From contig NC_052488.1 in NCBI RefSeq assembly GCF_009730915.1, positions 22,667,868 through 22,731,867 of the forward strand: DNA of 64,000 nt. Reading direction: 5' to 3'. Shown piece after piece: positions 1 to 64,000 of this stretch (the stretch's first letter is position 1; each line of letters opens with the position of its first letter). Origin of the DNA: Dioscorea cayenensis subsp. rotundata. Taxonomy: Eukaryota; Streptophyta; Magnoliopsida; Dioscoreales; Dioscoreaceae. The translations under genes were made by a program, and so were the position numbers. The notes beneath the pieces were generated by a model, which was not told where the DNA came from, did no database searches, and saw only the letters and a program-made list of their open reading frames with translations.

Positions 1-221
1 TCTGCTTGAAGATGAAATAGTGTATCTTAATCATTAGATTAGCAAATACTGCAAGATAACCTATTGTGTTGTTTGAAGATATAGACTTCAAATGGTTCGG
101 TTCAGCGTGTACCTAAGAAGTGACTGAGTTAAGACACTTGACAAAGTTTAGATATCATTTATTCAAGAGAGCCTAATGAAAAGGAGTGTCGCAGAGAAAC
201 TCTAGTGCCTTCCTCTTTTAC

Positions 222-2379
222 CTGGTTAGTTGTTCAGTTGGGTTGCATGGAATAACGCCGCATGGTTCATCAGAACTTGCGGCCTGAAGTTGAGCTGCAG
301 TCGAATTAGTAGGTTCCAAGGCGAATCCCAATTTGCCCCACTTATTGCCATGATAAATTCCAGCTTGGAATAAGGTTTTGCTGTCATCTCTAACCTTCTT
401 CCCTTGGAGACGAACACCCACACGTACTCCACCGCCCAGTATCGCTGTTACTGCTTCCATAACTCTTCCCTGCATTAGAAATTGCAGAACAATGATAACA
501 TGTTCTGATTAAAAACAAGACTAACAAACCTATATCACTTTCTACTTATGCCGACAATTTTGAGGCTGTGAATTTTTTAGATGAAAAGGAGAAAACCTAA
601 ATCCTTTAAAAACTCAGCATTTAGTTTGCATGCTTTGGCAGTTCAACTTGGAAACAAATGAAATTACGTAAGTTTCAGAAGATGGTAAGTAAAGCATGAA
701 TTTTGGGATATTTCAAAAGAAATAGAAGATGAAGGTTAGAACAAATCAGTGAAGGATGATACAGGTGAAGGTCCTAATGCGTAACAGAGATTTTTCTCAA
801 AAAAAAAAAGAAAAAAAGATCAGCTTCTTTCCTGGTTCACCCCCAAGAGTGAGTAGGAAGACACACAAAAGAAATATACAAAGTAAGAATGAAATTTACA
901 AATATAAGAAACTACGCACCTTTAGAGAAGCAATAGTGGCAGTTTCAGGAATCTCAATTAGAAGTTCTGGTACCTTGAAGGACTTGATACTGAGTTTTCC
1001 TGTACAGAGAAAGAACAGAAGCTGTAAGGAAAGTATATGTTAACAGCACAAATTCCATGGCGTTATTTCAATAAAACCTAAAGTACCGTGATAGTTTTCA
1101 GATTCTTCCAATGATCTATGTGAAGCAACGATGGGAGACAACCTATTAGCTGCCAACAAAGGAGATGAGCTATCAAATCAGCCATTTAGAAGGCACAGGT
1201 GAAGTAATGCAAGTGCATTTAAAAGTCAAAAGAACATCCTTCAGGCAAATTGAACAAGACGTTAAATTCTTCAGCCTAGATATCATTTTGATCAAAATCA
1301 GAGGTATGATATTCACCTCGAACTGCACCATAGTATATTGACCGCTTGTCAAAATGCCTTCTCCTCTTAAGAGGGCATCTTTGAGTCCTTCGGCGTTTAT
1401 AACATATTCTCTTACTGTTAAACACCGCATTCTTACCTACATCTAATGACAGGATGAAAAGAAACCTTCAAGTCAAAGTCTGGGCAGAACAAATAAAAGA
1501 TTAAGAACTTAAATCTTAAGTCACAACAACAAAAATTACACATAATGATCCCGATCAACTCAGCAAGAAATGTTGGCATTCGCTTTAGATAGGAAAGAAA
1601 ACAAGGAAATCCTGTTGCATACCATTGTAAGGAGGCTCTCCATTCTTTGATATCATGGGGTTAACTCTTGAAAATTTTGCAGCCAGTAACTGTCTTACTC
1701 TATTTCCTATACGCTGCTGTGGCCTAAAGGCCTTGGAAGTAATGGTGCTGTGGTTAGTGCACCTGGAATAGTTTTCGTCATCATCTCTATCTACAGGTAG
1801 TTCCATATTATCCCGTTGTCTACGGAAGGAACTATTAAGAGGAATGCAATCCTCAACAGAAGGTGATTCAGTGCTGTTTTTTGTGCCAACCAAGGCAGAA
1901 GATTTCAAATTCAGTTGCACTGGATCCTTCAAACTGCATTGCTTCCTCAAAGGACAATTCTCCCCGAGTTGGGAATCCTTCAAATCCAATGCACTCTGAC
2001 AGAAACTTCCCTGCTCAAAACCTTCATCTGTAAACGGTTTCTCTTCAAAAAGCTTTCCATTTTGAGGGGTACTGTTTGAGGTAGGGCAGGAAGTTCCAGT
2101 GACGATTTTCTGTGGTGAAAGACTGTATTTCCCCACTAACAATTCATCTGCCACTGTCGCAAGCAAGTCAAACGCGCACATCTGATTGTCATCAACCTTC
2201 TTCCTGACGGAACGCTTCCCCTGCAAAAAAATTTGAGAATTTTTTTAAAAAAACCCAGAAAATAAAAATATAGTCATAACATGAAATAAAAAGAAAACCT
2301 TTGCTGATTTTGGAACTTGGAGCATCGGAGGCACATGAAAGCCATTGAAATCATATCCCAACCTCTTCTTCAACACCAT
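222..2379 (-). CDS. Telomere repeat-binding protein (TRP/TBP type), 3' end beyond the window
   Basis: Seen: six coding exons fit in phase: 2379-2299, 2220-1623, 1436-1317, 1149-1087, 999-920 and 469-222, giving about 396 residues before the gene runs off the left edge. The start reads MVLKKRLGYDFNGFHVP, then KKVDDNQMCAFDLLATVADE, both hallmark N-terminal blocks of plant TRP1/TBP1/RTBP1-type proteins. A basic stretch (KRRRTQRCPLKRRR) in exon 3 looks like a nuclear signal. Exons 5-6 encode KLSIKSFKVPELLIEIPETA and VMEAVTAILGGG, the ubiquitin-like domain. Known: the family binds double-stranded TTTAGGG repeats through a C-terminal Myb domain with a plant extension; that part lies outside the window. 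Exon 3 to 4 joining is the least certain splice. The final exon has a good CAG/GTAAAAG donor at 222, so more exons must follow. Confidence 0.88.
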
Positions 2380-3540
2380 AACTTAAACTCATACCAAGAA
2401 AAAAAGTATCAGTGACATCTACCGGGCAGCATGATCACACCAAAAAAAAAAGGCATTCTTCATATCTAAATGCAGGCCAACAAATTTCATGCAACGCCAA
2501 CCATTTTGTATCATTCGAGAAAGAACACCATTGGTGGTAGGCGGAACACAAGAAACATGTTACAGAACTGTGATTAGAAGCAGCAAAACTGGATTAAAAA
2601 TAAGTGCTTTTTATACGATTGCAAAACTTGATCTTTGGATCATGGATTAAACTCAATAAATACTCCAAAGTGTAAAAAACAAACCAAAAAACAAGAACAC
2701 TCTTCTTTCACAATTCCATTTTACAGATGCCTTCGCCCTTTTAATAACATACCAACAGGAAGCACATAAACAAACAGAGGTACTCAAATCACCACATAAG
2801 CTTACATTCATCTTCTTCTATAGCTTAAAACGAAAGATAATAAACTCAGTTCTTGTAGGCGTATGACAAATGAAAAGAATTTTTCAAAAGGAACAACATC
2901 CGACGCAAAAAAATCCACAAATGAAGAATAGAAATCTAAGCATAAGTCAGGAAAGATCCAAAAAAGAATAACTTCAGCTTGATTGTATAAATAGAGAATT
3001 ATATAAAACCAAAACAACATTTCAAACATGAGATTAGATCAAGATTCCACCTATGCCGCCTCGGGATATTAAAGAACCAGGAAAAAAAAACATTTTTTTT
3101 ATTGTGAGGACAAATAAGATCCAAAAAAAAACCGCGGTTTATGCGAAGTTGGCACCAGATCCAAAATCCAAATTGAAAGAAAATGAAAAAAATAAATTAA
3201 TATCAAAATTCAGAAACAAAATCGAATTTACTTTCCCAACAGAGCAAACCCTTGAGATCAAAGAAACAATAATAAAAATAATAAAAAAAACAATAACCCT
3301 CGCTAATAATGAAACAAGATTCAGTCATCTAACCTTCACGGAATTCCTCCTCAAACCTTCAGATCTTCAAAGAAATGATTTAGAATTCCAACATAAAAAT
3401 TCCGCCATAGATTTCAACCCATGCTTAAAATTCAGATGCTCTCACGGTCTTCTCTAATCAAAGAATCAAAATCCAACCCCAAAAACCCTTTTTTTTTTCC
3501 TCTCTAAATTTCCCACTTTTTTCTCTCCCTCTTCTCAAGA
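2380..3540 (-). promoter_or_regulatory. 5' leader and upstream region of the telomere-binding protein gene
   Basis: No conserved coding sequence is visible. The segment directly upstream of the ATG is AT-rich. A pyrimidine-rich stretch lies at about 3487-3540, and a dense GC-richer block at about 3600-3720 may mark the promoter. Long reading frames here on either strand are low-complexity, lysine-rich and resemble no family I know. I infer a leader with at least one intron plus promoter, but the transcription start cannot be read directly. Confidence 0.4.
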
Positions 3541-4338
3541 TCGCCAAAACCCTGGAAAACTACCACTCTTAAACCCCATTCACGGTTGAACTGTTTGACC
3601 CTCTAAGTAACCGGATCAACAAGTAAACTCCCGTACGCACACCGGCTATCACAAGTCTCCCCGCCCTCCGATATTGTTATCCGATATCCATTCCTCCGAT
3701 ATCAGCCACGTGGACGTCCCTGTCGATCGTAAGGTGAAAGAAGGCAGTTTTAATACCCTGGAATTTTGAAGTTACTGGTAAGATGCTGTACTCTTGACCG
3801 TGTGATGAATTTATTCAACGGTTCAGATAAAGCAAATCTTTGGTATTACTCGGTAATATTTTTTACTAATATATATATATATATATATTATAAAATATGA
3901 TTAATTTATTTAGAGTTTGATTATTATTGTGATTAACTCCATGGAAGTGAGAATTTACATTCCTTATTAAAATTGTAAAAGTGATTATTTTGTAATTCAT
4001 TTAAGAAATGCATGGATTTTCATTGCTATAGCATAGTAATGCATGCAGATTCAAATGGGCGGCGTCTTTATACGGTTCAATTAGTTAACTTTTACATTGA
4101 TATGCACGGATGAACGGATGTACTCAGCATTAGTAAAGTAGAACGCCAATTATTCAAGCTCCTATTGAAGCAAAAATGATGCTCCATCAATGAATGATAA
4201 AGTCATTCTTGTAATAACCCCAATAATCATGATTAAAGGATTAAAACATACCCGCCACTTTCACAAAGTGAGCATGGTATTGTAAAACATGGAGAGTGAG
4301 AGATGCTGCAGTGGAATTACTTCTAGAAAGACGAGCAT

Positions 4339-4454
4339 AATTAATTAATTAATGTTGATTAGGGGTGATAGCTAGAAGTTTTGTAATGTAGCATATTTGT
4401 CATAACATTAATTAATTAATTAATGTTGATTAGGGGTGATAGCGAGAAGTTTTA
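4339..4454. repeat. Imperfect direct duplication of about 45 bp
   Basis: Two copies (about 4339-4383 and 4409-4454) share a run of TTAA units followed by AATGTTGATTAGGGGTGATA and then AGC, one variable base, and AGAAGTTTT. They differ at about one or two positions besides the number of TTAA units, so the duplication looks recent. There is no coding context. Confidence 0.8.
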
Positions 4455-4587
4455 TAAGATTTCTGGGAAGAGACTTCTTCTGGACGATGTTGGAAAGGGC
4501 TAGGTATAATAATAGCCACAAACAGAGAAAGCAATGACTCTTTGTTTAGTTCAATGCTTATCCACAAAAGCAAAGGACCCAACCCCA

Positions 4588-4620
4588 CAATCCCAATCCC
4601 AATCCCAATCCCAATCCCAG
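4588..4620. repeat. AATCCC hexanucleotide array
   Basis: About five and a half tandem AATCCC units. In translation this makes Ser-Gln or Pro-Ile dipeptide runs in overlapping frames, which are artefacts of the repeat. It is not the plant telomere unit TTTAGGG. Confidence 0.85.
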
Positions 4621-5386
4621 TGGGTGGCCATCGTTTCAGCTTCAAGCTGCAAACAGATGAACCATCCTTGTCACCCCATAATAATAAAAATAATAAAAGG
4701 ATGTATACCTTTTCTTTTATATAAAGAAATGAATTATAACAAGCGCACAAAAGGAAATGCCATAACAAGCGCACCGAGAGACCAGACCATTAACTATAGT
4801 TAAAAGATTTCAGCCATGGCCCAATGTAAGCTTCATAATCATTGTTAGTTTTGACTACTTAAATTAAAAAAATAAATAAATGCCTAATAAATTTTATACA
4901 AAATAATATATATATATATATATATATGCAAAAGTTAATACAAGCAGGATAGATTACAATAGGTTAAGAAAATGGTTTCAAATTTGAATCAGTGTTAAAA
5001 TAATAACACAACATTTCAGGAAGATCCCCATTTGCACGTGTGCATGCACTCACTCAAGCCAAACATTCCAAATATTGAAAGGCCTAAAAAGAGCTCTTTC
5101 AGTTTTCCTTCTCACAAAAAAAATGGAGAATCAATCCAGGTGGGGGAAAAAGGAAGATCGAACAAAATGAAAAGAGATTACAGTTCATGAAACACCATCG
5201 CACAAATGAAGCATTGCAGGATTAAATAGAATTTGCCATAATAATTACCAGAGATTATATGAGCCTAGTATCATCTACAAACCCTCAACAGTAAACAATG
5301 ATATGAATGTCAGAGGACACCACCCCAGCAAATACTAATGAAGCAGATCGAAATCCTAACTCACTGGCCTCAAAGGAGCATATATG

Positions 5387-8300
5387 TCATTCAGCAGACA
5401 CATTACCATATTGCCATGGATTGAACGCGATGGAGTTAATATCGACCTCCTCTATGACATCCTGAGCTATCAACTACTGCCCTATGCTCAGTGTACTTAC
5501 CATTATACTCATATACCTCCAGGTCACCCCATGGTGTTGGAGTAATCTCCCCAGATAAGTCGAACCATCTCGGAGTAAACTTGTGCCCATTGGCCTCTCG
5601 GTTTCTTTTTTCGGCCCTCTGCTGTTCCTCCAGTCTGAAATATCAGCATCACAGGGAAAATGTGAATAACATAAATAATAACAGATTATAATGCAGATTC
5701 TCAATCAGCCTTCGTTATTTCAAAATGTTTTTACATGGAATTTAAAATTGAAGATATGATGGCTTAAAATTTTGATTCTACCTGCTTTTTTCTGCACCAG
5801 ACTTGGACATGTCACCTTTTTCAAGAGCATATCTATCAGGCCGCAGTCGTGAATCGGATGCCAATAGCTTCTTGGGTGCTGTCTCGAAGCTGTTTAGCTT
5901 GTGAGCAAAATGTGTGTACTGGTATTTATCGTTCGCCGGTGTAGCTGCAACTTTCCATATCTAGCAAAAAAAAAAAAAATTCAAGAATCCAGGGAAAAAC
6001 GCAGCTATGGTCAGTGACCATAATTACTCAGCTACAGTATCTATAAACTGAACACGTAGAAAAGAAGTAAACAAAAGATCACTGTGACAGTTCTTACGTT
6101 TCCCCTGTGCTCAAGATTCTAATAGTGAAAGCAAATCAAAGGAAGTCTTAAGACAATCTGTACTATAAAAGTTATTTTTTCTAAGTAAAGGAGTTCTAAT
6201 AAATATAATTTTATCCATGCCCTATAAAGATAGAAAATAAAACCAGAGATTCTCAAACTTTACCTCTTTCAATTCTGTGCCAGGAAGAGGTTCTCCTTCC
6301 AGATCACAAGGTTGGCAACTCATTGACTCATTCCATTTGCCAGTCATCAATAATTTTGGTTCCTCTGATGCATTATATACATAGCCATCAACTTCATATC
6401 GACCAGCCCTGTAATCCAATAAAGCTTCCTATAAATCAGGATAAAGAAGCAACACAAATACTGATCAACCAATATAATAAATACAAATATCATCTGAATG
6501 TTCAAAACATTTCAAAGGAATCCAAACTAAAGCATTCGTGGGTCTGACAATACCCTGCTTTTGTTGCATGCTACAAGAGCAAATCTACCACATAACAGCA
6601 CTAAAAAAGGACCAAGAAACAAGAGTATAAGATATACATGACTGGAAATTGAAAATCACAAATACATGGGATTTGCTAATAATTGGTTGATTTTACCCTT
6701 TACATTTTACAAGCACCTCCAATAGCACAATAAGAGAAAAAAATATATATGTGAAACCATACAAAAACACATAACAAGAAAATAATTATCATACCCAAAC
6801 CAGCCACATGGTTGAAAATATAGCACGGCCTTGTCTCCGGTGGTCAAATTTGTCATAATCATCTCCCCAGGTGAATCAACCCATGTGCGACCAAAAATAA
6901 GGTTGTTAACCTTTGTAGGAGGGGGGACAAGATCGAAGACTACACCAGCCTTCTTAAGGGTCACCCTTGTTCTGCAACATCGCAAATACAATTTAAACAA
7001 GTCTATGATTTTGTCAGATATTCCTTATGAACATCATTCTAAACTGACAAATTATATACTACAGAAGACAGAACTGGGTAATAAAAGACAAATATGTAAT
7101 ATTGACACCTTTCCTAATTAAAAACTCACCTTCCAACAGGATATACTTCTACTGAATTTCCAAGAAACTTTGTCTTCAATTTAGAAGTGATGTCATAAGT
7201 GAAATGCTCATTCTCAGCATGCCCTGCACTCATCGGAGGATGATGACTAATCTGAAATACAAATAATAATAATAAGCTATTGTTGCGCTATTATGGTAAA
7301 CCTTGTAACGCAATTTCTCAAATACCAAAACAAGATGAGAATACAATTACAGCTAATTCAATACCAATTTACCAAAGGAAACTGGTTGTTCTACAAATTG
7401 CATAAAAACAATATTAATTTCACATGATCACAAAAGAAAGCAAAAGCGAGAGAGGCTATGAAACTTACCTGTTCTGAAATGAACGTGATACCATTATGAT
7501 TGACCATTTCATAAGTTTCTCCAAGGATTGGATTGAAAGGCTTCCACGTCCGCTGATAGGCGAAATACACAGAAATTGCCCATGAAGCTGCAAGCATCAA
7601 GAGTAGAAATCACATTATGGATTTATGCACATAGAAAGAAGAAGTGGTAACAAAATAAGATAAACTTACAAACATAGGCCACACGCATGTAAGGATCCTC
7701 ACATTCATCTGCTAAATCTAACAAATGAGTATATTCCAATATCTGCATCACAGTTGCAGACTGTATTAGATTTTGCAAAGAACTGCTGAAAAGACCATCT
7801 CCAAATGAATGGTAGTATCAGATAGCATGTGGATACTTTAGTATCAATTTAAGCATAGGAGAGTGGAACATGGAAGTTACTGAATGCAGAAAGATAATAC
7901 AAAAATACAAGTTATAATCATAGAAAAACTGCCAATCTATCTGTTTAATATATTGCAGAAGGAAAGGGAGGCCCATCTGACTTCAAATTCCCCAAAGCCC
8001 CAGAAAAATTCCATAACATCCTCATATCATGTCAGCAGAACATTTAACCAATCATTTACTTGCAAGGAGTCAACGTCGTTTGACAGAAACAAAGCCCAAA
8101 ACAAACTCTTTGCAAAACAGCCAATGGCTTTCAGTGAGGCCCTAAATCCTAATTCCTAAACACTAACAGTATCAAAACCTGAAAACCTATTACTCAACTC
8201 AAGTATCTGTTAAGGTAATCCGCAACCCAAGTCATATCATGCCTCCATTGAATTGCTTGAAAACCATATAGTACTTTTCAATACAGCAGCAGTTTACCAG

Positions 8301-10208
8301 ATAAAGCCCTTATGAGCATAGGAAAAAAATTAATGATCCCACACAAAGGGAATTTTCACAGTGCCTGTGGGTAGAAGAATCACAAACCTCTGCCATTCTC
8401 TGAAGCATGGTCATTGGTTCAAATATGATAACCGGAAGTGTCACCAATGACGTAACATCTGCTCCTATGTATTTGTGCATCATTTTCCAATAACCATCAC
8501 GGTCCTGCATAAAATGAAAAAGAATTTACACAGAAGACAGAACTTCAGCTAATGAAATTTAATTGCATGGTATATGATATAAAGGTTAAATTATGATGCT
8601 CATAGAGCGCAATGACGATAGCAGATTGGCATGTATTAATTATTAAAGCACCTCCGAAAATAGTATCAAGTAAAGAGTGTCAAGATTCACAATTCATGAG
8701 GAAAATATGAAGAAATAAAACAGCTAAATTAGATTTAAATATTTTGTCCCCAATATTTGTTCAAGAAAACATAAGGTGGAAAAGAAAGAACTACCTCCTG
8801 TTTCCACCTCCCCCTTTGGGCTTCTGCTTCAGCATCTTCAGTGCTTCCTTCAGGGTTTATCACTTCGAGTCCTTCATAACCCATTAAACTGAAAGAAGCA
8901 AATTAACTTTGCCTCAATAACAATATAAGTGTAAAACAAAGTAAAACTACTTTCCATCATATAAGATGGAGCCATTGTACAAAAATCTTACAGATAATTT
9001 ATGGTGTATAAAAAGAGTGCAGATAATCATCAAGAGATGGTCTTCTCATTACCAAAGAAGGCGGGATAGAGTAAATCGCAGAATTTCAAAATACTAACGT
9101 TAAAAAAAAAAAAAAAAACATTTGAGTATTCAAAACTATGTACTTAAATATGATCAAATGGAGGAACATATGTAACAACCAGAAATTACAAGGAGAATCT
9201 GAAGAGGAATTAATGATGAAGTATTGTGTTAATTTTGTGAAACCGTTATTAACAAACCAAATATCTAGTGTTGTTTTCAGTAAGCCAGTGGCTTCTCAGT
9301 AACACGATAAAAATTCATAATAACCTGTAGACATTTATCTGACTTTCTAAGGAAACAAACTATCATAAAATCAACCATTAAATTAGTTCCCGCATATGGC
9401 TCCAATAGAATATGGTTTGACACCAAATTACAAGATACAACTTTAGATTCAAAGCATTTCAGATTAAGGTGCTGCCCACACAATTGGCTGGTCAATGAAA
9501 AATAATTGTGCCCTAGATACTGGATTCACTATACTATCGAGGTGGTATAGCAAAAATTCAAACTGGATGAAAAAAAAAAATTCACCTGGGTCCTAGGAAG
9601 TAATGGCAAAATTTGCGTAAAAGACCCAAAACATATAACAGAAACTGACCATGGTAAAAATCCTGATTTTCAAACTTTATTAAAAAAAACTATGAAACTT
9701 TAAAATTAACATTGCTATAAGAAAAACATCTCCAGCTGTTGACATCGAAGGCTCCAAAAACATCAACAGATGTAAGACCAACTATGTCGCGCGGAGAACA
9801 ACAGGCGGACCTTACTATCTTATAAGCAGGGGAATCGCCATAAAAGATTCATCAAAGCTACTCAAATCAATAATACAATCCTAAAAACCATAATGAACAA
9901 CTCGTTTCAAATAAATTCCGCCCGATGTTCTCAATAATCAGAGTCAATAAGGATTCAACCACAAATCAGTGAGAATCCCCAAATCCAACCTCAATTACTA
10001 GAAATATGACAAAACAAAACATCAAACGAAACCTCACCATGCCAAAACACAAGTCATACATTAAGGAAATCATATAATCCAATCGATCTACAACGGATCC
10101 ATACCCATTAACCGATTTCTGCATGGCGGAACCCCAGCTCCTGACGCTGGACGAGATCGCCGCGAAGAACCCACCACCTTCAGTGGGCTTCTCATCCCCT
10201 GAACGCAT
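5387..10208 (-). CDS. ORP3A: Oxysterol-binding protein-related protein, ORP3 type
   Basis: Ten exons on the minus strand: 10208-10105, 8888-8795, 8504-8388, 7742-7670, 7587-7469, 7251-7130, 6971-6795, 6408-6264, 5960-5782 and 5634 to the stop. Phases match throughout. Expected product is about 458 residues, usual for the short plant ORPs that lack a PH domain. Seen: [17 protein letters not shown], the lipid-binding lid region; the OSBP signature as [18 protein letters not shown] (exon 6); and the C-terminal FTPRWFDL and FNPWQYGN. Known: such proteins bind sterols or PI4P and work at ER contact sites; Arabidopsis ORP3a is ER-associated. The start is the ATG at 10208 because it begins a glycine-rich head like that of relatives. 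Oddity: the last exon shifts by one base at 5461-5462, so the frame as given ends at 5436 (442 aa), whereas the conserved tail runs on to 5387. Confidence 0.93.
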
Positions 10209-11289
10209 CGCCACAAGCCCTAATCCAAAGACGAAGCACGAAGCTCAAGAAGAAGAAGAAGAGAACAACAAGCTTCGAAACCCTGGCGAGATCTCTAGGG
10301 CTTTTATATACGTTCGAGAAAAAGGAGATCTAAGACGCGGAGAGGAAAAGAGGAGCCTTTTCGAGAAGGATTTCCGCGCTCGGGTTGGACCTCAACGAAG
10401 GCCGGCGATGTTTTTCCCTACTTAAGAACGAAGGGAAGGGATGCAGTTGAGCTGACTCGTGATCCTGCGGAGAAGCGTATGCTTAAATAGTCTCCTCGCT
10501 TATCAACTGAGTCGGTTGTCTGGTGACGTCGTCATGTGAGCCTGGTCCGTTAGATCGAGAGGTCGATGTGCGATTAACGAGTTCCGGCGGACCAGTGTGA
10601 TTTGGGTTGGTTTAGACCTTTGGAGGCACACGGTTGCCGGGACTGGGTTCGTGACACTTTCAAGCTGGCGGCTCGTTATATTATTCGGGTGTGAACGTGA
10701 AGGCCCTGGCGTGGGTTTTTGGAATTCTAAATTGGATTATCTAGAAGCATTATATGAAAATTATCAAATTTAAAAATATGATAATTTAAAATGCATCTGA
10801 TACGACAGCCATAAACAATAAAACTAAAGCAACAATATATATAGCGGCCAATCATTTAAGTACGTATCTAGATTTAAAATCTACAGATGTTTTAGCCGCA
10901 ACTATTATATCATCATCTAATGACGACAAGCCTTTTTCTTTTTTTCCTTTTTTTTACATGATATTTTTAACACCCACAACTCACACGTCTTCTCTAAAGA
11001 GTTCATTAATCAAACGGAGGACTTCGGAATGAATTTGGTTGTGATGCTACGCTGGGAGAGGTGAATATTGGAATATTGGTGAGAACAAGGTTGCATGAAG
11101 AGCTTGTCTAAAGGGGGAGCATGTGCAGAAGCATGTGGTGAGGGATGAGATTAGTGATATTGACGGAGAGTCTGGAAGGTTAGCGAGCGGTGATCAGGCA
11201 GTGCGGGACTAACTCAGGAAAATATTTATCGTATGAAAACAGAAAAAATAAATTAAAAAAAAAAATCACAACCATTGGATGAGGATTTA
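10209..11289. other. Intergenic, ORP 5' flank
   Basis: The first 250 bases are the GC-richer leader and promoter side of the ORP gene. The rest is AT-rich and I see no conserved coding sequence. A stretch at 11040-11220 is less AT-rich, but no frame in it resembles a protein I recognise; it could belong to the LINE remnant that follows. Confidence 0.5.
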
Positions 11290-11723
11290 ATGACTGTAAT
11301 AGTAACTTCGATGATAACTACAGATCATTTATTTCTCCGGTGCCCATTTGTTCATTTTATTTGGGGATACTTTGTTCGTTTATTTTAGCTGCCAGAGTCG
11401 CCCCATTCCTTTCGTCATGTTTGGGGGACATGGCGCTTTTGATTGAAACCATCCTTTCGGGATATGGGGGATTTGATTGTGAAAGCAATTATATGGAATA
11501 TTTGGTTTGCTAGAAATGACCTTATATTTAATGTAAATGTTGTGCTTGCTTTTGCTACTATCCTCAAATGTGACAGAATAATTTTATCTTGGTTGTCTAC
11601 TATGGCAGAGAATTCTTCGGAGAAGCTCGATGATTCTATTCCACCATCAGGCACAGCTTGGACCTTCTTGGGTAACTCTTGGAGGAGATTAGTGGTTCCT
11701 TGACGGCTGAGGAGGCGTACGAT

Positions 11724-12044
11724 TGTAATGATTGCAAATGAACTAACCCTTTAGTCCCACATCGGCTATGAGATGGAGTCTTTATGTGCTGGTTGGTTGA
11801 GTACCGGGGTCTGAGTGAAGTGGAGAGTCGATGTGGGGCACGACTCGTCAGGTTTAGTCGGATGCGCTGGCCATAGAGGGTTCTGACCAGGCTGGTTGGC
11901 TGCGCGCTGGGGTCTGAGTAAAGTGCCCTGAGTGAAGTACTGTTCGTCAGGCGTCAATGTCTTGATTGGTGGGGTAATGTAATGATTGCAAATGAACTAA
12001 CTCATTTAGTCCCACATCGACTATGAGATGGACTCCTTGTGTGC
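11724..12044 (+). repeat. Two copies of a ~68-bp module about 252 bp apart
   Basis: Copies at about 11724-11789 and 11977-12044 share GTAATGATTGCAAATGAACT, then TTTAGTCCCACATCG and CTATGAGATGGA. The intervening DNA also repeats internally: GCTGGTTGG and GGGTCTGAGT each occur twice. The arrangement looks like a tandem duplication inside the 3' part of the LINE remnant, or a separate small repeat inserted there. Confidence 0.75.
11753..11764 (+). promoter_or_regulatory. snRNA upstream sequence element (USE), copy 1
   Basis: AGTCCCACATCG is an exact match to the plant snRNA-gene USE consensus RTCCCACATCG. No clear TATA box stands at the expected distance here (only TTTATG), so this copy is probably not an active promoter. 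Confidence 0.5.
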
Positions 12045-12050
12045 ATATAA
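12008..12050 (+). promoter_or_regulatory. USE plus TATA with Pol III-type spacing, copy 2
   Basis: AGTCCCACATCG (12008-12019) is followed after 25 bases by ATATAA (12045-12050). Known: in plants a USE-TATA gap of about 24-26 bp marks Pol III snRNA promoters (U3, U6), and about 34 bp marks Pol II ones. A TTTTT run near 12091-12095 could end a very short Pol III transcript. I see no U6, U3 or 7SL sequence downstream, so any product would be unknown. This is suggestive only. Confidence 0.4.
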
Positions 12051-12664
12051 GTGGTGGGCATCCTTCACCACTAGGCAGGTCTTTTTGTGACACTCTCCTC
12101 ATCACTTGTGTGCATAACAACGATCAAAGCACAAGCTAGTCTTTCTTCGTTGTGTTGAGGTCTCCTGGTGATCCTATGTTTGTTTTCCTCTATTGTTTTT
12201 CTCTTTCTCTTTATGGGTTCTTATATTTGTCAGTTGTGTTCATTGCTAGTGGACGAGTTGCTTTTTGTTATACTGTAGTCATACCTTCATCTAGATGTTA
12301 TGAGTTTGTCTTCACTTCTTTTTTTTAATTGAAGTGGATTATTTTTTTTAAAAATTTTTAAAAAAAATTAGGGACTAGATAACCTATAGCGATATAGTAT
12401 ATATTTAAACAGTAAACCCGAATCCGATTTAGAGACGCGAAGCACATGTACGCACGTGGCCCCAGCAAGGAAAGAAGCCCGCGCTGCTCTGTTCGCACGT
12501 GCGATCGTCATCAATCCATCTCTCGCTCTGCTCCTCTGTAGAATCTTCCAATCATCGTCGGCGTGGTGGTCGCTGGCTTCTCGTAAACTCTAGGAACTCT
12601 TCTCCCAAATCCTTCATCTGCGACTCATCTCGATCGATCTCGCCGCTGATTGGCATCGCCGGAG

Positions 12665-15600
12665 ATGAAAAAGAGTAAATCGAGTAAAAACGCCCATGTC
12701 CATCAGCAGAATGGCCATGCTCTTCCCTTCAAGTTCGCCAAGTTGCTCGATCCTGAGGCTTCTTGGGACAAGGTCTTCATCTTATTGATCTTCAGGCCGC
12801 CTTTTTGATGCTTCGTTGTTTTAATTGCTTCTTGATCTAGTGGTTTTGCGCGTCGATCTTATTGTTTTCGTTCTTCGTAGCTTCACGTTTTGGATTATCA
12901 ATGTCTTTGTAGTAAGCGTGTGCTTGTTTGCTTTGTTTTAGGATCAATTGGGAGATGTGCTGCATTGGATCCGGCAAGTAGCAGGACTTGTTTGTGGTTT
13001 GCTATGGGGCGCGGTTCCTCTCATTGGTGCGAAATGGATCGTCCTGTAAGTCGGCATTATCATGATTTGATGTTTTCATTTTTTTTTGGTGGCAATGGTA
13101 ACATATATTCTGATACATAGTTTGCAATTAACCGAGGGGAAAAAAATTATCCCTTTATTGATCTCTGTGGTTCCAAAAATTTTGAGTGTTCATGACACTA
13201 TGAGAATCAGAATGTCAATTTTGTTTCTTTAACTGTAGTGTTTTTGTATTTATTATAAGTAGACACAAAATAAGTTTGGTGATTTTGTACCATTGTCTGT
13301 TTATTTGAGTGAGGAGTTGTTTAAGAATGGGATTAGCTTTGAGGAATTACTGGTATTTGGTTATCACATAATAGGTCTTTAAATATATTCATTACGGCTG
13401 ACTTCTGATATAAAATCGCAATATCAATTTAAAGTAATTCTCGTGGGAATTGAGGTTAGAGTTTCTAAACATCCCAAGCACTGCCATTAGAAGCTACTGG
13501 CTTCTTATGCTAGTTATAATTTACATATGAATTACACTCCTGTGAATGAAGACGTTTTGCTTTCAATCAGTGTGGTACCTTCATACCAGCCTTTATGATG
13601 AGAAGTCTGAGATGTGTGGGATGTTTTAGTAATTTTATGCTCCTGAAAGGAACATGTTTTCTTGAAGAAAAGAGGGAAGCAACAATGGTCTCATTCTAAT
13701 TGAAGTGGTTTATCCATCTTTTCAATAATAATAAAAAAAACAATGGTCTCATTCATCTTCTATTATACCAAATATTAGAGCAACTGAATTGCTTCTGTGA
13801 ATGAAGATGATCGGGTCAAGAGTATGCTTCATGTTGGATTTGAATAGAAATAGGGTTTATGCATAATTTGTTATGTAAGACGATGCTGAGGGTGCTTCTT
13901 TTGATTTTCCTTAATTTAAGTCTTCAGGCATTCCATCCATGCAAAAGCCTTACAATGGCTTAGATGATACAGTACAGATTATTGTCATTTTCTATCATAC
14001 CATGTAGCTGTGAAAGACCATCCCTGATGATGTTATGTTACCTCTTTTAGGTATTTACTTAGGGGTGGCAATTTTTGACACGACACGTTTACATGACACG
14101 ACACGGTCTTAGGAGGGTTTGGGTTTGGGTTAAACGGGTTAGTGTCATAAACGGGTCGACCCGTTTATGACACGCCTAAATTAAGCGGGTTCGTGTCATA
14201 AACGGGTTGACACGTATATGACACGGTTAACCCGTTTAATATGAATAGGTAAATGTGTCTGATAGTAAACTTGATAAATTAATTGAATTATTCTCACGGC
14301 AAATATGATGTTTAAGTATTTTATGTTTAATGTTAGTTTGGATTTTTAAAAAAATGTTTTGATTAAAAATTCGTGTCGCGTGTCGTGTCGTGTGGCGTGT
14401 TAAACGTGTCGTGTTTTAAACAGATAAACATGTCGTATTGACCTATTTAAGACTTAAACGTGTTAAACGTGTCGTGTCGTGTCGCCACGGGTTTTAGACG
14501 TATCGTGTTTGTATTCTAAAAAATTACCCGTTTAATAATCGTGTCGTGTTCGTGTCAGGGTTAAACGTGTCAGATTCACAGGTCAACCCGACACGAACAC
14601 GACCCGCTAACCCGTTTTGCCACCCCTATATTTACTGCCAATGTATTTCTTTTTAGCTTAAGGGGTGCTGGGACTTCTTTAATCTTGAAATATGGGCCTT
14701 TTTGTACTCTGTTGTCATGTAAACCTTGCTGCTTCCTGCTTACCTAGATAAAGCGTTGAAGAATTCGGTCCTCTTCCTGTCTTAGAGTGAAGAGTTTACA
14801 ACTTCTAGCTTGATGTTCATATTTTATTTAGGTTGTACTGTCTCAGTTCTTACATTCTGGATAACAATAATGTAATAGGCGCCTCCTTCCTATGTATAGC
14901 TATCTCAGCTTGCACAAATTTCAGTTGAACTGGTTCTCCTAATGATACGCTGTTATTAACCCCAGGCAGTAGCTATTTTAGGATAATTTTTTGTCAGTAA
15001 CCCATGATGCTTTCACATGAACATCCCCTGGGTTATTTTCATCGATTTTGGTTCCATTTCCATGTTAAGGCAAATGCTATGTCTCCCTAGGTCAGGTTCT
15101 TTATGCTGTCTATAGATGTTTCTGCCAAGTGACTCTTTTTGTGCATTCTTCCATTGAAGTGGTGCTCTTTGATTGTTTATTGTTTAGTATTTCTAAGCAA
15201 ATAACTTGGTATGTCTGACAAATAATTAATCCCCTATACTTGCATTGATCTTGTAAGTGTAATTTCCTGAACTAAAGACTGGCTTGGTATTGATAATTGC
15301 TGACATGTGATGGTACAATGCATGCGAACTAAAAAGGACTCAGTTTGCCTTAATTCTTCCTAGCTGCCAAGTTTCTACTATCATAATTTCTCAAAGCTAT
15401 CATGCTGTCATCAGATACCTGGTGTTGTCTTCATCCATTGTCTATGGATACTATGCGCACATTCTTAAAATTGATGAAGAAGAATTTGGTGGCCATGGAG
15501 CACTACTTCAAGAGGGACTCTTTGCATCATTTACGCTGTTCTTGGTAATATCCCTTGTTCTCATCTTTCATCCACGGTCTATGTTCTGACCCCCCTGATG

Positions 15601-15712
15601 CATCTTTTACACCATCTCATTTTAGAGACAACTTTTTAAATAGGGTCAACTTTCTGTTCTTGTTTGACTGCAGCTAGCTTGGATTCTGGTATACAGCTTG
15701 GCACATTTCTGA
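12665..15712 (+). CDS. RAB5IF: RAB5IF / Rab5-interacting (EMC6-like) small membrane protein
   Basis: Four exons: 12665-12772, 12942-13045, 15415-15544 and 15674-15712. All phases agree and give 126 residues. A polar, lysine-rich head (MKKSKSSKNAHV) is followed by DQLGDVLHWIRQVAGLVCG, a first hydrophobic hairpin, then a second membrane segment with VYGYYAHILKIDEEEFG, and a last helix ending LAWILVYSLAHF. The W.RQ motif, the IDEEE(F/Y)GG turn and the closing AH are shared with animal RAB5IF (C20orf24). Known: in animals RAB5IF is the obligate partner (OPTI) of the TMCO1 insertase in the ER GEL complex, and it also has a mitochondrial respirasome role. Plant members are annotated only as Rab5-interacting family; an ER insertase role here is inference. 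The long intron 2 hosts two transposon insertions. Confidence 0.88.
13697..13740 (+). mobile_element. Short 5'-truncated retroposon tail with target duplication
   Basis: A roughly 44-bp insert beginning TAATTGAAGTGGTTTATCC and ending in AATAATAATAAAAAA is flanked by the same 14-16 bases (CAATGGTCTCATTC, 13683-13696 and 13741-13754). Its TTGAAGTGG(T/A)TTA core matches the 3' tail of the LINE remnant near 12330-12350. That is the signature of target-primed insertion of a severely 5'-truncated LINE or LINE-tailed SINE. Confidence 0.75.
14060..14628. mobile_element. hAT-type MITE in intron 2 of the RAB5IF-like gene
   Basis: The element is 569 bp long. Both ends carry the terminal inverted repeat TAGGGGTGGCAA, and it is flanked by a perfect 8-bp duplication TATTTACT (14052-14059 and 14629-14636). 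Eight-base duplications and this TIR are hallmarks of the hAT superfamily. Inside, many copies of ACACGACACG and CGTGTCGTGT in both orientations, plus the palindrome AACGGGTCGACCCGTTT, give a strongly self-complementary interior. No transposase frame is present, so it is non-autonomous. The intact TIRs and duplication suggest a fairly recent insertion, tolerated because it sits deep in a 2.4-kb intron. Confidence 0.92.
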
Positions 15713-15989
15713 TTAGAACATTTGGGAAAGTCTATAGTCTGTTCATCATCATGGTTAGTTCTTGAACAAATGGAATAACTCGGATAGCCACAGCATCACT
15801 GCTTACCACCTGCAAACAGGTTTCCTGGCTTTGTTGCTTTGCATACTTAGATCGTTCATTTGAGATGCATAAGTGCTTAATTACATTACGATCTTGACTA
15901 TTTCATTCATATTTTACTATTGGAGTTATTCTGCATTATATTAACGTGCTTTGTATTGGAGTCACGTTTTGGTCAAGGTGATATAGTTG

Positions 15990-16240
15990 TTGGTATTAGG
16001 TTTAAATCCACAGAAATCTGCAGCCTGTTTGCTTGACTGGTTTGCTTGACTAACAAACATATACCAGAAGAGAAAACCAAGCAAAGTGCATTACCGATAG
16101 AAAGTATAACCCAATGAACTGGTCTCTATAAGTTCCCATTGATTTGGGTTTAGATCCACAGAAATGTGCAGCCTGGTGACTTGACTGGTTTGACTCACAT
16201 GTGCCAGGGGAAAACCAAACCAAGTAAAATTCATTAACAT
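15990..16240. repeat. Diverged tandem pair, period about 145 bp
   Basis: Copies near 15999-16095 and 16147-16237 share GGTTTA(A/G)ATCCACAGAAAT, then TGCAGCCTG, CTTGACTGGTTTG and GAAAACCAA. They have many small differences, so the duplication is old. No frame is conserved between the copies. Confidence 0.75.
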
Positions 16241-19200
16241 AAAAGTCTTGCTGTTGACAGCTGAATTGTTTGTTGGTTTAAGATCCAATGTATCGGCTGA
16301 TGATTTGAGTCCTATCTAACGCACTATTGTTGGAAATTTTACGGGCATCCTTCCCATGAATGATATATATATAATATAAGCACTTTTCTCCAGCAATTCT
16401 AGTGTAATTTACCAACAACGCCCACTTCTAATTGTCTGTTTGTTTTATATTTGTCCTTTTTTACATCGTTAGTGTTATAATACTATATGTCCAGATTAAT
16501 GTTTAAATTTTTTTTTTTGCTGTTGTAGTTTGTCGATATGTACTTTCTCTTTAATTAATTGTAGTTTATTCATTTAAAAAAAAATATATATTATGAAAAA
16601 AATTAATTGGAATATAGGTGTGCCTTCAAACAGTTTTTTTCTTTTTAAAGAATTGTGGATAAGATAGAGTATTACCTATCCTATTGCTAGATGTAAGGAT
16701 GGTGAGTGACTTGATCACTTTACAACAAAAAAATATATTATCAAAGTTTATTTAAACAATATAAAAATATACTGATTTATTAATTTAAAAAATAATAATA
16801 ATACTTTATTGTGGATGGTACAAAGATGCGTGAAAAGTTACGCAAATAATGTAGAGGTGGAGCTGTGAGTGGAATCAGACAAAAGAGTCACCTCCTCGTC
16901 ATGGCCCTTCATGTCGGACGGAAGGTCCAATAATAAGATTAGAAGTCAACCAACACATGAAGTCGGAATGCTTATTGCTTGGGCATCACGCCAGCCAACC
17001 GGTGGCTTCATCTAGCCTCGGTCAAAGCCCTGCCCCTGCCCATCTGACTTCTCGAAGCATCCGGAAAGTTTGAGATTTTAATTATTTTAAGTTTTTTAAT
17101 CTGTTCTTCTTTCTTTTCTTTTTTTTTAAATTTCTTTTTTTAATGTTTCAGCAAAATATGTCATTTTTTTATGCATCATTATGAAGATTCAAATATTAGC
17201 GTATGCATTATGTTCTAATCTGTTGTTAGATCACTTTATAAGCTCCAATTTGGCTATATATGATTAATTACTAGTTAAAAAAAAAGAAAAATTAAGTAGT
17301 TAGTCTTCTAGATGCTCAGTCTATTTTGTTGTTCCACCCATGATCACATAATTAATGCTGATGATTCAATAGCAGTCCCCTGCACTGACACAATTGGGTC
17401 CATGTATAAATTTTGTACTACTAAATGCGCTATTGTGGCTATTATTTATTCCTATCAAAATTATTACCCTCTATTTTTTATGATTATTTAAAAAATAATT
17501 AAATCTTATTGGCTGGTAAACTTTTCCTAGGACAAGTCAAAATGGATGGATCCTTTAGCTTATCTCAATCTTGGATAATCTGTTGCCCTTAAATAGACAT
17601 GACTAGATGAAAATAATAATAAATTATTTTACTTTTCTTTTTGACAAATACATATGATGGAGTATACAATAAGAGACATGCAAACAATTGAAATTATTTT
17701 TATTTAAAAAAATTTATAAAAAAAATAAAGTAATCTAAATAGCCCTAATATCTTTAAAAAAAAAAATCTAAAATAAAGGCAGTAAATGGTAAATAAGCCG
17801 GACCCAATTACAGGCTTGAACATGCTGGTTAGGTCCGGTAGCCGGCCAGGGTATCCCGGGCACACTCACGTGAAATTGATTCACTTGACTCGACGTGCAA
17901 ACATTGACAAAAATAATTATCCTCATTAATAAATAGTATTAGAGCATAATTGCATGCGGATGCACATGCTAAAACATATAAAAATAGATTTTATATAGAC
18001 ACCCCCACCCTATGCCTGATCTTTTAGACATTCTAGACTCTTCCTTTTTTTTATTTATTAATTATTGATATCTCCGAAAACTTTAATATTCTCTCAATCT
18101 TCTTTGGTTTAATTACTAATTAATCACTTAATTAAAGAAGACACAGTCCGTGAGTGTTAGTCCAAAGTCTGACCTAACTAATGGTGATGTTCCACTGTTA
18201 GCAGGGCCAGATACAATGCATCATGTGATCAACAGTGCTAATGGATATTATTATATTGGATTAAGTGGTATGTATTGAATAACAAACAGTATCAAGGGTT
18301 AATCAGGGGCTAATTAAGAGTTTTGAATGAAGTGATGATTGGTGGTGATTAGTGTTTGGTGTGTGACCTTGATTAGTGGATTGAAAAAGATGCTTTGCCG
18401 GCAGCATTAGGCTAATTTAGTGATTGGAGGTGTTGGAGGGTGGCAGGTAATTATTCATGCTGACTTTGAATATCCTAATTAATCCTTTTGACTGATTAAT
18501 TGTTGAATATAATCAATGATTAGCATTGCTAGGTAAATAGTGTATATATAAGCTTAAAAAAAATGTGTTGTAAAGTGTTTTGATATGTACAGTATTTAAA
18601 TAAAATTTAATCGTTCAATCCTATTTTTATTAGACATATAAAAAACTATAAAAATTAAAAATTAAAAATAATCAATTTTAATAAATGTTAATTAGTACTT
18701 ATTGTGGCTGTTTAATTGTTGTTGTTGTGGTGCTCAACACTCAACAGACAAAAATATATATATATATATATATATATTAATCAAAAGATAACTATTTATG
18801 TTGTGGCTAAGTCCTTTTGACTTTTGTGGAGACTTCACTATGTGAATATTAATTTAGTGAAAATACAAAAAATAATAAATAATTAAATTTAAACACATGG
18901 AGAAAAGATCTTGTTGGAGAAGATGATGAATCAATCATAGTCTATTAGTCTGAATCATAAATATTCATTATAAACTTCTAATTTTATACATTAAAGTTGT
19001 TTTCCCTTGAAATAGACTGCCACTTAATGGAAAACATAGATAATATTATATATATATATATATATTTTTTCTGTTAATAAAAAAAGGAAACAATAATTGA
19101 TTATTTTATTGAACTTTCATGGTCATCTATGACTGCTAAGCTTTTGAGATTTTTTTTAATTATAAAATAAACAAATAATAATTTTACTTGAGAACAGTGA

Positions 19201-20304
19201 GAGCATCTATGCAGTTACACCGAATAAAAGTAACAGAAGATAAAAAAATAACAACAATCTTAGTAAAAATAAACAAAATTAAATGTAAAAAAAAATCACA
19301 AGTTAATAAGGGTAAAATAACTAAAACCACATTTGTAATAAAAAAATAATTTCTTTTTCATTCAAGTGGGAGATTGAAAAATTAACATCCTCTTACAATG
19401 ATTAAAGTGAGTGGCTCATTCACTTAATCACACACAAAAAAAATAAAATAAAATAAAAAATGGAGGTGAAATATACATACTGGTGATCCTTTCTTATTTA
19501 TTTTGATAAAGCTTTTTAATTTCTTTTTTTATTTTTGGGAGAAAAAATTATAGTTGCTTTTGTATTCAAGAAAAAAAAAAACTTAAGATGATCATGTGCG
19601 CCATTTTCCTTCATAGTCAGCATGAATTCTCTAATCTATTTGAATGACCACCAGATCCACCATGACTAATTAGTAATTACCCCACATTAGTGCCTCACTA
19701 TTTTGACCAACCTTTAAATCTCTTTAATGCTCTAATTTTATTACCATATATTGAGAAAGTACAAAAAGAAATAATAAAAAATTAAAATCTATACCAACTA
19801 GCGGGAAAATAATAATAATAATAACAAATAGATCACCATTATTCAAATATAGATCACCATGGACCACTATAAATGAAAAGAGACAAAATCAAAACACGTC
19901 ACAAAAATAAAGGAAAAAAACAACATAAATTTTTTTTTCTTTAAAAAAATAAATAAATCACTTCGATTAGTGAAAAATAAAAGTACAACCAACCACTAAA
20001 TGTGACATATACTAATAAACATACAGTACAAAATGAATCATAAGCCAACGATAAAAGCTACAACAAAAGATGAATAATACACACCACACTAGACTGGAAA
20101 CCCAGCTTAAATCGTCCAAACTCAAGACGATTTAGCAAATAAACTGGGTCCATCGCTCCTTGGCATAAGTTTTTTTTTAAAATAACCATATTAGCTCTAT
20201 TTTTTTTTCTAACCATATATTTCTTTTCATATTAGCTGTAATTATTTTAAAATAAATAAATAAATAAATAAAACCTTAGAAATCCATGCAGAAATTTCAA
20301 AAAC

Positions 20305-20306
<2 letters not shown>

Positions 20307-20348
<42 letters not shown>
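20307..20348. repeat. (GA)n microsatellite
   Basis: An uninterrupted GA dinucleotide run of about 20 units lies roughly 450 bp upstream of the GRAS start codon. Such tracts are common in plant promoters and leaders and can bind GAGA-binding BPC factors, but no function can be read here. Confidence 0.9.
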
Positions 20349-20350
<2 letters not shown>

Positions 20351-20702
20351 CAGGAAAGAGACCAAATGTGAAGCTAACTTGGCAAGCAAGCCAACATACA
20401 ATACGCGCACGAGCCTGTGCACTTTTCTCCGTTGACTGGTTAATCGTCGGCGGACCTTTCTCTTCACCGGCGACATCCGGTTCCAACAAACCTCTTTCCT
20501 CGAAAGTTCCTATCAATTAATTTAATTAATTAATTCAATGACAAGTTTCCTTTTCTAGTCACATTATTATATTAATCCATATAATAATAACAATAATAAT
20601 AATAATTAATTTTTAATTATTAATTACCAATAAATGCCAGTCTCTATTAATACAAGTCCTCAAAGACCGCATCTTTTCACCATGTCCTTTGTGATAAGAT
20701 CC

Positions 20703-20730
20703 TTCTTCTTCTTCTTCTTCTTCTTCTTGT
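20703..20730 (+). repeat. (CTT)n tract in the GRAS 5' leader
   Basis: About nine TTC/CTT units lie 70-100 bp before the GRAS start codon. Pyrimidine-rich CTT repeats are typical of plant leader sequences just downstream of transcription starts, so this probably marks the 5' UTR. Confidence 0.7.
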
Positions 20731-20799
20731 GATTTCCTTAGAATTTTTCACAGAGCTTTGTTGAGCTAATGGTCATGGGGAACGGGGATAAGAGGAAGC

Positions 20800-22855
20800 A
20801 TGCCGAGCTTCAAGCACGACGAGCTTGACTTCTCGTTCGATCAGTCCAGCATGAACAACGGATTCAGTCTCAGAGATGAAGCTCAGAGCTTGTTAAATTC
20901 CAGCTCTTTGGATGACAAGCTTTCCGGCAGGGAGTCGCCGGACCGGTACCCGGACGTCTTCAACGACATAGTACTCAACTACATCAACAGGATGCTGATG
21001 GAGGAGGACATGGATGAGAAGCTGGACATATATCATGAGCCATCAGCGCTGCAAGCTGCTGAGAAATCTCTCTATGATGTGCTCGGTGAGAAGTACCCAC
21101 CGTCGCCGGACCAGCCACCTTTGTACACGGATTCAGAGAGTCCTGGTACTGATAACTCTGGTAATCCTTATAGTAGTAGTCATAGCTCGTTCCAGTCCTC
21201 CTCCTCCTCCTCCTTCAGCTCTTCGAATAGCTTCAGTAATGTCACTCAGGGGTTGGAGGAGTCGTTGCTGAACATGGGATGGGTGCCTGATATCTCCATG
21301 GATAGTTTTAGAAAGGGTGTTGAAGAAGCACGCAAGTTCCTCCCTAGTGATGATCAGTTGGTCATCACTCTTGAGAATAGTACTGGCTTTGTTTCATCTT
21401 CTTCTTCTTCTTCGTCACCTCCTTCTGTGAATCAGGTTAAAGCAGAGGAAAAATATGGGTCTAGAGGAAGGAAGAACCCTCACAGTGATGATTCAGACCC
21501 TGAAGATCAAAGAAGCAACAAGCAATCCGCTGTTTTTTATGAAGAAGAGACTGTCCGCACGCCCATGTTCGATGATGTCCTGCTCTGCAAGTTCAACTGC
21601 GTGGCACAAACGCAAGCTCTGCGCGCGGCGGTCGAGCGAGAGGCGAGCAAAGGTGTCGTGCAAGATGAGAAACAGAGCAAGAAGACACGAGGAAAGAAGC
21701 AGACGAAGAAGGAGGTGGTGGACTTGAGAACTCTTCTCATTCACTGTGCTCAGGCTGTGTCTGCTGATGACCGGAGAAACGCTGGTGAGTTATTGAAGCA
21801 AATCCGGCAGCACTCGTCGCCTCACGGTGACGGCACGCAGAGACTTGCGCATTGTTTTGCTAATGGTCTTGAAGCTCGCATGGCCGGAACTGGCAGCAAG
21901 ATCTACAACAACTTCATGTCTCAAAGAAGGTCTGCTTCTGATGTTCTTAGAGCTTACCAACTTTATCTTTCTGCTTGTCCATTTAAGAGAATCAGTCATT
22001 TCATGGCCAACCGAACTATCTTGGATTTGGCTGAGAATCAACAAAGGCTTCACATTGTTGATTTTGGTATTTACTATGGATTCCAGTGGCCGTGCTTCAT
22101 GCAAACATTGGCAAACCGGCCTGGAGGTCCACCCAAGCTTCGCATCACCGGCATTGAACTTCCTCGGCCGGGCTTCCGCCCGGCCGAGTTAGTGGAAGAA
22201 ACAGGGCATCGCTTGACTGACTATGCCCGGAGTTTCAAACATTCCCTTTGAGTACAACCACATCGCGGCCAAGTGGGAGACAATCAGGTTAGAAGATATA
22301 AAGATAGAGAAAGATGAGCTGCTCGTCGTTAACTGTTTGTATCGTATGAAGAGTCTCGCCGATGAGACGGTGGCTGCTGATAGTCCAAGAGACATGGTCC
22401 TCAACCTGATAAGAAGAATGAATCCTGATTTATTCATCCAAGCAATCACCAATGGCACTTACAATGCTCCATTCTTTGTGACACGGTTCAGAGAAGCTCT
22501 GTTTCACTTCTCTGCATTGTTTGACATGCTGGAAAACAATGTGCCTAGGGAGGACACACAGAGGTTTCTGATTGAAAGAGATCTCTTTGGACGTGATGCT
22601 CTTAATGTCATAGCTTGTGAAGGGTTGGAAAGAGTGGAGAGGCCGGAGACTTACAAACAGTGGCAGGCCAGGAACCTTAGAGCAGGATTTGAGCAGCTCC
22701 CTCTCAAACCCGAGTTGGTAAGGCATGCAGTGAGCAAGGTGAGGACTGTTTATCATAAAGATTTCATCATCGATGAAGATAGTAAATGGTTGCTCCAAGG
22801 CTGGAAGGGACGTATCACCTATGCAATCTCCATGTGGAAGCCTCAATCCTATTAA
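20800..22855 (+). CDS. GRAS transcription regulator, LISCL (SCL9/14/33) type
   Basis: Intronless, about 684 residues. The head has the LISCL marks MLMEEDMDEK, ALQAAEKSLYDVLGEKYPPS and long serine tracts. The GRAS domain starts at VDLRTLLIHCAQAVSADDRR (leucine heptad I), has VHIID as LHIVDFGIYYGFQWP, then LPRPGFRPAE, an R(V)ERPETY / QWQARNLRAGFEQLPL block (PFYRE region), and ends with a SAW motif, WLLQGWKGR..Y..S.WKP. Known: LISCL proteins are nuclear co-activators; SCL14 works with class II TGA factors in detoxification. Oddity: the frame breaks at the AAA of 22237-22239 (total length 3n+1), so 20800-22251 and 22223-22855 read as two halves of one conserved protein. Two upstream ATGs (20769, 20775) open an overlapping short frame, MVMGNGDKRK; relatives often begin MVMD, so the true start may lie there with another one-base shift. 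Confidence 0.92.
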
Positions 22856-22866
22856 TAATCAGTAAA

Positions 22867-22903
<37 letters not shown>

Positions 22904-24272
22904 CTAGCATATGAGTTCATGATGGAGCTCTGTTTTCCCTCATGATCTTGGGATGTATACTCCATCATGGGCTTTCTTCTTTTTCTTCTTCACTTGATGT
23001 TTTGATATGTGGAATTGATGATAGTATTATTGTAGTTATTAGAACTTGATTTCACAGCTCAAACACATATCAGTTTAATGAGCAGAGCATGCAGTACTGT
23101 TAGCTAGAAGTTTGTGTTATGTTTGTATATTGGATTTGCTTCTGATGTAATTAGCTAGTTGCTAAATCAGATTGTGTTGAAATATTTGATGGAATATTAT
23201 GGCCGATCACAAATTATATTTCTTCAAATAACATGTTAATGAATGTCTAGAAGATGTTGATGTGTGTTTGTCCAAATGTGTCGGTATTATCTGACAGGAT
23301 GGAACTAATTAAACAATAAAAACAAATTTTCATTTGCAAGAGATTGCTTGGGTACTTTAAATTACAGTAAAATATTTTTTTTGTGGTTAACGTTGTTAGC
23401 AAGCTGGAATTCTGATAAAAGTGGACAGAACCAATTACTGAAAGACAAAACTAAGGATGACAAACGTGTGGATCTTTACTAAGTGTGTATGTGTTACAAT
23501 TAGCAATCACAGCATCATCATATACATTACTTGCATGTCTTTCTCCAATGCTCTATTGTTTAAGTCTTAAAGATTGATACGGACTTCCATGAGAGGTTAA
23601 GCATCTAGCAAATAGAATTATTGGAGTTAAACGTCATACCGATAGTGAATTTCAGATGAATTTTCACCCTGTTCTTCAATCCAATGAAATTGTTTTGTAC
23701 TTACTTGATGACAAAGGATGGCAACAAGATGATAATTATCTGGTTACTTGATTAATATATATATATATATATATAAATAATAATTAATTTATCAATTCAA
23801 ACAAAGAGAGGATAACTTAGGGAGATGATCGTTGGGTCAGATATCATTCTCTAGCTTGAAAACTGGGAGGAGAAGAAACGACAACACCAACTTCACCTCA
23901 CCAACAGGTAAGTTTCCCCACCGAACAATCAATCTTCCTGTAAAATATATACAACAAAAGAACATCTAATGAAAAACTAAATAAAGTCTCAATGTCCATG
24001 TCGACATGCATCATTATCTTGATTCCATTCATATGTACAAGTGAAAACGAAGGTCAAATAAACTAAACACGTGTATTGACTTTGGCCACACTTCAAAGCT
24101 TTTGTGGACCCCTTCCCTTGAAGAGACTTTGTCTTTCAGCCAATCAAGTTGATGTATATGTATATCCATATAATATATATATATATATCTCACTCTTATA
24201 AATTCTCATAATGTATAGAGTCTCAGACTCATTAACTCAGGGCATCTCAATATTCATACACAAACAAAAAGG
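22856..24272. other. GRAS 3' flank and laccase-copy promoter
   Basis: There is a 30-bp AT microsatellite at 22870-22900 in the GRAS 3' UTR and another near 23755-23776, but no coding sequence is supported. The right end carries a TATA box (TTATAAAT, 24197-24204) about 70 bp before the laccase-copy start codon, and a CACGTG near 24068. Confidence 0.6.
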
Positions 24273-26048
24273 ATGACTTTGTCTCTTCCCCCAGCACTGA
24301 TATTTCTCATTAGAGCTTCTCTGTTTACATCAATGGCTCTGTTCCTCTTCATGAATACAACACATGCTCCAGAGACAACAAGGCATTACACATTCAACGT
24401 AAGTTTTATCGACCGATGTTTACATGCATTAATTGGCTACATGACAATGAGTTTAATACTGTACGTACATGTTTTGTTCTCATGAGCAGGTAACAATGGC
24501 GAATGTGACACGTTTATGCCACACAAAAAGCATTGCAACTGTGAATGGCCAAATTAATTTCCAGGGCCTAAGATTGTTACTAGAGAAGGTGATAGGGTTG
24601 TGGTAAATGTTATCAACAATGTTAAAACCAATATCAGCATCCACTGGTATGAACTTAATTAATGATAATTAATGACTAATTAAGTAAAGTATTTTTTCCA
24701 CTTTTTAAGAAACAATCCACTGTGCATGTGTATATCATTAGTGAGATGCATGCAGGCATGGAATAAGACAGCTTCGTAGTGGATGGGCTGATGGTCCTGC
24801 TTATATTACTCAATGCCCCATTGAAACTGGCCAAAGCTACACATACAACTTCACCATTAAAGGACAAAGAGGCACTCTCTGGTGGCATGCCCACATCTCA
24901 TGGCTGAGGTCCACTGTGTATGGTCCCATCATCATACTGCCAAAACAAGGAGTTCCTTATCCTTTTCCCAGGATATACATATATGAGTTTTGTACGTACT
25001 ACTGATGAAGATTTATATGCATAAACTCAAATTAGTTACGGTTTCATTTGAGATGCAGGTGAGTGGTGGAATGTGGACACAGAGGCAGTTATCAGCCAAG
25101 CTTTACAGACTGGTGGAGGCCCCAACGTCTCTGATGCATATACTATCAATGGACTCCCTGGTCCATTATACAACTGCTCCTCCAACTCCAAAGGTACGTA
25201 ATTATTTAAGTAATGAATGAATGCATGCATGCAGTATTGTTAATTTCTGAGAAAGTACTGTGAATTTGAAACAGATATATTCAAGCTGAAGGTGAAACCA
25301 GGGAAGACTTATCTTCTCCGTATAATCAACGCTGCACTCAATGATGAACTGTTTTTCAGCATAGCAAACCACAGCCTCACAATTGTTGACGTTATGCATG
25401 GAGCCATTTGATACTAAAACACTCACAATAACTCCAGGCCAGACTGACAGGCACTTTCTTCTTCACTGTGGGGTTAGGCTCAACCCCTAGAGAACCAGAC
25501 ATGCCAGGGTCCAAATGGAACAAAGTTCACTGCAACAATGAACAATGTGTCATTCTCCATGCCAGCCACTGCTCTCCTCCAATCCCACTTCTCCGGTCAG
25601 TCAAAAGGTGTTTACTCACCGGACTTTCCGATCATCCCACTCATGCCATTCAATTTCACTGGTTCTCCTCCTAACAACACCTTAGTCAGTAATGGAACCA
25701 AAGTAGTGGTGCTGCCTTATGCCATTGGCACTAGTGTGCAGCTAATAGTGGAGAGGAACACTGTTGGTGCGCCAGCAGGTGGTTGGGTGTCCATTCGGTT
25801 CTTAGCTGATAACCCTGGTCAGTTACTGTTAATTAATTAATTACGTTGACTTGAATGCTTTTAAGAAAGTCAACGTAGACTTGATAAACATTGACTTTGA
25901 TAATTTATTAAAAACAGGAGTGTGGTTCATGCATTGCCACCTCGAGGTGCACACGAGCTGGGGTCTGAAGATGGCGTGGGTGGCGTTGGATGGGAGCATG
26001 CCTGACCAAAAGTTGCCTCCGCCGCCACATGATCTCCCCAAGTGCTAG
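24273..26048 (+). pseudogene. Laccase (multicopper oxidase) pseudogene
   Basis: Recognisable laccase pieces appear in order: a signal-peptide-like start (MTLSLPPALIFLIRASLF), HW plus [19 protein letters not shown] (copper motif I), [15 protein letters not shown] (motif II), [68 protein letters not shown], and [14 protein letters not shown] with the end HDLPKC. Introns sit at usual laccase positions (exon 1 ends at 24398). Known: laccases oxidise monolignols in the cell wall using four coppers. Here the motif with HPxHxHG is absent: the text passes from [12 protein letters not shown] straight to the VERNTVG block. About 100 residues between TITPGQT and FFFTVGL are also missing, a five-base insertion follows the VNGQ block, and other frame shifts occur. 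With ligands lost it cannot make a working trinuclear centre, so this is a decayed copy, not just a sequencing artefact. Confidence 0.88.
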
Positions 26049-27626
26049 GCTTTGACCATGGAGTCAAGATTCTCTTTTGATGGCTTGACCTTCTTGTTGT
26101 GAGTTCACGCCACGTAGCCTTGTTGTTTGTGTTTTTCCTCCCAATGGTTTGTTGTGGTATCTGTTGGCTAATTTGGCTTCTCTTCCCACTAATAAAAGCT
26201 ACTTATTTGTTAATCAAGTTATTCTAGAAATAATTTACTTGAAGATACATTCAACTTTTGAACTTGACCCAAAATTTCATGGAACTTGTACTAAATCTGG
26301 AGTATTTTCCAATCATACACAAATTGCAAAAATTCAAGCCAACTCATTATTATATATATATATATATAATGAGTTGGCTTGAAGATACACTCATGATATA
26401 TGACTCAGAACAAAGCAGACACATGAGAGAATACTGCCTTGAAATCTTTTGTTGGTATACTCTGAATTTTTCCTTCTCAAACTGCAATGCCTGGACTGAC
26501 AAAAAACCATTGAACATAATCACTTCTCACAATCAACATTCCTCTGGCTAACATATGATTCACATTTTTATTATTATAACATGCACTGAATAAGATCCGG
26601 ATTCATGACAAGAACTTGGCATGTAGCAAGGGTTTTGATAAATTTAAAGGAGTTGCTTAACAGTTTCAATTTCATACTTAAGTGCAAGCTTCTGCAACAT
26701 CAGCCCCTGAGGATTAATTTAGTTTCAGTCTGCAGAAGTGTGTCATTTTTGCCCACAAGTAATTCCTGCAGGTCCCCCATCTTTATCTTGTGACTCTCCA
26801 GCCTGATCCACAAGCAAGTGTCACACAAAATAGATCAATATTGGATTTCTAACACAGTCCTATAAGTACCTTATCTGATATTTGATGAATAGAAGCAAAA
26901 GTTTCTTTATTTATTTATTTATTTATTTCTTATGCTAAAATCATGATATAACATGAATGTATTAACAACATGGCAGAGTTTCCATTCTAGAAATTGTTCA
27001 ACTTCTAAATTCCAACAGGCTTTTCAGTGTCCATAAGCACAAAGTATATATGTTTGTCCTATATATTCATAAGGAAATCATAAAGTACAAAACAACACAT
27101 TAGAAGACCTTAAACTGGTGAGGTTAATTAAGTTTGAACTTGGATTCACCTGAAAGCACAAGAAAAGGACAATGTGATTGAAGTAATGTAGGATTACAAC
27201 CTGAAAACCAATGAATTGTGATGGCTTCAAATGCAACCATCTAAGGCATGCTTAGGGAAAATTTTCACATATAATTCCTTGTTTTCATGCGTATAACAAA
27301 AATTGTCAACTTATGTGAAATATATAATTAGACTTCCTGGTAACTTGCCAGAAATCATGCCTTAAAGAGAAAATATAAGCATTATCAATACATCCATAAT
27401 GTCCCCACTAATCCACTTAAGGCAACTCACAATGCTAGGAAAAAGTACCTCCATGACACTGATATCCAAATAATGAAAAGAATAAATTGGCTTCATAATG
27501 CAATAGTTTAAGTCATGAAAAGCAGGAATGCAATGTAAACAAACATTTTCAAAATACCTGTGATTGAGATTCACTCAGATACTACCAAACAGAGCTTTGT
27601 GATCACAAATACCATTGCATCCCATC
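26049..27626. other. Intergenic, no gene seen
   Basis: The left part is the 3' flank of the laccase copy. It contains a perfect hairpin (26333-26383), a short TTTA tandem run near 26908-26928, and otherwise unremarkable AT-rich DNA. A short piece at 27548-27580 on the minus strand could be a decayed exon of the adjacent SDR fragment (YLSESQSQ, compare YLADSG in relatives). Confidence 0.5.
26333..26383. repeat. Perfect 51-bp palindrome (hairpin)
   Basis: Arms TTCAAGCCAACTCATTATA and TATAATGAGTTGGCTTGAA are exact reverse complements around an AT core, so the whole segment is self-complementary. The flank GAAGATACAYTCA also occurs just upstream near 26240. It resembles the tip of a hairpin-forming repeat or AT cruciform; no MITE ends were recognised. 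Confidence 0.85.
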
Positions 27627-28185
<559 letters not shown>

Positions 28186-29967
28186 GGCCACCGACAGAGA
28201 GAGACCACACTCGAGCTCCAGCGATGAAGAACGACGATCCACTGCCAGAGAACTTACCAGATCACGACACGTGGTCGTCAAAATTCGCAAAATTTATCAA
28301 TAATATTATTATGTTTCAGATTAATAATGTTTCGGCCCAATATCATAAACTTGGACCGGTCCACAACAAATAATTCAATCCACCAAATTTAAAATAATAA
28401 ATAAACAATTTTTTTTTTCTTGTGTTATGTGTGCCATGAAAAAAAAAAAAGTTGATTTCCGTGTTTGTTTTATATTACTTGATATTTTGGTGTTAAATGA
28501 TGAGCATTAAGCTTTCTTTCCTTGCTAATTATATTACTTAAAAAACAATCCAATATGAGCACCAATAATATGCATTCTTTGATTTGGTGGTTAACTACTT
28601 GAAGAAAAGTCACGTTGTTAATGAATCCTGATGATCTACAGCAAGAAGACACCTCTTTTTAGCTGTGTGGCATATAATCCAAACACATGGATATATATAT
28701 ATATATATATATACATCAACTACTGGACCAGGTCACAAAAGTGAACCTTATGGCTTAAATTTGATCATGTTTCTCATTTAAATGAAAAGGAAATCATTAC
28801 CAAGAAAACAACTAAATGTAAACAGAATATGGTCCCATGATCCCATCCTCTTAACAATCTTCAATTATTTTCTCTTGTTCTTTTGCCTTTCTACTTTACT
28901 TTGCAGTTTGCATGCATGTCTTTTCTGTGTATCTGTATCTGTATGTAATATATATATATATATATATATACACATAAGGTTTTAAAGGTGCATGCATTTT
29001 CTGTCTGCCATTTCCAATGGGAAAACTGGAAAAGGTGGCAGCCACTAAAGAGTCCCATAATATACTGCCATTTTAAGGGCAGTTTGTGTGGGGTTGAGTG
29101 TCCTTTATGACTGCTCTTTCATGGACCTTTGAGTTGAGACCACTTGTCTTGGATATCTCTTTGCATGCATTATGAATGTAAAGTATCAACACATTAAACA
29201 TGTTTTTTTTTTAATCTTTTAATGCTTAATGGAATTCAGTGTCATGCTTGCCAATATGGAAATTAATTTAACCAGTGAATCATTGATATGGTGTTTGTTT
29301 AATTGACTGTCAGATCTTAAAGTCAATCTTGTTCATTTTCTAAGCAATTTACTAGTTTGAAAAAGAAGAGCACAATTTATTGGCTATTGAGACACATAAC
29401 AATGTTTAATTATGCACTACTTGTAAAGATAGACTTGTTTGCTTATTTATAATGACATGTTGTTCTCATAAACCACATTGATTAGGTTTGCATAATTATC
29501 ATTTGTTTTGTGTCACTTTCATAGGAACGAAAGAGTGTTTCCATATGAATAGGAGAGTGACCAAAGATAATGATTTTATAAACAATTTTTTAACACCAAT
29601 CATTCAATTAACAAACTGAGTTTCTGCAGCAATTAAATGGTACTTTAGAGACATAAACTTTGGATGCATCCAAAGGTTATGGCACTATATATTATGAAGT
29701 GGAGATTTCACTTAGCATGGGACAATGACTTGTCCTGCATTTCAATGCTTAAGAAGCTGAATAACAACAAAACAGAGTAGCACGCTTGAGAACACTCAGA
29801 AAAGAAAAAAAATAATAAAAAGGGATGAAGAAACAGCAAAAATTTTATTTCTGATAACCCACTAAAGTACATATAAAAGATGAACAACATTACATGCATG
29901 TTTTCTCTATTTCAGATTATTTTTCCCCCATTTTTTTTTCTTTTCAAATGAGTAAATACATCAGAAC
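28186..29967. other. Intergenic, no gene seen
   Basis: AT-rich, with AT microsatellites near 28690-28712 and 28948-28970, A/T runs and no conserved frame. The GC-richer start (28190-28290, with a CACGTG near 28267) is the upstream side of the SDR fragment; the last part is the HAD gene's 3' flank. Confidence 0.6.
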
Positions 29968-31537
29968 TTAAGCAATTGTTTCAATTGCAACCTTGGGCTT
30001 ACACCGAACATCTTCGGCTTTCTCGGCACCTTCCCAGAGCGCAGGCAATGCTTCCCTGAGGTTGTGAATGTTCTCTAATGCATGGTCTGCTCCTCTGACT
30101 CTGTGTGAAGTCCCCACCTAAAATCAAATTCAAGTAAAGAAATGATCAGGAAGAGGCATACGCACAACACAACAAGTTTTTTAATATTAAGACTATGACA
30201 TGCTTCAGACAAGTCACAATCCAAGCTATATTATTGAACACCATTATTATAACTTGGCTTTAAATATCCTGGCCTACAATTCATTACATAAGCGTTTAAT
30301 TATTGAAAACAAATAAGCAATTAATAATGGAAGATATTTTTCAGGAAAAATTTTATTTTTCAGTTGTTATACCAGAACTGTGTGGAGACCAACTCTTTTA
30401 GCTGCCTGGATGTTGCGAACACTGTCATCAAAGAACATCTGCAACACAAATTATTAGCAAATCACATACTGATATAATTCATAATAATTCTTTGAATATG
30501 ACTATGAAATGATTAAACATCTTACAGTTCTCTGTGGATTGAGATTGGCAATCTTCAGAGCATATTCAAAAGCCTCTTCAGATGGTTTGCAAACAATAGG
30601 AGTTTTAGGCAGTTCAGCATAGGCACTCTCAGGTTGAGAGAAATGGCCAACAATGTCAAAGATCTCAGTTGCAGCAACTTCCCTCTCCAGAAAATCCCTT
30701 GCAAGGAGGATTCAGAGTCTCAAAACATATAATGCCTTCAAAGCAGTCCTCTAATCCAAGCCTGCTAAGAGCTCTAGCAGCATGGTCCTTATCGGCATTA
30801 GTGAATATCTGCACAACAAATTCAGCAGAAATCTTCAGATACTGAGCAACATAGCATAAGACCATGAATTTACGACAAACTACATTGTGTAGAAAGCTTA
30901 CAAGTTTACGGATCGGCAAGCTCAGTAGGAGATTTCGAAGAACTGGGTCTGGTTTTAGCCTTTCATAAGGGAGTCTTCCATGAATAAAAGCATGATACTT
31001 ATCATAGTCAAATTCATAACCAATCCCCTGTTCAACATATACCAAACATAGAAACAAGTAAATATCAATTTGAAGATAAAAATAATATATACATATATAT
31101 AAACAGTTGTATACCCTTAGACCGGCCATAGTTGTTCCATAGTTCTTATAGAGCAGATCGCTCAAGTGTCCAATCTTGCTCTCTTCAATCCCAAGCTCCT
31201 TGACCATATACTCTTCAAACAAATAATTAAATAAAGTTTCAGAACACCAAAATCACTAGTTGGAAATTGAAGCTCAATATGTAATGGTTCGGAAAATCAA
31301 AATAAGAAGTTCAATATATACCTCTGATGTTGTTGGTGCATGCAGTTGCTATGCCAGTGCTCAATGGATACAGAGTGTCATCAAGATCTACAAGTTAAAA
31401 GAAAAATTAATATAAGAACCAAAGTTTTGACGTAAGATAAAGTCCAAGACCAAACATCTCAGAAAAGGAGGTTTACCGAAGAGCAGGCAATCATATTTTG
31501 GCCTCTGTACTTGTCTGTAGCAGTCTTCAAATTCCAT
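29968..31537 (-). CDS. HAD-superfamily phosphatase, Sdt1-like pyrimidine 5'-nucleotidase type
   Basis: Seven exons: 31537-31477, 31387-31322, 31212-31115, 31027-30902, 30808-30526, 30438-30373 and 30117-29968, about 282 residues. HAD motif I is seen as CLLFDLDDTLYPLSTG, split by intron 1. The cap follows with GYEFDYDKYHAFIHGRLPY. Motif II is IFTNADKDHAARAL, the motif III lysine is in VCKPSEEAFEYAL, and motif IV is TMFFDDSVRNI. Known: relatives such as yeast Sdt1 and its plant homologues (often named C24B11.05-like) are cytosolic Mg-dependent phosphatases; in yeast the substrate is pyrimidine mononucleotides. The plant substrate is inferred only. Oddity: exon 5 is 3n+1 long and its frame breaks at the AAAA of 30691-30694 (plus strand), between NPPCKG and EREVAATEIFD, so the given frame stops early although everything downstream is conserved. 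Confidence 0.9.
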
Positions 31538-33139
31538 TTTCAACAGCCAAAACCTTCCAACAGAGCAAGATTACATTATATTATTCACATGTTTGATATT
31601 GAAAATTTCTGATACTATTAATTTTGGTTAGTTTTTGAGTGAGTTCTATTCAAAACTCTAAATCCTTCAGAACATTATAGTTCTCACATCAACGTCAAGT
31701 GCTTTTGTTAGAAGTGGGGATTTCTCTGTGTGTTCTGATGAGAAGATACAATCAATGAAAACACGACACAAAAGCAGCATGCCAACAAATTCAACAGATA
31801 AAAAGGAAGGGAAAATCCAAACTTTGATACAGGAGATATCCCAAAGATCTTTAAAAGAAAAAAAAAAGAAAAAAAGGAAAAAAACAGCATGAAACGGATG
31901 CAACTAATTTCACATCGGAGAAAAAGAAAGAAACTTTATGAAAAGAAAAAAATAAGTAAATGAGAATGAAATCCAAATCTGTGCTCCTGGCACTTTAAAA
32001 AAACCCAGCTTTTCCATCCATCAAACATGCATTAATTATTAACAAAAGGAAAACAAAGATGAAGAAATACAGTAACTCAAACATTAAAAACAACAAAAAA
32101 AAAATCCAATCTTTGCTACCTCAAAACACTCAGAAACCATCAAAATCCTCAACTCTCACAAAAATCTCAAAGACGAAAAGCTTTCACAACGAAATCAAGA
32201 GCACAAACATAATAAAAATCAAGATGATCGCAAAACACAACCCAAAAACTTGGTTTTGCTCACCTTAGAGCACAATGCGCAAGGAGAGAGATGAGGGAAA
32301 TGAAGAGAAAACTAGGGATTGGGTTTCAAAGAGCTAAGGAATGCTCGCAGGCAAAGGAGGAGGAGGAGGAGGGAGGGAGGAAGGCTGCAAGGACTTCAGG
32401 GGTGTTTAAATAGGCGAGCCGTTGCCTCAGCCTTCATTAGTCTTAATCATCCCCTAACTCTAATTAATTACTTTTAATTATTGTTAATAGAGTTTTAATA
32501 CATCCTCGTGTATCTCGTGCGCTGATCATTCAGGATTTGCTCAGATACAACCAGTGCAAAATAGACACGTGGTATTTGTAATTAATGGGATGATGTGGCA
32601 GCATATGAATCGATAAAGCACTGTATTTAAAACCATCCACAACTCGTCATTTGATTGGTTGCTTCTTATCCAGTACAACCCCTTTGATTGCCGTGTCCTC
32701 TACGCTGACCCTATCCCGAGGCAACCGTGCGGTTGATATCACTTGTACTTTGTTTCTTCGTTTCTTTGTTTCTTTCTCTTGTTCATAATTAGCTTTTTGC
32801 ACGGAATTTATTTACATGATTATTGATATATATATATATTATTAATTAACTTAATTGTCAATGTTTTCGGGTTGATTGGCACTTGAGTCCCATATGAAGT
32901 ACTTTTACAGCTAATAAAAAATTAATTCTGTAGGGTGAGAATATAGGTGGGTGGATGTACTAATTCTCCGTTCGTGTGTGTTCTTGTTTTAAATGTAGTG
33001 CTTATAATTTATTTATTAAAAATAATAATTTATTGATATTTAATCAAACTTATCCATTGAAGAAAGAGAAAAAAGGGTGAAAAAAAATTACAATCCTTAT
33101 CTTATGCACAAACATCTAGGGAAATTTTTTTATTGAAAA

Positions 33140-33170
<31 letters not shown>

Positions 33171-36100
33171 CATATGTTGCCCAAATAAGCCAATCTAAGA
33201 TCATACTCATCTTAGCCATTATATATTTTTATTCATTAAGAATTTGGTAGTTTGTATGAGGTACAACTGTCTCTTATGTAATCATGTGAAAAAATGAGAC
33301 ACTTATCTCATTAATTATAATTGAAAGACACACACACACACCCCACATCTAACACTGTGAAATGATGAAAATGTCCTTTTTTTTCTTAATAAACAAATGC
33401 GGTTATTAATTATTGAAAGATATACACCACATCTAACACTGTGGAATGACGAAAATATCCTTTTAGGAAAAAATATATATTTTATTTTTGTGAATTAGAA
33501 TGGAGAGTAGCAAGGGCAGGATTGGAATTTGAAAGGAGAAAAGCAAAAAGAAAGGGGGAAAATGGGGGAAAATTGGGCAATAATTGAGACGTTTAAGCAA
33601 AGAGCAAAGATTTGGTTAGTGGGTGGGGGTGTTAGGTTAATAGATGATGATATGGTCCACGTGGCAAGTTGGATGTATACCAGTACAACAGGGCACTCTA
33701 AGGTTTGTCAGATGACACGTGGCGTGCATCCAGACTTTGTATTTGCGTACGGGGAATAAGAAATAAATTAAAATAATAATTTAAATTTATTGGTTTTTAA
33801 ATTATTTTTATAGAATGCTATGTAAAACAATGTCTGATCTATCACAAAAGCATGATAGATAGAGAGCCAAAAATAATTATCAACAAGCCGAAAATGACCT
33901 TAATTTTGCCCTTTATGACTAGGCAGGGTGCATCTTTTTGATTTAATTTTTTTAAAATATAGCATGATTTTTTTTATAAAAATATAGTAGACTTGACTAT
34001 ATCTTTAGTCATAGACGTGCATAAGCGGAAAAACTCTTGTATGAGTATGACTCTTTTAACGAAAAGCACATTCAATCTCTATTTATCTTTTCTTTTACTC
34101 TTTAAAAAAAGAAAATTTGAGCTAATGTTTTATCCAAACGAAAGGGACTAAAATACAGTTGGACCCAAAAACTTTTGACATCTTGTTAATAATAAAAATT
34201 ATTATTAGAAAATATAAATATTAGTTTAGTAAAAGGGAGAATGATGACAGCATGGAAAATCACATCAAGGCAATGGCATTGTGGGTGTGGGTGGGGGGTG
34301 AATCATGAATGAATGGTCCAGGTGTTTGGGTTAGTGATTAAGCTCATGAAATGGACCATAAGGTGCTTGTGTGGTGTGGCGAGTCCAGTCACTGAGAGCC
34401 AAGAATGCTACTCAATCTTGATAAAGATCCAACTCAGATGTCTCCACTATATTTTGTGCATGAATGACAAGCAACAAATCATTAATTTCCACCACCAAAT
34501 TAATTCTCAGTTTATGGATTCTAATTAATCATGTTTATTGATTTACTTATTTATTTATTTATTTATTGACGCTTATGGAGAAGCCCGACCCACGAGTGGA
34601 ATTTATATAAATAAAAAATTAATACCTTAATCTATCAGTACTTTCATATATATTGTGTTAGTTTATGTTCAAACAAATATCTTATACAGGGAACTCAGTA
34701 AATATAAATAGTAAAAATAGTAAGATAAAACGGTAATAAAAATAGGACACGCAAGTGTACTAAAGGGTACTACATGTGAAGCATTTATATGAATAAGAAT
34801 CTAGTGAAATTGAAGGTACATGAGACAGCACAAGCAAATAATGCAGCAAAGCTGGCCAGTGAGCTGGGGGCACAATGATCAAACTATATAATGTTTTTCA
34901 TTAACACATCAATCATCATGTAGTTCATCACAGCTAGCTCTTTTTTTTCTTTTTCTCTTTCTGGTAAACAAGCCACATCTATTTAATTTTTTTAAATACA
35001 CAAACACAATTAAGTTATATGATATTATATATAAATATAAATATATAAATAAAGAGTTGGAAGACAAGCAAACGACCACTTCAATGATCATTTAAAAGCA
35101 GGTAACTTAGAAGACTGATTTTCTAATAATTGAGATTCTTGAAATCACTTTTTGGTAGAGAAATAGAACTCAACAAGTACAAACTTCTTGGCCTATTGAT
35201 TAATAGATAAACTTTGACAACTAAGCAGCTAGAATGACTTGATGAAACCAAAGTCCAAACAAAAGACCAGGGAAAGTCATTGCCAGGCTTTCTCAGCTTA
35301 ACTTCAAATATATATAGAGAAAGGAGAATGAACTTTTAAACAGAGTTGGTAGCATACACATAGCCATAGCCATAGCCATGCAGAGTGAGTACAAAAGTTA
35401 CAACCCATTTATTGAGTTTAATAATAATTAATTAGCCTAATGACTTTCATGAGGTTGAATTAACTTGCCGCCATTAATATTTTTATGCAGCTGGATCCCT
35501 CTGTTCACAATGCCACAACAACTACAAAGCAGTTTCATATTAGTGAGCCACGCAGACTGGTTAAATTAATACAATGATAATAATAATAATAATTAAAAAA
35601 GAAACAATACAAATAGGTATAATAATAATAATATTAAAGTTGATAGGACTTCCATTGTTTTGTGAAATCTGGGAGTTGGACCATGAGTGTGACCCATGCT
35701 TAAATTATACTAGGAATTAAGTCACTTTCGCTTCTCTTTATTTCCTTGAGATTCTGAAAGTTCAGAACTTTTCCCCTTGTAGCATGATAAAATCCATGAG
35801 ATGCCATTGTTGATTATTGTTAATAAACAAGGCTTTTGATTAAGCACACAGGAAGAAGAGCAGCGGTTTCCCATTCACAAAAACAACTCTTTTGCACTGG
35901 AAGAAACTGGTAATAAATAACATAGAAGAACATTACAGTTTACTGCAAGTGCTGCCAGGTGAGCACTGAGAATGACAACTGAAGTATCCAACACAACTAC
36001 ACTATCAAAATAAGGATTTAAAAAAAAGAAAAAAGAAAAGAGAAAACCCGCTGCTATGCTTCAAGGGATACCAATGTATTTGATTATTCTCAGAAGCATA

Positions 36101-36252
36101 TGAAATTGTCTGGAAAGGAGTGGGAAATACAATATGCTTGTCATAGTAATTTAAAATGCGGACCAGATGATGTTGATTTATACAATTGAGCTAGTGAACT
36201 AAAAGGACAGCCAGAAAGGGAAAGATCGGTGTTAAAATATACAGCAGAAGAA
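31538..36252. other. HAD gene 5' flank and a long AT-rich intergenic region
   Basis: At 31540-32400 lies the probable leader and promoter of the HAD gene, with a purine-rich AGG run near 32357-32385 and CACGTG near 32570. Two further ACGTG boxes lie at about 33658 and 33717, with no adjacent gene that would explain them. A duplicated segment occurs at 33320-33464 and an AT microsatellite at about 33148-33172. Reading frames here resemble no family I know. Downstream of about 35900 is the 3' flank of the FtsH gene. Confidence 0.55.
33320..33464. repeat. Imperfect tandem duplication, period about 84 bp
   Basis: Two copies share TTGAAAGA(C/T)A, a CA-rich stretch, then CCACATCTAACACTGTG, AATGA(T/C)GAAAAT and TCCTTTT (about 33330-33380 and 33413-33464). 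The few substitutions suggest a moderately recent event. Confidence 0.8.
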
Positions 36253-41547
<5,295 letters not shown>

Positions 41548-42119
41548 AGCTTGCGTATGAATCAGAGAACCAGAAGACGATCGGTGGATTGCTTTGCTCT
41601 CTGGGGTTTAAAGGATTTGTTCTTCGCGCTGTGCCCTCGTCTCGTCGGAGATGGACGAAGCACACTACTGACTACGCTCGTTACAAATGAAATAATGATT
41701 TTTTATTTTTATTTTTTTATTTTATTTTACCAACAAAAAGCAGTTTACATCAAGATTATTATAAGCTGTATGCGCTCTTTTTAATTTTAATTTTAATTTT
41801 ATTTATTTATTTTGCCCTTTTGCATTGTATGTTGAATGGAATGGAGTATAAAAATACTCATCGTGTCTCGTTTGAGGAGAGTTATAAAACAGTATTTATT
41901 TATTTATTTATTTGTTTGTGTTAAACAGGGAATCAAACACCATGAAACTCACTCAAAGAATACTTAATTAGTTTCTCAATGCTATACTTTACGGGACAGG
42001 CATCCGCTTTTGAAACACACCAAAGAATACTTGATTAGTTTCTCAATGTTATCAGACTATGAAACTCTGGGAACTGCCATTCATTCCTCAAGAGCTACAA
42101 GTTTATGTTAATCATAGCA
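41548..42119. other. FtsH promoter side and ARP5 3' flank
   Basis: The first 150 bases are the GC-richer leader and promoter of the FtsH gene. The rest is AT-rich, with T/A runs, a TTTA tandem near 41900-41925 and a short direct repeat at 41954-42052. No gene is seen. Confidence 0.55.
41954..42052. repeat. 32-bp direct repeat, 67 bp apart
   Basis: Copies at 41954-41985 and 42021-42052 share CAAAGAATACTT, one variable base, ATTAGTTTCTCAATG, one variable base, and TAT. Only two mismatches separate them. They lie just past the ARP5 stop codon, probably in its 3' UTR or flank. Confidence 0.85.
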
Positions 42120-45100
42120 TCAGAGATCATACTTGATGTGGTACCCCCTCAGCCAGTCCTCCCCCTTCTCATAGTAGTCTTCCCTGCTAAAAGTCTGAGA
42201 AGAGAATTGTGAGGCAGATGCGTAGGCTGATGCACCCCGCCAAGCATCTAAAATGGGGTCTGAGGCTCGCACTACTCTGATGGGAGAAAGATAAGGTCGG
42301 ATTTTTCGTACCCCAGCTTCAAGACGGGGGACCAGACCGGGGAAGAGCAAGCTCCCGCCAGTGACAAGGATTGAATTGCTGATGCTTTCCTTCATGGCAT
42401 CATCGACACCATAGAGCCTCCGGAATAAGACCCCAACCATTTCGTCAAGGCCAGCTTGATCAACTCCAACCATGGGGGGCTGGAATAATATCTCGGGGCA
42501 CCGGAATCTCTCAACACCTAGAACAATCTGGAAGTCTTCTGCAGTTTGTGGGGTGATGCGTGCAGGCTGTGAGATGTTTGTGGGCTGGAGAGGTCCGATA
42601 TATGTTGGGTCTATGTCCTGTATAGATGCCAATAGACATTGACAAGTGAATCAACCCTTGATGGAAGAATCAGACAAACAGGAGATATACAAATTAATAG
42701 CTATTGAACTAAAAGTTTTTCCACAAATGAGAACATGAAATAAAGATGGCGATTGTAAATGGCAACCACAAATGAAGATTCAAGAAAAAGAAAATCAGAG
42801 ACCATTTCGTAGAAGGTATATATCTGATGATGCATACCCATAGGTTTCCTCATCAACAAGAAAAATTGCTGGTAAGAAGTCAAAAAAGGAACTAATTAAT
42901 AAACTGACCTGGAGTCTAGATGTAACACGAGCTAGTTCTGCCTCATCCTCCTCATCCTCCTCATCATCATTGTCTCTGCTCATCAGTTTGTAGAGTTGCC
43001 AGTCCTCATCTCTAGCTCCGAAAGTATCCTCACCCTTTCCCCTATCAAACGCAGCTGTGGTAAGGAGGCGCATCCTTTCCCTTTGAGCTGCATTAAGTCT
43101 CTCACCACGGCCACCAGCTCCGTTCAAATTCTGACTGCCATTTGTTTTGCTACCATTTGTCTTCAGTCGCTTTCGCTGCTCAATTCTCTCACTGAGTTCT
43201 TTGTGTTTAGCACGTAGAGATTCAAGATACAGCTCCGGGTTTTCACTGAACACAGGCAAATACCAAATGATGAAATAACCATAACATATTATGATAGAGA
43301 AAAGACCGGGGTTGCTAGAAGGAAAAATCATGAAATTTCATAAAACAATCATAATAAACTTCAGCACTGAGAAATAATAAAAGTAGCAAAACTACACATA
43401 GAAAATGGGTTAGGGAATCACATGTGCCAAGCCAAAAGATTTACTCTCTGAATCAAATGCTGTTAACAGCAACTATTCAAATATTCATTTTGCCAATATG
43501 AACAAGTAACTTACCAGCGTTTTTCTTCATCTTGATGAATTTGTTTCTCCTTCTGTGTTTCTTCGTCAGCACGCTTTTGTTTAGCCCGTGACCTACCTTC
43601 AGACATGGTCTTTATAAATGTTTGTCGCCTTTTCTCTTTTAACTGCCAAACAAATGTTTAAGATATTATGCAGTGAAGGGCATATACTTAAGTATGATGT
43701 GCACAGTAGAAAATCACTCAAACAAATGCACCAACAGCTGCACTTTCAATGCAACAAGGTCGCCCTATCATCAAGGATAAAGAATCCTACCACAACAATA
43801 AATGTTTATAAGTGTATAACACAGCCAGGAACATCGGGCACTATCACACCAATGACATAAATGTAATTTATAAAATAAACATGAATAGGAGTATACCTGT
43901 TCTGGAGTCAGCTTTTCATCAGGGATCCCAATCAAAGGAAATTTCTCAGCTGACAAAACATCAACCCTCTCCTCACTATCACTAGGCTCACCTCTTGCTT
44001 TGCGTAAAGATTGTGAAACTTTCTGAAGAGCGGATTCAATTTCTAGCCTGGATGAATATACTGTGTTGGACAGGAATGATGAAATTTCATGTTCATCCAT
44101 TTCATCAAGCTCCTGCACTAAGTCTTCCAAACCACGTAGTTCATTTTCCAGCTCCATTATCCGTACAGATCTTTTAGCTGCAGCCATGTCTCGAAGACGT
44201 TGCCCTTGTTTTTCTTTCAAAGCTGCCTTTCTAGCCAGTTCTTCTTCTGTTGGAGATTCTTCTTGTGGAGGAGGAACCCATGGTAGCTGCCAACACCTGG
44301 TTTTCTCTTCAGCTTCCTTTGTTTTTTTCTACAAGGGCTTCCATCTTCTCAGAAAACCAAACCTACCATTTGTACAAAGAGCAGAAAATGAAACACAAAG
44401 AAAAACAAACTTCTACCTGAAATAATTCCAATTCAGACAAATAATCTTCAGCAACATAACAATGCTCCATCTTCATATCCTCAGCCTTCTCCCAGGTGAT
44501 GCTAGACCTGCAAATTTGCAGCATATCAAGAGTTTGAGAAATCATCACAAGACACAAACCCAATTAGAGAAATACTTCATGCACAATGCATGTACATGTG
44601 CTGAGGATATTTAAGTGAAAGAAGCTGCTTCAGATAGTCAGTGACATGATATCCACCAATGTTTGTTCTGCAACATGCATCCAGGACAGGTTCTCCCCTT
44701 ATAAACTGGAATCCAAAAAAACAACATCATCAACAATAAAAGAAGCGATTTTTGAATGCCATACAAGTGCTATCACATGAGAAATCCAAAAACTAACAAG
44801 TTAAGCTACTTAGATATCCCCGTGGTGAAGTAAAACCAAAGCATTAAGTGCATTTAAATACCTTGCAGAGATTGGAATAAAAAATGCATTGTACCAAAAG
44901 TAGGATCAATAGACAAAATTACTGCATTGCGGTCATCATTTAATCCTTTTATTAGAAAGCCATTAAATTAAATGTGATAATTCTTTGAGTGTTCAATTAA
45001 TTTTGTCAACGAGATATATTTGGTCAATCATCACCCACACCACATATTAGACCAGCAACCAATTAATTAACCTGGCTAAAAACCTACTGGAAACACATGG

Positions 45101-47229
45101 CTTGTTGTCAGCCCTGAACAAACAACAAGACCATCTTCATCACAAATCCCAAGCTGCTGATTGAACTTGTAGCTGAATGCCGCATCAACACCAAAAGCTG
45201 CAAACCATGCTTCATAAATTAAATAGAATATTTGGCTTAAAAATAAAAATGGGCATAATTTAGTTTTCAACATAAATGAAAGAATGTAACAAGGAAATGG
45301 TAAAATGAGGAAGTCAAACCATGATATGCAATGCGTAACAATTGAAGATATATACCTATGGAACGGACACCATATGTCTCAAAAAGTAGTTCGGCCATTT
45401 TACTTCGAGAACTGACTGGGTTGCATGGACATTCAGTCATCAGTATGGGATGGTCCACCTGTTTGGCCCAGTTGGCATCAAAACAGCATGGTAAACTTAG
45501 AAATGTTTACAAATTACAAATAAGAATGATCTGAAATAATTATATAAGTGAAAATTCAAAGAAATAACAACTACCAAAATATGAAACTCGATTTGCAACA
45601 AGTTAGTTTTAGCAATATAGGCAGTTACAGGACCACCAACAGTGAGGTAATTCTAAGCTGTGCGAAGCCAAAGAACTATGCCTCCATAAGATCTGGTATG
45701 TGTAGTATACCTTACTGTCCTACCTGCACTGGTTAAGTACCTCCTAGCTAGTAAGTGAAACCTAAAACAATTGACCTAGACAAATGCAATCCATAAAATT
45801 GTATTTACATAATATATTGCTCTCAACTGGCCATTATGGTTCACAGAGATGTTCTTCAATAGATTGAATGATGACACACAATAAATAACGATATATTTAC
45901 CAATATGTAAGGTTTGCAATAATGAGAAAAAGATAAAATTCAAACACAATAAACCTAGCATGAAATGAAGCCAAATTGCAATAACTCATGTTTGCAATGT
46001 CAACAGAATCACAGATAGACATCTGATGAAACCAGTGAACTAACACTCCACACAGGATGGTATGACTGCACTGGCTGTGTTCCCTGCTGCTAACAAGTGC
46101 GGTTCACAGAATTGTATTACATAATATATCACCTTCAACTGGTCATTGTAGTTTATAATAATTGTCCATGTCTATAAGTTCAAAATAGCAATATAACAGT
46201 TACACATAACATGTCTAAATGGATGAGGAACAAACAAGTTATAACGGCAGCAGGAAGATGACAACAGTGCTGTTAAAATCCGAAAAAAATCAGGATACAT
46301 AAGCGTATAATACTAAATGCCATACTTTACCCACCAAATTCTTTTAATGTAGAAAAATAATTGACAAGACATTTACCTGAATTCCTTGAGCACCTAGTCG
46401 CTCAAAACCATAATCAAGGACCTAAAACAATACAGAAGGAAGTCACGCGGAAGATACAACATTTTTGTAAAAAACAATAGGCACACTCTTTTAAAAAACA
46501 AATTCCAATTTTTAAAAAAAAAAAACTCACATATTCCATGATCTCAAATTGATAGACAACATTGCTATCAAAGGGTGAGCGGGAAGATGACCGTGTGCAA
46601 TCAAAATATTTAATCAACGCTGGATCATGATCACCAACAATGGTGGTGGTTTCACCTATAGATCAAAATACTGTAAGAATAGGCAGCTAAATTAAATCAG
46701 GAAACCAAGGTCTATGGTAGAAATAGATTGTTGTCATTATCATTTGGTTATCGAAGTAACATCACATTTGGTTATCCATAATAAAACGAAAACCAAATGT
46801 TTTGCGGAACAAATACAGTAATTCCCAGATGAATAAGCACCAAAAATGAATAAAGGATTACAATTTAAGCGAAGCAGCATCACAGCTCCAGATTAACATA
46901 AAACACAAAATTATATATCAACATTAGATGAAGGATAGAAGGCTATAAAGAAAAGAGGAATGCATCACCAGTGGCCCTATGCCGTGGCCTCTGGACGGTG
47001 TTGCGGAAAATGACACGGGGATCCGACTCCCCAGCCCATCTGACAAGCATCACAGGTATATGAGACGAAGTTGTTGACATGGAATGATCGCAGAAGGAAT
47101 AAGGGTAAAAGTGAGGGTTAGGGTTTACCCTATGCGAAAATGGGAGCCACCATTGTCGATGACGATGGGGGTGGTGGAGGAGAAACGATTGTAGTCGGAT
47201 TGGCGCACTGGTCGATCGATCGAAAGCAT
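42120..47229 (-). CDS. ARP5: Actin-related protein 5 (INO80 chromatin remodelling complex)
   Basis: About twelve exons. The first ones are 47229-47129, 47039-46969, 46655-46531, 46421-46377, 45458-45356 and 45197-45088. Later ones lie near 44707-44590, 44516-44423, 44327-43898, 43640-43515, 43247-42910 and 42614-42120. Seen: TTPIVIDNGGSHFRIG (actin phosphate-1 fold), FRNTVQRPRHRATG, KYFDCTRSSSRSPFDSN, DHPILMTECPCNPVSSRSK, AFGVDAAFSYKFNQ, RTNIGGYHVTDYLKQLL, a long charged ARP5-specific insert (ELARKAALKEKQGQRLRDM; RMRLLTTAAFDRGKGEDTFG), then GVERFRCPEILFQP, SILVTGGSLLFPGL and DAWRGASAYASASQF, ending KGEDWLRGYHIKYDL. Known: ARP5 is a nuclear subunit of INO80, needed for nucleosome sliding and DNA repair. 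No frame break was found. Intron 4 carries a diverged duplication. Confidence 0.95.
45798..46152. repeat. Diverged duplication in an ARP5 intron
   Basis: Segments at about 45798-45841 and 46110-46152 share TTGTATT, ACATAATATAT, TCAACTGG and CATT.T.GTT in the same order and orientation. Weaker similarity (GACTGCACTGG versus CCTGCACTGG) extends to the left. It looks like an old tandem duplication of roughly 310 bp. Confidence 0.6.
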
Positions 47230-47474
47230 CACTCCTCTGCTTCGTCCTTCGAAGCCTTCGTCGTTGCGGAGAAGAGGAAAGAGTTGAGAGAGAGAGAGAG
47301 AGGGCGAGCTTTGAACAACGAGAGCTTCACTTCAGTCGTGTCTCGTCTTCAACGATGAAGCCGGATTGGGCCTGGGAGGCCAATTGGGCTTTTCACTGGA
47401 TATGCATGGATTGGATTGGGTTTAAGTAAATTTCATATTAAATGATAAAAATTTAAATAAATTTGGATGTAAAA

Positions 47475-47516
<42 letters not shown>

Positions 47517-49161
47517 TTTTAAAAATTATTTATTTATTTATTTAAAAAATGACAATAGTTTCTGGTTTTGTGTGTTTTTCTGTTATTATGGTAGATTTCA
47601 TCTTGGTGATTGTTTCTTATCTTGTATTTGTTTGTTTATTATTTGCTTATTTTCTGTTTGGTTTATTTTATTTTGTTTGTTTTTATTGTTCAGATTTTAA
47701 TAAATCAGTGATTTATTTATTTTTATTAAAAAATAATATATATATATATATGAGAATAGGAAAAATTGTGTTTGTTTTATTTTGAACCGTATTTTTTTAA
47801 TAAAAATAGATAAATTATAATTTATTAAAATAGAAAAAACAGATACAACATACATGACCATAAAACGGTAAAGAACACGCAAAACAAAGCACATAATAAA
47901 TTGAAAAGTAATTATAAATAATGATGAGACGTATTTATAAATAAATTATTAAATAAAAATAAAAATAAACACAAATAAATAAAAAGCAACAGGTTACCTG
48001 TCTTGTCCCATTTGCTTTTGAAGGTTCACGGCTTGGATGCGTTGAACTTCCAAATTTCGTCCATGCTTTGGAATTCGTGCGTTGCTTTGAGATTAACAAA
48101 GACTCTGTTTCGTTGGAGGAATGAAGTCTGAACGCGGAATCCAGCTGTTCGGTTCAGGGATTGGAAGACTGGCGCCGCAACCCACTCTTTCGATGTGCTA
48201 TTATTATGTTTTAAAAAAATTCAGTAAAACTAAGTAATGATTCAAAAGAAAAAAAAAAACAAAAAATAGTGATAATTTTAAAAATAAAAAAACTATTTAG
48301 AATTTAAAATTATGTAAATTTTATTTTAAAACAATTAAAATTAGCCCAATTAAAAAATTATTTAAAAACTAAAAATAGATATAATAACCAACAAATAATT
48401 GTTTTATGTCAGTATATTTATTCAATCATATTATTAACTAAATACTGAGAACTCAATTACATCCATCAAATCTTTTTATTGAGTTGTGAACGATTTTAAT
48501 TTTTTTTACAAATAAGTAATAAGTGCTCCCTCTCATTTAAGAAAAAGTCATAGATATATTTTATTTGGAGTTAATACCTCAGTTTTAATAAATAAGAAAA
48601 GTCATAGATATATGCTTGTGGAATTAATTCCTCAGCTTTAATATGTGATGAATTTTAATAAAAAAATAAATAAAATTTTCAAGTTTTTTTTTCCAGAATC
48701 TTTATCTTTCTTCTGGATTTCTTTATAAAACTACACCATCAAAATCAAAAAACAATGTTTCCCCAAACAAAAAAATATAAAAAAAGAGAAAAAACCAAAT
48801 TTAAACATTTAATTTTTCACAATAATAAAGCGTGCTCAGATTACAACTCATAATATTATTTATATTTATATATAAAAAATAAGAAAAGAAAAAAAGAGGG
48901 AAAAAAATTAAATACAAGGCAAATAAGGAACATGACACACAGTGATCTCCCAACGCATGAATCCGCGAGCTAATCAAGACAAACACCCATCCTCTTTCAC
49001 CACCTCCTTTTTACTGGATTTACTCCCCTGCACGCCACTTCATGAGGGCGTGGAAGTCCAGGCCAGAGAATCCAATGTACACACCCCAAACACTCACCCC
49101 CCTCATTAATACCACACCACCTCTCATTCATCCTTCCTTATTATTCTCCCTTTCTATTTAA

Positions 49162-49195
<34 letters not shown>

Positions 49196-49698
49196 TCCCG
49201 TCAAATCACAATTACTATTAAAAAAATAAAAAAATAAATTAACTCAATGTGAGTATCAGAATCTTTTTAAGTCTTTCTGAAAAGCGTTCGTTTTCGAAGA
49301 AAAAACCCCGAGATCGAATCCATATTCGCATGAGGTGAGAGTATATGAGATCGATGTAGAGTTTCTGCTCTCATAAACGTCAGCGTCTTTAACTTACTTT
49401 TAAACGAGGGACACTTGTCATTTATTTGTCAAAAAAATAAAAAATAAAAGAAAATTTCCAAAATTATAAATGATCAAGTGAGTGTCAACCATTCTTCTCC
49501 TCGGATGCTAATCCAACCGTACACCTGTCACACGGCTTCTCCACAAGTTCCCGCCGCCCAAGGACCCCACCCCGCCAAAATCGAATCCGAGAATAAAAAT
49601 TTTGAGGGAAGCCAGCTTCAATCGTCCCCATCTTTCCCGCCATCACCCTGGGGATTTCCCGCGTTTACCTCATTTTCAAAATCCACAGAACAAATTGA

Positions 49699-49716
49699 CA
49701 CGTGTTCATCCACGTG
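49699..49716 (+). promoter_or_regulatory. Paired G-boxes (ABRE-like) upstream of the SMR gene
   Basis: CACGTG occurs at 49699-49704 and again at 49711-49716, 12 bases apart, about 255-270 bp before the SMR start codon. Known: closely paired G-box/ABRE elements bind bZIP (ABF) and bHLH (PIF) factors, and pairs are typical of ABA- or stress-responsive promoters. Stress regulation of this cell-cycle brake is inference. Confidence 0.5.
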
Positions 49717-49880
49717 TGGACCCCTCCATTGCTCACACTCCCACTCGTGCCAGCCTGGCTTGCTCCTCAAGCCACAAGCCCTCCTCTCCTCTCAGTCATA
49801 GTAGCTTCTAGCTTCGCGAGGACGCCAAAGCCAAAACAAACAACCCTTCTCTCTAATCTCAAACCCTCCTCATTACGGGC

Positions 49881-49888
49881 CTATAAAA
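49881..49888 (+). promoter_or_regulatory. TATA box of the SMR gene
   Basis: CTATAAAA stands 81 bp before the start codon in a C-rich context. Transcription would be expected about 30 bp downstream, giving a leader of roughly 55 bp. Confidence 0.7.
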
Positions 49889-49968
49889 CCCCTCCCTGAA
49901 TCCCCTCACTTTCCCTCCCGTTCTTCATATTTGAATTTTTCCCGCTTTGGTTTTTGGATCCCTGAGAG

Positions 49969-50187
49969 ATGGCGAGCGACGCGGAGATCGGCGAGATGGA
50001 GGGCTGGGAAACGCCGAAGAGAGGAGAGTGCCGGATTCCGGCCGTGATCTCTTGTCCACCACCACCGAAGAAGAAGTCTCCGGCGTTCACGAAGAGGAGA
50101 GATCCGCCGAAGAATGGCTACTTCCACCCACCTGATCTCGAGGCGCTTTTCGCCCTAGCGCCACGCCAGAGAGAGGCTTGCGCTTGA
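49969..50187 (+). CDS. SMR: SIAMESE-related cyclin-dependent kinase inhibitor
   Basis: A single exon of 72 residues, [18 protein letters not shown] onward. It shows the three family motifs in order: a phosphosite-like [13 protein letters not shown], the proline/lysine [12 protein letters not shown] block, and [10 protein letters not shown], the cyclin/CDK-contact motif, then [11 protein letters not shown]. Known: SIM/SMR proteins bind CDKA or CDKB complexes in the nucleus, block mitosis and favour endoreduplication, often in response to stress. The length is at the short end of the family but complete, since both ends match. A TATA box and paired G-boxes lie upstream. I cannot tell which SMR number it corresponds to. 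Confidence 0.9.
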
Positions 50188-50526
50188 GTAAACCCAGCTT
50201 GTAGATATTGGTGGTGCCGGTGATGATCTTGTACTCTAGGGCTTGAGGTTAATTTCCTCTCTGTTTCTCCCTTCCCCCCTTCTTATATCTCTATTGTAAA
50301 CTATTTTTCCTTCTTCTTCTTTTTCTTCTTGGTTGTAATAGTTTTGATCTAGCTTTCAGGGTTTGTGTAATACTTTGTGTTTTGGCTTTGATCTTAGCAT
50401 CAACTTCAGATTCAGATTCATCAGTCATGTCAATCACTAGTGCGTCCATGATTTCCTTGTTTTCTTCATGTGTAATTGTGCTCGTGGTTGTGCGGTAATG
50501 GTGATGGCTTGTCAATCAACGAGTTT

Positions 50527-50559
<33 letters not shown>

Positions 50560-51048
50560 GAGTGGTGGCTTGGAATCATACGCAAAGTAGTGGGGGTTAA
50601 TAGTTGCAGACCGTCGTACTTCATTCGGAGGGCCCTCAAATGGATACCACCAAGAAAGCAAAACCAAGGCCAGTATTCCCAATATGACTACCTTTTCTTT
50701 TAATATATATATATATTATATAGGAATATGGTCCCTATCTACCGCAAGCTATCAGCAACCGTACCCCATAGTTACAGTATGTATGAGTTTTGCATTTGAT
50801 TGGAATTCTACTAGCATTTTAAAATCATCCCCTTCTTTATATTATGTTGATCAGTGCCGCTTTTTACCTCTAAGAAATCCAGTTCTAGTTGTCAGAGTGA
50901 AAGTTCAAAGCCAAGAATGGATGACATCTATGATTGACCGTATTTCTTAACAAGATGAAAGAAATTACCTGATATGATACATGAGAAAAGTTGCATACTA
51001 TTTGCTCATGTTATTTTGATTGAATATTGGATTAGACCACATCTACTC

Positions 51049-51085
<37 letters not shown>

Positions 51086-51211
51086 GCACCACAAGGTATG
51101 TCCCCAAGCACACTTACAAAAGCACACCCTTACAACTAAGCAAGATACCAACCATCATGCTTTGTAAGGAACATAAACTTATTATATATATATATACATA
51201 ACATCTGCAAG
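50188..51211. other. Convergent spacer between SMR and FHY1
   Basis: It holds the SMR 3' UTR with pyrimidine runs, a (CT)n microsatellite (50532-50559), an AT run near 50703-50718 and an AAT run (51049-51085). No gene is seen; frames in it are repeat-derived. Confidence 0.6.
51049..51085. repeat. (AAT)n microsatellite
   Basis: About twelve AAT units between the convergent SMR and FHY1 genes. On the plus strand it would encode polyasparagine, a spurious frame. Confidence 0.9.
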
Positions 51212-52395
51212 TTAAAGCATTAGCATAGAGAAATATTGCTCAAATTCTTGATCAATTGTTGGCTTCCTTCCCTTCAATCTAGCATCTGTTGAAAAAAAAA
51301 GAACCCCAGTTAATTAGTACAAGCAAATGAATAAGTGGCATAAATAACAAGGCCTACCTTGCCCAACCATCCACATTCCAGGGAAAGACAAGGATTCATT
51401 TGTTGTAGTAACACCATTGGAATACAACAAGACATTATCATATCCTTCATTCTTAAAATGCTCCAATTCCTGTTGTTGGTCATCAATATCAATAGATTTT
51501 GCACTAGAACTATCAAAATCAGCCATCTCATCTACTTTTTCTTTTGGAGTGAATCTGCTGTCCAGGGAGAACAGGGTGTCCCTGAAATTATTGTTATCAT
51601 AACTGCCCAATGAGGTTGGAGAATGTTGGTTCACTTGATTAGTTTTCAATGGAGATTGTTGGATGATTTTATCATCATCATCATCATCCAGTATCATTAC
51701 TGAACCATACTCATCAACAATGATGCTATCACCATCTTTGGCAGACTCTTCATTTTGTTCGGATTTATTGGCAATGATTATGTTATTAGGCCCTTCATCA
51801 ACCTTAAAATTTTGTTCAACTGAAGATCCTTGACCTGAATGGCTGGATCTAGCTCCAAACTTGTGCTTGGGGCTTGGCAACTCCAAGTCATATAAACACT
51901 TCCTTTTCTTCTTCTTCAATTCAAGAATGCCAGTAGTAACATCTTCAATTGGATAGAAGCTAAAACAGGATGTAAAAAGAATACCTGATTAGCATGGTTG
52001 TCAAATCTTTTAAGAGTATACTAGTGAACTCTCTAACTAAACTCAATAAAGCCAGGAGTTATTCTTCCTCTCTTGATTGGTAATCAATTGACTGAACCAA
52101 CATCCTTTATACTATATGTTCAAGGGTTTTGTTTTCCACATAAAAGAAAAAAGAAAAATAAAAAAATTTCTCAATCTCTTTTGATCCTTTGTTTGTCTAT
52201 AAAATCAATCAGTTATAGAAAGCTGATAAAGCTAAGTGAAAGCTTAAGAAAAACCGAGAACAAAATAGGATCTAAATCTACAAGCAAAGCATGAGAAAAA
52301 CAAAGAACTACAAGAGTGAACAGAAATTGGGATGCCAAAGCTGCAAATGATGAATAAAATTGAAACCTCTGGATGACAACGCTGCTCTTCTCCAT
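51212..52395 (-). CDS. FHY1: FHY1/FHL phytochrome A nuclear-import factor
   Basis: Three exons: 52395-52367, 51959-51358 and 51285-51212, exactly 234 residues. The N-terminal part holds the nuclear signal and its companion motif as KKKKRKCLYDLELPSPKHKF. The middle is acidic and poorly conserved, with an aspartate run (DDDDDD). The C-terminus is the diagnostic block: FPGMWMVGQ, then PTIDQEFEQYFSMLML, which is the phyA-binding septin-related tail. Known: FHY1 and FHL bind light-activated phytochrome A in the cytosol and carry it into the nucleus for far-red responses. The short third exon supplies the essential tail; without it the protein would be lost to view. Everything is in frame and no defect was seen. 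Confidence 0.93.
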
Positions 52396-52855
52396 CGCTC
52401 AGGTTCTCTGCTTATCAATCCATTCTACAGAAAGAGATCAAGGGGGAAAGCAAGAAGAAGATAGAGAGTAAAGGCACTTTGAAGAACGCCATACCAGCTT
52501 TTCCTATCCCGAATAGGGCAAAGAGATGGAGGCCTGTCCAACACCCACGTGTCATAGGACCACAAACATTTTATTACTTTATACGTACAAATGTGACTTG
52601 CTTGTTTGTCAAATTTTAATACATAGATGAAAATTAATCAAAATTTATCTCTATTAAATAGTATAAGAGATATGCACACTATATAGATAATTAGATATAG
52701 ACATATAGTTACATTAAACATTGAAGTAACTAGGATGATGATCCCTTTTACCTGAGTAAACAGTTGGCTCGATGGTTTCGAACCCAACTTTTTACTGGGG
52801 TAAAAGGGACATGACCTGACCGCACACAAAAGGACACGACTCATGATTATTATAC
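52396..52855. other. Spacer between FHY1 promoter and PCS1 3' end
   Basis: A GC-richer FHY1 leader and promoter with a CACGTG near 52548, then AT-rich DNA. No gene is seen. A CTCGATGGTTTCGAACCC stretch near 52769 recalls a tRNA T-arm, but no tRNA surrounds it. Confidence 0.55.
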
Positions 52856-54166
52856 TTACAGGGCTACACCAAGTTTTTGGCTAGCCAGGGCACACTGGAC
52901 CGGCGCGAACCCGACCCGACTGTTCTCGAGATCGTACTCGACCCAAACGTTTTGCTGATGGTGGTGCCCGATCACGTATGCCTCGAGTGGGACTAAGTCT
53001 GAGTTCCCGAACGTGAAGCACCAGACCGCGTCCAGGCCCCGCTTTTCACCAGCCACGAGGTACAAGAGACGGTCACCGGTGACGCTCATCTCGGCACCGC
53101 GAAACATGAGAACCACAGCTGGGAGCCTCGGGATTTGTGTTTGCTCCGGGATACGGAAACAAAGATCGAAGGCACCTTGGAAGACGAAATCTGGTTCGTT
53201 GAGGACGGTGAGGATACCGCGGGTTTGGTTTAGGAACTCGGTTCGTAGAGCGGAATAAGCCGGGCCGAGGAGGAAGGTGAAGCGGGAGCCGGAGTCGACC
53301 ATGGTTTGGCCGGCGCCGGTGTGGTCCGGAACGAGGACGGATTTGGGGATCGGGAGAAGCTTGGATCCCACTTTGATGCCTTCGAGCTGAACGGAATATG
53401 CCACCCGGTCAAAGTAAGGGAGAGGGAGTGACATCTCGATGAGTGGGGTGTAGTTCATGGCGACGGAGAAAGGAAGACTCGCCGGACCGAGGAGGAGAAC
53501 GCCGGTGGAGTCATGGTCGGAGATGCAGTAGGAAAAGCGCCGGGTGTTGGTTTGGGTGACGAATGACAGCGCCCACGGTTCATGCCTAGGAGGCCGGCGG
53601 TGAGTGAGTCTTCGCCGGAGGAAGAGTACGTGGAATCCATGCAGCCAAAAACAGTAGTCAAAGAAGGGGAGTCACCGAGACGGAAGTGGTCGGATGAGAG
53701 TGTGCCTTCCGACGAGGAAGCGTCGGCGTAAGTGAGTGACACGTGGCAATTGGAGGAAGAGTCGCAAGTGCCCGGAACGGGGAGGTCGCGAGTGCCGGAG
53801 GTGCAGACAGTGGAGGAACAGGGGATGCGGGAGTAGGACGATGATGAAAGAGGGTGGAATGAAGAGGAGTTGGAGCAGAGGAGCCATGAGAGCTCGCTGC
53901 CGGTGTCAAGGACCATGGAGACGTTCTGAGGAGGAGTGCCGACGGAGAGTGTGACGGTGAGGCTGACGTTGTGGTGGAAAAGGAGCTTGTTTGATGTCCT
54001 ATCAGCTGGCAAAGATGCCAGCTTTTTGGTTCTCAGAGGCAAAACCAAGGTAGTGTCAGACTTTGTCTCTTTTCTCCTCATCATCACTGTCCTTGTCCTT
54101 GTTGAAAAGCATAAGTTTAGTTGTAACAACAACAAGAGTAGTAGAAGAAGAAGAGAAGAGGAGCAT
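52856..54166 (-). CDS. PCS1: Aspartic protease, PCS1 (PROMOTION OF CELL SURVIVAL 1) type
   Basis: Intronless, about 436 residues. After a leucine-rich signal peptide come DRTSNKLLFHHNVSLTVTLS, VGTPPQNVSMVLDTGSELSW (first catalytic Asp), YADASSSEGTL, FGCMDSTYSSSGEDS, TAGLLGMNRG, then NYTPLIEMSLPLPYFDRVAY, PIPKSVLVPDHTGAGQTMVD with DSGSRFTFLLG (second Asp), and GHHHQQNVWVEYDLENSRVG. This is the order seen in Arabidopsis PCS1, an ER-retained or secretory A1 protease that restrains cell death in embryos and gametophytes. Oddity: the frame shifts at the CCC of 53572-53574 (plus strand), where relatives need one more G after MNRG. The only upstream ATG (54164-54166) is one base out of frame with the signal peptide, which suggests a second shift. 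Confidence 0.9.
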
Positions 54167-56835
54167 GAGAAGAAGAGGTGGTGGTCAGTGGTGGTGGTGG
54201 ATGATGAAGGAGGAAGAGGATGAGGAAGTGAGTGAATTAAAAAGTTTGAAATGAAAATATCTGAGTAGAAAAATGCAGAACTGAATGTGTGCAGTTGTGT
54301 CAGTGGTTTTAGATTTATAGAGAAAAAGTAAACCTGGAGGTTTTACTAAGATGAGAAAAACGTGTGGTCCAGTTGCACTAAAGTAATATGGTAAAAAAAT
54401 TTACATTGAAGGGACAGTGCATGCTGTTAGAGATATGGAGGGATTGAAACTGGAAACAGAGCATTTAGAGCTATTCACATTAGGTCCGTGTGAGAAGATA
54501 GAGAGAGAGCAAGCCAGCAAGGTGGAAAACAGGAAAAGAAGCAAGGGAGGCAAAACAGTGGAACATAGGAGTTAATGTTTTAGAGATTTCTTTGAACCTC
54601 TGTGTCCAGCTAAGAAGGAGTGGTTTGGTGTGGGTTCGGACCGGAGCTTACCTGGTGTACGTGTCCAGCATATAGATAGACCGTAGACGTCGGTTGCTTT
54701 CTGCTTGAGCTGGTTGTCATAATGGGTGAGAGTGGCGGGCTTGGATCGGCGTGCAGTTCAAACTGGGCCCATGAAGGAGCGAGCGGTTCAAAGTTTTGGG
54801 CGCGCGGCGCTGACCAATAGACTCAGTTGTTTGTAATCATTCATAGAACCAAGTCAAAGACTAGAGAAAGACAAATGACCAAATCAGGCCTCTATTAAAA
54901 CTCGTCACTAACAGTGAGTGTTCAAATCATGAATAAAGACATATTTTTGAGAATATAAATAATAATTATGTGCGGATGATTTCAATGTCTATGTATGTAT
55001 GGTTCCGCTCTTATTCTGCTGAATTTTATGCACACCACTGTCTTTGCAGGGAGTAGCTGCTCATCTTTGGAAAAAAAAAGAGAGGGAGAGTAGTAAATGT
55101 TCCGGACTTAATAGTAATCATATAAAACTATATTATTTAGTCCAATTGGTGCATCTTATATTTGGGTTTGCTGGCTTTGTTGTTCATCTTTCAAATCCAA
55201 GTAAAAGTAGAAGGGGAGAAAATTTTAATTAAATTTTTTTGGTGAGAGTTGGAACAAAAATGGGTTTGGGGCTTGGTCTCTCCAAAAAGAATTATTAATT
55301 GATGTAATTAAATGTTCATGGTAGGGAAGAAAGAAATAACATTCAGATATTAAACATGTACATTTAATTGGTTGTGGGGGACCATAAAAGAAAACATATT
55401 TTCAATAATTAAAGTATCAAACCCAAGCGTGTGATATATGGGGAAGGTCTGCTCTAATTTATGGGACAATGCAGAGAACCTTCATGAAATTAAAAAAATC
55501 AATAAGAAATCCTTGTGGGACAATCACTGATTGCTGCCTCATGTCCCTTTAAAACATCTTAATCTCATCAAAATAGGACTTACAATTTAAATTCATCAAA
55601 ATAGGACATACGTTTATAAATGTATCTTAATGTTCATCAATACTATGTATCCACTTGTATAGAAGCAGCACCACAACTGTATGTGTGATCTCAAACATGC
55701 CGTCTTGTAAGTCTTAATCCTATGAATTATTAGAGGCTAATCATATATGAATGATTTTGAATGAAAAGTATTGAAAAGGGCCAATTTATAAATTATGTTA
55801 ACTTATGTAAAATTGTCAGTCTCTAATGCTTCTTCTTTGGTGGCATGAAATGAGAAATCTATCAATCATTTGAGAGTTAGGTGTGACACTGAGTTTTTTT
55901 AATCCAGAACCATACAAAAACTAGTAAAATTCTGATTGATAACTGATTGGTCTAGTGACAACTTAACAAACCCATGCCTTAAAAAATGGAAAATAATGAC
56001 AAAACATATGTCAATATTTAGGATAAGAAGAGCAGGTTTGGTGATGCTGGCTGTTCAATTGAAGTCAATTTAGGTCCCCTGTGATTTGCATATTCATTAC
56101 ATTAATAATTGGACATCTAGTCTCATTTGATGGCTGGAGAGGAGATATTTTAAGCAAATATGCTCTCTTCTTGATTTCACATGTATTACATGTTAAGCAA
56201 GTTGCTTAACAGAGTGCATGATAATATCTAATGCAAAGAAAGCAAAGAATATTAGCTGATAAATCCAATGCTTAATAGAGTTCATGATAATATCTGAACA
56301 GTTAAAAGTCTTGCAATAATGCATGGAAACAGTGGGTCAAATGATTCTGAGAGGCAACAAATGCTACAATGCATCCGAGAGAGACGATAGGACTGAAGCA
56401 GAGCTTAATCAGAAGATGTTTAGTTTCAAAATTTGGTAGACAATTTAAATCGGAAAGAAAAAAACAATATAAAACTTGTCAGATTCAACATCAGTGCATA
56501 TGTGATACTGTTGCATGATTTCTTTTAAAGGAGGTGAAGATTTCAATGATTGCTGCAAAATAACTTTAGAAACATTGCAACTGATCAAACAATCAATGAT
56601 GAAGAAGAGTTCAAGCCATGATCTTGAGGATTAATATGACAGTTTATCGGAATTTTTTTCCAGTCTATTATGATGTGAATGTCAATAACAAAGAAATGAA
56701 TGAAACAACAAGTCAACAAAAGAAAATCCAACTAGTATATACAATTTCATAATCTAATAGTATCCCTGAGATGATTAGAGTCGACAATGAACAAATAACA
56801 GGTTATTTACTGATTTTAATTGGCATATTTTTCCT
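54167..56835. other. PCS1 promoter and intergenic spacer
   Basis: The PCS1 leader is pyrimidine-rich on its own strand. A GC-richer block lies at about 54600-54800. The rest is AT-rich and I see no conserved frame, repeat family or RNA gene. Confidence 0.55.
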
Positions 56836-59402
56836 TCAGTTTGCCTTACTAAGAATTTGCTTGATTGAGGAGTATGATCCAATGCATGAGCATGCCACTC
56901 CAACCAAAATAATCCAAACACATAAAGATACCTGGAGAGAGAATAACCATATTTCACTGCATTATTAATGTCTATAACCAATGATAATAATACATGAATT
57001 TATTACCTGGAGATAATTTGTAGATCTCCGCTGGATGCTAAGGTAGCAAGCACATGGTAAAATAAGAGCCTGCCACAGCATTCAAAGGAAATGCAGTGAA
57101 TTTATGGTGAACTTAAAAGCATTAAATTTTTACCACAAATTTGATACTTACCACAAGCATTGTGAAGATCGATCCAAGCAATGCCATCACAAAGCCTGAA
57201 AAACACGGTATCCATAATATGAAGTGTCGACGTTGCAGATAATATTTGCAATTGTTCTATTTAAATTTAACATGCTGACTCACCAAAATATGGAACCTTA
57301 AGTGCAACAATTAATGTTGAGAGAACTAGAAGTGTTCTGATCACTAACACAACCGGGCGAGATTGATGATTTGAAGGTAAGATTTCCTCTAGACTTAGTG
57401 CTACTGGAGTCATTGTAAGAGCATACTTTGAGAGTGGGTTCACAACCTGAAGAACAATGAGCTTGCTTGCTGAATGTTTAAGGTTGATATGAAATCAGGA
57501 GTCTCGATAATCAGTTGATCATACCGTAGTCCCAATTGCGAGTTTAGAAGCAACAAATTCAGGAGGCAAATTCAGTGTAAACTGAGATTTTGTGAATTCA
57601 CCAAACATCATATACCCTAGAACAGCTACACCGGAGTAAACAATTGTACATATCAAAAAGCTGCATCAAAACAATCCTTACTTAAAACCAGTGATACGAG
57701 ATTGTATCCGATAGTACTTGAAGGTTTAACTAGTATGAAACGGTTACCAGTAAAACATTACAGAGGGAAACTCTGATGGTGTTCTCATTGATGAATAAAT
57801 GTTGGGGAAAACCGAATGTCCTGAAAAACAAAAACCATACAAACCAAGAGCAACTGGCAAGTTGGCAAGATCCAATGGGGTACCACCTGGGTGAAATCCA
57901 ACTTTATCGACGGTACCCACCCAAAGCAAGCACAACACAGCTATCACGGACGCAGTCACACCTCCAGCTGAAATTTTGATCTTCATGACATGAATATTGT
58001 GGTGTCTTAAACTTGGTTTGTAAAAATTTTCAATGTGAAATCAAGCATACTTTAGTTTAACAATCACCATTACCTGATAGGTATGACAGCAAGCTAAGGT
58101 CTCGAAGCCAAACAGTTGGAAGAACCAGAAATGCAGTAGTTATGGCAAAGAGCTGCTGGGAGTTGAGAACAAATCCTAGATAGTTTAGATGAGCATTTGG
58201 AAACATTGATGACAAGCTATCACCAACTAAGATTATGTACTCTACACAACATGCCTGCAGAAATAAAATGCCAGCCAGCATTAAAACACAATCCAAAATA
58301 CTAGCTTCGTCATAGAAACAAGAGTCCACTCACATAAAGCTCCAAATAGAGGATCACCTGAAGCAAATAAAAAAATATATATATATATGTAAGAATTCGT
58401 TCAATCAAAATTCAATGGAAGAAAACAAAGACTAAGAGACTTCACTGAGATGCATAAACGCCCAGTCCTCCCAAACGCAGCCTGGCCGATATCGGGATAT
58501 GTTTGGAGTTCTGGAGAGCTATCCAAGCATCTCTTCAATAAAATCCCAGTGTAGAATGAGATAGAACCAAAACCAAGCAACAACAGCATACCCAACCACC
58601 CTCCTTCTTTCACTGCATAGGGTGTGGTAAGCAACCCCACACCACACAGAACATTAAGCCCTGCATCCAAACACACACACATTATCAGTTATCACCATAA
58701 CAACTCATGCACAAGAAAAAAGTATTTATATCTGATACCATTTACTATAGCTTGAGCTGTAGAACACTCTGGAGATGGAGGGAGTTCCTTGAAGGAAGGC
58801 TTCCGAACTACAGCATTGTCGATAGGGGTTCGACAATCTGGAGGAGCAGGAAGATAGTGTTGATCAGGGTAAGGGATTTGAGGCCGAATAAGAGGTTTAT
58901 CAAGGGAAGCTTCATCAGTTCTGGCAAAGGGGCTTCCGACCAAGCTTGAACCACCTCTAAATACACTCCCTGGCCTTGCAAAGGAGTTGCTAAGCCAGCT
59001 TGATCCACCTCTCAATACACTCCCAACCAAATTAGGAGATTGCACGCTCACGCTCACATTGCTCATCATATCAATGGATTGTCTGAGAATCTCTCAACAG
59101 AATACAAAGTTGTGATCTTTTTCACATTTATGTTTCTCAAATCCAAGAAAAACTATAACTTTGATGGAATTAGAGACAATGTACCTGTAACTTTGGGGCC
59201 AAATAAAGGTACTGGATTCATGGTCTCCATCGTCGGAGGGTTCGCAGAGGCGAGGAGACGAAGTGGTGGTGGTGGTGGAGAAGGCGGAGGAGGAAGAGGA
59301 GGGGGAGTAGTCGGTGTTGTCTTGCCGAGCTTGGTTCTCTTCGTCGTCGGTCTCGAGCTCGACGCCGCCGCGGTCGAGGCCCATCTCTTCGTCTGTTTTC
59401 AT
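56836..59402 (-). CDS. AVT1: AVT1-type vacuolar amino acid transporter
   Basis: About nine or ten exons. The first begins at the ATG at 59402 (MKTDEEMGLD), the second at 59082, and the last carries the stop at 56836. The head is long and acidic/serine-rich with repeated FRGGSS / SPFA-type motifs, as in AVT1 proteins. Eleven membrane segments are expected; seen are LNVLCGVGLLTTPYAVKEGG (the substrate-pocket helix 1), LGFGSISFYTGILLKRCL, CCVEYIILVGDSLSSMFP, TTAFLVLPTVWLRDLSLLSY, VALGLYGFCFSGHSVFPNIY, TIVYSGVAVLGYMMFG, NPLSKYALTMTPVALSLEE and VACSCIGSYSSIKQI. Known: AVT1 transporters of the AAAP family move amino acids across the tonoplast. The frame stays open across all recognised exons. Expected length is roughly 550 residues. 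Confidence 0.92.
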
Positions 59403-61139
59403 CGTTGAAGAACGACAGCTACACGACAAACGACACAAAAAGACAAAAAGAGACGATATTGTTTTTTGTTTTTTGTGAGCCCTTGTCGTTTGCGGGCTCT
59501 ATGGTCCTCCTCGTCTCGCGGCGTCAATCTCTTTGGTTCGATCCCATTCTTTCGGATTCTTCTCTTTTTAATATATATATGTTTTTATTTGAATATATAT
59601 ATATAATAATAATAATAAAAAGGTTATTTTTCTAGACATTTATATATATATAGAGGCTATCAGTAATAGGAGATTTTAATAAAAGATTAAAAGGTAGATA
59701 AGCAAATATTAGATCTTATTGGAGCAATCCAAATTATTCAATACACAACAAAACACGTCTTAATTTAATTTGCAGCCTAGAGTTTTGTAAAATTTTAAAA
59801 GCTAGTCCATATTATTATTTATCTACAATAATTAAAGAAAACACATGTAAAACAAGCACATCAAAAAAATATGTGGGTGTATGTACAATTTGTATAGTTT
59901 GTTATACACATCAATCATTGTTAAATTATCAAGTTGGAGTACTATTTTAACTGACCTATTCATTTTTTTTAAAATAAAATAAATTATCCACAATGTATTA
60001 GAAATATTGATGATACAATGAAATACTGAAGAGGAACAGAGAATAAAAGAAAGGTAAAGGAGATGAGGATTCAGATTTTCATTTTAAGTTATTTTTTAAG
60101 TGATCCTGTGTGTGTGTGTGTGTGTGTGTAGCCATATATGAACACAAACACAAAACACAAACCACATAGAGACATGATCTAAATGATAACCAGCATTGTT
60201 GTTTTTATTTGAACTCTTACCATGGCCTTTGAGGTCCCATGGGGAACAATGTCACCCAGTTAACAACCAATGTTTCACTCTGTCCAACATCAAACAAAGT
60301 CCTGGAAATGAACACTGAAACAGGAATGCATAGTTGTCAGCTGAGTGTCAGTGGAGTTTCAGTCTCAAATACAACTGGCTCATCAAATCAAACAGAAAGG
60401 TGAGGATAACACTACTATCAATTTGGGTCAGTATATAGAGACATATATAGATATAAAGGTAGCTGGCATCCATTGCAAAAGCATGTATAACAAGGACAGT
60501 GGAATGAGCTGAATTGAAAGTAGGCCACTTTGTTGGAGCATCATTTTCCACCTTAAGATGGCATGCCATGGAGATCAAGGTTCAAGAAAAGATGATGTAA
60601 ATGTTTGTGGTCATTATTATAAAATTAAAGAACAGTTTCAGTCTGTAATCCAAATGAAGGGATAAGATAAACAACAGAAGCACTTAATGCATTGCATTGT
60701 TTGGTGTTGTCATTCCAATATAACACATTATTGCTTCTCATAATTATTTGCAATGAAATCAGAAATTAAATGACACAAGGAATCAAATCTCAGCTGCATA
60801 AACAGAAGAAGAGGAAGGTAACATGCCACAAATGTGTGTCAACTATCAATGACCCACAGAAACAAGAACACGTGTGTATTAATATGGACATCCATATAAG
60901 CGTATGGTCTTAATCACATAACAGCTTCAACACAACTGTATTTTGATATATTAGTTTATTGACAGAATGGAAAGCACGCATGGATCACCACCACATGCTA
61001 AAACTCTTAATTGAATTCCAAAAATGATACAGCTTTGCAGGTTTGGTATGACATTCATAAGTTTCAAATATCTAGCAATAGGAAAACTGGCCAACTTGCT
61101 TGTGTTTGCTCAATGGCCACTGAGTTTCTTGAGGATGAA

Positions 61140-61140
<1 letters not shown>

Positions 61141-61176
<36 letters not shown>
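61141..61176. repeat. (CA)n microsatellite
   Basis: About 18 uninterrupted CA units, followed 95 bp later by a (GA)17 tract. A good length-polymorphism marker. Confidence 0.95.
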
Positions 61177-61180
<4 letters not shown>

Positions 61181-61265
61181 AGATCAATGAAATAACAACG
61201 CTGAACACAATATCAATGAAAAGCAAAACAGAAACAGTAATAAAAAAGTAAATTTTGAAATATAC

Positions 61266-61270
<5 letters not shown>

Positions 61271-61304
<34 letters not shown>
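61271..61304. repeat. (GA)n microsatellite
   Basis: Seventeen GA units in the 3' flank of the RING/DUF1117 gene. Confidence 0.95.
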
Positions 61305-61307
<3 letters not shown>

Positions 61308-61763
61308 TATTCCACAAGGACATTTCACAGCATAGAAGGCAGACTTATACATCAAGCAGAGTGCAGGAAAATGAACAGGGATATCTATTGCCATTAGAAT
61401 TGGAATTTGAGCGAAAATCTATGAATCGCTGCAGCAGCAGCAGTAGCAACAACAACAATAATAATTCTGTAGGCATGCAAATCAAAGCACAAGTGAGGCG
61501 CCTTTCTAGCACCAAAATCTCGCCGCAATTGCTAAAAGTTTCTTCATTTTGTTTGAAAATCGGATTAATACCTTGAACGGAGCAGTGATTCATGATCATA
61601 GTTGCATCTATATTTACACTGAATTTCACAGCAGAAAACAGTATGATTTCATCCAACACATTGAATCCAATCCAATTCTTTCCCTCATGACATTAATGGC
61701 TGCACTGGTGATGAATCAATGGAACAGAGCATCCAAAAAGATGGCAAAGTTTCAATTTTTAAG

Positions 61764-62901
61764 CTACCATCTTGCCATCTCGTCTTCATCTGGCCAATTG
61801 CTCCTATGCCTTCTTGAGAGCACAAGAGGGCCACTTCTATTTGTTCGAGAAGATGAATCTCTGCGCTCTGAATTCGATCTCGAAGATGAACCAATTCTTC
61901 GGAAAAAGGAGAAGAAATTGCGCAAAGCTCTGCCTATGCGTCCACTCTCCCTTGACCGGCTCCCTCTGGAGGTCCATAAGACCCTCCGTGGAGCTCCTCC
62001 CTGTGTTGAAACCACCATCCATCTCAGTATACACCACTGGAAGCTCCCTCTCCCCTGCTCTTCGTCCACCTGAGAACCTCCCCACAGCGAAGCCACCGCC
62101 GGGGAGCCTCCATATCGTGAGCCCCACAGCCTCCTCCTGCTCCTCGACTTCCGACTCCATCCGCCGCCCAACCTCAGTGGGCATCTCGTGCCGGCAAACA
62201 GGACAAGAGTTACGGAGCGAAAGCCATGGCAAAATGCAATCTTGGTGGTAGATGTGCTTGCAGGGCATCTCGCGAGCCTCCGACCCGAGCTCAAAAGCTT
62301 CCTTGCAGACAGCGCAGTGGGAATCAGTGCCGATGTGACCAGCGGCGATCTCGATGGTAGGCATCGACTCAATGGATGCCTTCGATGCCGGCGGATGAAC
62401 ACAATCCCTCCCCCCAGCCCCAACGCCGTTGACCTCGATCTGAGACAGCTGCTCCAGCAGCCGATCAAACCCAGACCCCATCAAGAAATCCGACATACTT
62501 GCAGGAATGGGGCGGAGGCCAGACCCAGCGCCGTCATCGTAATAAAGCTCGAAACTGCTAGACGGAGTCCGGTCATGCTCGATCCCACGTTCCGGAGTTC
62601 CACGGAGGACAATAACAGGGTTGAAAGGAGATCGATCCCCGCTGGTGGCGGTGCGGCGAGTACGACGAGGCGGTGGGGTGTCAGCCGAGGCGTTATCGAG
62701 AAGGTACATAGGCGGATGCGTGAGCCGTCGGCGGCGTCGGCTCTCCGCTGGAATTCGGGGAGGCGTGCCGACTTCCTCCAGGAATCCACCATCACAATCA
62801 GGGCAGACGATGGCGTCGTTAGGCAACACCCTAACGAATCTGCTACATCGGTAGCACCAGTACGACGCCGCCAGCGACGACGACGACGAAAACAAAGACA
62901 T
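61764..62901 (-). CDS. RDUF: RING-H2 / DUF1117 E3 ubiquitin ligase (RDUF type)
   Basis: Intronless, about 378 residues. The start is taken at the ATG at 62901 (MSLFSSSSSLAASYWCYRC), which puts the N-terminal zinc ribbon (SYWCYRCSRF, then CPDCDGGFLEE) where relatives have it; upstream codons are open but lack an ATG. The middle contains MSDFLMGSGFDRLLEQLSQ. The RING-H2 domain is CAVCKEAFELG, then MPCKHIYHQDCILPWL and NSCPVCRHEMP. The C-terminal DUF1117 follows: RELPVVYTEMDGGFN and GSRSRESGRIGRALRNFF. Known: RDUF1/2 and AtRZF1 act in ABA and drought responses. Oddity: a one-base shift at about 61996-62010 separates the two DUF1117 parts (total length is 3n+1), so the frame as given ends at 61837 with a nonsense tail. 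Confidence 0.92.
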
Positions 62902-64000
62902 GGACTGCGAGCTCGCGAGGAAGGCGGAGGAGAAGGAGAAGGAGAAGAAGAAGGAAAAGCACGAGGACAACGAGAACCAATAAAGTTGGTTTTTTTATGA
63001 GCGGAAGAGCAGAAGAACCGAAGGATTAGTGGGTGAGGTGAGAGAAAACTTAGGCTGACCGGGGTGGTAAGCGGATGTGGTTCAAGGCCTCTCCAATGGC
63101 GGAAGAAGCCCGTGTGCGCGAGTTGGCGTGAAATTGACGCGCTTTATTCCGCACGAGCGAGGACGAGGTCTTCAACGCGGCGGACCACGAACCCTGAATA
63201 CGGTGTTCCACCCACCGACTTCTCTGGATCCCACCTTTCCACACTAATCACCGTGCACCCCGCCGCCTCGAGATCCGTGCATCAAATCCCAGACACCGAG
63301 ACAAGCGTGGCTGTACCCAAAATCCTACAACTTGATTATGTGGCAGACCCTCATTGGTTGCTAGATAAATGATGCCACGTGGCTTTACAGAGAATGGGGC
63401 AAGGGTATTTTCGGAAGAATAATAAAAAAATATTCGCGTATTTTCATGAAAGTGAGAAAAGGAAGTCCGGATTCGGTTTTCCACTTACGACGGTAAAAAG
63501 CTGAAGTTATCCTCCTCCTCGCTTTTCCTTTTGTTGTTTTTTTAAGTTTTCACCATTCTTTTTTTCTTTAATCAAGCTTTTCTTTATTTTTTTTAATTAA
63601 AATAGATAAATCACTAAATTATTAAAAAAATACAATAAAGAGAAAATAACGAATAAGAAAATACTGGAACTAAATAACATACTGGAATTCTCAATAGGGA
63701 TGCGAGAATAGCGAAGCAAAGCTGTACAGAGAAAATAAAACAAAGATGGAGGATTACTACTGCAGTACAGGGCTGCCCAAGTACAAAAGAGGAGCACTCG
63801 CGATGAGTCGTCATCGAGTGAGGACCCGAAAGTCGTGTTTTTTTCTTTTTCATTTTCTTTTTTGGAGTTCCGGACTTACTTTTGATTTTTCAACACTTCC
63901 CCCACTTCTGGTGTTTATTTCAGGAAAAGTGGGGAAGTAAGGGAAGTGGTACTGATTCACTTTGATTCATTTACCCCGAGTGAAAACATTCAGCTACTTT
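62902..64000. other. RDUF promoter and right edge
   Basis: The leader is purine-rich on the plus strand (GAAGAA runs), then comes a GC-rich block at 63060-63320 with CACGTGG near 63374, then AT-rich DNA. I recognise no coding sequence. The GC-rich block has open frames on both strands but no family similarity, so I treat it as promoter and leader. Confidence 0.5.

Follow-up and report, generated by a model that had tools for sequence, protein, structure and literature searches.

Genes of the window and their frame changes

The analysed window is a 64,000-bp stretch of the Dioscorea cayenensis subsp. rotundata assembly (C18:22667868-22731867, within a genome of 584,211,761 bases in 2249 contigs). 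Eight single-base frame changes were distinguished in six of its plant genes (Table 1), which encode: (i) an oxysterol-binding-related protein (ORP), (ii) a GRAS protein, (iii) a HAD protein, (iv) an FtsH protease, carrying three of the eight changes, (v) a PCS1-like aspartic protease and (vi) a RING-DUF1117 protein (RDUF). The names PCS1, RDUF, ARP5, AVT1, RAB5IF, SMR and TRFL, used here and below, were assigned by sequence likeness and are presumptive. As had been originally predicted, each of the six genes exits the sequence of its conserved family and re-enters it in another frame, and all eight sites were recovered with the help of profiles, exon phases and paralogues.

Table 1. Genes, frame changes and control features of the window (positions counted from its first nucleotide).
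Feature	Position	Strand	Basis
ORP (oxysterol-binding-related) gene, 10 exons	5387..10208	-	Pfam Oxysterol_BP 2-367 of 368; exon borders and phases
ORP frame change, last exon, +1 base vs C9 paralogue	5455..5470	-	exon reading and C9 paralogue
RAB5IF-like control gene, 4 exons, 381 bases, unshifted	12665..15712	+	
GRAS gene, single exon	20800..22855	+	Pfam GRAS in two frames
GRAS frame change, +1 base	22231..22245	+	profile 1-173, then 173-374 in next frame; frameshift-aware alignment
Laccase pseudogene, large domain losses (contrast)	24273..26048	+	profile matches
HAD / pyrimidine 5'-nucleotidase-like gene, 7 exons	29968..31537	-	profile matches and exon phases
HAD frame change in 283-base exon, +1 base, single-base position not resolvable	30685..30712	-	TIGR01993 1-136, then 123-183; C7 paralogue single-frame
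FtsH gene (m-AAA type), 8 exons	36253..41547	-	profiles and exon phases
FtsH frame change 3, Walker A region of exon 6 (769 bases), +1 base	38855..38868	-	TIGR01241 159-203, then 203-411; C7 exon of 768 bases, single frame
FtsH frame change 2, end of exon 5 (487 bases), +1 base	39157..39168	-	exon phase; C7 exon of 483 bases, single frame
FtsH frame change 1, exon 2 (233 bases), +1 base	41300..41320	-	exon phase; C7 paralogue open across site
ARP5-like control gene, 12 exons, 2151 bases, unshifted	42120..47229	-	
SMR-like control open frame, 72 codons, unshifted	49969..50187	+	
PCS1-like aspartic protease gene, single exon	52856..54084	-	TAXi_N 2-141 in one frame, TAXi_C 1-160 in another
PCS1 frame change, one base fewer	53566..53578	-	C7 paralogue reads through
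AVT1-like transporter control gene, 11 exons, 1704 bases, unshifted	56836..59402	-	
RDUF (RING plus DUF1117) gene, single exon	61764..62901	-	profile match
RDUF frame change, +1 base	61993..62006	-	DUF1117 1-44, then 43-99; C7, C9 and C12 paralogues pass in one frame

With the paralogues as a further reference, seven of the eight changes consist of one base too many, while the PCS1 gene has one base too few. The single-base size of the shifts in the GRAS, ORP, PCS1 and RDUF genes is based on alignment to relatives. For the FtsH and HAD genes it follows from exon lengths: the exons of 233 (exon 2), 487 and 769 bases of FtsH and that of 283 bases of HAD, all with GT-AG borders, each exceed the phases of their neighbours by exactly one base, which reproduces the earlier reading of these lengths. 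Misread splice sites were rejected as a source of the frame changes, because GT-AG introns flank all four affected exons and the matching exons of the FtsH paralogue on C7 are multiples of three. It had also been proposed that most shifts add a single base to a run of 2-4 identical bases. Of the seven sites with a base in excess, five (ORP, GRAS, FtsH exons 2 and 6, and RDUF) allow placement of this base in such a run, in a raw count over the window sites; that of FtsH exon 5 lies outside any run, and that of HAD falls within a variable loop that precludes single-base placement. When the six genes were read before and after their frame changes, no premature stop caused by substitution was met, nor were multi-base losses.

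The Pfam domain of the ORP gene is already complete before the site of the frame change, so the proof there depends on the C9 paralogue, which reaches the same C-terminal motif in one frame, while the window copy needs two frames to do so. In the GRAS gene a possible ninth frame change is located right after the first ATG (20781-20784, forward strand); with an in-frame start downstream of it and paralogues that are not decisive, it may be nothing and was left aside. A search of solved structures with the two pieces of the PCS1 protein returned weak relatives only and was of no use for locating the site.

Besides the four unshifted controls listed in Table 1, both exons modelled for a TRFL gene are open and unshifted. 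The laccase copy is damaged in another manner, and shows what decay looks like in this window: its middle copper-oxidase domain is matched over positions 8-95 of 157 only, and the last one over 88-133 of 137 only. Two further observations concern other parts of the window. A gene-like open stretch, probably of two exons, is present at 51213-51988 (reverse strand), outside the frame-shift assessment, and about 540 bases rich in gacacgacacg-like repeats (14090-14630, distinguished by eye) lie within a long intron of the RAB5IF-like gene and may be a small mobile element.

The checked coding sequence of the window amounts to about 14.2 kb, for which eight events give a rate of 0.56 per kb (95% interval 0.24-1.11, about Q32.5). 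This computation includes the TRFL gene with its two exons (669 bases) and the SMR frame with 222 bases (219 with the stop, which has no visible effect), and it uses a 40% share of insertions that is an assumed value, not a measured one. None of the eight events fell in the unshifted genes of the window, against 2.9 expected (chance 0.03, for a split chosen after the data had been seen).

Paralogues, the partner block on C7 and selection on FtsH

For each of the six genes at least one paralogue of the same assembly crosses the site of the frame change in a single frame. Such paralogues were found on C7 for FtsH (at all three sites), HAD, PCS1 and the GRAS domain, on C9 for ORP, and on C7, C9 and C12 for RDUF. 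The C7 copies of RDUF, PCS1, FtsH, HAD and GRAS (loci L014, L020, L059, L067 and L070) are grouped at approximately 31.58-31.64 Mb in a partner block inverted relative to the window, as from an old whole-genome duplication. A duplication of this kind, which the C18/C7 pair would need, is described in PMC9010478 as old and common to the genus Dioscorea.

The two PCS1 copies are broken reciprocally. The C7 copy is open at the site where the window copy is shifted, and is itself shifted elsewhere (one base more than the window), at a place where the window copy is open. In the four ungapped blocks compared, third codon positions account for most of the differences between the two. Breaks that fall at different places in the partner blocks are better explained by scattered errors than by loss of one of the partners.

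Some of the paralogues have peculiarities of their own. The C7 GRAS copy (L020, 838-868, reverse strand of the locus) has an apparent N-terminal frame change in a low-complexity stretch. One exon of the C7 HAD copy (L067, about 1225-1335), uninterrupted in the window, contains approximately 100 bases, including a TA-rich run, that may represent a young intron or an insertion. The C12 copy of RDUF leaves its family slightly beyond the place of the window's shift (profile 1-58 of 113; L061, around 1660-1695, reverse strand of the locus), perhaps by another frame change.

The FtsH gene, with its three shifts, was compared in detail with its C7 paralogue, whose closest solved relative is human AFG3L2. 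With this human protein as the reference (455 columns), the window copy has nine derived residues and the C7 copy seven; with bacterial FtsH (440 columns) the numbers are five and six, respectively. The window copy retains 180 of the 183 residues common to the C7, human and bacterial proteins. In this relative-rate test, applied to FtsH alone of the six genes, the protein change that would mark a pseudogene, faster than in the paralogue, was not found. At codon positions 1/2/3 the window copy differs from the C7 copy by 0/1/22 (before the exon 6 site), 18/3/91 (after it), 6/1/31 (exon 7) and 17/7/68 (the part of exon 8 that was compared), so that third positions dominate in all four pieces. 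Given the general ratio of indels to substitutions, three frameshifts accumulated without selection should come with many more substitutions, and the small number of changes in FtsH thus argues that this copy is not decaying despite its three shifts. As judged from the sequence, the window FtsH bears no sign of relaxed selection or decay.

Frame changes in GRAS and KCS genes across the assembly

To cover one family genome-wide, a GRAS profile was built from 23 intact domains of this assembly, and 44 genome loci, together with the window gene, were scanned in six frames. Two weak rows (C976 and C10:23447775) of the 63-row source listing were left out, and three fragmentary loci (L055, L056 and L058) were dropped, which gave 42 genes including that of the window. 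Loci L036 and L047, whose gaps look like introns, and L051, both parts of which are in one frame, were scored as unshifted. A split inside the domain was found in 11 of the 42 genes, with 13 frame changes, 11 of which are of the +1 direction; without the window gene, 10 of 41 non-fragment genes are split, with 12 shifts, 10 of them +1. The split genes are spread over eight megabase-size contigs and two small ones. Frame changes across six genes of the window, as the original prediction had it, are indeed present, and the extent of the problem is to be corrected to the whole assembly, given the shifts in GRAS genes on other contigs.

Frameshift-aware alignment of the 11 split genes gave 15 events (12 of +1, one of +2 and two of -2), and none in the control genes L020 and L045. 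An in-frame stop is present in one of the 11 (L029). The scan and the realignment agree on direction in the reading-frame sense only: shifts of L022 and L029 scored as -1 by the scan became +2 and +1, +1, -2, respectively, and a +1 shift of L049 became -2. Four genes (L022, L041, L049 and L052) are split within variable segments, and the size and place of their shifts are unsure.

Over about 46 kb of GRAS domains the 13 events correspond to 0.28 per kb (0.15-0.48, about Q35.5); the domain total of 45-46 kb is an approximation that takes 1.1 kb per domain. The point rate of the window is twice this value, but not significantly so: the comparison of 8 events in about 14.2 kb with 12 events in the remaining GRAS domains (about 45 kb) gives p = 0.11. 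Since the window had been chosen on account of its shifts, a somewhat high rate was to be expected in it.

The KCS family looks less affected than GRAS. From a reading of the table of matches alone, approximately two frame splits are present in roughly 20 KCS genes, several others of which are interrupted by introns or degenerate.

Origin of the frame changes

Taken together, the eight frame changes are very probably single-base consensus errors, mostly one extra base, in an assembly that carries such errors throughout, and the six genes are most likely intact in the living plant. Three lines of evidence lead to this reading: the FtsH gene without relaxed selection, the reciprocal breaks of PCS1 and the mostly +1 shifts of GRAS genes elsewhere. 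They bear out the earlier view that consensus error is the simplest explanation. Its companion argument, that six genes are unlikely to decay at once, is weak when taken alone, as a whole duplicated block can decay. Three features expected of consensus errors were observed: the single-base size of the indels, a spread beyond one locus (10 of the 41 other GRAS genes, PCS1 of C7 and apparently GRAS of C7) and a signature of selection in affected genes, namely FtsH and PCS1, two of the six. Residual consensus errors would occur roughly once in every few kilobases of coding sequence, with a bias to extra bases, and would be scattered over the whole assembly rather than peculiar to this window. Reads would be expected not to support the indels.

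Several points speak against consensus error: the higher, though not significantly different, point rate of the window, the lack of events in its unshifted genes, the four GRAS genes split in variable segments, the in-frame stop of L029, the less affected KCS family and the restriction of the relative-rate test to FtsH. Furthermore, losses in long runs prevail among the residual errors of long-read assemblies, whereas the sites described here are mostly one-base gains in short runs or outside runs, an unexplained bias. Errors of homopolymer length are given in PMC8812927 as the commonest residual errors of long-read assemblies, and in that paper and PMC12007338 small residual indels shift conserved reading frames and break genes, comparable to the frame changes of the window. 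A search of the main text of PMC7749330 gave no sequencing method for the D. rotundata v2 reference assembly; of the original attribution to long-read consensus error, the consensus error is supported, and its origin in long reads is presumptive.

Real pseudogenes would arise if the old duplicated block were being lost in its window copy, as can happen to one of the partners after a whole-genome duplication. The partner block on C7, with its copies of five of the genes, provides the setting for such a loss, one gene of the window, the laccase copy, is truly wrecked, and the rate test covers one gene of the six, FtsH. Like unitary pseudogenes, the six genes are frameshifted open frames, but unlike them they have no substitution stops in the parts read, and FtsH has no increase in rate. 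The FtsH counts and the reciprocal breaks of PCS1 led us to reject local decay of the block; moreover, shifts are present in the C7 block as well (in PCS1 and, apparently, in the upstream part of GRAS), and the same pattern occurs in GRAS genes elsewhere. Real decay is thus very unlikely to account for the frame changes.

The indels could also be real alleles, if a clonal, heterozygous plant carried many recessive loss-of-function indels and such alleles were taken into the assembly. A load of this sort is plausible in a vegetatively propagated yam, and a quarter of the surveyed GRAS genes being affected points to a general cause. It would nevertheless need three hits in the conserved FtsH gene and breaks in both PCS1 copies. 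Natural small indels are usually deletion-biased, whereas 7 of the 8 window events and 12 of the 15 GRAS events (the window GRAS event belonging to both sets) are of the +1 type. In addition, a DNA search with the FtsH gene, the only gene searched in this way, matched just itself and the C7 paralogue, and no second (haplotype) copy was found. We therefore regard real alleles as highly improbable, and the same holds for the form of this idea in which a share of the indels is real and represents an unusually heavy, insertion-biased, genome-wide load of frameshifted alleles, tolerated through clonal propagation and heterozygosity. Finally, programmed frameshifting, in which the ribosome shifts at these sites and makes whole proteins from a correct sequence, agrees with the conservation of both frames around the sites. 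However, inspection of the eight contexts revealed no common slippery motif, both shift directions occur, and one FtsH site lies at most 12 bases from a splice junction. A two-frame arrangement in relatives, the mark of such a mechanism, was not seen, as the paralogues keep to one frame at the corresponding sites, and this mechanism is extremely unlikely.

With consensus error as the preferred reading, the finding is most likely an artefact, not biology, and is useful to flag as such. According to PMC9010478, conserved gene families missing from the annotation number 595 in D. rotundata and 53 in D. alata. If the reading is true, approximately one quarter of the GRAS genes, and fewer genes in another family, appear broken in this assembly though they are intact. 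Gene models derived from it, as well as gene-loss counts and tests, would then mislead; harm to the gene models from such shifts is a reasonable expectation, and short reads offer an inexpensive check of every suspect gene. The biology of the six genes themselves would be ordinary.
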